Shown: positions 1 to 46,082 of the stretch, in pieces
Numbering within the stretch: the stretch's first letter is position 1
How the letters are laid out: each line of letters opens with the position of its first letter
Assembly: GCA_903900845.1 (NCBI GenBank)
Contig: CAIUOU010000140.1
Span: 1-46,082, forward strand
DNA: 46,082 nt
DNA from: an uncultured Opitutia bacterium
Lineage (GTDB): Bacteria > Verrucomicrobiota > Verrucomicrobiia > Opitutales > Opitutaceae
Direction: 5' to 3'
Notes under the pieces: model-generated
Told to the model about the DNA's origin: nothing
Database searches by the model: none
The model's input: the letters and a program-made list of their open reading frames with translations, nothing else
Translations under genes and position numbers: made by a program

Positions 1-72
1 GTCCCTTGGTCCTTCGCTCGTCCGCGGCTTTTTGTCTGGCCCGCGCGACCCCGCACCGACCATCAACTCGCC

Positions 73-876
73 ATGGCGATGCGCTTCACCATTCTCGGCA
101 GCGGAAGCTCGGGCAACGCCGCGCTGCTCGTGACCGAGGGTGCGCGCGTGCTCGTCGACGCCGGGTTTTCCGCCCGCCGGCTCGGCCAGCTGCTCGATGA
201 GGTGGGGGAATCGCTCGCGCGGATCGACGCGGTGTTCCTCACCCATGAGCACGGCGACCATGCCGACGGCCTCGAGGGCCTCAAGCGCTTCCCGCACATC
301 CGCGTGTTTGCCAACGAGGGCACCCGGCGCGTGGTTCAGGCGGGGCTGACGTGGCGGGTGGATTGGAACGTCTTTGAAACGGGCAGCCGCTTCCGCTTCC
401 GCGACCTCGAGGTCGACACGTTCGCCGTGCCGCACGACGCGCAGGATCCCGTCGGCTTCCGCTTCTCCCACGGCCACGAGGGCGACCTCGTCGCGCCGCG
501 GCGTACCCTCGCGTGGCTCACCGACCTGGGCCACGCGCCGCTCAACATCCGCCATTGCCTCCGGGACTGCGACGTGGTCGTGGTCGAGTCGAACCACTGC
601 CCGCGCCTGCTGCAGGCCGACACCCGCCGTCCGTGGGCCACCAAGCAGCGCATCTCCGGTCGCCACGGGCACCTCTCCAACGAGGCCGTGCGCGAACTGC
701 TCGCCGACGTGGCGAGCCCGCGCTGGCGCCACGTTTTCCTCACGCACCTGTCGCGCGACTGCAATTCCCGCGCCGCGGTCGAGGAGGCGCTCGGCGACGT
801 CCGCGCCCGCCTGGCCGGGTGCCGGTTCTCGGTGGTGGAGCAGGGGCAAACGACGCCCTGGCTCGAACTCGCCTAA
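73..876 (+). CDS. MBL-fold metallo-hydrolase, WalJ/YycJ-like
   Basis: This 267-residue protein has the metallo-beta-lactamase metal motif THEHGDH at residues 57-63, after an N-terminal strand ending in a G-S-G-S-S-G-N turn. A GHLSNEA motif and a later FLTHLSRDCN segment fit the YycJ/WalJ branch of the superfamily, whose members are cytoplasmic and are linked in some bacteria to DNA repair or cell-wall control as probable nucleases. Two in-frame ATG codons (73 and 79) compete as starts; the second would put the first strand closer to the N-terminus. No partner operon is visible: pyruvate kinase follows after 54 bases on the same strand. Fold assignment is firm; the substrate is unknown. Confidence 0.88.
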   Translation: MAMRFTILGSGSSGNAALLVTEGARVLVDAGFSARRLGQLLDEVGESLARIDAVFLTHEHGDHADGLEGLKRFPHIRVFANEGTRRVVQAGLTWRVDWNVFETGSRFRFRDLEVDTFAVPHDAQDPVGFRFSHGHEGDLVAPRRTLAWLTDLGHAPLNIRHCLRDCDVVVVESNHCPRLLQADTRRPWATKQRISGRHGHLSNEAVRELLADVASPRWRHVFLTHLSRDCNSRAAVEEALGDVRARLAGCRFSVVEQGQTTPWLELA

Positions 877-930
877 GCGACAAACGCGCTTGCCCTTGCG
901 GGCACGCGCGGAGGCCGGCACCGTCGGCGC

Positions 931-2361
931 ATGCCCGCCGATCCCTTCCGCCGTACCAAGATCATCGCCACCCTCGGACCCGCGACCGAGGGCGAGCCTA
1001 TGCTCGAGGCGCTGATCCGCGCGGGGGTCGACATCTTCCGGCTGAACATGGCCCACGCCAGCCATGACTGGACGCGGGGCGTCATTCGCCGCATCCGCGC
1101 CCTCTCGACCCGCGCCGGCCGCGAGGTCGCGGTGATGATGGATATCAAGGGCCCCGAGATCCGCACCGGCGATCTGGCGACGCCGCTGGAGCTGCGGGCG
1201 GGCGAGGTGTTCGACTTCACCGTGAAGCCCGGCACCGCCGGCCAAAGCGGCGAGGAGGTGAGGTCGGTGGACGTCAACTACCAGGGCCTGGTGCACGACA
1301 TCCGCGTGGGCGACGAGGTGCTGGTGGACAACGGCCTGCTGCGTCTCGAGGTGCTGGAGAAGCACGAGGCGCGCATCCGCTGCCGGGTGGTGATCCCGGG
1401 CGAGCTGAAGTCGCGCCGCCACATCAACCTGCCGGGGGTGAAGGTGAACCTGCCTTCGTTCACCGAGAAGGACCGCGCGGACGCGAGCGTCGGCCTCGAG
1501 GAGGGAATCGACTTCCTCGCCCTCTCGTTCGTGCGCGAGGCGCGCGACGTCGAGATGCTGCGCGATTTTCTGACGGAGCGGAAATCACGCGTGAGGATCA
1601 TCGCCAAGATCGAGGACCGCTCCGCGATCGCGAACCTCACCTCGATCGTGGAGGCGTGCGACGGCCTGATGATCGCGCGCGGCGACCTCGGCATCGAGTG
1701 CCCCTTCGAGGAGCTGCCCGTGATTCAACGCCGCGCCGTGCGGGCCTGCCTGGCTCAGGGCCGCCCCGTGATCGTCGCCACCCACATGCTTGAGTCGATG
1801 ATCACCCAGCCGGTGCCGACCCGCGCTGAGATAACCGACGTGGCCAACGCCGTCTACGAGCTCGCCGACTGCGTCATGCTCTCGGGCGAGACGACCGTGG
1901 GCAAATACCCCCTCGAGTGCGTGGGGATGCTCGACACGATCGCCCGGCGCATCGAGCGCGAGACGGCCGGCGACGCCGGCGAGCCCGCCGTCTTCACCGG
2001 CGAGCGCATGAAGGTGCTCAAGGCCGCCGTCGTGCTCGCGGGTCAGCTGCCCGGGTCGAAGATCATGACCTTCACGCGCCACGGGTTCATGGCCCAGGGA
2101 CTTGCGTTGCTGCGCCCGGCCCACTCGCCGATCTTCGCGTTCACCCCCTCGCTGCAGGTCCTGCGCCAGCTCCGGCTGCTCCGCGCCGTCGAGCCCATCC
2201 TGCTGGAACTCGCCTCCGACCCCAACGAGAGCATCGAGAACGCCCTCGCCCACCTCCGCCGCGTCGGCCTCGCGGCACCGGGAGACAAGATCGTCATCGC
2301 CACCGACATCGTCGCCGAGGACCGGCTCGTGGACGCGGTGCAATTGCGCACCCTGCGCTGA
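931..2361 (+). CDS. pyk: Pyruvate kinase
   Basis: Pyruvate kinase converts phosphoenolpyruvate and ADP to pyruvate and ATP, the last step of glycolysis, in the cytoplasm. At 476 residues the length is normal for the bacterial enzyme. The protein opens with RRTKIIATLGPA and then has FRLNMAH, MDIKGPEIRTG before the lid domain, IIAKIEDRSA with the catalytic lysine, MIARGDLGIE for metal and substrate binding, and THMLESMITQPVPTRAEITD followed by MLSGETTVGKYP. The C-terminal domain is present. The ATG at 931 lies just before the conserved N-terminal segment. The gene stands between unrelated neighbours and is probably transcribed alone or with the hydrolase upstream. Confidence 0.97.
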   Translation: MPADPFRRTKIIATLGPATEGEPMLEALIRAGVDIFRLNMAHASHDWTRGVIRRIRALSTRAGREVAVMMDIKGPEIRTGDLATPLELRAGEVFDFTVKPGTAGQSGEEVRSVDVNYQGLVHDIRVGDEVLVDNGLLRLEVLEKHEARIRCRVVIPGELKSRRHINLPGVKVNLPSFTEKDRADASVGLEEGIDFLALSFVREARDVEMLRDFLTERKSRVRIIAKIEDRSAIANLTSIVEACDGLMIARGDLGIECPFEELPVIQRRAVRACLAQGRPVIVATHMLESMITQPVPTRAEITDVANAVYELADCVMLSGETTVGKYPLECVGMLDTIARRIERETAGDAGEPAVFTGERMKVLKAAVVLAGQLPGSKIMTFTRHGFMAQGLALLRPAHSPIFAFTPSLQVLRQLRLLRAVEPILLELASDPNESIENALAHLRRVGLAAPGDKIVIATDIVAEDRLVDAVQLRTLR

Positions 2362-2423
2362 GGGCCCGGAAGTTGACGGTCACCCCGCACCCTTCATCTT
2401 CCCGCCATCCCATCCCCGCTGCC

Positions 2424-5400
2424 ATGAAATCCCTGCGTCGCTGTTGGCCCGCGTTCGCCGCCGGGCTGCTTGCCCTTTCCCCCGCTCTCCTGCCCGCGCA
2501 GGAAACCCGCCTCGCCAATGTCTCCGCCCTCACCCGCGTCGGGACCGGCGACGACGTGCTCACCGCCGGCTTTGTTGTCGGCGGCACCACTCCCAAGCAG
2601 GTGGTGATCCGCGCCGTCGGGCCGACCATCGGCGCCGCGCCGTTCAATGTCGCAAGCGCGCTTGCGGACCCGCAGCTGACGGTTTTCGGGCCAAGTTCGT
2701 CCACGCGCGTGGCCGCGTCGAACGACAATTGGAACGCCGCCGACGCCGCAACCTTTGCCTCCGTGGGCGCCTTTGCTCTCACCCCCGGCAGCCGTGACGC
2801 CGCCGTCGTCACCACCCTCGCGCCCGGCAATTACACCGCGCAGGTCACGGGCGCGGGCGGAACGTCCGGCAACGCCATCGTCGAGGTCTACGAGGTGGGC
2901 GCCACCGGGGGGAAGTTCACGAACCTCTCCACCCGCGCGCGCGTCACCGGCACCGCCACGCCGCTCACGCCCGGTTTCGTCGTTTCGCCCGGCTCCGGCA
3001 CGCGCAAGTTCCTGATCCGCGCCGCCGGGCCCGCGCTGGGCGCGCTCGGCCTTTCCGGGTTCCTGACCAACCCGACGATGACGCTCCGCCGCACCGGCGG
3101 CACCGCGACGGTCGTCGCCACCAACGACGACTGGGGCACCCAAACCGGCGCCATCACGGCCGACCTGCTGAGGCAAACCTTCGAGGCCAACGGGGCCTTT
3201 GGATTCCCCACCGGCAGCCGCGACGCCGCCATGATCGTCGACCTCGCCGCAGGCAACTACACCGTCGAGGTCACCGGGGCGGGCAACACCTCCGGCATCG
3301 CGATCGTCGAGGTGTACGATCTCACGCCCGCCGCCACTCCCGCCGTCTCCGTCGCCGCCACCAAGGCCTCCGCCGATGAGTCCGGGGCGCGCAACGGCGA
3401 GTTCACCTTCACGCGCTCCGGCCCGGTGAATTTTCCCCTCGAGGTACGTTACGGCGTCGGCGGCTCCGCGGTGAACGGCTTCGATTTTGTTTCGCTGCCG
3501 GGGACGGTGATGTTCTCCCCAGGGATCGGCTCGGTGGCAGTCGCGGTTAAACCCAATCCCGACCTGCAGAACGAAGGCAACGACACCGTGGAAGTCTCCC
3601 TCGTGGCCGGCACCGGGTACGCGTTGGGCGCGCAGACCTCCGCCAAGGTCACCATCGCCGACAGCTCGGCTTCCCTCTACGTGGCCTCCGTGCGGCCGGA
3701 GTCATCCGCCACGGTCTCCACCGCTTCGGGTACCGCCACCATCCTCCTCAGCGCCGATGAGTCCGTGGCCGCCGTCACCTTCAGCGTCTCCAACCTCTCC
3801 TCCACGGTCACCTCCGCCCACCTGCGCATCGGTCCCTCGGGCGACTTCGTCTTCACGCTGCCGTACGCCTCCTCCGGCACCGCGCAGTGGCTCCTGCTGC
3901 CCACCGGGAACTACACCAACGCGGCGCTGCTCACCGCCCTGAAGACCGGCAATATCTACGTCGGCGTGGACACCGCACGCTACCCGGCGGGCGAGGTCCG
4001 CGGCACGTTCATCCAAGGCACCGGCTCGGCGAGCTTCTCCCGGCCCGCCGACCCGCCTTCCGTTTCCCTGAGTAATCTTTCCGCCACCGACGCCGCCCGT
4101 TTCCTGACGCAGGCGACCTTCGGGCCGAAGCGCAGCGAGATCGACGCCCTCACCGGCGGCAGCATCGACGCCTGGCTCAACGAGCAGCTCGCGCTCCCCT
4201 TCACGTCGCACCGCCAGGCCGTCGTGGACGACCGCACTCGTTTCGGCGGCAGCGGTAGCTTCACCAATTGGAACGCCATCCACCCGCCGAACCGGCAGTC
4301 GGCGTGGTTCAAGAACGTGCTCACCGCGCGCGACCAGCTGCGCCAGCGCGTCGCCTTCGCGCTGAGCCAGATCCTCGTCATCTCCGACGTCGGTCTCGGT
4401 GACGACAGCCGCGCGGAGCCGATCGCCAACTACTACGACATCCTCGGCGCCGGCGCCTTCGGGAACTTCCGCGCGCTGCTGGAGCAGATCACACTCAGCC
4501 CCATGATGGGCGAGTACCTCAGCTCGCTGCGCAACGCCAAGGCCACCTACGACACGGCCGGCAACGCCATCACCACACCCGACGAGAACTACGCGCGCGA
4601 GGTGATGCAGCTTTTCTCCATCGGCCTCGTGCGGCTGCAGCCCGACGGCACACTGATGCTGGGCGCCGACGGCCTGCCCATCCCGACCTACAACCAGACC
4701 ACCATCACCGAGATGGCCAAGGTGTTCACCGGCTGGGCCTACCCGTCGACCAACCTCAACGCCTTCCGCACCGCCGGGGCCAACCACATCAGCCCCATGC
4801 AGCTTTACCCTGCATTCCACGACGACACCGCGAAGGACCTCAGCCCGGTGCTCGCCACCCCGATCCCCGCCAGCCAGGGCGGAACGACCGACCTTCGGCT
4901 GGCCCTCGATGCCCTGTTCAACCACCCCAACACGCCGCCGTTCATCTCCAAGCTGCTCATTCAACGGCTGGTCGCCAGCAACCCGAGCCCCGCCTATGTG
5001 TACCGCGTCGCGCGGAAGTTCGAGGACGACGGCACCGGCGCCCGCGGCAACCTGGCGGCGGTGGTGCGCGCGATCCTCACCGACTACGAGGCGCGGTCGC
5101 CCGAACTCCTCGCCAACGCGGCGCACGGCAAGCTGAAGGAACCGCTGCTCCGGCTCACCGGGCTACTGCGCGGCTTCAACGCCTCCGCGCCGAGCGGCCG
5201 CTTCCTCGGGCTCCGCCACACGGTCGACGGCAACTTCATCACCTCCTCCACCCCGAGGCCCGCCGCCGCGACCCAGATCGCCACCGTCAATTCCGCCACC
5301 CTGCCCGGCAATGCGATCAGCAATTTGGCCCAGGCCGCGATGCGCTCGCCCACCGTGTTCAATTTCTTCAAGCCCGACTATGTCTTGCCCGGCCCGCTCG

Positions 5401-5762
5401 CGGCCGCCGGTCTCGTCGCCCCGGAGTTCGAGATCACCGACGACAACTTCGCCATCATGGTGCCCAACTATCTCCGGGGCTTCGTCGTGGCCGTCACCCC
5501 CACCACCAACGGGGTACCCACGTCCGCCGCCGATTACACGCTCACCCTCGATCTCTCGTACGAGAGTTCCCTGGCGGGCAACGTTCCGGCCCTGCTCGAC
5601 CACCTTAACCTCGTGCTCTGCTCGGGCTCGTTGTCCGCCGCCTCCCGGACCCGCATCACCTCCGCCCTGGCCGCCCTGCCGTCAACGACTTCGACCATCG
5701 ACCGCGTGCGGACCGCGATCCTCCTCGCGCTCACTTCACCCAACGCGGCGATCCAGAAATAA
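2424..5762 (+). CDS. Large exported DUF1800 protein with Calx-beta and CHRD domains
   Basis: This protein has 1112 residues from the ATG at 2424, where a Sec signal peptide ends in SPALLPAQ. The open frame runs further upstream into pyk but that part has no coding character. Two related beta-rich repeats follow (about residues 28-160 and 162-300), each with an IRA.GP core and an EVYEV or EVYDL end. Next come a Calx-beta-like domain (about 305-410), a CHRD-like domain (about 413-535) and the DUF1800 domain (about 550-1110) with ARFLTQATFGP, the LRQRVAFALSQ helix and NYAREVMQLFSIG. DUF1800 function is unknown. The partner DUF1501 gene follows after 20 bases, the usual pairing in Planctomycetes and Verrucomicrobia. 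A cell-surface or periplasmic role is inferred from the signal peptide and adhesion-like domains. Confidence 0.92.
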   Translation: MKSLRRCWPAFAAGLLALSPALLPAQETRLANVSALTRVGTGDDVLTAGFVVGGTTPKQVVIRAVGPTIGAAPFNVASALADPQLTVFGPSSSTRVAASNDNWNAADAATFASVGAFALTPGSRDAAVVTTLAPGNYTAQVTGAGGTSGNAIVEVYEVGATGGKFTNLSTRARVTGTATPLTPGFVVSPGSGTRKFLIRAAGPALGALGLSGFLTNPTMTLRRTGGTATVVATNDDWGTQTGAITADLLRQTFEANGAFGFPTGSRDAAMIVDLAAGNYTVEVTGAGNTSGIAIVEVYDLTPAATPAVSVAATKASADESGARNGEFTFTRSGPVNFPLEVRYGVGGSAVNGFDFVSLPGTVMFSPGIGSVAVAVKPNPDLQNEGNDTVEVSLVAGTGYALGAQTSAKVTIADSSASLYVASVRPESSATVSTASGTATILLSADESVAAVTFSVSNLSSTVTSAHLRIGPSGDFVFTLPYASSGTAQWLLLPTGNYTNAALLTALKTGNIYVGVDTARYPAGEVRGTFIQGTGSASFSRPADPPSVSLSNLSATDAARFLTQATFGPKRSEIDALTGGSIDAWLNEQLALPFTSHRQAVVDDRTRFGGSGSFTNWNAIHPPNRQSAWFKNVLTARDQLRQRVAFALSQILVISDVGLGDDSRAEPIANYYDILGAGAFGNFRALLEQITLSPMMGEYLSSLRNAKATYDTAGNAITTPDENYAREVMQLFSIGLVRLQPDGTLMLGADGLPIPTYNQTTITEMAKVFTGWAYPSTNLNAFRTAGANHISPMQLYPAFHDDTAKDLSPVLATPIPASQGGTTDLRLALDALFNHPNTPPFISKLLIQRLVASNPSPAYVYRVARKFEDDGTGARGNLAAVVRAILTDYEARSPELLANAAHGKLKEPLLRLTGLLRGFNASAPSGRFLGLRHTVDGNFITSSTPRPAAATQIATVNSATLPGNAISNLAQAAMRSPTVFNFFKPDYVLPGPLAAAGLVAPEFEITDDNFAIMVPNYLRGFVVAVTPTTNGVPTSAADYTLTLDLSYESSLAGNVPALLDHLNLVLCSGSLSAASRTRITSALAALPSTTSTIDRVRTAILLALTSPNAAIQK

Positions 5763-5782
5763 TCACCCGAACCCTCCCTCCC

Positions 5783-7252
5783 ATGAGCAACCGCAAGAAG
5801 ACAGCCCCCGAGGTTTCCCGCCGCGAGTTCTTCGGCAGCGCGTGCTGCGCGGCCGTCGGCGCCACCGGCCTGCTCTCCACGCTGGGCAGCCTGCGCCTGA
5901 TGGGCGCGGTCGCCAGCCCCGCCAACGGCCCTCAGCCGCCCAGCCGGGCCGGAGCCCACCCGTCCGACTACAAGGCCCTCGTCTGCCTCTTTCTCAACGG
6001 CGGCAACGACGCCAACAATCTGCTCGTGCCCATGGGCGCCGGCGCCGCCACCGACGCCGCCAGCTACGAGGCGTATCGCACCGCGCGGAGCAATCTCGCC
6101 CTGCGCCGGGATTCCCTCCTGCCCATCGCGCCGCGAACCTCCGACGGCCGTACCTGGGGCCTCCACCCGGCCGTCACGGAACTCAAATCCCTGTTTGATT
6201 CCGGCAAGACCGCGCTCGTCGCCAACGTCGGCACCCTCGTTTACCCCACCACCAAGGCCCAGTACACCGCGCGCAGCGTCCCCCTGCCTCCCCAGTTGTT
6301 CTCGCACAGCGACCAACAGGTGCAGTGGCAGCACAGCGTGCCGGACAAGCCCACGGCCACCGGCTGGGGCGGCCGCGTCGCCGACCTCTTGAACGCGTTC
6401 AACTCCAGCGAGCAGATCTCCATGTCGATCAGCATCGCCGGCAAGAACACGTTCCAGGTCGGCTCCACGGTCTCGCAGTATGCGGTCGGCACCGGCGGCG
6501 CCACAAACCTCACCGGCACCACCACGTCGACCAACCCGACAAACCTCGACGGCATCCGCTACCGGGCCCAGCGGGACCTTTTCGGCCAGCCGCAGTCGGG
6601 GCTGTTCGAGGCCGCGTTCGGATCGGCCTCCTCCGAGGCGATCGTCAGCGCGGAGTTGCTCAACTCCGTGCTCGCCGCCTCGACGACGATCCGCACGGCC
6701 TTTCCCGCGACCAGCGCGGGCAACCAGCTCCGGATGGCCGCGCGCCTCATCGCCGCCGCCCCCAACCTCGGCCTCAAGCGTCAGATCTTCTTCGTGCAAC
6801 TGGGCGGCTGGGACCTCCACGCCGGCCAGCTCGTCAACACCAGCCCGGAGACCGGCACGCACGCCGGCCTGCTTTCCCAGATCAGCCAGGCGGTGAGCGC
6901 CTTCCATGCCGCCACCACGGAGCTGGGCATCGAGAACCAGGTGACGACCTTCACCGCCTCGGACTTCGGCCGCACCTTCCGCTCCAACGGCGACGGCTCC
7001 GACCACGGGTGGGGCAGCCACCATTTCGTCGTCGGCGGCGCCGTGCGCGGAGGGGAGCTGTACGGCCGCATGCCCGCGCTGTCCATCAACGGACCGGATG
7101 ACACCGGGCTCGGCCGCTGGATTCCCACGACCAGCGTCGACCAGTACGCCGCGACCCTCGCCACCTGGTTCGGCGTCAGCGCCACCGACCTTCCCGTCGT
7201 GCTGCCCAACATCGGTCGTTTCTCCCGGGCCAACCTCGGTTTCCTCGGATGA
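5783..7252 (+). CDS. DUF1501 family Tat-exported protein
   Basis: This 489-residue protein has a twin-arginine signal, SRREFFGSACCAAVG, near residue 12 and then the DUF1501 domain, beginning with DYKALVCLFLNGGNDANN. Family hallmarks are visible: the FLNGGND segment, FVQLGGWDLHAGQ, and TTFTASDFGRTFRSNGDGSDH with DHGWG. These resemble alkaline-phosphatase-superfamily metal sites, although no activity is established for the family. It is the standard partner of the DUF1800 gene 20 bases upstream. Its stop overlaps the start of the next gene in an ATGA, so all three genes are probably one transcript. The Tat signal suggests it folds, perhaps with a bound metal, before export. Confidence 0.93.
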   Translation: MSNRKKTAPEVSRREFFGSACCAAVGATGLLSTLGSLRLMGAVASPANGPQPPSRAGAHPSDYKALVCLFLNGGNDANNLLVPMGAGAATDAASYEAYRTARSNLALRRDSLLPIAPRTSDGRTWGLHPAVTELKSLFDSGKTALVANVGTLVYPTTKAQYTARSVPLPPQLFSHSDQQVQWQHSVPDKPTATGWGGRVADLLNAFNSSEQISMSISIAGKNTFQVGSTVSQYAVGTGGATNLTGTTTSTNPTNLDGIRYRAQRDLFGQPQSGLFEAAFGSASSEAIVSAELLNSVLAASTTIRTAFPATSAGNQLRMAARLIAAAPNLGLKRQIFFVQLGGWDLHAGQLVNTSPETGTHAGLLSQISQAVSAFHAATTELGIENQVTTFTASDFGRTFRSNGDGSDHGWGSHHFVVGGAVRGGELYGRMPALSINGPDDTGLGRWIPTTSVDQYAATLATWFGVSATDLPVVLPNIGRFSRANLGFLG

Positions 7253-7785
7253 CCCGGCGGCGCGCGCTGCTTGGCGCCGCGCTCGCTGTCGCCATCGTCG
7301 TTCTCTGGTGGTGGGCGCGTCCCGCCGCCCGACCGACGACGGACGGAGCCTTGCCGCCGGCGCGTGACAGCCGGGACAGCGCGCCCGCGGCGGTCAACGC
7401 TCCCCGCCCCGCCACCACACCGGCGCCTCCGGGAGCGGGGGACGAGTCGCGCCTTGCGGACGAACTCAACGCGCCCGCGGGAACGATTGAGCAGGATCTC
7501 CGCGTCGTGCTCGGCCTCCTCGAGGCGTTCCGCACGAATTTTCCGCGGGAGGGCAATCCCATCGGCTCGAATGCCGAAATCACCGCGGCTCTACAAGGCC
7601 GCAACCCGACCCGGGTAGCCTTCGTGCCGCGCGGCCATGCCGCCGTGAACCGCGACGGGGAACTCTGCGATCGCTGGGGCTCGCCCTTCTTTTTCCACGC
7701 CGAAAGCGCCCGCCGCATGGAGGTGCGCAGTGCGGGACCCGACCGCCGCCTGTGGACCGAGGACGATATCGTGCTCACTCCCTGA
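7249..7785 (+). CDS. Membrane-anchored protein with type II pseudopilin-like C-terminus
   Basis: This 178-residue protein starts at an ATG overlapping the DUF1501 stop by four bases (ATGA), which implies translational coupling. After RRR comes one hydrophobic segment (about residues 4-22), then an Ala/Pro-rich linker to about residue 65, then a small domain. The C-terminal part contains DRWGSPFFFHAES, then RSAGPDRRLWTEDDIVL. This resembles the end of GspG-type major pseudopilins (D-WG-P ... S-GPD ... DDI, a calcium-binding loop in that family). The pilin N-terminal helix with a prepilin peptidase site is not evident, so it is probably a pseudopilin-like globular domain on a signal anchor. A role with the secreted DUF1800/DUF1501 proteins is inferred from linkage only. 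Confidence 0.78.
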   Translation: MTRRRALLGAALAVAIVVLWWWARPAARPTTDGALPPARDSRDSAPAAVNAPRPATTPAPPGAGDESRLADELNAPAGTIEQDLRVVLGLLEAFRTNFPREGNPIGSNAEITAALQGRNPTRVAFVPRGHAAVNRDGELCDRWGSPFFFHAESARRMEVRSAGPDRRLWTEDDIVLTP

Positions 7786-7976
7786 CCCGTGCGGGCCCTT
7801 CGCGGCGCAAGCGTAAGCGTGGTATCGCTCACGCGCCGGCCACATCGTTCGCCGCAGGTGGTAAAGAAAGGTCAGGAGGGCGCTAATCCGTTCGGGGAAA
7901 AAACGGCCCTCGGCACCGCACGCAGCCGTGGCACCTTCTCCACTTTCCCCGAAAGCGCAGCCGGGTTGAACCCACG

Positions 7977-8025
7977 CCGAATCCGTTACCTCCGCTGCCT
8001 CCTGTTAAAAGCCTTCAAGCAGGAG
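7977..8025 (+). repeat. Pyrimidine-rich repeat B, copy 1
   Basis: A stretch of about 49 bases beginning CCGAATCCGTTACCTCCG matches the copy at 8698-8746 with scattered changes. It ends in an inverted pair CTCCTG ... CAGGAG that can form a short stem. Bases just downstream (to about 8047) partly complement its first half, so a longer imperfect hairpin is possible. Confidence 0.7.
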
Positions 8026-8245
8026 CGATCCGAGGAAACCGAGGCGGACCAAGCATGCCGCGACGTTCGGAAAAGCGTAAGCCCATTTTCATCATCCGCG
8101 TCGTCCGCACTGCTATACCTGAAAAGCGTGTTTTTTCGGCACGATTCTCCCCGCTCAAGCCAGGGTCGCCTTCATCTGCGCCATCCGGGAAATCCGCGGT
8201 TCAATGTCGCTTTGTTCGGAACCGCCTTTGGCCGTCACGCAAGCG

Positions 8246-8277
8246 GCATGGTCCGCGGCGGGCGGCCGCGGCTACAC
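8246..8277 (+). repeat. Hairpin repeat A, copy 1
   Basis: This 32-base element is identical to 8662-8693. A 6 bp stem CCGCGG/CCGCGG encloses a 7-base loop, preceded by GCATGGT and followed by CTACAC. Diverged relatives lie at 13728-13757 and 21326-21357. Confidence 0.85.
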
Positions 8278-8488
8278 GGGATGCCTTTCGTCCGGAAAGG
8301 CCGAACCGCCTTTCGTTAAGAAACGCGTGTGATATAACCTTGGGTGTTTACCCGCCTCAGGCGGGCAACCCTCGGATCGCCGGGAACTCTTTCCGCCAAT
8401 TTCCCGTCTCTCGCTCTCGCTTTAAGTCGCCCCTCCCCGGGCGGCCGAACGCGTGGCGTGGACTTCAACTTCGACCCTCAACTTCAAC

Positions 8489-8509
8489 ACGGCCGCCGAA
8501 GGCGGCCGT
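8489..8509. repeat. Perfect 9 bp stem-loop
   Basis: ACGGCCGCC and GGCGGCCGT pair perfectly around a GAA loop. No T-run follows, so it is not a typical terminator. It is one of several compact GC hairpins in this gene-free stretch. Confidence 0.6.
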
Positions 8510-8586
8510 CCCATTCGTGCCCCTTCGCGTGCATTTGTGGTTGCTCCACGCGAAGCGATTCCGCGGCGCTTCCCGCTCGCCGCATC

Positions 8587-8622
8587 ATCCGCGTGCATCC
8601 GTGTGCATCCGTGGTTAAAAAA
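8587..8622 (+). repeat. TCCGTG-rich intergenic repeat C, copy 1
   Basis: Tandem-like GCATCCGTG units are followed by GTGGTTAAAAAAACC. The same GTCCATCCGTGGTTGAAA-type sequence recurs at 21367-21408, just before queA. A weaker relative lies at 8514-8548. Confidence 0.55.
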
Positions 8623-8661
8623 ACCGGAGATACCGAACAGCCTTCGGCGGTACCTTCCTCC

Positions 8662-8693
8662 GCATGGTCCGCGGCGGGCGGCCGCGGCTACAC
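8662..8693 (+). repeat. Hairpin repeat A, copy 2
   Basis: This copy is identical over 32 bases to 8246-8277, with the CCGCGG/CCGCGG stem. It is followed within a few bases by repeat B copy 2, whereas B copy 1 lies before A copy 1, so the two families are interspersed rather than one composite unit. Confidence 0.85.
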
Positions 8694-8697
8694 CAAG

Positions 8698-8746
8698 CCG
8701 ACTCCGTTATCTCCGTTGCCTCCTGTTCAAGACCATCCAGCAGGAC
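8698..8746 (+). repeat. Pyrimidine-rich repeat B, copy 2
   Basis: The second copy of the roughly 49-base element at 7977-8025 reads CCGACTCCGTTATCTCCG at its start. Most differences are transitions. The terminal inverted pair is reduced to CCTG ... CAGG. Confidence 0.7.
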
Positions 8747-8867
8747 TAAACGTAGGCAACGGCAGGAAAAGAGGGTCGGGATCTTTGGCTTGGTGAGCAT
8801 CCATCAGGACAAACCGAATCTCGGACGACCGATAGGGTCGCGGACGCAATGGAGAATGCGCCACACC

Positions 8868-9446
8868 TCAGAGGGCGGGACGCAGCGAGCGCCGGAGCTT
8901 GGCGCGGGCGCGGGCGACGCGGGACTCGACGGCCTTGGGCGTGGTGCCGAGCGCGGCGGCGATCTCCGACTGGGACAGCTCCTCGAACTCGAAAAGGACC
9001 AGCGCCTCCCGGAGATCCGCGGGAAGCGCCGCGATGGCGGCCTGCACCGAAGCGATGCGCTCCGCCCGCTCGAGGGCGCCGGCCCCGCCGGCGGTTTCCA
9101 CGGCATCACCACCGGCCTCAAGCCACTCCCCCAATTCGACCGTCGGCCGACGCCGCCACCACCGCAGGCGGTTGCGCGCGAGGTTGACCGCGATGGCGAA
9201 AAGCCAGGGGCGAAAGGCGGCACCTGGACGGAAATCGCCCCGGCTCCGCCAGAGCCGGACAAAGGTCTCCTGCGCGAGTTCCTCGGCTTCCGAGGCGTTG
9301 AGCACGATCCGCGCGAGCAGCGATTTCACGGGAATCTCCCAACGTTCCATCAACGCCGCGAAGGCCGACTCGTCGCCCGCGCGGGCACACTCCATGCGGA
9401 GCCGATCCCCGGCCGCCTCGTCGGTTTCTGCGGCCGGTGCAGTCAC
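8868..9446 (-). CDS. ECF-type RNA polymerase sigma factor, CnrH-like position
   Basis: This 192-residue sigma factor has region 2 at about residues 20-95 (ALMERWEIPVKSLLAR, the AEELAQETFVRLWR helix, FRPWLFAIAVNLARNRLRW). Region 4 at about 130-185 has the helix-turn-helix LSQSEIAAALGTTPKAVESR, followed by VARARAKLRRSL. The start is GTG at 9446, overlapping the stop of the sensor gene in a GTGA. It is the last gene of a three-gene minus-strand unit ordered anti-sigma, sensor, sigma, the order of cnrYXH in Cupriavidus. The divergent metal-efflux operon is its likely target. Family assignment is certain; regulation by metal is inferred from neighbours. Confidence 0.93.
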   Translation of the reverse strand: MTAPAAETDEAAGDRLRMECARAGDESAFAALMERWEIPVKSLLARIVLNASEAEELAQETFVRLWRSRGDFRPGAAFRPWLFAIAVNLARNRLRWWRRRPTVELGEWLEAGGDAVETAGGAGALERAERIASVQAAIAALPADLREALVLFEFEELSQSEIAAALGTTPKAVESRVARARAKLRRSLRPAL

Positions 9447-9871
9447 GGGCCGACCCGCAGGCTAGGAGCCCCGTGGTGGGGGTGGGATTCCACCCGGGGC
9501 AGGACGAACGCGAGATAGCGTTCCCCCTGGGCCGGCGGCATCAGCGCGGCCACCCGCCGGAAGTGCGTCTTCATCGCCTCCACGCAGAACCGCTCGAGTT
9601 CCGCGACCTCGGCGGAAGGGGCACGCCGTTCCCGCGCCTCGATGATCGCCGCGCAATGCCGCCCGCATTCCCCGCTGAAGTCCTCGTGCAAGCGGCGGAT
9701 GGCGGTGAACTCGCGCTCGGAAAGCCGGAACTCGACGCGCAACCAGGCGAGCGCATCACCATCGCGTCCGGCCTCCCGCAACGCCCGGTCGCCGCCCAGC
9801 ATGAAACCGGTGCCGAAGGCCGCCGCACAGACAGCCACGGCAAGGACCGCGGTGATGATCAGGTTCCGCAC
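9443..9871 (-). CDS. Periplasmic heavy-metal sensor, CnrX-like
   Basis: This 142-residue protein has one N-terminal membrane anchor (about residues 4-26) and a helical periplasmic domain. WLRVEFRLSEREF is followed by LHEDFSGECGRHC, then FCVEAMKTHFRRVAALMPP and RYLAFVLPR. Candidate metal ligands are H62, E63, C69, H72, C73, C96, H103 and M111, plus a His tail (H130, H132, H133). This is the layout of the Metal_resist/CnrX superfamily, in which metal binding by a membrane-anchored helical hairpin relieves an anti-sigma factor. The start is GTG at 9871, 12 bases after the anti-sigma gene. The cysteines differ from the His/Glu/Met site of CnrX and may mean a thiophilic metal such as copper or silver. 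Confidence 0.82.
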   Translation of the reverse strand: MRNLIITAVLAVAVCAAAFGTGFMLGGDRALREAGRDGDALAWLRVEFRLSEREFTAIRRLHEDFSGECGRHCAAIIEARERRAPSAEVAELERFCVEAMKTHFRRVAALMPPAQGERYLAFVLPRVESHPHHGAPSLRVGP

Positions 9872-9883
9872 GCGACGTGATCC

Positions 9884-10189
9884 TCAGCGGCGCGAGATCA
9901 GCCGCGCGTCCAGGATGCCGACGTACTCCTCGGCCAACCGCACGCTCAGGGCCGCGTCGTGCGATCTCGCCCAGCCGCGACCGCCCGCCGCTCCGGCGCC
10001 GAGCGCGAGCAGCACCAACAGCGACACCCCGAGCGCGTGCCTCCGCGCGAACTCCGGCCAAGGAACACCCGCCGGTGCGGTCTCCAGCCGGACGCGTACG
10101 CGCGCGCGGAAGAGCGGGTCTCGGGGAGCGCTCACACGCCACTCCTGTAAACGTCGGGAAAGCGGATCGGGACCGGGGAAAGCCTGCAT
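9884..10189 (-). CDS. Probable single-span anti-sigma factor, CnrY-like position
   Basis: The frame is open from 10396, but the ATG at 10189 avoids overlap with the divergent gene and gives 101 residues. An N-terminal cytoplasmic stretch (SRRLQEWRVSAPRDPLFRAR) resembles the short sigma-binding segment of minimal anti-sigma factors. A single membrane span lies at about residues 48-68 (HALGVSLLVLLALGAGAAG), followed by a short periplasmic tail. It heads the unit with the metal sensor and the ECF sigma factor. The call rests on size, topology and position; no zinc-binding anti-sigma motif is present, as in CnrY. Confidence 0.7.
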   Translation of the reverse strand: MQAFPGPDPLSRRLQEWRVSAPRDPLFRARVRVRLETAPAGVPWPEFARRHALGVSLLVLLALGAGAAGGRGWARSHDAALSVRLAEEYVGILDARLISRR

Positions 10190-10295
10190 GCGGTGGCGGG
10201 TTTTACTGCCACTAAACCCCCGCCACGTAAATCCCGCGAAAAAAATCCCGGGGGATTGCGCCGCCCCGGGGTTAACGTTCGTTGCAACCGTCACC
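10190..10295. promoter_or_regulatory. Divergent promoter region of the metal locus with inverted repeat
   Basis: These 106 bases separate the sigma/anti-sigma/sensor unit from the efflux operon and must hold both promoters. An imperfect inverted repeat pairs 10193-10205 (GTGGCGGGTTTTA) with 10213-10226 (TAAACCCCCGCCAC) across seven bases. It could be an operator or a 5' leader hairpin. No clear -35/-10 pair could be assigned by eye. Confidence 0.5.
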
Positions 10296-10613
10296 ATGAA
10301 CATCCGACTCCTCCTCCCCACCCTGCTCATCGCCGCCCTGCCGGCCTCGCTCACGCTCGCCGCGGACGCCAAGAAGACCGACGCCGAGATCATCAATGCC
10401 GCCCGCGCCAGCTACCCGCTGAAGACCTGCCTGGTCTCCAACGAGGCGCTCGGCAGCATGGGTGAGGCCTCCGGCCATATCCATCGCACCGCCGGAAAGC
10501 CGGACCGCGTCGTCTTCTTCTGCTGCGCAGGCTGCTCCGACGACTTCAAGGCAGACCCCGCGAAGTTCCTGAAGAAGCTCGACGAGGCCGCGGCGAACAA
10601 GGCCAAGAAATAG
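10296..10613 (+). CDS. Exported YHS-like heavy-metal-binding protein
   Basis: This 105-residue protein begins at the ATG at 10296 with a Sec signal peptide ending LTLAADA. The mature part has YPLKTCLVSNEALG, then VVFFCCAGCSDDFKADPAKFLKKLDE, with cysteines at 45, 76, 77 and 80. This is a YHS-like pattern (C...FCC.GC...F..DP.KFL..L) seen in periplasmic metal-handling proteins. It is the first gene of the efflux operon, ten bases before the TolC-type gene. A role as periplasmic metal carrier or scavenger feeding the pump is inferred. Confidence 0.83.
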   Translation: MNIRLLLPTLLIAALPASLTLAADAKKTDAEIINAARASYPLKTCLVSNEALGSMGEASGHIHRTAGKPDRVVFFCCAGCSDDFKADPAKFLKKLDEAAANKAKK

Positions 10614-10622
10614 GGCGCCACG

Positions 10623-11879
10623 ATGCGCGTCCGCCGCGTCCTGCTTCTCGCGCTCGCGGCGGCCGCCTCCGCCGCGGACGCCGCGGAGGATGCCGCGCCA
10701 CTGCTTTCCGCGGTGACCGGGTCCCCCGCGCTCGAGTCGGCCCGCCGTCGGATCGACGCGGCGCAGGCCCGCGTGGGCGCCGCGGGGCGTCTCGCCGATC
10801 CGGAGTTGGAGGCCATGGGGTCGCGCGCCAACCGGCCGGGCACGGTGGATGATCGCTCCATGTGGGAGCTCAGCGTCCGTCAGCCCCTGCCCCGGCGCGG
10901 AGAACGCGCGGCCGATCGTGAACGCGCAACGGCCGTGGTCTCGATGGCCGAGGCGGAACTCGCGATGGTCGCCGGCGATACGGCCGCCGACGCGGCGATG
11001 GCTCTTGCCGAAGCCGAGGGCGCGCGCGCCCGGGTGGCGCTCCTCGAGACTCAACGTAGTCGGCTTGGCACCGCCCTCGCCAGCCTCGACGCACGTCTCG
11101 CCGCGGGCGCGACGGTCAAGCTGGCCGACCGCCTGACGCTCCGGTCGCGGATCGCGGCGTTGGAACTCACGATCGAGGAAACCCGCCGCAACGCCGCCGA
11201 CGCCGAAGCCGCCGCGCGCATGCACTTGGCCCTGGCTTCCGAGGCTCCCCTGCCACCGTTCGCCGCTCCGGAGATCTCCACGATCCGCGCCGAAGGCTCG
11301 CCGGCGGTCGCTCTCGCGGAGGCCCGCGCCACCGAGGCCTCGGCGACGGGCCGGATGGCCCGCGTCGGAGCCAACCCGATGACGGCCGTAGGCCTCCGCT
11401 TCGAGCGGGAGGGCGGCGGATCCTCGGCCCAGGATACCATCGGGTTGGCCGTTTCATCGGAAATCCCGTGGCGCAGCCGCGCCTACGCGCGCGCAGGATC
11501 GCGCGCTGCGGAAGCCGAGCGCGCGGCGGCGCAGGCCGACGCCGAGACGGCCCGCCGGCGCGTCACCAATGCGACCGGACGTGCTGCCCGCGCCGAACAA
11601 CTTGCCAACGCCGCACGAAGACTCGCCGACGACACCCGCAGGCGGCTCGAGGCGGAGCACGAGATCCTCAGTGGGACGGTGAGTGTCGGATCGGCGGGCA
11701 GCATGGGCGGGGATTCAGCCGTGCTGCATGCGGTCGACATCCTCGAGCGGACCGCGGAGACGCAGCTCCGCATCGTCGAAGCCGAGACCGCCGCCCGCAC
11801 GGCGCGCGCCGAGCTCTGGCGCCATGTCGCGGCCGGAAAACTTCTCGATTCAGCAACCCGCCCCGGTTCCCCGCCATGA
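10623..11879 (+). CDS. TolC-family outer membrane efflux channel
   Basis: This 418-residue protein has a signal peptide (MRVRRVLLLALAAAASAADA) and the two-fold helical pattern of outer membrane efflux proteins. The signs are long Ala-rich heptad helices, an ADPELEAMGSR segment with WELSVRQPLPRRGER, and the duplicated GLAVSSEIPWRSRAYAR. A lipobox is absent. The stop overlaps the next start in an ATGA. It is the channel expected to complete a tripartite complex with the CusB-like adaptor and CusA-like pump downstream. CusC/CzcC-type naming is avoided because by-eye identity is low, as is usual in the family. Confidence 0.86.
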   Translation: MRVRRVLLLALAAAASAADAAEDAAPLLSAVTGSPALESARRRIDAAQARVGAAGRLADPELEAMGSRANRPGTVDDRSMWELSVRQPLPRRGERAADRERATAVVSMAEAELAMVAGDTAADAAMALAEAEGARARVALLETQRSRLGTALASLDARLAAGATVKLADRLTLRSRIAALELTIEETRRNAADAEAAARMHLALASEAPLPPFAAPEISTIRAEGSPAVALAEARATEASATGRMARVGANPMTAVGLRFEREGGGSSAQDTIGLAVSSEIPWRSRAYARAGSRAAEAERAAAQADAETARRRVTNATGRAARAEQLANAARRLADDTRRRLEAEHEILSGTVSVGSAGSMGGDSAVLHAVDILERTAETQLRIVEAETAARTARAELWRHVAAGKLLDSATRPGSPP

Positions 11880-12250
11880 TCCGCCACGTACTCATCTTTC
11901 TCGGAACTTTCGCCCTCGGCGCGGCCGCCGTGCTGGTGATGCGCACCGCGCGACATGACCCGCACTCCGGCCACAAGCTGGAAGCCCCGGCGGCGGCCGC
12001 CCCGGCCCCAGCCGCCACTCCGCACGTCACCCCCGAACACGCGGCCGCTCAGGCGGACGCCAAGCCGGTCAACACGATCTGCGCGATCTGTGGTATGCCG
12101 GTGGACCCGAAATTGCCGACCGCCGTCTATCAGGGACAGGTGATCGGCTTCGGCTGCCGGATGTGCCCGCCGAAGTTCAAGGCGGATCCAGACAAGTATG
12201 GCCCCCCCTATCTCAAGAACGAGCGGATGAAGTCCGGAGGCACGCCATGA
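11876..12250 (+). CDS. Membrane-anchored Cys4 YHS-like metal-binding protein
   Basis: This 124-residue protein is translationally coupled on both sides by ATGA overlaps. A membrane anchor (about residues 4-22) is followed by an H-rich patch (HDPHSGH), an Ala/Pro linker to about residue 60, and a compact domain with TICAICGMPVDPK, then GFGCRMCPPKFKADPDKYGP (C69, C72, C94, C97). Two CxxC pairs with F.ADPDKY recall YHS or TRASH metal-binding domains. It probably sits on the periplasmic face of the inner membrane beside the adaptor and may pass metal to it. Confidence 0.82.
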   Translation: MIRHVLIFLGTFALGAAAVLVMRTARHDPHSGHKLEAPAAAAPAPAATPHVTPEHAAAQADAKPVNTICAICGMPVDPKLPTAVYQGQVIGFGCRMCPPKFKADPDKYGPPYLKNERMKSGGTP

Positions 12251-13563
12251 TCTGGAAGCGTTGGATGACCGCGCTCGCCGGGCTCACCGCGGGTGCCGCC
12301 GTGCTTGCGTTGCTCCCGGAGCATACGCTTTTCACTCCGAGCACGCCGGAAACCGCATCCGCACCCGGACCGACCGGCGAACGTTACGCCTGCCCCATGA
12401 TGGACTTCATCGGCATCCGGCCCGGCGATTGCCCGGTGTGCGGCATGCGGATGACCAAGGTCACCGCCGGCGAACTGACGGCGGAGCAGCAGCGGCGCAT
12501 GGGGATCGAGCTCGCGAAGGCAACCGAGGGCCCCGCCACGGCCACCGTGCGCGCGTACGGCGCGGTGCGCTACGACGAGCGCACCCTGGAGGTAGTCACT
12601 CCGCGCGTGGCCGGCCGCATCGTGAAACGCCATCCCGCCGCGCTGCACGCCGGCGAGCTCGTCGCGGCCGGAGCTCCCGTCATCGACCTCTACAGCCCCG
12701 AGGTATTCGCGGCCCAGGCGGAACTCGCGGCGGCGCTGAAATTGGCCGACGCCCACACCCTCCATGCCCTGATCGAGCGCTTCATGCGCTGGAATCTACC
12801 GGCCGTGGGCGCGGCGATCATCGGAGGTGGTGCGCCCGTCGACACCGTCACGATCACGAGCCCTTACGCCGGCCAGATCATCCTCCCGCCGGAAGGCGCC
12901 GGGATGTCTGCCGCGAAGCTCCCCAACGTGGGTCAGGAGGTCTTAGCCGACACTCCACTCCTCCGCCTCGTCGAGCCGCGTTCCTTCATGATCTCGGTGC
13001 ACGTTCCGGAAGCGCGCGCCCATTGGCTGCGCCTAGGCCAGCCGGTGAAACTGTCGTCCGACGACCGCGGCGAACTGCCGAGCGTCAAAGCCACGCTCGC
13101 ATGGCTGGCGCCGGAACTCGATCCGGCCATCCGGGCCCGGGAGATCCACATCCACCTCCGCGACCCCGAAGGTCTGTTGCTGGCGGGCAGCCTCGTGGAG
13201 GCCCGAATCGCGGTCGCGCTCGACGCCGATCTGCGCGCGACGGATCCATCCCGGACCGATCCCGCGCGTTTCACGCTCGTGCCGAAGGCGGCGGTGCTCT
13301 CGACGGGCGTCCGTCACGTCACCTGGAAAGTCGCGGGGCGGCGGCCCGACGGCAGCATGAAGTTCGACCTCGCGCCAATCGCACTCGGGCCGCGCCTCGA
13401 GGACGAGGCGGGCAACGACGTCTTCATCGTGCGCGCCGGACTGCAGCCGGGAGACGAAGTCGCGGCGCAGGGAGCCTTTCTCATCGACAGCCAGGCCCAG
13501 CTGGCCGGCACGCCGAGCCTGCTTTTTCCGCGCGGCGCCGCCGCGCCGGGCCACAGCCACTAG
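12247..13563 (+). CDS. RND efflux periplasmic adaptor, CusB-like, with heavy-metal-binding domain
   Basis: This 438-residue protein starts at the ATG at 12247 (ATGA overlap); the open frame extends upstream but would collide with the previous gene. An N-terminal anchor lies at about residues 4-23. Then comes a heavy-metal-binding domain, YACPMMDF ... CPVCGMRMTKV (C49, C62, C65), with Met where most family members have YxCPMHP. Barrel-sandwich halves follow: VVTPRVAGRIVKRH with YSPEVFAAQAEL, and ITSPYAGQIILPPEGAG. A beta-barrel (FMISVHVPE) and a membrane-proximal domain ending in GLQPGDEVAAQGAFLIDSQA complete it. It bridges the pump and the TolC-type channel. The next gene lies 291 bases away rather than coupled. 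Confidence 0.92.
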   Translation: MIWKRWMTALAGLTAGAAVLALLPEHTLFTPSTPETASAPGPTGERYACPMMDFIGIRPGDCPVCGMRMTKVTAGELTAEQQRRMGIELAKATEGPATATVRAYGAVRYDERTLEVVTPRVAGRIVKRHPAALHAGELVAAGAPVIDLYSPEVFAAQAELAAALKLADAHTLHALIERFMRWNLPAVGAAIIGGGAPVDTVTITSPYAGQIILPPEGAGMSAAKLPNVGQEVLADTPLLRLVEPRSFMISVHVPEARAHWLRLGQPVKLSSDDRGELPSVKATLAWLAPELDPAIRAREIHIHLRDPEGLLLAGSLVEARIAVALDADLRATDPSRTDPARFTLVPKAAVLSTGVRHVTWKVAGRRPDGSMKFDLAPIALGPRLEDEAGNDVFIVRAGLQPGDEVAAQGAFLIDSQAQLAGTPSLLFPRGAAAPGHSH

Positions 13564-13854
13564 GCTGCGAACGATAGACCCTTCACGGATGCATCCAAGT
13601 CGTTACACCCGTGGACTCGGGAAGGATATTCCCGGCAGCCGCGCCTGCCTTAGCCGCGGACCCGCGAAGGCGGTGCGTTTCGGACGGAGCGAACCCGGAT
13701 TTGCCGCGCTGCCGCTGATCAGGCCCGAATGGTCCGCGGGAGCACCCGCGGCTAAACCGGAGTTCGGATACGACGGGACAGGCCGAGTCCTGGTAGCGTC
13801 CGCCCCCGATAACCCGATCAAACCAACCGCCGGAAAACGAATCCCTTCCCTCAC
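13564..13854. other. 291-base gap inside the efflux operon with hairpin repeats
   Basis: Adaptor and pump genes of HME-RND systems normally abut, yet 291 bases intervene here. The gap contains hairpin repeat A copy 3 (13728-13757) and, near 13653, an inverted partial match to the same element (TAGCCGCGGACC). No plausible gene is seen: the one open frame (13589-13858) runs through the repeats. A transcript spanning the gap would carry strong secondary structure that could stabilise or cleave the operon mRNA. Confidence 0.65.
13728..13757 (+). repeat. Hairpin repeat A, copy 3
   Basis: AATGGT is followed by a 7 bp stem (13734-13740 with 13745-13751), a four-base loop and CTAAAC. The flanks match copies 1 and 2, while the stem is one pair longer and the loop is shorter. 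Confidence 0.7.
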
Positions 13855-16800
13855 GTGATCGCCGCCGCCATCCGCAATCCGCTGCTGACGCTCGCCGCCA
13901 CACTCGGGCTGGCGATCGCGGGGCTGTGGGCCTGGCGGCATGTGCCGGTCGACGCCCTGCCGGACCTGAGCGACAACCAGGTGATCGTGTGGGCCGAGTG
14001 GCCGGGCCAGAGCCCGCAGGACATGGATCTGCAGGTGACGGCACGCCTGACGCGTGAACTGCAGGGCTTGGCGGGCGTGCAAACCGTGCGCGGCATGTCG
14101 CTCTACGGCGCGAGCTACCTTTACGTGATCTTCGAGGAGCGGCGGGACCTGTACGAGTGCCGCACGCGCGTGCTCGAACGGCTCGCGCAGTTGCAGGGCC
14201 TGCTGCCGCCCGGCGTGACGCCGCGGTTGGGGCCGGACGCCACGGCGATGGGGCAGGTGTTTGCCTTCACGCTGCAGGGGCCTCGCGACACGGAAACGCG
14301 CCGCCGCGTGCTCGATCAGCTGGTGACCCCGGCGCTGCGCGCCGTTCCCGGCGTTGCGGAGGTCGCACCCGCCGGCGGCGTGGTGCGCGAGTATCAGATC
14401 GACGTCGATCCGGTGCGGATCGAGGAGCAGGGGCTGACGCTGGACATGCTCATGATGGCGGTGCAGCGGGCGGGGCGCGACACGGGCGCGATGAGCGTCG
14501 AGCGCGCGGGAGTGGAGACCATGATCCGTGCCACGGGTTTCACCCGCTCGGTGGCCGACGTGGAGAATATCGTGATCCGCGGGGACCGGACGAAAGGCGC
14601 GGGCGTGCGGCTGGGCGAGCTCGCGCGCGTGGGCGTGGGAGGCCAGTTCCGGCAGGGCCTGCTTGCCGACGCGTCGCAGGAGCAGGTCGGGGCGATCATC
14701 GGCCTGCGGGTGCGCGAGGACCCGCGGACGGTGATCAACGCGGTAAAGCGCCGCCTCTTGGAACTAGGACCCGCCCTGAAGGTGGAGCAACTGGCGGTGA
14801 TCCCTTTCTACGACCGCTCGCGGCTCATTCTGGAGACGACGGAGACCCTCTCCTCCACCCTGAGGGAGGCGGTGGTGACGACGGTGATCGTCGTGGTCGC
14901 GTTTCTCCTCCACTTCCGCGCGAGTCTGGCGGTGGCCGTGAGCCTGCCACTCGGCATGCTGTTCACGTTCCTCGCGATGTGGGCGTGCGGCGTGAGCGCC
15001 AACATCATGAGCCTCGCGGGCATCGCGATCGCGGTCGGCGTGATGGTCGATTTCGGGATCATCATGACCGAGAACATCACCCAGCACCTCGTCGACCTGC
15101 GCGAGAAGTGCCGGCGGGAAGGGCGGGCGGCGCCAGCCTCGCCCTTCGATCCGGAAGTGACGGAGACGGTGGTCCTCGCGGCGCGGGAGGTCGCGCGGCC
15201 GCTGTTCACCTCGGCGGCGACGACCGTGATCGGGTTTCTCCCCGTTTTCGCCCTGCAGGATCAGGCGGGACGACTGTTCGCGCCGCTGGCGTTGACCAAG
15301 ACGCTGGCGATCAGCGGCGCGGTGGTGAGCGGCGTGTTCGTCGTGCCGGTCCTGTGCCGTCTTCTGCTGCCGCCGTGGCAGATGAGGCGCACCCTCCTGT
15401 TGGCGGCGGCGGGCCTGGCGGGCGGGGTCGCGTTCGGGTGGTTCATCCGGGACGGCTGGTCGCTGCCGATCAACTACGGTCGCGAAGTGCTGACCCTGCC
15501 CGGGTGGTTGTTCGCCCCTCTCTTCGCCGCGCTGGTTTCCTCCACGGTGTGGCGTCTCGGCCGCGAGAACGTCGCGAACTACGAGGAGAATCCGGCCAGC
15601 CGCGCGATCCACGTCGCCTACGAGTGGGCGTACGTGCGCCTCCTGCACCACCGCGTGCTATTCTCCGTCGCGATCGCGACGCTGGCGGCCGGCGGCTACC
15701 TCCTGGGCCTCGGTTGGCCGGTGCTGCGCGAGCCGTTACGCGCGGTCTTCGCGGCCGCCGGCGCCGATCTGGCGCGAACCCGCCTCGATCACACGATGAC
15801 CCGGGCCTTCCCCGGCGTCGGTGCCAGTTTCCTGCCGCCGCTCGACGAAGGCGCGCTGCTCTTCATGCCGTCGCTGCCGGCCGGAGCCGGGCTCGCGGAA
15901 ACCCAACGCGTGATGACGACGCAAAATCGCCTGATCGAGTCGGTACCCGAGGTGGCGTCGGTCCTCGGCAAGATGGGTCGCGCCGAGACGGCGCTCGATC
16001 CGGCGCCGATCGGGATGATCGAGACGGTCGTACAGCTGCGCCCTTACGCGGAATGGCCCGTGCATGATTTCCCGCGGGACGACGGCCGCGTGGAGCGGCG
16101 GACGCGCACGCTGGCCGAGGTGCGGGCGGCGCTGGCGGCGGTGTCGGACATTCCCGGCGTGGCGCCCAGCTGGCTGCAGCCGATCGAGACCCGCGTGGTG
16201 ATGCTTTCGACGGGGATCCGCAGCCTGATCGCGTTGCAGGTGCTCGGCGACGACAATGACGCGCTGGAACGTTTCGCCGAGGCCGCGGAACGGGTGATCG
16301 TAGGCACGCCCGGGGCGATCGACGTGCAGATGCAGCGCGAGGGCGGAAAGCCCTACGCGGAGATCCGCCTAGACCCGGCGCGCCTCGCGCGCTTCGGGCT
16401 ATCCAAGGAGCAAGTGATGACGGCCGTGGAGACCTCACTCGGCGGCATGGCCGTGGCCTATTCGGTGGAAGGCGCGCTGCGTTACCCGATCCGGATCCGT
16501 TACGCCCGCGAGCGGCGCGACGACGACGATGAACTCACCCAAGTGCAGGTGCCCGCCGCGGAAGGTCACGGCGCAATTCCGCTCTCCAGCCTCCTGGCAG
16601 CTCCGATGGTGCACGAGATCCAGACGCCGGATACAGCGGCGCTCCAGGCCGCGCTGCCGCTCGCGGCGCAGCGCAACCTCACGATCATTTCGGCGCGCCG
16701 CGCGGAACTGACGCTGCCCGCGGGGGACAAGCCGCCGGCCTCCCCCGTCGGCGGGGTCGCGTTCGCCGTCACGGGGCGTCGGCCGAGCGAGGCCGGCTTC

Positions 16801-17574
16801 ACGCACACCATCGGCCCGATGGCCATCCGCTCGGAAGGCGGCAAGCGCACGCAGTACGTGCTGCTCAACGCCCGAGGCCGCGGGGAGGTCGAGGTGGTCC
16901 GCGACGCCGACACGAAACTGCGCGCCGCCTTGGCAGACGGCCGGCTCACCCTACCCTCGGGAGCTACCTACCGCTGGGTGGGGCGCTACGAGCAGAAGAT
17001 CCGCGCCGACGAGACCATGCGCTGGATCGTGGCCGTATCGATGACGGTGATGATCGTGCTCATCTACATCGGCACCGGGTCCTGGCTCATCACCGCGATC
17101 ATCGTGCTGTGCAACGCCACCGTCACGACCGCCGGCGGATTCTTCCTCGTGTGGTGGTGGGGCGCGGAGATGACGACGGCCGTGGCGGTCGGCTTCATCG
17201 TTCTCCTCGGAGTGATGTTCAACGACGGCATCCTCCTCGGCACCTACATCCGGGAGAAATTCCGCACTCCTCCCTGCGACGCCGCGGAGGTGAACCGCCG
17301 CGTCTTCGAGGCCGGACTGCGCCGCCGACGGCCGGCGATCATGACAAATGCCACCACCCTGCTTTCCCTCGTGCCGGTCTTGTGGGCCACCGGCAGGGGT
17401 TCCGAACTGATGCAACCGATGGTGCTCCCGGTGGTGGGCGGCATGCTGTTCGACCTTGTGTCACTGTTCTCGGTCCCGGTCTTCTTCACTTGGTACTGGG
17501 AACGGAAGCTCGCGCGGACACCCGCGGTCAACGGATCACCCGCCACCAACCCCGCCCCAGCGAACTCCCCATGA
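13855..17574 (+). CDS. Heavy-metal RND efflux pump, CusA/CzcA family, long variant
   Basis: This 1239-residue inner-membrane proton/metal antiporter starts at GTG 13855. N-terminal VPVDALPDLSDNQVIVW and WPGQSPQDMD are typical of the HME subfamily. Transmembrane helix 4 keeps the proton-relay aspartate (D399 in GVMVDFGIIMTEN). FLPPLDEGALLFMPSLPAG opens the second half, and the C-terminus keeps PVLWATGRGSELMQP. Known CusA proteins are near 1050 residues; the excess includes a segment at about residues 508-576 with two extra hydrophobic stretches, and further length around 620-650. The gene is coupled to the propeller gene by an ATGA. Cu/Ag is suggested by the CusA-like C-terminus and Cys-rich partners, but Ni, Co, Zn or Cd cannot be excluded. 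Confidence 0.93.
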   Translation: MIAAAIRNPLLTLAATLGLAIAGLWAWRHVPVDALPDLSDNQVIVWAEWPGQSPQDMDLQVTARLTRELQGLAGVQTVRGMSLYGASYLYVIFEERRDLYECRTRVLERLAQLQGLLPPGVTPRLGPDATAMGQVFAFTLQGPRDTETRRRVLDQLVTPALRAVPGVAEVAPAGGVVREYQIDVDPVRIEEQGLTLDMLMMAVQRAGRDTGAMSVERAGVETMIRATGFTRSVADVENIVIRGDRTKGAGVRLGELARVGVGGQFRQGLLADASQEQVGAIIGLRVREDPRTVINAVKRRLLELGPALKVEQLAVIPFYDRSRLILETTETLSSTLREAVVTTVIVVVAFLLHFRASLAVAVSLPLGMLFTFLAMWACGVSANIMSLAGIAIAVGVMVDFGIIMTENITQHLVDLREKCRREGRAAPASPFDPEVTETVVLAAREVARPLFTSAATTVIGFLPVFALQDQAGRLFAPLALTKTLAISGAVVSGVFVVPVLCRLLLPPWQMRRTLLLAAAGLAGGVAFGWFIRDGWSLPINYGREVLTLPGWLFAPLFAALVSSTVWRLGRENVANYEENPASRAIHVAYEWAYVRLLHHRVLFSVAIATLAAGGYLLGLGWPVLREPLRAVFAAAGADLARTRLDHTMTRAFPGVGASFLPPLDEGALLFMPSLPAGAGLAETQRVMTTQNRLIESVPEVASVLGKMGRAETALDPAPIGMIETVVQLRPYAEWPVHDFPRDDGRVERRTRTLAEVRAALAAVSDIPGVAPSWLQPIETRVVMLSTGIRSLIALQVLGDDNDALERFAEAAERVIVGTPGAIDVQMQREGGKPYAEIRLDPARLARFGLSKEQVMTAVETSLGGMAVAYSVEGALRYPIRIRYARERRDDDDELTQVQVPAAEGHGAIPLSSLLAAPMVHEIQTPDTAALQAALPLAAQRNLTIISARRAELTLPAGDKPPASPVGGVAFAVTGRRPSEAGFTHTIGPMAIRSEGGKRTQYVLLNARGRGEVEVVRDADTKLRAALADGRLTLPSGATYRWVGRYEQKIRADETMRWIVAVSMTVMIVLIYIGTGSWLITAIIVLCNATVTTAGGFFLVWWWGAEMTTAVAVGFIVLLGVMFNDGILLGTYIREKFRTPPCDAAEVNRRVFEAGLRRRRPAIMTNATTLLSLVPVLWATGRGSELMQPMVLPVVGGMLFDLVSLFSVPVFFTWYWERKLARTPAVNGSPATNPAPANSP

Positions 17575-18617
17575 AGACTCTCCTCCCCGTCCTGCTGCTT
17601 GCCCTCAGCACCGCCCTCGGCGCGGCGACCGAACTCGCGCGCGCCGCTCAGCCGCAACTCGCGGTCAACGCCAAGGGTACGGTCTGGGTCGCCTTCGGCC
17701 GGGGACCGGAAATCCACGTCGCGAGATCCGACGACGGCGGCGCGACGTTCGCGACGCCGGTGACCGTCGCCAGCCTGCCATCCCTCATGCTGGGACGCCG
17801 GCGCGGCCCGCGGATCGTCGCTCACGGTGAAATCCTCACGGCCACGGCGATGGCCGGCGACCTTCACGCCTTCCGGTCCGCGGACGGCGGCCGCACGTGG
17901 AAGGGCCCTTTCCGCGTCAATGACACCGTCCGCAGCGCGCGCGAGGGCTTGAATGGCCTCACCGTGGCGCCCGACGGCCGCGTGTTCGCCACCTGGCTCG
18001 ACCTGCGGGGTGAACGCACTCAGCTCTTCGGGGCGGAATCGGCGGACGGAGGACAGACATGGTCCGCGAACCGACTCATTTACCGAGCGCCGTCGGGCCA
18101 GACGATTTGCGAGTGCTGCCATCCAAGCGTCGCCTTCAACGCGCGCGGCGATCTGCGCGTGATGTGGCGCAACGCCCTCGAAGGCGCCCGGGATATGTGG
18201 AGCGCGGAGCGCCCCGCCGGAGCGGAGGAGTTCGGTCCGGCGAGAAAACTGGGTGAAGGCTCCTGGATGTTGAAGGCGTGCCCGATGGACGGAGGCGTGC
18301 TGTTCCCGGCGGCGGACGGTTTTGGAACAGTCTGGCAGCGGGCGGGGCGGGTATTTCACGCGCGACCCGGCCTCGGCGAACGCGAGCTCGGGCCGGGAAC
18401 CCAACCGGTCGCGACGACGGTCGGCGGCAGCACCATCACAGTCTGGCAAAACGGGAAAGAGCTTTGGACCAAGCACGTCGAGACAGACGGCCCGGGCACG
18501 CTGCTAACGCCGGAGGGTCGTTTCCCAAGCCTGGTGAGCCTGCAGGGTTCCTCGGGCGCTCTGGTAGCCTACGAACGCGGCGATGGGATCATGATTGAGA
18601 GCGTCGGTCTCCGCTGA
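17571..18617 (+). CDS. Exported Asp-box (sialidase-like) beta-propeller with CxCC motif
   Basis: This 348-residue protein has a signal peptide ending near ALGAATELA. At least three Asp-boxes are visible: RSDDGGATF (about residue 53), RSADGGRTW (about 103) and SADGGQTW (about 159). These mark a sialidase/BNR-type propeller. The sialidase FRIP arginine motif and catalytic residues are not evident, so glycosidase activity is doubtful. Instead it has TICECCHP (C180, C182, C183, H184) and a later KACPMDGG (C237), a plausible metal site. The ATG overlaps the pump stop, making it the last gene of the efflux operon. A periplasmic metal-binding or accessory role is inferred from that linkage. Confidence 0.82.
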   Translation: MKTLLPVLLLALSTALGAATELARAAQPQLAVNAKGTVWVAFGRGPEIHVARSDDGGATFATPVTVASLPSLMLGRRRGPRIVAHGEILTATAMAGDLHAFRSADGGRTWKGPFRVNDTVRSAREGLNGLTVAPDGRVFATWLDLRGERTQLFGAESADGGQTWSANRLIYRAPSGQTICECCHPSVAFNARGDLRVMWRNALEGARDMWSAERPAGAEEFGPARKLGEGSWMLKACPMDGGVLFPAADGFGTVWQRAGRVFHARPGLGERELGPGTQPVATTVGGSTITVWQNGKELWTKHVETDGPGTLLTPEGRFPSLVSLQGSSGALVAYERGDGIMIESVGLR

Positions 18618-19150
18618 GCGGCGCCGGGTTGATCCTTGGCGCACCTTCGTGTTGGCGCACCAATCGGCAAACCTCAGATAGCCCGGTTAGGCTCCGCCCA
18701 AGCCGAAACGTCGTGCGGCCTACGCGTGTCGGGTGTTCCGTGAACATGTCGGCAGCGAGGTGTTTCAGGAATGGTTTTCGCGACCTTTGAGCAGCAAGGC
18801 TGGTAAGATCGTGCAGCGGCGGACTCCGTCCGCTTGGCCGGCTCCATCCGAGTGATTGGGAGTGCCGACCCTCGGAATCACGTTCCTTCGGAACTATCCC
18901 CCTCGGTCGCGCCATCTTCGTGTCTATCTGCATGGTCTGCGAAATTTGCGGATGAAACATCCGCCACCTTAGGAAACGCCTTCGGCCATCGGCGTCGCGC
19001 CAGGATCCGGGGCAACAACGCTCATCCCGCCCGGCGTGGCGGAGCTGCGCAGGGCGACACGTGCGGGCTTGCGCCCGACCGGCGGCGCGAAAAACCTCGT
19101 ATCCCCACGCCGGTTCCCGGCGTCTGCCCCGCCAACCCTTCAACAACCTT
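18618..19150. other. Intergenic stretch, no gene recognised
   Basis: About 530 bases follow the efflux operon. A decamer TTGGCGCACC occurs twice within about 25 bases near 18636-18660. Near 18915-18960 is a degenerate CGTGTCTATCTGCATGGTCTGCG stretch reminiscent of repeat C. A long antisense frame covers the region and enters the next gene, but its composition is unlike a protein. The promoter of the oxidoreductase gene must lie near the right end. Confidence 0.5.
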
Positions 19151-20551
19151 ATGATCCCCATCGACACCTCGTACCTGAACCGCCGTGACTTCATCAGCTT
19201 CTCGGCGCTGGCCGCGGCCGCTCTCGGCTTCTCCGGCTGCACCACGCTGGCCAAGCAACCCCGCAAGCCACGCCCGATCGCAGCCGGCGCGAAAATCCGC
19301 TTCGCGCAGATCGGCTGCGGCGGCAAAGGCTTCAGCGACGCGATGTCCCAGAAAGACGAGGACGTCGTGGCCCTGTGCGACATCGACGCCACGCGGCCCA
19401 ACGTGAAGAAGCTCCGCGACGCCTTCCCGAAGGCGAAATTCTACACCGACTTCCGGAAGATGCTGCTCGAGATGGACGACCAGATCGACTCGGTAGGCGT
19501 CGCGACGCCGGACCACATGCACTTCCTGCCCGCCTACATGGCGGTGATGCTGGGCAAGCACGTCTACATCCAGAAACCCCTCACCCAGACCGTCGGCGAG
19601 GCGCGCGAACTACTCCGACTCGCGCGGCTCAACGGCGTCTGCTCCCAAATGGGCAACCAAGGCCACGCGGGCGAGGGCATCCGTCTCGTGCGCGAGTGGT
19701 TCCAGGCCGGCCTGCTCGGAGAGGTGCGCGAGGCGCAGATCTGGACAAACCGGCCGGTCTGGCCGCAGGGCATGCAGGCGTGGCCGAAGGCCGACACTCC
19801 CCCCGCGGGCTTCGACCAGAACCTGTTCCTCGGCCGCGCGCCGGACCGTCCGTACAGCAGCGAGATCCATCCGTTCAAGTGGCGCGGCATCATCGACTAC
19901 GGCTGCGGCGCGTTGGGCGACATGGCATGCCACATCATGGATGCCGCGTTCTGGAATCTTGAGCTAGCCCAGGCCTCTTCGGTCACCGTCGAACTGAAGA
20001 AGATCGATCAAAAGAGCTCGGTGGCGTTCCCGAAGTCGGCCATCGTCGAGTTCAACTTCCCCGCGCGCGGCAAACTGCCGCCGGTGAAGCTCACGTGGTC
20101 CGAGGGCGGCGAGAAGCCCGAGACGCCCGAGGGCCTGAAGCAGGACAACCGCCAGCTCGCCAAGGGCGGCCAGCTGATCATCGGCAGCAAGGGGACGGTT
20201 TACGACGGCAACGACTACTGCAACAGCCCCCGCTTCATCCCCGAGGCCAAGCACAAGGAGTTCGTCGAGGGCGGGAAGATGCCGCCGAAGACCGTGCCGC
20301 GCGTACCGGAGAACAACCCTCACAAGGAGTGGGTCGCCGCCATCCGGAAGAACGATCCCTCGCAAGCGGGCTCAAACTTCGAGTATTCGGTGCCGTTCAC
20401 CGAGGCGGTCTGCCTCGGCACCATGGCCATCCTCGCCGGCGGCAAGTTCACCTTCGACCCGGTCAAGATGACCACCGACCGTGAGGACGTGAACAAGCTG
20501 CTCTATCCGACCTACCGCCGGGGCTGGGAGATCGACGCGATGGGCGCCTGA
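19151..20551 (+). CDS. Exported Gfo/Idh/MocA-family oxidoreductase
   Basis: This 466-residue protein starts at the ATG at 19151. An N-terminal signal with NRRDFISFSALAAAALGFSGC combines a Tat-like RR motif with a possible lipobox (FSGC). The Rossmann fold starts IRFAQIGCGGKGFSD, followed by VVALCDID, VATPDHMHFLPAYMAVMLGKHVYIQKPL (EKP variant QKP) and MGNQGHAGEG. Tat-exported members of this family are abundant in Planctomycetes and Verrucomicrobia and use tightly bound NAD(P) on sugars or glycosides; the substrate here is unknown. A strong terminator follows at 20574. No sugar-utilisation operon is adjacent. Confidence 0.9.
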   Translation: MIPIDTSYLNRRDFISFSALAAAALGFSGCTTLAKQPRKPRPIAAGAKIRFAQIGCGGKGFSDAMSQKDEDVVALCDIDATRPNVKKLRDAFPKAKFYTDFRKMLLEMDDQIDSVGVATPDHMHFLPAYMAVMLGKHVYIQKPLTQTVGEARELLRLARLNGVCSQMGNQGHAGEGIRLVREWFQAGLLGEVREAQIWTNRPVWPQGMQAWPKADTPPAGFDQNLFLGRAPDRPYSSEIHPFKWRGIIDYGCGALGDMACHIMDAAFWNLELAQASSVTVELKKIDQKSSVAFPKSAIVEFNFPARGKLPPVKLTWSEGGEKPETPEGLKQDNRQLAKGGQLIIGSKGTVYDGNDYCNSPRFIPEAKHKEFVEGGKMPPKTVPRVPENNPHKEWVAAIRKNDPSQAGSNFEYSVPFTEAVCLGTMAILAGGKFTFDPVKMTTDREDVNKLLYPTYRRGWEIDAMGA

Positions 20552-20573
20552 GGAGAGGGAAAACTCTACGAAC

Positions 20574-20608
20574 GATAGCCGGACCCTTGCGGGTCCGGCT
20601 ATCTTTTT
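20574..20608 (+). terminator. Rho-independent terminator after the oxidoreductase gene
   Basis: A perfect 13 bp stem (20574-20586 with 20591-20603, GATAGCCGGACCC and its complement) encloses the loop TTGC and is followed by five T residues. It begins 23 bases after the stop codon. Confidence 0.93.
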
Positions 20609-20682
20609 ACCCACGGCGAACGCATCGCCGGCACGGTAACGAATTGCGCGCGGATGCGTCTAACGCCATCACCCCACACATC

Positions 20683-21300
20683 ATGCCCCGCCCGGAACCC
20701 GTTCGCTCCCGAGTGACCGCCTCCGTGTTTATCACGGCGCTGGCCACAGCTCTGGCGATGCTGGCCGCGACACGTGGGCATGCGGCCAAGGGAGAGGCGA
20801 AACCGGAGAAACGGGAACTCCGCCGTGAAACAGCCGGAGGCGAGGAAGCTGCGCGCAAGCCCGCCCGGGCGGACAAGGATACGGCCGCTAACGGTCCGAA
20901 GTCCCGTTCCGAGGAAGCCGCCACCCGCAGCCTCGACCGACTGCGCGACCAACTTGCCGTGGAGGACGACGGCGAGTGGGCAGTCATTCTCGAGCGTATC
21001 AAACGGGTGAACGAGGCCCGCGACGGCCTGTGGAGGGGTGGCTCAGGTGGAAAATCAGGACCAATCGCCACGAAGAAGGGCGACCGCTCCAGCCGATCGG
21101 CCAACCCGGAGCAGGATTCGCTCCGCTACGCGGTCCGCGACAACCTACCCGACGCCGAGGTAAAGGCGCGCCTCGCGCGCGCCCGGCACCTGCATGGGTT
21201 GGCCGAAGCCCGCCTCCAGCAAGCGCAGGTCGAGCTGCGGGCAGTTCTCACCATTCGACAGGAAGCGATCGCCGTGCTCGCCGGACTGCTGCCGCCCTGA
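20683..21300 (+). CDS. Hypothetical exported charged protein
   Basis: This 205-residue protein has a signal peptide (about residues 1-34, ending GHAAKGE) and then a highly charged Lys/Glu/Arg/Ala stretch to about residue 88. A helical region follows, with SLDRLRDQLAVEDDGEWAVILERIKRVNEARDGLW (split at the midpoint by an acidic turn) and, after a basic linker, a second helical block near the C-terminus ending QEAIAVLAGLLPP. No known domain is recognised. Helical content and paired charged residues suggest coiled coil. It lies alone between a terminator and queA. The ATG at 20683 is chosen because the signal peptide starts there. Confidence 0.65.
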   Translation: MPRPEPVRSRVTASVFITALATALAMLAATRGHAAKGEAKPEKRELRRETAGGEEAARKPARADKDTAANGPKSRSEEAATRSLDRLRDQLAVEDDGEWAVILERIKRVNEARDGLWRGGSGGKSGPIATKKGDRSSRSANPEQDSLRYAVRDNLPDAEVKARLARARHLHGLAEARLQQAQVELRAVLTIRQEAIAVLAGLLPP

Positions 21301-21325
21301 GGGCAAATTGGCGGATAGACCATCG

Positions 21326-21357
21326 GCATGACCCGAGGTAGGCGGCCTCGGCTACAT
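21326..21357 (+). repeat. Hairpin repeat A, copy 4 (diverged)
   Basis: 25 of 32 positions match copies 1 and 2. Within the 6 bp stem a C-G pair has become A-T by changes on both sides, so pairing is kept. GCATG and GGCTACA flanks are conserved. Confidence 0.75.
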
Positions 21358-21366
21358 CGGCGCTTC

Positions 21367-21408
21367 CTCATCCGTGTCGAGTCGTGTCCATCCGTGGTTG
21401 AAACCCCG
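21367..21408 (+). repeat. TCCGTG-rich intergenic repeat C, copy 2
   Basis: CATCCGTGTCGAGTCGTG followed by TCCATCCGTGGTTGAAACC matches the element at 8587-8622 in its GCATCCGTGGTTAAA core. It sits directly after repeat A copy 4; in the 8.6 kb region C likewise lies within 50 bases of A. Confidence 0.55.
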
Positions 21409-21459
21409 CGGAGTTATTCGGAAAGAGAGGCTTCAGCGGAGGAGCGCCTTGTGTTCGGC

Positions 21460-22584
21460 ATGGCGGCGGGTTTCGTGCGTTTTCGCTTCTCCGTGCCACT
21501 TTCCGCTTCCCTCTTCGACTACCACCTACCGCCGGAGCGGATCGCGCAGACGCCCGCCGCTCGACGCGACACCTCCCGCCTGATGGTCATCGACCGGCGT
21601 TCGAAGCGGCTGGAACACCGCGCCTTCTCCGACCTGCCGGAATATCTCGCCGCCGGGGACATCCTTTTTCGTAACAACGCGGCCGTGCTCCCCGCGAGGT
21701 TGTCCGGCCGACGGCCGACGGGGGGCGCCGTCGAATGCTTCCTGCTCCGACCCGATGGCGATGATTTCACGTGGCGCTGCCTCGTGAAACCCGGCCGCAA
21801 GCTCCCGCCGGGCGGGACGTTCGAACATCCTTCCGGGGAATTACGCGGCGAGATTGTCGCGCGCCTGGAGGACGGCTCCGCGGTGGTTAGGTTTACGACC
21901 AAAGGTGGAGAACCGGTCACGGCCGCGGCCAACCGGCTCGGCGATGTACCCCTGCCGCCGTACATCTCCCGCGAGGGCGAGGCGGAGCACGCCGCGAACC
22001 GCGACCTCGACCGCGAGCGCTACCAGACGGTCTATGCCGCGCGGGAAAAGCAGGTCGCAGTCGCCGCGCCCACCGCGGGGCTGCATTTTACTCCGGAGCT
22101 GCTGCTTCGGCTGGAGATGGCGGGAATCCGGGCGACGGACCTCACCCTCCACGTCGGCCTAGGGACCTTCCGGCCGATCACCGCGGAAACCGTGGAGTCC
22201 CACGACATCCATCGCGAAGTATACGAGATTCCGGCGGGCACCCGCCGTTTCATTCACGATCCGGCCGGCGGGCGACGCATCGCGGTCGGCACCACGGCGG
22301 TGCGTACCGTGGAGGACTACCTTTCCCGGGGACCGGCCGCGACCGACGCCTCCGCCTTCGCCGCGGAGGCTTCGATCTTCATCCACCCTCCGCGGCGTTT
22401 TGCCGGCGTGGACGCCTTGGTCACGAATTTTCACCAGCCCCGCTCGACGCTGCTTTGCCTCGTTTCGGCGTTTCTCGCCCCGGGCACGACCGACGGCATC
22501 GCGTGGCTGCAAGAGATCTACCGGGAAGCGATCGCGCGCGAATACCGGTTCCTGAGCTACGGCGACGCGATGCTCATCCTTTGA
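21460..22584 (+). CDS. queA: S-adenosylmethionine:tRNA ribosyltransferase-isomerase
   Basis: QueA transfers and rearranges the ribosyl group of AdoMet onto preQ1-modified tRNA to make epoxyqueuosine. Family signatures are clear: FDYHLPPERIAQTPAARRD near the N-terminus, RNNAAVLPARLSGRR, VECFLL, LVKPGRKLPPG, PLPPYISRE, ERYQTVYA, AAPTAGLHFTPELL, LHVGLGTFRPI and TNFHQPRSTLLCLVSAF. The ATG at 21460 gives 374 residues, slightly long; GTG codons at 21475 and 21493 would place the start nearer FDYHLP, and 21493 is a serious alternative. The frame continues upstream through repeats A and C, which are not part of the gene. Confidence 0.95.
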   Translation: MAAGFVRFRFSVPLSASLFDYHLPPERIAQTPAARRDTSRLMVIDRRSKRLEHRAFSDLPEYLAAGDILFRNNAAVLPARLSGRRPTGGAVECFLLRPDGDDFTWRCLVKPGRKLPPGGTFEHPSGELRGEIVARLEDGSAVVRFTTKGGEPVTAAANRLGDVPLPPYISREGEAEHAANRDLDRERYQTVYAAREKQVAVAAPTAGLHFTPELLLRLEMAGIRATDLTLHVGLGTFRPITAETVESHDIHREVYEIPAGTRRFIHDPAGGRRIAVGTTAVRTVEDYLSRGPAATDASAFAAEASIFIHPPRRFAGVDALVTNFHQPRSTLLCLVSAFLAPGTTDGIAWLQEIYREAIAREYRFLSYGDAMLIL

Positions 22585-22638
22585 ACGGGGAACACCGACG
22601 GCGCTTCCCTTTTCCGTCCGGGCCCGCAGGTTGACCGC

Positions 22639-22983
22639 GTGACCAACGAGGAGCTGCAGAACCTGGTGGAAGAGGCCACCGCCGATTTCGCGACCGACGA
22701 CCCGCAGGCGGCTCTGGCGAAGCTGGCCCGCGCCACGGCGGCCGCGCCGGACTCCTTCGAGGCGTGGCATGCGCTCGCCGAGGTTAACCTTTCCCTGCGC
22801 CGGCTCGACGAGGCCCTGGCCGCGGCGGAGCGGGCGCACGCTCTCCGCCCGGGCGACGTGTTCATCAACACTTCCCTGTCCCGCATCTGGGTGGAACGCG
22901 GAGACAAGGCCAAGGCCGAGCATTTCGGCGCGCAGGCCAAGATCGGCGGATGGCGGGAGCAGCTGAAGAATCCCGGGAGCTGA
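22639..22983 (+). CDS. Small TPR-repeat protein
   Basis: This 114-residue protein, starting at GTG 22639, consists of about two to three tetratricopeptide helices: ALAKLARATAAAPDSFEAWH, ALAEVNLSLRRLDEALAAAE and AHALRPGDVFINTSLSRIW. Each has the small/large pattern W-LG-Y-A-F-A-P in loosened form. No signal peptide is present, so it is cytoplasmic. It lies between queA and accA on the same strand, with 54 and 68 base gaps. TPRs mediate protein binding; the partner is unknown. Confidence 0.82.
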   Translation: MTNEELQNLVEEATADFATDDPQAALAKLARATAAAPDSFEAWHALAEVNLSLRRLDEALAAAERAHALRPGDVFINTSLSRIWVERGDKAKAEHFGAQAKIGGWREQLKNPGS

Positions 22984-23051
22984 GCGGGTGGCCGGGGCCA
23001 CCGACCTCCCGCCCGTTGACACCCCGGAAAGCCCCTCCGTAAGGTCGCGGC

Positions 23052-24032
23052 ATGGAGTCCTCCGCCTACGTGCTGGAATTCGAGAAGCCGCTGAGGGAAC
23101 TGTCGCGCCAGCTGAACGAGCTGCGGCAACGCTCCATCGAGACCAACGTGGACCTTTCGTCGGAGGTCCGGGGAATGGAGCTGAAGATCGAGGCCACGCG
23201 GAAGGAAATCTACTCCTCACTGAGCTCCTGGCAGAAGGTCCAGATCGCGCGCCATCCGCGCCGGCCCTACGCCCTCGATTACATCAACGCCATCTGCGAG
23301 GGCTTCCAGGAATTCCATGGAGACCGGCAGTTCCGGGACGACCGGGCGATCATCGGAGGCACCGCCTTCCTCGAGGGTGAGGCGGTGATGATCGTGGCCC
23401 AGCAGAAGGGGCGCGACCCGAAGGAACGCATCGCGCGCAACTTCGGGATGCCCCAGCCGGAAGGCTACCGAAAGGCGCTCCGGCTCATGCGACTGGCCGA
23501 GAAATTCCGTCTACCCGTCCTCACGTTCATCGACACTCCGGGTGCTTTCCCCGGCATCGAGTCGGAAGCGCGGCACGTCTCCGAGGCGATCGCCGTCAAC
23601 CTGCGCGAGATGGCCATGCTGCGCACGCCCACCATCTCCGTCGTGGTCGGCGAGGGCGGCTCCGGCGGCGCCCTCGGCATCGGCGTCACCGATCGGGTGC
23701 TCATCCTCGAAAACAGTTACTACTCGGTCATCTCACCGGAGGGTTGCGCCGCGATCCTGTGGAAGGATGGATCCGCCGCCCCGAAGGCCGCCGAGGCCTT
23801 GAAACTCAGCGCCGATAATCTCGAGAAGCTGGGGGTCGTCGACGAGGTCATCCCGGAACCGAGCGGCGGAGCCCACAACGATCCGGCCCAGGCCGCCGGC
23901 GCGCTCCGCTACGCGGTGCTCAAGCACCTCAACGACCTGCGCGCGCTTGATTCCACGCGACTGTTGGCCACTCGCCACGAGCGCTTCCGACACCTCGGCG
24001 TTTTCGAGGAGGCCGGCGTCGTCCGCAGCTAG
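23052..24032 (+). CDS. accA: Acetyl-CoA carboxylase carboxyltransferase subunit alpha
   Basis: AccA pairs with AccD to carboxylate acetyl-CoA to malonyl-CoA for fatty-acid synthesis. The 326-residue length is typical. Markers include [103 protein letters not shown] and [17 protein letters not shown]. No accD is present in the window. Its stop overlaps the stop of the convergent phosphoesterase gene by four bases (CTAG, 24029-24032), leaving no space for a terminator between them. Confidence 0.97.
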
Positions 24033-24811
24033 GCCCGTACGGTCAGCAGCTCGATCCGCTCCGTCCGCGCCATCCCCGGCTCGATCGCCAGCAGGACGCC
24101 GGAGAGTCGAACGTCTCCCGTAGCCACCTCGAAACGGCGGGGCATGCCGTCCAGAAACTTGTCCACCACCGGCCGGATGTCGCGACCGAGCACACTCTCG
24201 TAGGGCCCGGTCATGCCCGCATCGCAGATGAAACCCGTGCCCTTGGGCAGGACCCGGGCGTCGGCCGTAGGCACATGGGTGTGGGTCCCGATCACCGCGG
24301 TAACCTTGCCGTCCAAGTGCCAGCCGAGAGCCTGCTTTTCCGAGGTCGCCTCCCCGTGCATCTCGACGATGATCGCGTCAGCTTGCCCCCGTAGCTGCGC
24401 GATCATGCGATCGGCGGCGAGGAAGGGGCACTCGGCCTTAAGGTTCATGAAGGTGCGGCCGAGCACCGTGAAAACCGCCAGCCGGAACCCGCGCGCCTGG
24501 ACGATGACATGGTCCCATCCGGGGCACGTGCGCGGCAGGTTGGCGGGACGGCAGACGCGGTCGATCTGCGTGATCTCATTCTCCCAGCCGCGCTGGTCCC
24601 AGACGTGGTCTCCCAGCGTGATGGCGTCGACGCGACTTTCGAGCAGTGACCTCGCGATCGAACCCGTGATCCCCGCCCCGGCGGCCGCGTTCTCCCCGTT
24701 GGCGATCACGAAATCGAGCGCGTGCTCCTGCCGGATCCGCGGCAGCCGGTCGGCGATGATGTCACGCCCCGGACGGCCGACCACATCGCCGATAAACAGC
24801 AGGTTGAGCAT
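24029..24811 (-). CDS. YmdB-family metallophosphoesterase
   Basis: This 260-residue protein matches the TIGR00282/YmdB family throughout: [120 protein letters not shown] and [14 protein letters not shown]. Bacillus YmdB is a cyclic-nucleotide phosphodiesterase with a di-iron site. The usual GNH metal motif appears here as GDH (TLGDHVWD), an Asn-to-Asp change at a metal-ligand position that may be tolerated. The gene converges on accA. Confidence 0.93.
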
Positions 24812-24871
24812 GGCGCGAACGTGGTCCGCGCCCCGCGCCGCGCCAACCCTAAACCCGGACGCAGCGCCCGC

Positions 24872-26083
24872 CTAGGGCACGAGATCGAAAACCCGCACGC
24901 GGCGCGTGAACTCGCGGTTACCCTCGAGGAAGGTGAATTGCAGGTCCTCCGCCCGACCCACCCGCGCCTCGAAGCGCGAAAGGTCCCAACGGGCGACCGG
25001 CTCACCGTCGATCCGCACGACGAGTTCACCGCGCTCCACGCCGGCCCCCTCGGCTGGCGAGCCCGGCACCACCCCCGCTACCCGCCAATACGCCGGCGTG
25101 CGGGAGAAGCTCAGGCCGGCGCTTCGCAGCGACGGCGTCTCCAACGGCCCGCCCCCCGCGCGCTCCAGCACCACCCGGTCTTGAAGCTGATCGAAAGTCA
25201 CGGTGAAGTGCCGCAAGGCCCCTCCGCCGAGCGCCGAGAGCTCGTCGGTGAAATCCACCCGCGGTCGCGCGAAAACCATTTCGCCCACCGTGATGTCCCC
25301 GGCGAGACGCCCCGTCTCCTGGTCACGCTCCCCCGCAAGCGTGCCCACCACGGTGCCGCGCACGGGGCCATACGCGAACGCCGGACGAAATCCCGCGGGA
25401 TTGAGGCTGAAGACCGCGTCGCTGCCCGAATCGACCAGCATCATCAGCGTGCGCCCCCCCAACCCCACGCTCACGAGCGGGACCTTGCGCGCGTCGTCAA
25501 ACCGGAGCGCCACGCCCGTCTTCACCGGCCCGCCCGCGGACGCCCTCAGGGAAACCCGCCGGCCCGGGTAATCGAGCGTCAGCAGCACCTCACGGAAGAG
25601 GGGAAACCCCAGCACACCGTCGATCCGGCGCCCGAGATGGGCGGAGATCGCCGCGCAATCGTGGATCACGACATCCACGTCCTCGAAGCGCGCCGCGCCC
25701 AGATCGAGCCTCCGCAGGGAGGAGCGTGGCAGCTCGACCACCGCACCCTCGGCTCCCTTGACGCGCAGGGGTGTTCCGCCCGCGGCGACGGGACCGCGGC
25801 CCGGCGAGCGTCGCGCCACCTCGGGTGTGACTAACGTGACCGAGGAGCCGGTATCGACGAGAAACCGGCGGGGACCGGTGCGGTCGCCCGGCGCCTCCAC
25901 GACCAGCAGGTTTCCGATCAGCTCGGCCGGGAGGTTCACTCCCAGGGCCGGCAGGGTGGTGCGGCCGGGCTGCGGCGGCGCCGATCGGAATCCTCCTCCG
26001 GAACAGCCGGCCAGCAGGAGAACGAGCATCGTCACAAACCCGGCGGAGGCGCGACGCCGGGCCCCCGGGGTGACCGCGTTCAT
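24872..26083 (-). CDS. Retropepsin-like aspartic protease lipoprotein with PDZ domain
   Basis: The ATG at 26083 gives 403 residues and overlaps the upstream MFS stop (ATGA); the open frame extends further but inside that gene. A lipoprotein signal (MLVLLLAGC, C27) is followed by a pepsin-like half with FLVDTGSSVTLV (D77) and, after about 140 residues, a second with LMMLVDSGSDAVFSL (D218). Both halves lie in one chain, so an intramolecular pair of aspartates could form the active site, whereas retropepsin domains dimerise. A PDZ domain follows at about residues 310-390 (VVPGSPAEGAGVERGELVVRI). Location is the periplasmic or outer-membrane face. Substrates are unknown. Confidence 0.85.
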   Translation of the reverse strand: MNAVTPGARRRASAGFVTMLVLLLAGCSGGGFRSAPPQPGRTTLPALGVNLPAELIGNLLVVEAPGDRTGPRRFLVDTGSSVTLVTPEVARRSPGRGPVAAGGTPLRVKGAEGAVVELPRSSLRRLDLGAARFEDVDVVIHDCAAISAHLGRRIDGVLGFPLFREVLLTLDYPGRRVSLRASAGGPVKTGVALRFDDARKVPLVSVGLGGRTLMMLVDSGSDAVFSLNPAGFRPAFAYGPVRGTVVGTLAGERDQETGRLAGDITVGEMVFARPRVDFTDELSALGGGALRHFTVTFDQLQDRVVLERAGGGPLETPSLRSAGLSFSRTPAYWRVAGVVPGSPAEGAGVERGELVVRIDGEPVARWDLSRFEARVGRAEDLQFTFLEGNREFTRRVRVFDLVP

Positions 26084-27411
26084 TTGCCGGGCGCAGGCAG
26101 GCCTCGGCAGAAGGCCAGCGCGCCCAGTACAAGCAATGATCCCGCCACAAAAACCACCGGCGCTCCCCACACCCAGAAGACAACCCCGGCCAGCAACGGG
26201 GTGATCGCACGCGAGAGCGCGCCGAGGGAGCGGAAGATCCCGAGCACCCGGCCCTGCTCGTCGGGCCCGGCGTAGAGGGAGATCAGGCCGGTCGTGGACG
26301 GATTGACGAGGCTGGAACCGAAGACGAGCACCCCGACCCCCGCGTAAAGCTGCCACGGGGCGGACGCGAAACCGACCGCGAGGAAACCCACCGCGGAGGC
26401 GACGAGGCCGGCGGAGAGCACCCGTAACTCGCTCACGACCCGCAGGACCTTACGCACGATCAGCCCCTGCGTGATGATCGCGCACAGGCCGAGGAAACCG
26501 AGCAGGTAGCCGTTGTCGCGCGCGTCGAAACCGAACCGTTGCGCGGCGAGGAAGGTGAGCGAGGCTTCCATCGCGACGAAGGCCACGGAGAAAACGAAGG
26601 CCACAAGGTTGACCCGCCGGAGTTCGGCGCGGTCGAGGCCGAGGATGGCGGCGAGTGGGTTGCGAAGACGGGGCTCGACCGCCGCGGCACGCGCCCCGGG
26701 GGAGCGGGTCTCCCGGAAGCGCGCGGAGATCCAGAGGAGGTTCAGGCAGCTGAGGCAGAACGCGAGCAGCGCGGGCACCGAGAACGGGTTGATGCCAAAG
26801 GCGCGAAGCGCGGGAAACTGCTCCGCGAGATTCCAGCGCACGGCGAGCGCCCCGAGCATCGGGCCGGTGACCAGCCCCAGGCCGAAAGCGGCCCCGACCA
26901 GACCCATCGCCCGCGAGCGCTCGGCGCGCGAGGTCACGTCGGCGACCGCCGCGGTCGCGACGGACAGGTTGCCGCTGAAGGCGCCGCCGACGACGCGGGC
27001 GAGCAGGAAAAGCCAGAACGAGCCGCTCAAAGCCCAGAGTAGGTAGCTCGCGGCCGTGCCGGCCACGGTGAACAGCAGCACGCCGCGCCGGCCGCGGCGG
27101 TCGCTCAACTCCCCCCAGAAAGGGGCGAAGATGAACTGGAGCACCGAGAAAACCGAGGCGACCACTCCGCCGAAAAGTACGGGCGCGTAGCTGGCGATGC
27201 CTAGCGCGGCGGCGACCGACTCGACCTGCGTCACCATCCAGCCGAGCGCGCCGGACTTGCCCTCGAGCCCGAGGTAATGGGCGAGCAGGTCGGGGCCCAG
27301 CGGGAACGCGATCGAGAACCCCACCAGGTCGATGTAGAGCGTGAGGAAGATTACGCCGAGCGAGAGCGGGCGGGCGGCACCGGAGGGCGGCTGGGAGTCG
27401 GCGGAGGACAA
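26080..27411 (-). CDS. MFS transporter, TetA-like drug/proton antiporter family
   Basis: This 443-residue protein has about 12 membrane spans. The first half carries the MFS loop signature FAPFWGELSDRRGRRGVLL, and the N-terminus reads GVIFLTLYIDLVGFSIAFPLGP, matching the TCR/TetA group of the DHA1 family. The RVVGGAFSGNLSVATAAVAD segment fits antiporter motif positions. The only start upstream of the first helix is TTG at 27411. Its stop overlaps the protease start, so the two are co-transcribed. Substrate unknown; tetracycline efflux should not be assumed, since many housekeeping exporters share this signature. Confidence 0.88.
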   Translation of the reverse strand: MSSADSQPPSGAARPLSLGVIFLTLYIDLVGFSIAFPLGPDLLAHYLGLEGKSGALGWMVTQVESVAAALGIASYAPVLFGGVVASVFSVLQFIFAPFWGELSDRRGRRGVLLFTVAGTAASYLLWALSGSFWLFLLARVVGGAFSGNLSVATAAVADVTSRAERSRAMGLVGAAFGLGLVTGPMLGALAVRWNLAEQFPALRAFGINPFSVPALLAFCLSCLNLLWISARFRETRSPGARAAAVEPRLRNPLAAILGLDRAELRRVNLVAFVFSVAFVAMEASLTFLAAQRFGFDARDNGYLLGFLGLCAIITQGLIVRKVLRVVSELRVLSAGLVASAVGFLAVGFASAPWQLYAGVGVLVFGSSLVNPSTTGLISLYAGPDEQGRVLGIFRSLGALSRAITPLLAGVVFWVWGAPVVFVAGSLLVLGALAFCRGLPAPGK

Positions 27412-27520
27412 GGTGCGGAAGGCGGAGAAAAGCCCCTCGGACCGCGCGCGCCAAGGAACAAACCGGCGACCGGCGGGAATCAGCGCGACCGCGGCGGGGA
27501 AAAGCGAAGCGCCCGCGGAA

Positions 27521-28786
27521 TCAGCGGTAGGGCAGCGGGTGGCGACCGGTAAGGGCCGCGACGCGGATCTTGACCGACTCCAGCGTGGCGGCCTCGCCCG
27601 CGGTGCCGATGGCGGCGAGCACGGCGTCGATGCAGGCGGCGATCTCCGTCATGTCGGTCTCGTTGAAGCCGCGTGTGGTCACCGCCGGAGTGCCGAGGCG
27701 GATCCCCGAGGCCTGGAAGGGGCTGCGGGTCTCAAACGGCACCGTGTTCTTATTGCAGGTGATGTGGGCGAGATCGAGGGTCTCCTGGGCCTTCTTGGCG
27801 GTAAGATCCGGAAACTTCGGGCGCAGATCCACCAGCATGAGGTGGTTGTCGGTGCCACCCGAGACGATCTTGTAGCCGTGCGTAATCATCGCGGCGGCAA
27901 GGGCGCGCGCGTTGCGCACGACCTGCTCGGAATAGGCGCGGAATTCGGGCTTGAGGCACTCGCCGAAGCACACCGCCTTGGCCGCGATCACGTGCATCAG
28001 CGGGCCACCCTGCCCGCCTGGGAACATCGCCGAGTCGACCGCCTTCGCGTGCGCCGCGCGGCACAGGATGAGACCGCCACGCGGGCCGCGCAGCGTCTTG
28101 TGCGTGGTGGTCGTCACAAAATCCGCGTGCGGCACGGGGGAAGGATGAACTCCGGCGGCGACCAGGCCGGCGATGTGCGCGATGTCGGCGAACAACATCG
28201 CGCCAACCCCGCGGGCGATCTCGCCCATCCGCGCGAAATCGATCACGCGGGAATAGGCGCTGGCGCCGACGGTGATCATGCGCGGCTTCTCCCGCGCCGC
28301 GACCGCCGCGAGCTCGTCGTAATCGATGAGGCCGTTGTCCTCGCGGACCCCGTACTGGCAGAAGTTGTAGAGCTTGCCGGAGAAGTTGGCCGGGTTGCCG
28401 TGGGTGAGGTGACCGCCGTGGCTGAGGTTCATCCCAAGGAGCTTGTCGCCCGGCTGCAGCACCGACGTGTAGACGGCAAAATTAGCCTGGGATCCGGAGT
28501 GCGGTTGGACGTTGGCGTGTTCGGCGCCGAAGAGTTTCTTCGCGCGCTCAATGGCGAGCGTCTCGACCTTGTCCACCTGTTCGCAGCCGCCGTACCAGCG
28601 TTTCCCCGGGTAGCCCTCGGCGTACTTGTTGGTGAGGACGCTGCCCTGAGCCTCCATCACCGCCGGATAGGTGAAGTTTTCCGAGGCGATGAGCTCGATG
28701 TGGCTCTGCTGGCGGGCCAACTCGGCGGCGACGACGGCATGGACCTCGGGATCTAGGGTGCGGAGAGAAGCGGCGTTGAGTGACAT
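27521..28786 (-). CDS. glyA: Serine hydroxymethyltransferase
   Basis: GlyA interconverts serine and glycine with tetrahydrofolate, feeding one-carbon metabolism. The ATG at 28786 gives 421 residues, the normal length; the open frame extends 26 codons upstream without conserved sequence. Motifs include [76 protein letters not shown] and the PLP lysine in [14 protein letters not shown] (K230). C-terminal [12 protein letters not shown] is present. The gene is followed by 109 bases before the MFS gene on the same strand. Confidence 0.97.
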
Positions 28787-28939
28787 GGCGGAAAAGACCC
28801 GCGATTGCGCGCGGCCGCGCCGGCCGGCGCCAGCAAAAAAGCGGAGACCACCCGCCGGCGTCACCTCTTGCGTTACGAGAAATCCCGGGCGGGCGGCGTA
28901 CGCCGTTCCCTCGCCGGGGGGCGATCGCCGATTTCCGGC

Positions 28940-29419
28940 TCAGCCGGTGAGGCCGCGCAGGTGGCGCAGCAAAGAAGGGATCGACTCAACCATCTCGTCG
29001 CGCACCGCCTCGTAGAGCGCCAGCGGGCCGCCGAAGGGGTCGCCGATCTCGCGGTCCACCGAGCCAGGCATGAATTCGCGGAAGAGGTGGAGTTTGGCCG
29101 GCGGCCGGTCCGTCTGCAGCCGGATCATTTCGCGATGTGACTCGGTCATGCAGAGCACCAGTAAAGCACGCTCCATCATTTCCTGGGTCAGCGGCTGGCT
29201 GCGGTGGGCGGAGATATCGAGCCCGACCTTTTTTAGAGCCGAAACTGAATTGGCGGAAACGGCGTCGCCCCTTCGCGCCACCACGCCCGCCGAGGAAACC
29301 TTCATGCCGCCTAAGGGAGCAGATTCGGCCGCCAAGGCGTGCCGCAACAGGGCCGCGGCCATGGGGCTGCGGCACACGTTGGCGGTGCAAACCACGACGA
29401 TCTCGCGGGGATCGGGCAC
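28940..29419 (-). CDS. Low-molecular-weight protein-tyrosine phosphatase family
   Basis: This 159-residue protein starts at GTG 29419. The phosphate loop VVVCTANVCRSPMA has C11 and R17 in the C-x5-R-S pattern, with Ala-Asn in the loop as in bacterial LMW-PTPs. The general-acid loop is GDPFGG near the C-terminus rather than the commoner DPY, so the Tyr is replaced by Phe. Such enzymes remove phosphate from tyrosine or arginine residues of proteins, often regulating polysaccharide export or stress responses. No tyrosine kinase gene is adjacent. A repeat-filled gap lies upstream. Confidence 0.9.
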   Translation of the reverse strand: MPDPREIVVVCTANVCRSPMAAALLRHALAAESAPLGGMKVSSAGVVARRGDAVSANSVSALKKVGLDISAHRSQPLTQEMMERALLVLCMTESHREMIRLQTDRPPAKLHLFREFMPGSVDREIGDPFGGPLALYEAVRDEMVESIPSLLRHLRGLTG

Positions 29420-29506
29420 AGGCGCGGAACGGAGACGGAATCGCCGCGAAACGCAAAGGCGTATTTCATAGCGACTTGCTGCCTCAACTCCACCGCGCCG
29501 CCCGGC

Positions 29507-29604
29507 GGGGACAGGCTATCAGCCGCGTCGAGGCCGGAGTCGTCCGCAACGACTGCCAGCACTTGGTACTAAAGCCATGGCGAGAGCTGAAATAGCCTGT
29601 CCCT
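29507..29604. repeat. Inverted pair 1 of GGGACAGGCTA repeat
   Basis: A plus-orientation copy (29507-29519, GGGGACAGGCTAT) faces a minus-orientation copy (29592-29604, ATAGCCTGTCCCT) across about 70 bases. The ends can pair over 11-12 bases, giving a REPIN-like arrangement of two REP sequences in inverted orientation. Confidence 0.85.
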
Positions 29605-29736
29605 GAGAGCAGCCTCGGTAGGAGTGTCGAAAAGATCGGACCAGCATCGAGCACTCTCCATCTCGTCGCATATATCTCCATGCCAGGTTTTTAAGAATAA
29701 AACGCGCTTTAAGATCTCGATCTACCGCCATCGGGC

Positions 29737-29790
29737 GGGGACAGGCTACAAATCAAAGGAATCAAAAAAGAGGGCCGGTAGCCTGTCCCT
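29737..29790. repeat. Inverted pair 2 of GGGACAGGCTA repeat
   Basis: The plus copy is at 29737-29748 and the minus copy at 29779-29790, with 30 bases between. It has the same core and geometry as pair 1 with a shorter spacer. Confidence 0.85.
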
Positions 29791-29806
29791 CGGCAGGTGC
29801 AGGAAC

Positions 29807-29852
29807 AGCCTGTCCCTTGAATAGGATCCGAGCCCAGCCGTAGCCTGTCCCC
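29807..29852 (-). repeat. Two further minus-orientation GGGACAGGCT repeats
   Basis: Copies lie at 29807-29817 (AGCCTGTCCCT) and 29841-29852 (TAGCCTGTCCCC), ending six bases before the stop codon of the neighbouring gene. Confidence 0.8.
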
Positions 29853-29858
29853 ACGGGG

Positions 29859-30488
29859 CTAAAGGCGGCGCAGCGCCCTTAGAGAACGATGCAGATGAAA
29901 AGCCCGCTGCAGCGCCGCATCGATGGGCGGCGATTTTTTAGCGGGTTCAACTCGAGCGTCTTCCGGCTCATCCGCCGGAGGGTGGTTCAAACTCGCCTCA
30001 TCGAGGCGCGTTTTTCCGGGATTTTCCACCAAAAGTGACAGAACCGGCTCACCACGCCCAAGCGCGTCGTAGGCCTCGCGTTCGTCTTCGGGACCGGACT
30101 TGGCCGCCAGCTGAGGTTCAAAGCCTGGAGCCGGTACGCCGATGACCACACACCCCTTGCCGCGGGAAACCCGGCGCAACACCGCTTGGAGTTCCGTGCC
30201 CGTCACGCGATTCGCCAAAAGGAACACCGGACTGCGCGCACTGGCACGAAACTCAGCCCACGCCAGCAACGCCGCCGCAGCGTCCCGCCCCGGCGCCAAG
30301 TAGCGCAAATCCAGAATAAGCGCCTGCCCCGGCGCCGCCGGCCCTCCAGGCAGATCCGATGGCAACTCCCGGATGCGCACGTACGTGAGGCCGTCGCCCA
30401 GATCCCGCGTGAGCGGGGCCGCCCAAGCGCCGGTCGCCAGCAACGGCCAACCCAGAGCGAACGCCAGAAACACTCCGGTGCGCGTCAT
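29859..30488 (-). CDS. Hypothetical exported protein
   Basis: This 209-residue protein has a clear signal peptide (GVFLAFALGWPLLATGAWA-A). A domain at about residues 28-150 has alternating hydrophobic strands (LTYVRIRELPSDL, ALILDLRYL, PVFLLANRVTGTELQAVLRR, GCVVIGVPAPGFEP). Its pattern resembles the fold of S41/C-terminal-processing peptidases without their catalytic Ser-Lys motif; that resemblance is tentative. The tail is acidic then basic (DEPEDARVEPAKKSPP). The ATG overlaps the purD stop (ATGA), so it is translated from the purD transcript. Confidence 0.7.
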   Translation of the reverse strand: MTRTGVFLAFALGWPLLATGAWAAPLTRDLGDGLTYVRIRELPSDLPGGPAAPGQALILDLRYLAPGRDAAAALLAWAEFRASARSPVFLLANRVTGTELQAVLRRVSRGKGCVVIGVPAPGFEPQLAAKSGPEDEREAYDALGRGEPVLSLLVENPGKTRLDEASLNHPPADEPEDARVEPAKKSPPIDAALQRAFHLHRSLRALRRL

Positions 30489-31786
30489 CGCCGGTTCAGC
30501 TGCCGAGCGCCGATATCACGGCGAAAATAACGGCTCGCACAGCCAATCCGCTCGCAAACCCCGTAAGCCAGATCCGCAGCACCGCGCAGCGTAGACGAAA
30601 GCGCGGTCACGCCGAGCACGCGCCCGCCGTTGGTCACCAGCTCACCGGCGGCGTTTCGCGCGGTACCAGCGTGGTAAACGGTCAACCCCGCCGGCAACGG
30701 CGCCGGCAGCGAAATCACGTCCCCTTTGGGAAAAACACCCGGATACCCTTCAGCCGCGACCACCACGCAAAGCGCGTGCTCGGGTCGCGTCTCCAAACGG
30801 TAACCCGCCAGACGGCCGTTCGTCGCCCGCCACAACAGGTCGAGGACGTCACCCGCGATCCGCGGCACCACGACCTGCGTCTCCGGATCACCGAAGCGCG
30901 CGTTGTACTCGATCACGCTCGGTCCCGATGCCGTGAGCATGATGCCGATGAAGAGCGTCCCGCAGTAAGCCATGCCGTCGTCGGCGATCGCGTTCACCGA
31001 CGGGCGCACGATCTCGTGCTCGATCCGTGCCAGCAACGCGGGCGTCACCACCTCCGCGGGCGAGTAAGTACCCATCCCACCCGTGTTCGGGCCGGAGTCT
31101 CCGTCGCCGACGCGTTTGTGGTCCTGCGACGTGGGCAGGATCACGTAATCGCGCCCCGAAACCACCACAAGGATGGAGGTCTCCTCACCCTGCAGGCAGT
31201 CCTCGACCAGAATCTGGCTGCCGGCGGCGCCAAACTTCCCGCCCGCGAGCATCTCCCGCACGGCCTCCTCCGCCTCAGCCGTAGTCTGCGCGACCACCAC
31301 GCCTTTGCCCGCGGCCAAGCCGTCGGCTTTGACCACGATCGGCGCCGGCCGCGCTCTCAGGTAATCCAACGCGGGACCGACTTCGCTGAAAAACGCGGCG
31401 GGCGCGGTCGGGATCCGGTGCTTCAGCAGGATCCGCTTGGTAAAAATCTTCGACGCTTCCAGCCGCGCGCCGTCCGCCGTCGGGCCGTACACTGGGATCC
31501 CAGCCGCGATGAGGCGATCCGCCAGGCCGAGCGCCAGCGGCACCTCCGGCCCCACGACCACGAACTCCACGCGTTCCCGGCGGGCGAGTTCCACCAACCC
31601 AGCCACGTCGTCCGCCGCCACAGCGTGACACTTCACCTCACCGGCGATCCCCGCGTTGCCCGGCGCGCAAATCACCCGCGGACGCGCCGGCGACGCCAGC
31701 AGCGCCCGCACCAGCGTGTGCTCGCGGCCGCCGGCGCCGACGACGAGGACGGAAGCAGGAAGCGCGTTAGAGGAAGGGGATGGCAC
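30485..31786 (-). CDS. purD: Phosphoribosylamine-glycine ligase
   Basis: PurD joins glycine to phosphoribosylamine with ATP, the second step of purine synthesis. Conserved segments run from VLVVGAGGREHTLVRALL near the N-terminus through FVVVGPEVPLALGLAD, EASKIFTKRILLKHRIPT, IVVKADGLAAGKGVVVA, DHKRVGDGDSGPNTGGMGTYSPA and EYNARFGDPETQVV to the C-terminal domain. No ATG precedes VLVVG; GTG at 31786 (433 residues) or TTG at 31795 are the possible starts. No other pur gene is nearby. The downstream exported protein is coupled by overlap. Confidence 0.95.
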   Translation of the reverse strand: MPSPSSNALPASVLVVGAGGREHTLVRALLASPARPRVICAPGNAGIAGEVKCHAVAADDVAGLVELARRERVEFVVVGPEVPLALGLADRLIAAGIPVYGPTADGARLEASKIFTKRILLKHRIPTAPAAFFSEVGPALDYLRARPAPIVVKADGLAAGKGVVVAQTTAEAEEAVREMLAGGKFGAAGSQILVEDCLQGEETSILVVVSGRDYVILPTSQDHKRVGDGDSGPNTGGMGTYSPAEVVTPALLARIEHEIVRPSVNAIADDGMAYCGTLFIGIMLTASGPSVIEYNARFGDPETQVVVPRIAGDVLDLLWRATNGRLAGYRLETRPEHALCVVVAAEGYPGVFPKGDVISLPAPLPAGLTVYHAGTARNAAGELVTNGGRVLGVTALSSTLRGAADLAYGVCERIGCASRYFRRDIGARQLNRR

Positions 31787-31859
31787 GGCGCGCAAGTGTG
31801 GTCAGCGCGAGGGTCAGGCAACGTCAAAATCGCCGGGCGCCAGGCCCGGCGGCCTGCCC

Positions 31860-33767
31860 TCAAAGCACCTGCAACTTCTTGCGGTAAAAGGCCACGACCT
31901 CGTCGGGGTCATCCGTGAACAGCATGTAGTCAGCCATCCACGCCGGCGCGCGCCGCTCTCGAATCATGGTATTGAGCTGGCGCCGCAGGTCGCCCCAGAA
32001 AGCGGCGTTGAAAAATACGTAAGGAATCCGAGGCCGGATCCCGAGCTTCAGATTGCACAGCTCAATGCCCACCTCCTCGAGGGTGCCGACCCCTCCCACG
32101 TTGAAGACGCAAAAATCCGCCGCCTCGAACCACTTTTGGCGGAAGTGTCGCGACGACTCCTGAAAAGTATTGAAGAAGTCCACGCCCAGCTCCGGCGGCT
32201 GGGCCTCGAGTTCGAGGAAACACGCGCCGGTGAGGGCGCCCTTGGTGCGGGCCTGCTCCGTCGCGAGCCGCATCACGCCGCCGCCACCACCGGTGAGTAC
32301 ACCAAGGTTGTGGCCGATGAAGCTGGTGAGCTTGTCGACCAGCGTCGCGATCCGGTCGGAATCCTTTTGGTCGAGACCCACGGCGGATCCGTAGAATGCG
32401 AGGATCGTCGACTCCGCGAAACGTTTGGCGACCTCCTCACGCACGAAGAAACCATGGTCACGCTTGTAGGTGTGGAGGTAGAGGTCCCTGGTGAGTTCGT
32501 CGTACCAGTAGACTTGGATTCCGATGGAACTCAGGGTGTCTAACCTTCCATGGGCGTGACTGGAGAAGAAATAGCCGTGGGTGCGCGAAGCCTTGCGGAA
32601 GATGATGCGGCGCAGCCTCAGGTCGCCGAGGCGGGAGAGCAGTTCGATCTGCTCCATGAGATTCGGGAAGCTGTCGAGCACGAGGGTGTCGGCGTTCTCC
32701 GGCGCGTCATCGAGCGCCTGGATCATGGTGCGGTGGCCGACCGGGCAGGCGTCGCCCGCAAGCACCTTGCGCAGGTCATCGTTGGCGCGGACGACCAGGG
32801 CTCGGTTGTCCATCGACCCGCTCTGGCCGCGGACCACGACCTTGGTGCGCGGACGGGCCTCGCGTTCCTCGCGGGGCGGGTTGCGATCGAGGCACTTGAA
32901 GACACCGCTGGCGGTGGCGAGCAGGCGCGTGCGGCGCTTGGCCAGCGTCTTGAACTCGGGATCGACCAATTCGGGGGCGCGGAATACGTCGACCGAAACG
33001 ACCGGGTTCACGATCGGCTGGTCGCCCGGATTGTAGATTTCCAGCATGACGTTCGTGCCGAAAGTCTTCACCGGATCGAGCAACACCGCGCTGGTGTGGA
33101 TCCCGAAGTTGCCGGCGCCCTGATTGAGCACCACGTAGTGCTCGCGCAGGTACATGGAGCAGCTCGTGAGCACGCCGGAGCGTGGCGGGATCGTCAGCGG
33201 CGAGGCGTCGTGGCGCACCTGCACCCGGTCGAGGAAGGAACGGCCCGCGTGGCCCGCGACAACCCGCTCGAACTCGGCCCGCTGGAGCTTGGGGCTCAAG
33301 GTGTAGCTGAGGTGGTGGGGCGTGAGAAAGACACTTCCCCGTGAGTCGATGCTGATGGTGTTGGGGAGCTTGATCCGGTTCTCCCGCAACGCGTCCCAGA
33401 TCTCCGCGGTGGAAAGCTTCGCCGCCGCGGGGGCATGGTAGAGCCGCCCCACCGGGGCGCCGACTCGCATCAGCTTTTTCCAGTAGGGCGCATTCGGAAA
33501 GCTGGCGTCGAACAGGAAGGCATCCACCTCCATCTCGATCCGCCCTCCCTCCAGCCTTGGGCCGCACCGGATCCGCATCTCGACGCCGATGCGGGCGAGC
33601 GAGCTGCGCTCCGAGAAGCGCAGATCCGCGAGGCGCGCCTGCAGGAACTCGAGCTCGGCGGAATTCCTGGGCCAGAAGGCCAGGGTCATCGCGACGTGAC
33701 GCTCATCCTTGTTTTTGACGGCGAGAATCTGGCCGTCCGGGCTGGTCCAGAACTGGTCCGGCATCAT
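31860..33767 (-). CDS. 635-residue protein with LOG-like nucleotide-binding C-terminal domain
   Basis: Residues from about 450 onward form a Rossmann-like LOG/TIGR00730 domain: ILAFYGSAVGLDQKDSD, LGVLTGGGGGVMRLATEQA and NVGGVGTLEEVGIEL, the last standing for the family PGGxGTxxE. LOG proteins are phosphoribohydrolases acting on nucleotide monophosphates; the PGG proline is replaced here. The first 440 residues match nothing recognised and hold soluble segments such as HHLSYTLSPKLQRAEFERV and VLDSFPNLMEQIELLSRL. Stand-alone LOG proteins are near 180-250 residues, so this is a large fusion. The start is an ATG-ATG pair at 33767. It is divergent from the FKBP gene. Confidence 0.78.
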   Translation of the reverse strand: MMPDQFWTSPDGQILAVKNKDERHVAMTLAFWPRNSAELEFLQARLADLRFSERSSLARIGVEMRIRCGPRLEGGRIEMEVDAFLFDASFPNAPYWKKLMRVGAPVGRLYHAPAAAKLSTAEIWDALRENRIKLPNTISIDSRGSVFLTPHHLSYTLSPKLQRAEFERVVAGHAGRSFLDRVQVRHDASPLTIPPRSGVLTSCSMYLREHYVVLNQGAGNFGIHTSAVLLDPVKTFGTNVMLEIYNPGDQPIVNPVVSVDVFRAPELVDPEFKTLAKRRTRLLATASGVFKCLDRNPPREEREARPRTKVVVRGQSGSMDNRALVVRANDDLRKVLAGDACPVGHRTMIQALDDAPENADTLVLDSFPNLMEQIELLSRLGDLRLRRIIFRKASRTHGYFFSSHAHGRLDTLSSIGIQVYWYDELTRDLYLHTYKRDHGFFVREEVAKRFAESTILAFYGSAVGLDQKDSDRIATLVDKLTSFIGHNLGVLTGGGGGVMRLATEQARTKGALTGACFLELEAQPPELGVDFFNTFQESSRHFRQKWFEAADFCVFNVGGVGTLEEVGIELCNLKLGIRPRIPYVFFNAAFWGDLRRQLNTMIRERRAPAWMADYMLFTDDPDEVVAFYRKKLQVL

Positions 33768-33903
33768 GAGGGTTTCCCCACCATGCGCGAAGCCTCGGGC
33801 CGCACAAGCGGGGAGATCGGGATTGCCTTAACCGGTAATCGCCGGCACGCCTCCCGCCTTTCCCCGGAACTCCGGCCCGCCGCCGCAGTCCGTCCCACTT
33901 CCC

Positions 33904-34665
33904 ATGAAACTGAAATCCATCGTCACGCTCTGCCTGTCCCTCTCCGGCCTCGCGGCCGTCGCCGGCGCGCAGACCCCCGCCGCGCCCGCCGCGGCCACCG
34001 CCCCGGCCAAGCCCGCGTTCACGGACGCGCAGCTGATCGAGGAATTCGGCTGGTTCATCGGCAAGCGCGTCGGGCTGACCGAGCTTGAGTTCAGCGCCGC
34101 CGAGCTGGAAACCCTGCTCAAGGGCTTCCGTGGCGCCGCCGAGGGCAAGGATTCGCCCTACGAGCTGGAGAAGATCGGGCCGCTCATGGACGACTTCATG
34201 CAGAAGAAGCAAGCCGCCTACGTGGCCAAGCTGAAGACCAAGAATCTGGCGGTGAACAACGACTTCTTCTCCAAGCTCAAGGAGAACAAGAACGTCGTGG
34301 AGCTTCCCAGCGGCCTCCGTTACGAAATCGTCGCCCCGGGCAACGGTCCGGCCCCGAAGGCCAATGAGACGGTACGTGTGCACTACACCGGAAAGCTGAT
34401 CGACGGCACCGAGTTCGACAGCTCCGTGAAGCGCGGCGAACCCGCCGAGTTCCCGCTGGACCAGGTGATCCCGGGCTGGACCGAGGGAATCCAGAAGATG
34501 AACAAGGGCGGGAAGATCAAATTGTACGTCCCGCCGCATCTCGCCTACGGCGACGACGGCCGCCCTGGCATCCCGCCGGGATCCACGCTGGTCTTCGACG
34601 TCGAGCTCCTCGACATCAAGGCCGCGGCCGCCGCCCCGCAGCTGCCCCCGCCGGCCAAGAAGTGA
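33904..34665 (+). CDS. Exported FKBP-type peptidyl-prolyl cis-trans isomerase
   Basis: This 253-residue protein has a signal peptide (IVTLCLSLSGLAAVAGA), an N-terminal helical FKBP_N-type dimerisation region (about residues 38-125) and a C-terminal FKBP domain (about 140-240). The latter contains VRVHYTGKLIDGTEFDSSVKR, PLDQVIPGWTEGIQKM, KIKLYVPPHLAYGDDG and IPPGSTLVFDVELLDI. The layout matches FkpA/Mip, periplasmic foldases that form V-shaped dimers. A Pro/Ala-rich tail ends the protein. A strong terminator follows at 34696. Confidence 0.95.
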   Translation: MKLKSIVTLCLSLSGLAAVAGAQTPAAPAAATAPAKPAFTDAQLIEEFGWFIGKRVGLTELEFSAAELETLLKGFRGAAEGKDSPYELEKIGPLMDDFMQKKQAAYVAKLKTKNLAVNNDFFSKLKENKNVVELPSGLRYEIVAPGNGPAPKANETVRVHYTGKLIDGTEFDSSVKRGEPAEFPLDQVIPGWTEGIQKMNKGGKIKLYVPPHLAYGDDGRPGIPPGSTLVFDVELLDIKAAAAAPQLPPPAKK

Positions 34666-34695
34666 TCCGGCGCCTCGCGCCACCGGCCTTTTCCC

Positions 34696-34727
34696 AAGCC
34701 CCCGCCACCGGCGGGGGCTTTTGTTTT
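34696..34727 (+). terminator. Rho-independent terminator after the FKBP gene
   Basis: An 11 bp stem (34696-34706 with 34710-34720, AAGCCCCCGCC and its complement) with a three-base loop is followed by TTGTTTT. It could also serve the convergent AbgT gene, whose stop is at 34745. Confidence 0.9.
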
Positions 34728-34744
34728 CCAGACGCCGGCGTCGC

Positions 34745-36283
34745 CTACTGACCCAGCAGCATCTTAACTCCCGGACCGATCGGCCAACCCGCCTGCAGCC
34801 AGAGCACGAGCATCAGCGTCCAGCCTGCGGTGAACGTGAGCGAATAGGGCAGCATCAGGGCAACCATCGTGCCGATGCCTGATTGCGGCGCGTAGCGCTG
34901 CGCGAACATGAGGACCAACGGGAAGTTCGAGGCGAGCGGCGTGACCACGTTCATCAGGCTGTCCCCCACGCGGTAGGCAGCCTGTGTCATCTCGGGGGAG
35001 TACCCGAGCAGCATGAACATCGGCACGAAAACCGGCGCGAGGATCGCCCACTTGGCCGAGGCCGATCCGAGGAACAGGTCGGTGGTCGCGGTGAGGAGAA
35101 TCAGGCCGACGATTAGCGTCACCGGCCCGAGTTCGAGCGATTTGAGGAGCGCGGCGCCTTTGACGGCGAGGATCACACCGACGTTGGACCACGCGAAGAG
35201 ATTCACGAATTGAGCGATGAAGAACACGACCACCAGGTACGGCGCGGCGAGTTCCATGGTCCGCTGCATCGACCGATAGACATCCGTGTCCCGCCGGATC
35301 GATCCGGTGGCTATCCCGTAGGTGACGGCGGGGGCCAGCCCGAGCACGAAGATGAAAAAGACGAGGCCCTTGATGAAGTAGGAGTGGATGAACCCGGGCT
35401 TGGCGGGGTCCTGCAGCACGCCGCCCTCCGGGATCAGGCCGGCGGCGACGAGCGCGCCCAAGGCGAGAAAGACGCCCGCGGCCCACGCGAGACCGCGGCG
35501 CTCCGCGGCGGACGGTGGTTGCAAGTCCTGCGCCGGCGCCCCGCCATCGTAACGGCCAAGCCTCGGCTCCACCAAGCGCTCGGTCACGAACGCCCCCAGT
35601 CCCGTCACGAGGAAGACGGAGGCGCCGAGGAAGTAGTAATTCGCCATGGCATTGACCGTGTACTTCGGGTCGACAATCCGCGCGGCCTCCTGCGTGAGAC
35701 CGGCAAGCACCACGTCGCTCGTCGAGATGAGCAGGTTGGCGGCGAAACCGCCCGAGACCCCGGAGAACGCGGCAGCGAGACCCGCGAGCGGATGGCGCCC
35801 CAGCGCATGGAACAGCGCCATGCTGAGCGGTAGCAGCAGCACGTAGCCGATATCTCCCGCCGTGTGGGACATCGCACCGCAGCCGACCACCACCCACGTG
35901 AGCCAGCGGCGCGGGGTGCGATTCACCAAGAGGCGCACGCAGGCGCCCAGCAGACCGGAGTGCTCCGCGGCCGCCAGTCCGAGCAGGCATACGAGCACGG
36001 GACCGAGCGGGGCGAAATTGATGAAATTCGGAAGCAGCCCGGTGATGAGGCGGCGAAGGCCGTCGACCGACAGCAGATTCACGGCGCCGACCGCCTTCCG
36101 CGTGACCGGATGCTCGACGCCCACACCCGCGGAACTCAACGCCCAAGAGAGCAGCACGATGAACGCCGCGAGCAGCAGGAACAGCGTGGCCGGATGAGGG
36201 AGCAGGTTGCCCCAGCGCTCCACCCGCGCGAGCTGCCGCTCGAGGAAGGTGCGTGGAGCGGTGGAAGGCGTGGGATGATCCAT
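34745..36283 (-). CDS. AbgT-family transporter
   Basis: This 512-residue protein, from the ATG at 36283 preceded by GAGG, has about 11-12 membrane spans. It matches the AbgT family: LERWGN-like VERWGNLLPHPATLFLLL, FINFAPLGPVLVCLLGLAAAEHSGLL, SHTAGDIGYVLLLPLSMALF, HPLAGLAAAFSGVSGGFAAN and late VGDSLMNVVTPLASNFPLVL. AbgT imports p-aminobenzoyl-glutamate in E. coli; other members export sulfonamides. Next to an M20 amidohydrolase, import is likelier. It is the last gene of a three-gene minus-strand operon, 11 bases after the N-formylglutamate-amidohydrolase-like gene. Confidence 0.93.
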   Translation of the reverse strand: MDHPTPSTAPRTFLERQLARVERWGNLLPHPATLFLLLAAFIVLLSWALSSAGVGVEHPVTRKAVGAVNLLSVDGLRRLITGLLPNFINFAPLGPVLVCLLGLAAAEHSGLLGACVRLLVNRTPRRWLTWVVVGCGAMSHTAGDIGYVLLLPLSMALFHALGRHPLAGLAAAFSGVSGGFAANLLISTSDVVLAGLTQEAARIVDPKYTVNAMANYYFLGASVFLVTGLGAFVTERLVEPRLGRYDGGAPAQDLQPPSAAERRGLAWAAGVFLALGALVAAGLIPEGGVLQDPAKPGFIHSYFIKGLVFFIFVLGLAPAVTYGIATGSIRRDTDVYRSMQRTMELAAPYLVVVFFIAQFVNLFAWSNVGVILAVKGAALLKSLELGPVTLIVGLILLTATTDLFLGSASAKWAILAPVFVPMFMLLGYSPEMTQAAYRVGDSLMNVVTPLASNFPLVLMFAQRYAPQSGIGTMVALMLPYSLTFTAGWTLMLVLWLQAGWPIGPGVKMLLGQ

Positions 36284-36294
36284 CGGGGAGATCC

Positions 36295-37146
36295 TCAAGC
36301 TGCACCGGCCGCCATGGCCCCGGCCGCGGCCTGCGCGAAACCAGAGAGGTCGTCGCGCAGGCGCGCGAATCCGAGGCCCAGCTCGCAGGTCGACTCATCC
36401 AGGTAGACCGCGCGGTTGATTTCGATCTGCAGGCTGGAACGCCCGCGGGCGGGGTCCCCGTGGGCGCGCACGATGTCGGCGCCCCGGTAGGGGTCGTTCA
36501 CCTGCACGCGGTAGCCGCGCTCCGTGAAGTACGCCGTAACCCAGCGCGTGACCGCCGGTTCGGCGGAAGTGCCGTCGCGGTCACCGATCACAATGTCGGG
36601 ACGGGGGCGGCCGGAATCGGTGTTCATCGCGTTGCCACGCGACTTCATCGAGTGGCAATTGAAATGCCAGACCCGTCCGTGGCGTCCGGCGGCCGCGTCG
36701 ATCTCGCGCCCGAGGGCAGCGCGATAGGGAGTGTGGTAGAGATCGATGCGGCGGCGCACCTCGGCCACCGACAAACGGCGACGGTACATGGGCACGCCGG
36801 GCAGGACGTAGCGCCGGATGAGCCCCATCCCCCGACGCGCATGGTCGCTCAGGGCCACGGGCTCGGGCCAGGGCGCATCGAGAAGTTCCTGATCGATATC
36901 GTCGGCCGCGCGGTTGGCGTCGAGATAAGCCCGCGGAAACGTCGCGGCGAGCAGCACCGCCCCCGCCTCCGTGACCCCGCGGTACAGCGCGTCAACGTGC
37001 GCGTCCCACGTCGTCGCGATCTGTTCCCGCGAGGCGGCGGGCGCGAAATCAGGCGGGTACTCCATCCCGCTGTGCGGTGAGTCGAAGACCAGCGGGGCGG
37101 CCGCACCCGTGGGACGATGGATTAGCAGCGGAACAACGGCGGCCAT
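36295..37146 (-). CDS. N-formylglutamate amidohydrolase-like protein
   Basis: The ATG at 37146 gives 283 residues. The sequence has LVFDSPHSGMEYPPDF, TTWDAHVDALYRGVTEAGA, ANRAADDIDQEL, HTPYRAALGREIDA, WHFNCHSMKS and DIVIGDRDGTSAEP, then LQIEINRAVYLDE. This is the HutG/FGase family pattern, whose enzymes hydrolyse N-formyl-L-glutamate to formate and glutamate with a metal. No hut genes are nearby; placement between an M20 amidohydrolase and AbgT suggests a related N-acyl-glutamate substrate. Gaps to its neighbours are 11-13 bases. Confidence 0.92.
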   Translation of the reverse strand: MAAVVPLLIHRPTGAAAPLVFDSPHSGMEYPPDFAPAASREQIATTWDAHVDALYRGVTEAGAVLLAATFPRAYLDANRAADDIDQELLDAPWPEPVALSDHARRGMGLIRRYVLPGVPMYRRRLSVAEVRRRIDLYHTPYRAALGREIDAAAGRHGRVWHFNCHSMKSRGNAMNTDSGRPRPDIVIGDRDGTSAEPAVTRWVTAYFTERGYRVQVNDPYRGADIVRAHGDPARGRSSLQIEINRAVYLDESTCELGLGFARLRDDLSGFAQAAAGAMAAGAA

Positions 37147-37159
37147 CGGCGGCGGGCGC

Positions 37160-38593
37160 TTAGTCGCGGTAGTTGAGCGGCGGGGCGCGATCACCGATGA
37201 CCGCCTCGTAGCGGAAATCCGCGCCGCGGCGCTTCTCGAGTTCGGCGCGCGCGGCCTTGATCGTGGCGCCATCGGAAAAAATATCGATCATCGTGCCGGC
37301 GAGGACCTTCGCGGCCACGTTCATGCCCTTGAGCCCCATCGAAGTGCCGCCGCAGGCGACCGCCTGCCAGCTGTGGCCCGGGGTGCCGGGAGCCCACGTC
37401 GCGGTGCGCACCCCGACGGTCGGTACGGTCCAGCTGACGTCGCCGACGTCGGTCGAGCCCGCGCCGTCGCGGGGCGGGTTCGGGCTGAACGGGGGAACCA
37501 GCGCGGCCACTTCGGGCGCAGGCGCCTTGCCAAGGAGCGTGCGGCCGATCTTCGCCGCGAACTCCCGCTCGACCTCATCGTAGATGACACCGCCGACGAC
37601 CTCGAGATTCGCGTGCATGACACGCCCGAGGACCTCGTTCGGGAGCAGGTCGTAGACCCCGCCGGTGATTTCCCATTCGACGGTGGTGCCGGTGCCGAGC
37701 GCGGCGCCGGTCGCGGCCTTTTCCACGCGATCCCAGACATCGCGCACCACCTGGCGGCTGGGATGACGCACGTAGTAGTACACCTCGGAGAAAGCGGGCA
37801 CGACGTTGGGAGCCTCGCCGCCCCGAGTGATCACATAGTGGATACGCGAGGTTTCCGGGATGTGCTCCCGCAGCAAGTTGACCATGTGGTTCATGGCCTC
37901 GACGCCGTCCAAGGCCGAGCGGCCGCGATCAGGAGCGCTGGAGGCGTGCGAGGAGACGCCCTTGAACCGGAACTTGCCGGAGCGGTTGGCGAGGGACGGC
38001 GTCATGATGATCGTGTTGCGGTCGGCGGGATGCCAGTGCAGGGCGACGTCGACATCGCGGAAAAGTCCGGCGCGGACCAGGTACACCTTACCGGAGCCGC
38101 CCTCCTCCGCCGGTGTGCCGTAGAGACGCACCGTACCGGAGCGGCCGCTGGCGCGCAGCCAGTCCTTGATCGCGACGGCCGCCTGCGCGGCGCCGGCGCC
38201 GAACAGGTGGTGACCGCAGGCGTGGCCGGCCGTGGCTCCGGGGCGCGGCTTCTTTTCCGGAACCGCTTCCTGCGAGGCGCCGGGCAAGGCATCGAACTCC
38301 GCGAGCACGCCGATCACGGGCGAACCGGAGCCGGCGCTGGCGATGAAAGCGGTGGGAATGCCGGCTACACCCGACTCCACCTTGAACCCCTCCTGGCGCA
38401 GCCTTTCCTGAAGTAAAGCGGAACTACGGTGCTCCCGGTAACCGACCTCGGCGAAGTCCCAGATTTTGAGGGCGAGGTCGTCGTACGCGGAGCGACCGGC
38501 ATCGATGCGGGCGAAAACATCGGCCTTGGCCTTTTGCGCGGATAACGCGCCCGGGAGGGAAAGTATGAACAGGAACGCGAGAAGTGGTCTCAT
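37160..38593 (-). CDS. Exported M20-family amidohydrolase, AbgB-like
   Basis: This 477-residue protein has a signal peptide (MRPLLAFLFILSLPGALSAQ) from the ATG at 38593; TTG at 38608 is an alternative start. The M20 dinuclear zinc site is visible: GHACGHHLFGAGAAQA, TPAEEGGSGK and LHWHPAD, with the dimerisation domain starting KFRFKGVSSHASSAPDRGRSALDG. It resembles AbgB, one subunit of p-aminobenzoyl-glutamate hydrolase, but no AbgA partner is present and the signal peptide puts it outside the cytoplasm. It is first in the operon with the HutG-like and AbgT genes, suggesting cleavage of an acyl-glutamate or dipeptide before uptake. Confidence 0.93.
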   Translation of the reverse strand: MRPLLAFLFILSLPGALSAQKAKADVFARIDAGRSAYDDLALKIWDFAEVGYREHRSSALLQERLRQEGFKVESGVAGIPTAFIASAGSGSPVIGVLAEFDALPGASQEAVPEKKPRPGATAGHACGHHLFGAGAAQAAVAIKDWLRASGRSGTVRLYGTPAEEGGSGKVYLVRAGLFRDVDVALHWHPADRNTIIMTPSLANRSGKFRFKGVSSHASSAPDRGRSALDGVEAMNHMVNLLREHIPETSRIHYVITRGGEAPNVVPAFSEVYYYVRHPSRQVVRDVWDRVEKAATGAALGTGTTVEWEITGGVYDLLPNEVLGRVMHANLEVVGGVIYDEVEREFAAKIGRTLLGKAPAPEVAALVPPFSPNPPRDGAGSTDVGDVSWTVPTVGVRTATWAPGTPGHSWQAVACGGTSMGLKGMNVAAKVLAGTMIDIFSDGATIKAARAELEKRRGADFRYEAVIGDRAPPLNYRD

Positions 38594-38660
38594 GGAACGA
38601 CGGGACAAGGGGGAGCGCGCAAGGAAAGGCCGGTGGGGAGCGGAGGAAGCGGAACCTCAT

Positions 38661-38706
38661 CGGCGCCGGAAGGGAAAGGCAAACCCGATGCCCTTTGCCG
38701 GCGCCG
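38661..38706. promoter_or_regulatory. Interrupted palindrome in the M20/POT divergent region
   Basis: CGGCGCCGG (38661-38669) pairs perfectly with CCGGCGCCG (38698-38706). Just inside, AAGGG (38670-38674) pairs with CCCTT (38691-38695) after a two-base bulge, a 14-pair stem with a 16-base loop. It lies about 50 bases before the POT gene start. It may be a shared operator or a leader hairpin; no T-run follows. Confidence 0.6.
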
Positions 38707-38753
38707 CAGATACGGTTTGCCGCTTCTAGGGCGCCGCCCAAGCTCCATGGCCC

Positions 38754-40271
38754 ATGAGTTCCCCCGCCCCCGTCAGCCCGGTCCCGATCGAGACCGAGGC
38801 CGTGGTGCCCGCCCATCCGCAGTTGTTCGGTCACCCGCGTCCTCTCTACACGCTGTTCTTCGCCGAGTTATGGGAGCGGTTTTCGTATTACGGGATGCGC
38901 GCGCTGCTGACCTTCTACATGGTGGCTCCCGTTGCGAAGGGGGGCATGGGACTGCCCGACAACAAGGCGGCCCTGATCTACGGAACCTACACGATGTCGG
39001 TGTACATGTTGTCGATCCCCGGCGGCATGATAGCCGACAACATCCTTGGCTCGCGAATGGCGGTGCTGATTGGCGGGATCATCATCGCCGCGGGGCACTT
39101 CTTGATGGCGGTGCCGGGGGACTTCACGTTTTACCTCGGGCTGCTGTTGATCGTGCTCGGGACAGGGCTGCTGAAGCCGAACATCAGCGCGATGGTCGGG
39201 CAGCTGTACCGGCCCGGTGACTCCCGGCGCGACGCGGGTTTCTCGATCTTCTACATGGGGATCAACCTCGGGGCGTTCATCGCCCCGTTGGCTACGGGAT
39301 TCCTCGCGCAGCACAGCAAGTTCAAGGAATTGCTCACCGGCTGGGGCTTCAACCCGGTGCACTCATGGCACTGGGGCTTCGCGGCGGCGGGCGTGGGTAT
39401 GGTACTCGGCTTGGTGGTGTTCGCGGTCTTCGGGCGTGGGCTGAAGGAAGTCGGACCGGCGCCGGCGGCCGCTCCCGGCGCGTGGCGCAAGCCTCTGCTT
39501 ACGCTGGTGGGCACGCTTGCGCTGTGGGGTATCGTCAAACTTTCGGACACCGCGGGATTCACGTGGATCCGCTACCTGTTCATCCTCGTGCCGGTGGCGC
39601 TGATGGTGTGGTTTGGTTTTTCGCGACAGGAGGACGTGCGGCGGCTGGGCGCGATTTTCTTTTTCTTCATCGGGGCGTTTGTTTTCTGGGCCCTGTTCGA
39701 GCAGGCGGGCACCTCGCTCAGTCTTTTCGCCGACCGCTACACGGCCACGCACGTGGGTGGCGTGGAGGTGCCGTCGTCATGGTATCAGGCGGCCAACCCG
39801 ATTTTTGTGATCCTGCTCGCGCCGGTGTTCGCGCTGGCTTGGACGAGACTGGGCGCGCGGCAGCCATCTAGCCCAATGAAGTTCACGCTGGGGCTGTTTT
39901 TCCTGGCGCTCGGTTTCAGTCTGATGATTCCAGCGGCGCGCCTCGCGGCGGAAGGTCGCGTGAGCCCGCTGTGGCTGCTAGGCCTTTATCTGCTGCAGAC
40001 GATGGGAGAGATGTGCCTGAGCCCGGTGGGCTTGAGCACCTTCACGAAGCTGGCGCCGCGGCATTTGGTGGGGGCGATGCTCGGCATCTGGTTTCTCGGT
40101 GCGGCGTTCGGCAACAAGTTCGCCGGCGTGCTGGCGGCGAGTTTCGGCGAGGGCGAGGCGGGGCAGCTGGACCGCTTCTTCGGTCAACAGGCGCTGGCGG
40201 TGTTTATTGTGGCGGGAGTGTTCCTTGCGCTGGTGCCATGGGTGCGACGCCGCATGGGCGGGGTGCTTTGA
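38754..40271 (+). CDS. POT/PTR2-family proton-coupled peptide transporter
   Basis: This 505-residue protein has about 12-14 membrane spans. It has the POT E1XXE2R-like motif in FFAELWERFSYYGMRALLTFYM, the GGMIADNILGSR loop, PNISAMVGQLY and the FYMGINLGAFIAP signature. POT carriers import di- and tripeptides with protons. A hydrophilic loop near residue 235 separates the two halves. The gene is divergent from the M20/HutG-like/AbgT operon, and both sides fit scavenging of short peptides or amino-acid conjugates. The oxygenase gene follows after 15 bases. Confidence 0.94.
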   Translation: MSSPAPVSPVPIETEAVVPAHPQLFGHPRPLYTLFFAELWERFSYYGMRALLTFYMVAPVAKGGMGLPDNKAALIYGTYTMSVYMLSIPGGMIADNILGSRMAVLIGGIIIAAGHFLMAVPGDFTFYLGLLLIVLGTGLLKPNISAMVGQLYRPGDSRRDAGFSIFYMGINLGAFIAPLATGFLAQHSKFKELLTGWGFNPVHSWHWGFAAAGVGMVLGLVVFAVFGRGLKEVGPAPAAAPGAWRKPLLTLVGTLALWGIVKLSDTAGFTWIRYLFILVPVALMVWFGFSRQEDVRRLGAIFFFFIGAFVFWALFEQAGTSLSLFADRYTATHVGGVEVPSSWYQAANPIFVILLAPVFALAWTRLGARQPSSPMKFTLGLFFLALGFSLMIPAARLAAEGRVSPLWLLGLYLLQTMGEMCLSPVGLSTFTKLAPRHLVGAMLGIWFLGAAFGNKFAGVLAASFGEGEAGQLDRFFGQQALAVFIVAGVFLALVPWVRRRMGGVL

Positions 40272-40286
40272 GTTTACGATCGCGCC

Positions 40287-40904
40287 ATGCCTGTCCGCGC
40301 CTGGTTCCCGACCTACATCTATTGTGAGACGTTGCAGCGCTCGGGGCTTGAGCGTTTCAACCGAGATCTGGCGGAGGAGTGCCGGCAGCTGCGGGATTAC
40401 GACCGGGCGGGCCGGAGGTGGTCAGCGAAAAACTATCCCGGCGGATACACGAGCTACGCTTCACTTAACCAATTGCACCGGTTTTCGAGCAGCTTCGCGG
40501 ATCTCGGGCGGAAGCTGGAACGGCATATGCGAAGGTTTGCCGGGCACCTCGAAATGGACCTGCGCGGACGACAGGTGGAACTAACCGATCTGTGGCTGAA
40601 CATCATGCCGCCGACGGTCGCGCACTCGCTGCACCTGCACCCGTTGTCATTCATCAGCGGGACCTATTACGTGGCCACGCCGGAAGGCTGTCCGGGACTG
40701 AAGTTTGAGGATCCGCGTCTGGACCGGTTCATGGCGGCACCACCGCGACGGGAGAGCGCCCGGGAGGAGAATCGCTCCCACGTCACTTATCCAGCCGAGG
40801 CCGGTAACGTGATACTCTTCGAGAGTTGGCTGCGCCACGAGGTGCCGTCCAACCGGGTCGACGCGGATCGGATCAGCGTCAGCTTTAACTTCAACTGGCA
40901 CTAA
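40287..40904 (+). CDS. TIGR02466-type putative 2OG-Fe(II) oxygenase
   Basis: This 205-residue protein matches the TIGR02466 group: an N-terminal FPTYIYCETL, LWLNIMPP, HSLHLHPLSFISGTYYVATPEG, LKFEDPRLDRFM and ILFESWLRHEVPSNRVDADRISVSFNFNW. The HLHP His-x-His and the later H in LRHEVP with R in RISVSF are consistent with an iron and 2-oxoglutarate site, but the substrate is unknown. It follows the POT gene by 15 bases and is probably co-transcribed. Three GGGACAGGCT-type repeats begin 12 bases after its stop. Confidence 0.9.
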   Translation: MPVRAWFPTYIYCETLQRSGLERFNRDLAEECRQLRDYDRAGRRWSAKNYPGGYTSYASLNQLHRFSSSFADLGRKLERHMRRFAGHLEMDLRGRQVELTDLWLNIMPPTVAHSLHLHPLSFISGTYYVATPEGCPGLKFEDPRLDRFMAAPPRRESAREENRSHVTYPAEAGNVILFESWLRHEVPSNRVDADRISVSFNFNWH

Positions 40905-40915
40905 GGTTCCAGCCG

Positions 40916-40990
40916 AGGGACAGGCTATACCCGATTCAAACGCGTGCAGACCGTAGGGACAGGCTGTTAGGACAAAACGAGGGACAGACT
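40916..40990 (+). repeat. Three tandem-oriented GGGACAGG/ACT repeats
   Basis: Copies are at 40916-40927 (AGGGACAGGCTA), 40955-40965 (AGGGACAGGCT) and 40980-40990 (AGGGACAGACT), all in plus orientation. The last has the GACT variant also found beside the RAYT gene. Confidence 0.85.
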
Positions 40991-41169
40991 GAAAAGCTCA
41001 CCTAGACGGGCTTGCCCTAAAAGGGCCACTCTCAATCCACACGTTCCCCTAGCCCATTGCCGCCCAGAAGCGGGGCCCGCAAGCAGGGTAAGGCTGAGGT
41101 TATGACATACCTTCGAAGGACTGGGTTTCGTATCGCTTGCCTGGGACTTTTCCTCTCCGAGCTACGCCC

Positions 41170-41181
41170 AGTTAGGGTACA
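41170..41181 (+). repeat. Direct repeat left of the SDR gene
   Basis: AGTTAGGGTACA is identical to 42291-42302. Preceding ACGCCC is also shared, two bases further away in the right copy. The pair brackets the small reading frame and the SDR gene, about 1.1 kb apart. Confidence 0.6.
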
Positions 41182-41241
41182 TTTCGCCCTGAAAGCGCGA
41201 TTCCCGCTGGCGAATTTAAGCTTTCCCGCCAGCGTCCTGCC

Positions 41242-41457
41242 ATGCTCGTGATCCGTCGCATGGTAGATCGCCGGCGTGCCTACACCGCGCTGCTACTGCC
41301 CGGGGAACCTCCGCGGATTTTCCCGACGACGGATCAAGAACACGCGCGCATCCTGCAGATCTACAAACAGGACCGGGCGCACGAGGGAATCTGTAACGAT
41401 TTCTCCGACTTCGGACTCGAGTCCTCACCGGCGAGTGGTCCGAAAATCGGGAGCTAA
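41242..41457 (+). CDS. Possible small protein upstream of the SDR gene
   Basis: A 71-codon frame begins at an ATG seven bases after a hairpin and ends ten bases before the SDR start. Third-position GC is high and the protein is soluble and charged (MVDRRRAYTALLLPGEPPRI, then DQEHARILQIYKQDRAHEG). No family is recognised. It may be a real leader gene or chance; position and composition slightly favour a gene. Confidence 0.4.
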   Translation: MLVIRRMVDRRRAYTALLLPGEPPRIFPTTDQEHARILQIYKQDRAHEGICNDFSDFGLESSPASGPKIGS

Positions 41458-41467
41458 CGAAAGTGCG

Positions 41468-42226
41468 ATGTCTGACGCCCGTCCCTTTGCCCTCGTAACC
41501 GGCGCCTCGCGAGGCATTGGAGCAGCCATCGCGAGGGCGCTAGCCGCGCGAGGCTGCCGCGTCGCTGTCCATTGTAACAATCGGCGCGACCTCGCGGAGG
41601 GCGTTCGCAAGGGATTACCAGGAGACGGACATCAGGTAATCGCCGCCAACCTCTCTACTGAGGATGGCGTGGACCGGGCATGGGGCGAGGCGCTCTCCTC
41701 GTTTGGCCGGATAGATATTCTCGTGAACAATGCCGGTATATTCACGGAGCATCCGCCATTGACGACGTCGACGGACTCGTGGCGCGAAACATGGAGGACA
41801 ACGTTGGCGGCCAACCTGCTCGGGCCGGCCCACCTCAGCCATCTCGCCGCCCGATCGATGGCCGCAGCCGGCGGTGGACGCATGGTCAACATTTCCTCAC
41901 GCGGGGCGTTCCGCGGCGAGCCGGACGCACCGGCTTACGGCGCGAGCAAGGCAGGACTGAACGCGCTCAGCCAATCACTCGCGAAGGCGCTCGCGCCGCA
42001 CAAAGTAATCGTGCTTTGCATCGCGCCAGGCTGGGTAGAAACAGAAATGGCCGCCCAACATCTTCATGGCGAAAAAGGGCAGGAACTCCTCGCCCAGCAT
42101 CCGCTGGGCCGGGTGGCCACGACGGAGGAGGTCGCCCGCACCGCTGTCTTCTGTGCAATGGACGCACCCGCAGCCATGACAGGAGCCGTGTTGGATCTGA
42201 ACGGCGCGAGTTACCTCCGCACCTGA
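41468..42226 (+). CDS. Short-chain dehydrogenase/reductase
   Basis: This 252-residue classical SDR has the cofactor motif TGASRGIGAAIA, the NNAG motif in ILVNNAGIF, catalytic Ser in ISSRGAF (S143 or S144) and YGASKAGL with Y157 and K161, followed by APGWVETEM. R in CNNRRD after the second strand is compatible with NADP. C-terminal GAVLDLNGASYLRT is the usual end for this fold. Substrate unknown; FabG-like in form, but no fatty-acid genes are near. It sits between short repeats and the RAYT gene. The ATG at 41468 directly precedes the Rossmann fold. Confidence 0.92.
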   Translation: MSDARPFALVTGASRGIGAAIARALAARGCRVAVHCNNRRDLAEGVRKGLPGDGHQVIAANLSTEDGVDRAWGEALSSFGRIDILVNNAGIFTEHPPLTTSTDSWRETWRTTLAANLLGPAHLSHLAARSMAAAGGGRMVNISSRGAFRGEPDAPAYGASKAGLNALSQSLAKALAPHKVIVLCIAPGWVETEMAAQHLHGEKGQELLAQHPLGRVATTEEVARTAVFCAMDAPAAMTGAVLDLNGASYLRT

Positions 42227-42237
42227 GCGAGCAGCGG

Positions 42238-42279
42238 AGGGACAGACTTAACCCAGCGCCCCAGCGCACGGGGACAGAC
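42238..42279 (+). repeat. Two GGGACAGAC repeats upstream of the RAYT gene
   Basis: Copies at 42238-42248 (AGGGACAGACT) and 42270-42279 (GGGGACAGAC) lie in plus orientation, 67-108 bases before the transposase start. Matching minus-orientation copies follow the gene. Confidence 0.8.
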
Positions 42280-42290
42280 ACAACGCCCGT

Positions 42291-42302
42291 AGTTAGGGTA
42301 CA
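42291..42302 (+). repeat. Direct repeat right of the SDR gene
   Basis: This is the second copy of AGTTAGGGTACA (see 41170-41181), lying between the upstream REP-like copies and the transposase start. Confidence 0.6.
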
Positions 42303-42345
42303 AGCGGGCGTAGCCTCGAGGAATCGGCTGCACAAGTCTTCCGAA

Positions 42346-43332
42346 ATGCGGCGGAACCGAATCAAGATAGACCCTAGCGACGGGGAAGCCTGCTATCATT
42401 GTGTCACCCGTACCGTAAACGGGGAACAGCTTTTCCAACAGGCCGACCAGGAAGTGCTCAGAAGGATGATCTGGCGAGTCGCCGATTACTGCGGGTTGCA
42501 GGTCATCACTTACACAATCCTTTCGAATCACTTCCATGTTTTGGTTCGCGTCCCCGCTCAAGCCCCGGTGGCGGACGAGGAATTACTCCGACGATACGCC
42601 GTGCTTTTCTCAACCCCCGGAAACTTCGAGCCAGCGCGATTTTCGACCGTGAAGAAGATGCTGATCGAGAACGGACCTGAAGCTGAACGCTGGAGAAGAC
42701 GACATTTGGCACTGATGGGCGACATCTCTCAATACATGAAGATCCTGAAGCAGCGCTTCAGCATTTGGTACAACCAAGCCCACGGGCGATTCGGCACGCT
42801 CTGGGCGGAACGCTTCAAAAGCATTCTGGTCGAAAACGTTGAGCATGTATTGGCCACGGTCGCTGCGTACATCGATCTCAACGGCGTCAGAGCAGGACTT
42901 GCGGCCGATCCGAAGGACTACCGTTTCTGCGGCTACGCTGAGGCTGTGGCCGGATGCAAAGCCCCCAGAGAGGGCCTGCAGTCGATATTCAACTCAGCCG
43001 ACTGGTGCGCGGTTCAAGCGAGCTACAGGCTAAGGATCTTTGCATCAGGATCAGCACCGCGCGAGGGAAAGTCGGCTATTTCAGCAGCCGATTTTGCCGA
43101 GGCACTCAGAACCGGAGGGAAACTACCCCTGGCGACCGTTCTTCGCTGCCGCGTGAAGTACTTCAGCCACGGAGGCGCATTAGGAGGAATGGCGTTTCTC
43201 AAGGAGACACTGGCCGCAAGGCGCAAAAAAACCGGGGAAACAGTCGGGTATCCAGCATCACCCTTACCCCCAATCACTGATTGGGGCGAACTGTCCACTT
43301 TGATGCCCATAAAAGACGCCGGTCTCCACTGA
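42346..43332 (+). CDS. REP-associated tyrosine transposase (RAYT, Y1 HUH family)
   Basis: This 328-residue protein has the HUH motif in LSNHFHVLVRV (H62, H64) and the catalytic tyrosine in AAYIDLNGVRAGL (Y175, family form YIDLNPVRAG). YHCVTRTVNG, QYMKILKQRFSIWYNQAHGR and GTLWAERFKSILVE are further IS200/IS605-like Y1 signatures. RAYTs are single-copy, domesticated relatives of IS200 transposases that nick and mobilise short REP hairpins. A C-terminal extension (about residues 200-328) exceeds typical IS200 transposases. GC content is visibly lower than in neighbours, suggesting transfer. GGGACAGAC copies flank the gene in opposite orientations. Confidence 0.93.
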   Translation: MRRNRIKIDPSDGEACYHCVTRTVNGEQLFQQADQEVLRRMIWRVADYCGLQVITYTILSNHFHVLVRVPAQAPVADEELLRRYAVLFSTPGNFEPARFSTVKKMLIENGPEAERWRRRHLALMGDISQYMKILKQRFSIWYNQAHGRFGTLWAERFKSILVENVEHVLATVAAYIDLNGVRAGLAADPKDYRFCGYAEAVAGCKAPREGLQSIFNSADWCAVQASYRLRIFASGSAPREGKSAISAADFAEALRTGGKLPLATVLRCRVKYFSHGGALGGMAFLKETLAARRKKTGETVGYPASPLPPITDWGELSTLMPIKDAGLH

Positions 43333-43600
43333 GGAAAACGGGGCGCGGCGTTATCGCGTAGGCGGCAGGGCGGAGACCATCCGACGAACACGAATCTCCG
43401 CACCAAGACCGAGGTGCGCGGACAAGGATCGGCGGCGTCCAGCATGCCGCTTTTTCCTTCATGAAGCGCGGCAACCTGTCACTCAGGTCAAAACTGTTTC
43501 TGAAAGCAGTTCAGCGGTTGCAACAAGGCGGCAAAAGGTGGCCGCGGGACTCACAAGGACTCACAAAGCCTGTCCCTAGGCGAAGAGAGGAGGACTGTCC
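43333..43600. other. Region downstream of RAYT with hairpins and a tandem repeat
   Basis: Two small stem-loops follow each other: 43474-43488 (ACCTG/CAGGT) and AACTG/CAGTT at about 43491-43511. A perfect tandem duplication of GGACTCACAA spans 43547-43566, directly before the minus-orientation REP copies. No gene is seen. Confidence 0.6.
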
Positions 43601-43602
43601 CT
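43567..43602 (-). repeat. Two minus-orientation GGGACAGG/AC repeats downstream of RAYT
   Basis: Copies are at 43567-43578 (AGCCTGTCCCTA) and 43594-43602 (ACTGTCCCT). The second includes the first bases of the reverse-strand stop codon of the permease gene, which ends at 43601. Confidence 0.8.
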
Positions 43603-44716
43603 AGCGGAGACGGAGGAAAAACCAGCCGGCGATCAGGGCCATCCCGGCGTTAGGTAGCCAGGCAGCCACCGGAGGTTCGACAACACCCCGCGCGGCGAGG
43701 GAGGTCGCCACCGTGCTCAGTACATAATAAAGAAAGAAGAGCCCGATCGACTTAGATACTCCCACCGCCGGATTTACCCGCACTCCCGTCACCGCAAACG
43801 GAATGGCGATCGCGATCACAATCAACGGTCCCACAACCCCGGCAATCAAACCGTGATACTCCACCGCATAGGCCGCCAGCTTCGGACTTCCTTCCTTTTC
43901 CAGCTGGACGATCAGTTCGCGCAACTCCCAGAGGGAAAGACGCGTGGACTTGCGGTCGATCAAGAGCATCAGCTGCGGATCGTCCCGGTAACCAGATGCA
44001 AACTTTTCCTCGAACGGAGTGGAACTCGTCTGCTCCCCGGACTCCACATCGAAGACCATCTCTCGCCCCCTCTGAAAGACCCACCCCCCTCGCGATATAT
44101 CCAGCCAGGCCTCGGCCGCCACGATGCGCACGCGCTCTCGGCGCAACGCGTCCAACTCAGATACCGAGACCCCATAGCCCCGCATCGTCCCGCGCGCGAA
44201 ACGGTTGATAAACCACACCCGGCGCGCATCGGGATTATCAAACGCCACGCTTTGGACTGCGCCGATCCGATCCGTCGGTAAAGCGCGGGCAGTCTGTCCC
44301 CGGAACTCCAGATCCTCCTTGATCGCCCGCGATTGCTCGACCGACCAAGGTACGATTTCCGTGTTGAGCCACCAGGAAAGCGCGCAGCAAGCGACCCCTA
44401 CCGCCCAAATCGGCGCCATCATCCGACCGAAGCCCACGCCAGCCGCACGTAACGCCGTCAGCTCATTCGACCGGTGCATGCGCCCCAGGGCATAAAGCAG
44501 CGAGACCAGCAGCGCCAAAGGCAGGACCGCCGCAAGAAAGCTCGGCACACGCACCGCCACATACCGCACCAGCAGCGCCACTCCCGCGCCCAACTCGCTG
44601 AGCGATCTGAAGTCCTCGTAGATCACCTGCACCAGCAACAACCCCACGGTCGCCGCCAACACCAGCCCGAGAATCTGCAACCACTCGCGCAGAAGATAAC
44701 GGTCAAAGGTGCTCAC
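43601..44716 (-). CDS. LptF/LptG-family permease of the lipopolysaccharide export complex
   Basis: From GTG 44716 the protein has 371 residues and starts STFDRYLLREWLQILGLVL, the usual LptG/LptF beginning; the frame extends 18 codons upstream without conserved sequence. Spans 1-3 lie within residues 10-120, a periplasmic beta-jellyroll-like region (about 130-270) follows with MVFDVESGEQTSSTPFEEK, and three spans end the protein. This is the YjgP/YjgQ family, which with LptB2 extracts lipopolysaccharide from the inner membrane. Whether it is LptF or LptG cannot be settled. No second permease gene is adjacent. Confidence 0.9.
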   Translation of the reverse strand: MSTFDRYLLREWLQILGLVLAATVGLLLVQVIYEDFRSLSELGAGVALLVRYVAVRVPSFLAAVLPLALLVSLLYALGRMHRSNELTALRAAGVGFGRMMAPIWAVGVACCALSWWLNTEIVPWSVEQSRAIKEDLEFRGQTARALPTDRIGAVQSVAFDNPDARRVWFINRFARGTMRGYGVSVSELDALRRERVRIVAAEAWLDISRGGWVFQRGREMVFDVESGEQTSSTPFEEKFASGYRDDPQLMLLIDRKSTRLSLWELRELIVQLEKEGSPKLAAYAVEYHGLIAGVVGPLIVIAIAIPFAVTGVRVNPAVGVSKSIGLFFLYYVLSTVATSLAARGVVEPPVAAWLPNAGMALIAGWFFLRLR

Positions 44717-44834
44717 GCGTTCCGAATTGAACGACCCTCTCCCACCGCGGAAAGCACAAACCCCATGCAAACCCGGACTCCCGTTCTCGCGCCGATCAGT
44801 TTGCCTCCTAGGTATTTCCTGCTCTCCTCAGGCC
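44717..44834. promoter_or_regulatory. Divergent intergenic region, permease and binding protein
   Basis: These 118 bases separate the two divergent genes and should hold both promoters. No clear promoter box, operator or hairpin was recognised by eye. Confidence 0.35.
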
Positions 44835-45968
44835 ATGCTTCGTCCCCTTTTCCCCCGCTTCCTCGCCGCCCTCGCCATCCTCAGCACAGTACTTCGTGCC
44901 GCGGAACCACCACCGATTAAGGTCGGCGAATTCGCATCCCTTACCGGCAAAGAGGCCGCCTTCGGCCAATCCTCCCACAAAGGCACACTGCTCGCCGTCG
45001 AAGAAATCAACGCCGCCGGCGGCGTACTCGGACGAAAGATCCAACTCATCACCGAGGACAACCAGTCCAAGGCCGGAGAGTCCGCGACCATTGCCAAGAA
45101 ACTGATCTCCCGCGACAAGGTCGTCGCCCTAATCGGCGAGGTCGCCTCCATGCGCTCACTCGAAGCAGCGCCAATCGCCCAGCAGTTTCGCATCCCGATG
45201 ATCTCACCGTCGTCGACCAATCCGAAGGTTACCGAGATAGGTAATTACGTCTTCCGGGTTTGCTTCATCGATCCATTCCAGGGGGTCGTCATGGCCAAGT
45301 TCGCACGCAACTCGCTGAAGCTGAAGCGTGTAGCCGTGCTGACTTCCGTTTCCTCCGCCTACAGCGTCGGACTAGCCAAGTATTTCAAGGAGCGCTTCAC
45401 CCAAGATGGCGGTGCCATCGCCCTCGAACAGCGCTTCACCGAGGGCGACAAGGACTTCAAGGCCCAGCTTACCGCCATCAAAGCCGCAAACGTGGACGGT
45501 ATATTTCTCCCAGGCTACTACACGGAGGCCGCACTTGTCTGTAAACAGGCCCGCGACCTCGGACTCAACCTCCCGCTCTTCGGCGGCGATGGCTGGGAAG
45601 CGCCGCAGCTCATCAGTATCGGCGGGGCGGCTGTCGAGGGGACATACTATTCGACTCACTATTCACCCGAGAACAAATCCCCTGCCGTATCCGGCTTCGT
45701 GGAACGCTTCCGCAAGCGTTGGAACAACGAGGTGCCCGACGCCATGGCGGCTCTTGGCTACGACGCCGCCATGGTGCTGGCCGACGCCATCAAACGCGCC
45801 GGCACGACCGACAGCGCCAAGCTACGTGAAGCCCTCGCCGCCACGAAGAACCTTCCCGGTGTCACCGGCGACACAACCCTCGACGCCCAACGCAATGCCT
45901 CCAAGGCAGCCGTGGTGATCGCGGTGCGGGACGGCAAATTCAAGTTCCTCGAGACGGTAGCTCCGTAG
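44835..45968 (+). CDS. ABC transporter substrate-binding protein, branched-chain amino acid type
   Basis: This 377-residue protein starts at the ATG at 44835 with a signal peptide ending TVLRAAE. The type I periplasmic-binding fold is typical of LivJ-like proteins: IKVGEFASLTGKEAAFGQSS, AVEEINAAGGVLGRKIQLI, AGESATIAKKLISRDKVVALIGEVASMRSLEAAPIAQ, PMISPSSTNPKVTE and DGIFLPGYYTEAALV. It delivers amino acids or related amides to a Liv-type ABC importer. The permease and ATPase genes would be expected downstream, beyond the window end. The open frame extends upstream of 44835 but only into non-coding sequence. Confidence 0.92.
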   Translation: MLRPLFPRFLAALAILSTVLRAAEPPPIKVGEFASLTGKEAAFGQSSHKGTLLAVEEINAAGGVLGRKIQLITEDNQSKAGESATIAKKLISRDKVVALIGEVASMRSLEAAPIAQQFRIPMISPSSTNPKVTEIGNYVFRVCFIDPFQGVVMAKFARNSLKLKRVAVLTSVSSAYSVGLAKYFKERFTQDGGAIALEQRFTEGDKDFKAQLTAIKAANVDGIFLPGYYTEAALVCKQARDLGLNLPLFGGDGWEAPQLISIGGAAVEGTYYSTHYSPENKSPAVSGFVERFRKRWNNEVPDAMAALGYDAAMVLADAIKRAGTTDSAKLREALAATKNLPGVTGDTTLDAQRNASKAAVVIAVRDGKFKFLETVAP

Positions 45969-46082
45969 GAGACGCGACGCGGTGCCCCATCTTCGGCCGG
46001 GGCCCATAGGCCTAGGCCACCTGGAGCAGTCCAGTTACAGCTCTTACCACGGCTTCCATACTGAGGCTCGCCTCGCTGGGGA

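Follow-up and report, generated by a model that had tools for sequence, protein, structure and literature searches.

A TIRtron-like transposase unit and its probable 13-bp cognate repeat in Opitutaceae-type Verrucomicrobiota

The window, by which we mean the whole 46,082-nt stretch of DNA analysed here, contains a gene that by its sequence encodes an intact Y1/HUH transposase of the RAYT superfamily, bordered on both sides by short repeats that recur elsewhere in the same stretch (Table 1). An earlier note on this DNA had called the protein a RAYT, and domain matches and motifs bear this out. The product matches Pfam PF01797 (9.7e-12) and the NCBIfam model for REP-associated tyrosine transposases, NF047646 (3.4e-13), but in the latter case with 49.7 bits, below the cut-off of 80; the NCBI IS200 model gives a weak match (18.8 bits against a cut-off of 55). 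Alignment and motif place the HUH residues at H62-F-H64 and the catalytic tyrosine at Y175. The HUH and tyrosine motif residues, and with them the pair Y175...N179 (Y...N), are invariant in a 12-row alignment, in which the tyrosine motif reads YIDLNG in the window protein and YIDLNA/S/C, YTDLNC, YVDLNC or, once, YVDLNP in the other 11 rows. When 12 members were scanned against Pfam at E 0.1, Y1_Tnp alone came up, with no C-terminal domain resembling HTH_23, HTH_28 or Bac_DnaA_C, and a search of solved structures gave weak matches only, to IS200-type proteins and E. coli TnpA-REP (4er8; E 0.08-0.66).

Table 1. Transposase unit, repeat-bearing regions and individual repeat copies in the window
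Feature	Position	Strand	Basis or remark
Repeat-bearing intergenic region	29420..29858	.	holds six-copy array 29507-29852
Solitary repeat GGGGACAGGCTAT	29507..29519	+	sequence match
Solitary repeat AGGGACAGGCTAT	29592..29604	-	sequence match
Solitary repeat GGGGACAGGCTAC	29737..29749	+	sequence match
Solitary repeat AGGGACAGGCTAC	29778..29790	-	sequence match
Solitary repeat AGGGACAGGCTGT	29805..29817	-	sequence match
Solitary repeat GGGGACAGGCTAC	29840..29852	-	sequence match
Solitary repeat AGGGACAGGCTAT	40916..40928	+	directly after 2OG-Fe(II) oxygenase gene
Solitary repeat AGGGACAGGCTGT	40955..40967	+	sequence match
Solitary repeat AGGGACAGACTGA	40980..40992	+	sequence match
Repeats, transposase, repeats (unit)	42231..43602	+	absent at orthologous site of G019
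Left-end repeat AGGGACAGACTTA	42238..42250	+	left edge of unit absent in sister species
Left-end repeat GGGGACAGACACA	42270..42282	+	75 nt ahead of transposase start codon
Y1/HUH transposase (RAYT/TIRYT-type), 328 aa	42346..43332	+	Pfam, NCBIfam, motifs
Right-end repeat AGGGACAGGCTTT	43565..43577	-	sequence match
Right-end repeat AGGGACAGTCCTC	43590..43602	-	right edge of unit absent in sister species

All 13 repeat copies listed in the earlier note lie where it had placed them, in both orientations. For the pattern GGGACAGRCT the window has 12 matches, and 60 windows simulated with a third-order Markov model have 0; the 12 comprise 11 of the 13 noted copies and one further match at 44291, within a gene, which is probably due to chance, and the two remaining copies read GACAC after GGGACA and GTCCT after GGGACAG. 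Genome-wide counts (4.4 Mb) likewise lie far above control, with 45 occurrences of GGGACAGRCT against 6 for the reversed pattern, and 58 against 14 for RGGGACAGGYTAY at up to one mismatch. Chance or base composition as the source of the repeats was ruled out by the window simulations together with these reversed-pattern counts. Single, paired and grouped copies all occur, and 35 of the 45 lie outside genes, even though the gene caller behind this count, a home-made codon model that had 13 genes of the window as its training set, assigns as much as 88% of the window to coding sequence. Six repeat 10-mers were also sought in print, and no study of bacterial repeats, by title, was found among the matches listed.

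The conserved unit is 13 bp long, RGGGACAGGYTAY, and consists of a GGGACAG core followed by a tail of about five bases; as GGGACAG served as the anchor, its independent parts are position -1 and the tail. The core is changed in only 3 of 35 one-mismatch matches (counted by eye), so that decayed cores are rare. Seven window copies, tried singly as single-stranded DNA, did not fold (z -1.5 to +0.8), in agreement with the earlier remark that the repeat lacks an internal hairpin, and the repeat copies contain neither a GTAG/GTGG tag nor an internal palindrome. The inverted pair at 29737-29790, folded as 29730-29797, forms a clear fold (z -5.2), as do the two element ends of genome G003 when a short spacer links them (z -4.7). 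Among neighbouring copies within 300 bp, 69 of 81 pairs are direct and 12 inverted, the latter at irregular spacings of 32 to 279 bp; this count took exact matches to one pattern per genome and missed neighbours with other tails.

Comparison with relatives shows both the transposase unit and the six-copy array to be present in some genomes and absent from others. In the sister species G019 the two genes that enclose the unit lie 48 bp apart, against 1,372 bp in the window, and the segment gained or lost spans outermost repeat to outermost repeat. Taken alone, the sister site does not tell gain from loss. The window unit is flanked by a 6-bp direct repeat, AGCGGA (42233-42238 and 43603-43608); a general target-site duplication is not claimed, none being apparent by eye in the inspected flanks of other units. 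Between the gene pair that encloses the six-copy array, GGGACAG is absent in 21/21 scorable relatives, in which the two genes are separated by 62-236 bp in 20 cases and by 784 bp in one. Judged by this sequence comparison, the array of solitary sites at 29507-29852 is shown to be a gain of the lineage to which the window belongs. Two further genomes have several copies of the transposase element, each set in different host flanks: G003, with seven copies whose genes are 94-97% identical, and G106, whose genes are 87-90% identical.

The association of core and gene extends well beyond the window. Of the 32 long transposase matches in the genus, all but the contig-edge copy L080 were examined, and GGGACAG lies within 600 bp in 31/31 and inside the gene in none, all 70 of 70 upstream copies being on the gene's strand. 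In a wider set, made of the best 80 of 313 relatives in a contig collection and partly sharing genomes with the genus set, the core was found at 72 of 80 loci and was missing from 8, and every upstream copy (114 of 114) had the same strand as the gene; its density there fell from 1.84 per kb in the nearest 600 bp to 0.077 per kb at a distance of 1-2.5 kb. A site 45-85 nt ahead of the start codon is found at 25 of 31 genus loci and at 64 of these best 80. On the downstream side, inverted copies stand beside direct ones (34 '-' and 17 '+' in one count, 43 and 19 in a second). Of nine loci sampled from other families within the order, one had GGGACAG, on the opposite strand; three of the loci (L194, L195, L239) gave no frame, which makes the match at L239 unsure, and for five more (L180, L189, L197, L216, L237) the start is probably placed too far upstream, so that the misses there are uncertain. 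A general presence of the core in distant homologues was rejected: five distant gamma- and betaproteobacterial homologues are without the GGGACAG motif, the five plasmid loci taken from 14 matched plasmid records show none in their 1.5-kb flanks, and no phage record matches.

The bases that follow the core differ between transposase lineages. Tail similarity tracks protein similarity (rho 0.36, 0/999 permutations) at 76 loci, namely the 80 less 10 (no upstream copy, broken frame or no flank) plus 6 genus rows; two control segments gave 0.09 and 0.07 and were imperfectly null (17 and 9 of 999), and because G006 enters under two labels (WYBX and G006) a few same-genome pairs were counted as different. 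Left and right tails of one locus agree at 4.0 of 5 positions against 2.6 of 5 (0 of 2000), with one of two controls not null (11 of 2000). In this test three pairs of loci with identical tails (L096/L187, L097/L178 and L115/L192) are probably the same loci entered twice, which raises the null and makes the test conservative. Within the single genome G003 two transposase lineages coexist and the tail follows the lineage; this genome has the gene and neither of the two common tails. The earlier note had seen GACT or GACA in the copies nearest the transposase and GGCTA in distant ones. The variation is real, with GACTT and GACAC upstream of the gene and GGCTT and GTCCT downstream, but the split is not clean, as the distant copy at 40980 also has GACT.

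Across the genus the repeat population accompanies the transposase. The pattern AGGGACAGGTYAA has 28, 56, 18, 45, 4 and 8 copies in six genus genomes with a full-length gene; among 18 genomes without one it occurs in G026 (5 copies) and G008 (1 copy) only, and its reversed control has 0 copies in 27/27 genomes. Fisher's test gives P 3.5e-5 under a definition of repeat-bearing that was partly post hoc, fixed after the data had been seen, and 0.0017 on one pattern alone. The proposal that this is the cognate repeat of the RAYT had been put at risk by a genome-wide count of the core and by just such a comparison of relatives with and without the gene, and it came through both. Outside the genus, at least three copies were found in 11 of 43 homologue-bearing genomes (E up to 1e-30) against 0 of 146 others, homologue calls being perhaps incomplete because only some first-look candidates were scored per genome; the GTYAA-tailed pattern is missing from 16 of the 43, and 14 of the 146 hold one or two copies. 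If the window genome is set aside, GGGACAGRCT shows only modest enrichment within the genus, with 126 occurrences against 102 for the control in eight genomes with the gene, and 117 against 155 in 18 without it. Gene flanks, genus-wide co-occurrence, the empty site and tail matching together indicate that GGGACAG is very probably the cognate repeat of this transposase, as the earlier note had supposed.

The closest known kind is the TIRYT/TIRtron (Di Nocera et al. 2013, PMC3733652), a RAYT-like Y1 transposase with flanking inverted repeats that carry GGGGWSAS, some of them spaced uniformly from the gene, and that are solitary, paired or grouped in some genomes. The window system is a variant of it, ordinary in outline, for which the evidence is unusually clear. 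Its transposase is homologous to RAYT (HUH and tyrosine), its gene has two upstream '+' and two downstream '-' repeats, its genome likewise holds repeats singly, in pairs and in groups, and, since the core is preceded by G 29 times and by A 20 times among 49 clustered genome copies, the GGGGWSAS consensus is found in the looser form RGGGACAG. Unlike TIRtrons, it has a long protein (328 aa) with an insertion of ~50 aa and, by Pfam, no HTH/DnaA_C domain, a conserved unit of only ~13 bp, a dominance of direct arrays, a downstream copy that is sometimes direct, and a documented lineage-specific tail. The C-terminal HTH_23/HTH_28/Bac_DnaA_C-like domain is found in 20 of 26 TIRYTs, those in subclass 2.1 of a 2018 survey (Quentin et al., PMC6006769), and is a subclass feature there, outside the 2013 definition. 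That survey gave no cognate repeats for TnpAY1 subclasses 2.1 and 2.3. Subclass 2.3, compared through four gammaproteobacterial proteins assigned by length, motifs and host order, resembles the window protein in size (about 325 aa), in having several copies in some genomes and, by alignment, in an insertion of ~50-55 aa after the HUH motif (between beta3 and alphaC). It differs in an N-terminal insertion of ~10 aa (beta1-alphaA) that the window protein lacks by alignment, in its YVDLNP motif (YIDLNG in the window), in a C-terminal part with which that of the window protein aligns poorly, and in the cognate repeats of the window system. Such repeats are now supplied for the long, insertion-bearing TnpAY1 shape. 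IS200/IS605 elements share the Y1/HUH chemistry, by motif, and the multicopy mobile units seen in relatives, and differ in having Y...Q rather than Y...N and a model that the window protein matches weakly; of the subterminal hairpins at the ends of such elements, the single repeats tried here show none.

In our view the locus is probably a mobile element of the TIRtron-like kind, belonging to Opitutaceae-type Verrucomicrobiota and accompanied by a repeat population that it has seeded. The 328-aa Y1/HUH single-strand transposase would recognise a linear site of 13 nt, RGGGACAGGYTAY, that combines the invariant GGGACAG core with the roughly five-base tail specific to its lineage. With Y175 the enzyme may nick single-stranded DNA next to this site and move the gene unit in cis, and the ends might occasionally be moved or tandemly multiplied in trans, giving solitary and arrayed sites. 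The preponderance of direct pairs would be in keeping with recognition of one strand only, by analogy with TnpA-REP and TnpA-IS200. More tentatively, and with rather less than even confidence, we suggest a HUH/Y1 family without hairpin recognition that reads an unstructured 13-nt single-stranded site, with a lineage-private tail code and a non-palindromic, REP-like population of solitary sites.

With RAYT/TnpA-REP the system shares a Y1/HUH transposase, dispersed extragenic cognate repeats that flank the gene and, in some genomes, more than one transposase-repeat pair. The earlier note suggested that the repeat may be a variant REPIN type. On a REPIN reading, inverted hairpin pairs would be mobile and the transposase would read the hairpin. 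Gene-flanking copies are indeed frequently inverted, the window pair and the joined G003 ends fold, and two + - pairs stand side by side in the six-copy array, but neighbours are mostly direct and a copy has no structure of its own, so that this is not a REPIN, and the GGGGWSAS form fits TIRYT/TIRtron instead. RAYT-REP (REPtron) repeats are marked by a GTAG/GTGG tag at the base of a palindrome of 20-40 bp, which is absent here, and the protein fails the corresponding NCBI model. Inverted doublets are not prevalent, whereas in P. fluorescens SBW25 they make up 93% of 430 doublets, and the irregular spacing of inverted pairs differs from the fixed spacings reported for REPINs (PMC3116915). We hold this reading to be quite improbable. 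Unlikely, too, is that the 13-mers are operators or iterons bound by the transposase as a regulator or domesticated protein, in arrays that are selected and immobile. Conservation confined to about 13 bp with flanks near background, the rarity of decayed cores and the favoured site ahead of the start codon would all suit such binding; the presence or absence of whole unit and array between relatives, the multicopy elements in different host flanks and the tails that follow lineage within G003 speak for the mobile element. That the repeats belong to another DNA-binding system, beside which the transposase just inserts, is very hard to credit: G026 and G009 do hold copies without a full-length transposase, but in G026 a short remnant of the gene survives, preceded at roughly 100 bp by a repeat in the same orientation, in G009 a contig edge cuts through a partial gene, and co-occurrence and tail matching count against it as well.

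The system bears on how RAYT-like enzymes generally co-evolve with their repeats and on whether the repeats are truly moved by them. The classification paper on RAYTs reportedly has domesticated bacterial transposases as its subject. The type found here has been described before; what the relatives add is that enzyme and repeat come, go and change together. A short unstructured repeat, near-absent without the enzyme and with an enzyme-linked tail, and a sister pair with and without the unit make specificity (core versus tail) and mobility directly testable. The window genome also holds a second transposase, 59% identical to the first and likewise ringed by the repeat.

The transposase in the window carries H62, H64 (HUH) and Y175, which are invariant across a 12-row alignment, and matches the NCBI model of REP-associated tyrosine transposases weakly (49.7 bits, cut-off 80). 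In alignment the protein shares its length and a long insertion with TnpAY1 subclass 2.3, but lacks the short insertion and Y motif of that subclass, and Pfam finds no HTH domain in it. Excerpts of Quentin et al. 2018 (PMC6006769) assign 20 of the 26 TIRYTs to subclass 2.1, every one of them carrying an HTH-type domain, and report that REP-like repeats were found for neither subclass 2.1 nor subclass 2.3. Excerpts of Di Nocera et al. 2013 (PMC3733652) describe TIRYTs/TIRtrons as RAYT-like genes between inverted repeats, several with GGGGWSAS, the repeat families being moderately abundant in some genomes. The window element is of this TIRYT/TIRtron kind and, because it fits subclass 2.3 only in part and has no HTH domain by Pfam, is a variant of it. 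To what is known of such elements our data add a record of where they are present and absent among genomes, a sister site lacking the unit, an array confined to one lineage, a 13-bp unit, direct-orientation arrays and a core-tail code.

Features of the window and the second transposase gene of the genome
Feature	Coordinates	Length	Remark
Window transposase gene	42346-43332	328 aa	Pfam Y1_Tnp match 9.7e-12
Second transposase gene (contig C110)	82424-83392		59% identical to the window's
Intergenic spot of six-copy array	29420-29858		orientation order + - + - - -
Stretch with three-repeat array	40907-41194		3' of 2OG-Fe(II) oxygenase gene
AGCGGA, left unit end	42233-42238		overlaps first base of first 13-mer
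AGCGGA, right unit end	43603-43608		

The earlier note had described a RAYT with at least 13 copies of a probable cognate repeat, and all 13 are present where it placed them. The repeat (core GGGACAG plus tail) is in clear excess: GGGACAGRCT occurs 12 times in the window versus 0 in 60 simulated windows, and 45 times versus 6 for the reversed pattern in the whole genome (G000; 4.40 Mb, 205 contigs), of which the window is contig C140 (46,082 bp). Thirty-five of the 45 copies are intergenic according to a home-made codon-model gene caller, which scores 88% of the window as coding. When 49 clustered genome copies were aligned on GGGACAG, position -1 was always A or G, +7 to +11 were mostly G, C/T, T, A, T/C, and the remaining flanking positions were near background information; the repeat unit is therefore about 13 bp, RGGGACAGGYTAY, with 23 exact occurrences and 58 at up to one mismatch (reversed control, 14 at one mismatch). 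Single copies lack an internal hairpin, as had been proposed. Neighbouring copies up to 300 bp apart were direct in 69 of 81 pairs, with a median spacing of about 40 bp, in the five genomes with full match lists (one pattern per genome). A longer repeat in direct arrays, with conserved flanks around AAAGGGACAGGTCAATT, was seen at two loci (contigs C12 and C223) of a relative, G106, whose multicopy transposases carry the GTCGGAAAT tail.

Nine of the 27 genomes of the genus carry a full-length transposase gene, and the tail varies by lineage. AGGGACAGGTYAA was counted 28, 56, 18, 45, 4 and 8 times in G005, G006, G007, G017, G021 and G025, respectively, and not at all in G000, G003 and G019, whose transposase genes carry other tails; five copies lie in G026, which has a transposase remnant, one in G008 and none in the other 16, and the reversed control is absent from all 27. 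GGGACAGRCT and its control gave 20/8 in G019 and 31/16 in G009, which has a partial gene; leaving out G000, the totals were 126/102 in the eight genomes with the gene versus 117/155 in the 18 without (P = 0.007). Repeat-bearing and full-length gene are associated by a partly post hoc criterion (Fisher P = 3.5e-5) and by AGGGACAGGTYAA alone at three or more copies (P = 0.0017). The pairing had been made to depend on the repeat not being equally frequent without a transposase, and in the genus repeat-bearing does go with the full-length gene. Outside it, among 189 sampled genomes of the family (homologue defined as a match at E up to 1e-30), at least three copies occurred in 11 of 43 homologue-bearing genomes versus 0 of 146 others, and at least one in 27 of 43 versus 14 of 146, the counts including in some cases the gene's own upstream site. 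A phylum survey searched 387 genomes, of which 48 had a match at 1e-60, and kept 30 loci; flanks were inspected at 25 of these and at 26 family loci. By rank, the motif lay beside seven of 13 'phylum' loci (one of them unsure), the single 'class' locus and 22 of 28 'family' loci; among nine loci from other families within the order only one had it, on the opposite strand. Some phylum-survey loci have matched inverted ends (GAAGAT/GAAGAC, ACCAT/ACCAT, GCCAGC/GCCAGC).

From 32 long transposase matches in the genus, 31 loci were examined; all have GGGACAG within 600 bp of the gene and none within it. Every one of the 70 upstream copies has the strand of the gene, and of the downstream copies 43 are inverted and 19 direct. 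Among the best 80 of 313 relatives in a wider contig collection, in part from the same genomes, 72 loci have GGGACAG, upstream copies are on the gene's strand in 114 of 114 cases, and the downstream ones are inverted in 34 cases and direct in 17. CTGTCCC is shared by more loci (72/80) than any other 7-mer of the flanks. One MAG, JAISGL (Opitutaceae Gx485_bin97), holds many divergent copies (23 loci, L116-L164): GGGACAG stands 45-85 nt before the start in 18, in four of the other five a TGACAG variant, judged by eye, takes roughly that position, and most have no downstream copy.

Comparison with G019, a sister species in which a neighbouring protein is 94% identical, delimits the element. Homology ends at 42230, seven bases ahead of the first 13-mer, and restarts at 43603, one base past the last, with 48 bp of G019 between. 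Since the breaks fall at the outermost 13-mers, the unit gained or lost is repeats, transposase and repeats; this pair alone would fit either direction. AGCGGA forms a 6-bp direct repeat at both unit ends; target duplication is not generally expected of Y1 enzymes.

For the six-copy array, the interval between its two bordering genes was compared with the corresponding interval of 21 relatives (G002, G006, G009, G010 and G019 were not scorable). GGGACAG is missing from it in all 21, and the array was thus gained in the window's lineage; the interval is 62-236 bp in 20 relatives, 784 bp in one and 443 bp in the window. The order glyA - phosphatase - hypothetical gene - purD is kept in most of the genus; in G019 it is broken at the spot of this array, and the gene after the break resembles one for a dTDP-sugar epimerase. 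Gene order at the three-repeat array also differs from G019, where the oxygenase and SDR genes are split between contigs, have other neighbours and are not accompanied by GGGACAG.

Tails follow the transposase. The first eight post-core bases track between-genome protein distance at 76 loci (rho = 0.36, 0/999), versus rho 0.09 and 0.07 for control segments (17 and 9 of 999). Where the repeat stands on both sides of the gene (28 loci), left and right tails match at 4.0 of 5 positions versus 2.6 between genomes (0/2000), one control segment being flat and one slightly raised (11/2000). In G003 two transposase lineages have separate tails. The second transposase gene of G000, on C110, lies at the same place in G019 (flanks 83% and 79% identical) and also has repeats around it, with tails GGCTA, GGCTG, GGTTA and GACTA; those at the window gene are GACTT, GACAC, GGCTT and GTCCT. 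Because the genome-wide population resembles the C110 flanking copies more closely, we infer that most solitary copies more likely stem from the C110 gene or an ancestor of it.

For the mechanism we drew on element anatomy and on TnpA-REP biochemistry, for which excerpts of PMC8266576 report single-strand, strand-specific recognition of a tetranucleotide motif plus palindrome, with cleavage at CT. On this view the enzyme would bind a linear site on just one of the strands, make its cut close by with Y175 and then join the ends. Two same-orientation sites would make the minimal excisable piece, which the direct arrays fit, and the inverted pair flanking the gene would act for the unit as a whole. 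Site orientation seems not to be strict, since the downstream copy is direct in several genomes.

G003 has seven transposase copies, with genes 94-97% identical and differing host flanks; they mostly start at AAGGGGGACAGACA and finish in the inverse of AAAGGGGACGGACATG, and AGGGGACRGACAYG sites number 14 in this genome versus 0 controls. G106 has several copies, 87-90% identical, starting near AGAAGGGACAGGTCGG, with similarity that by eye stops at the stop codon. At several left ends, GGGACAG together with a few bases beside it is repeated as a short tandem duplication. At one G003 locus (L074, contig C20) a transposase copy breaks off some 70 codons in, and a complete copy begins with its left end immediately beyond the break; the missing remainder was not found within the 6.7 kb examined. 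A contig titled as an Akkermansia muciniphila MAG (L136) encodes a transposase with 53% identity to that of the window; the title could reflect misbinning or misnaming.
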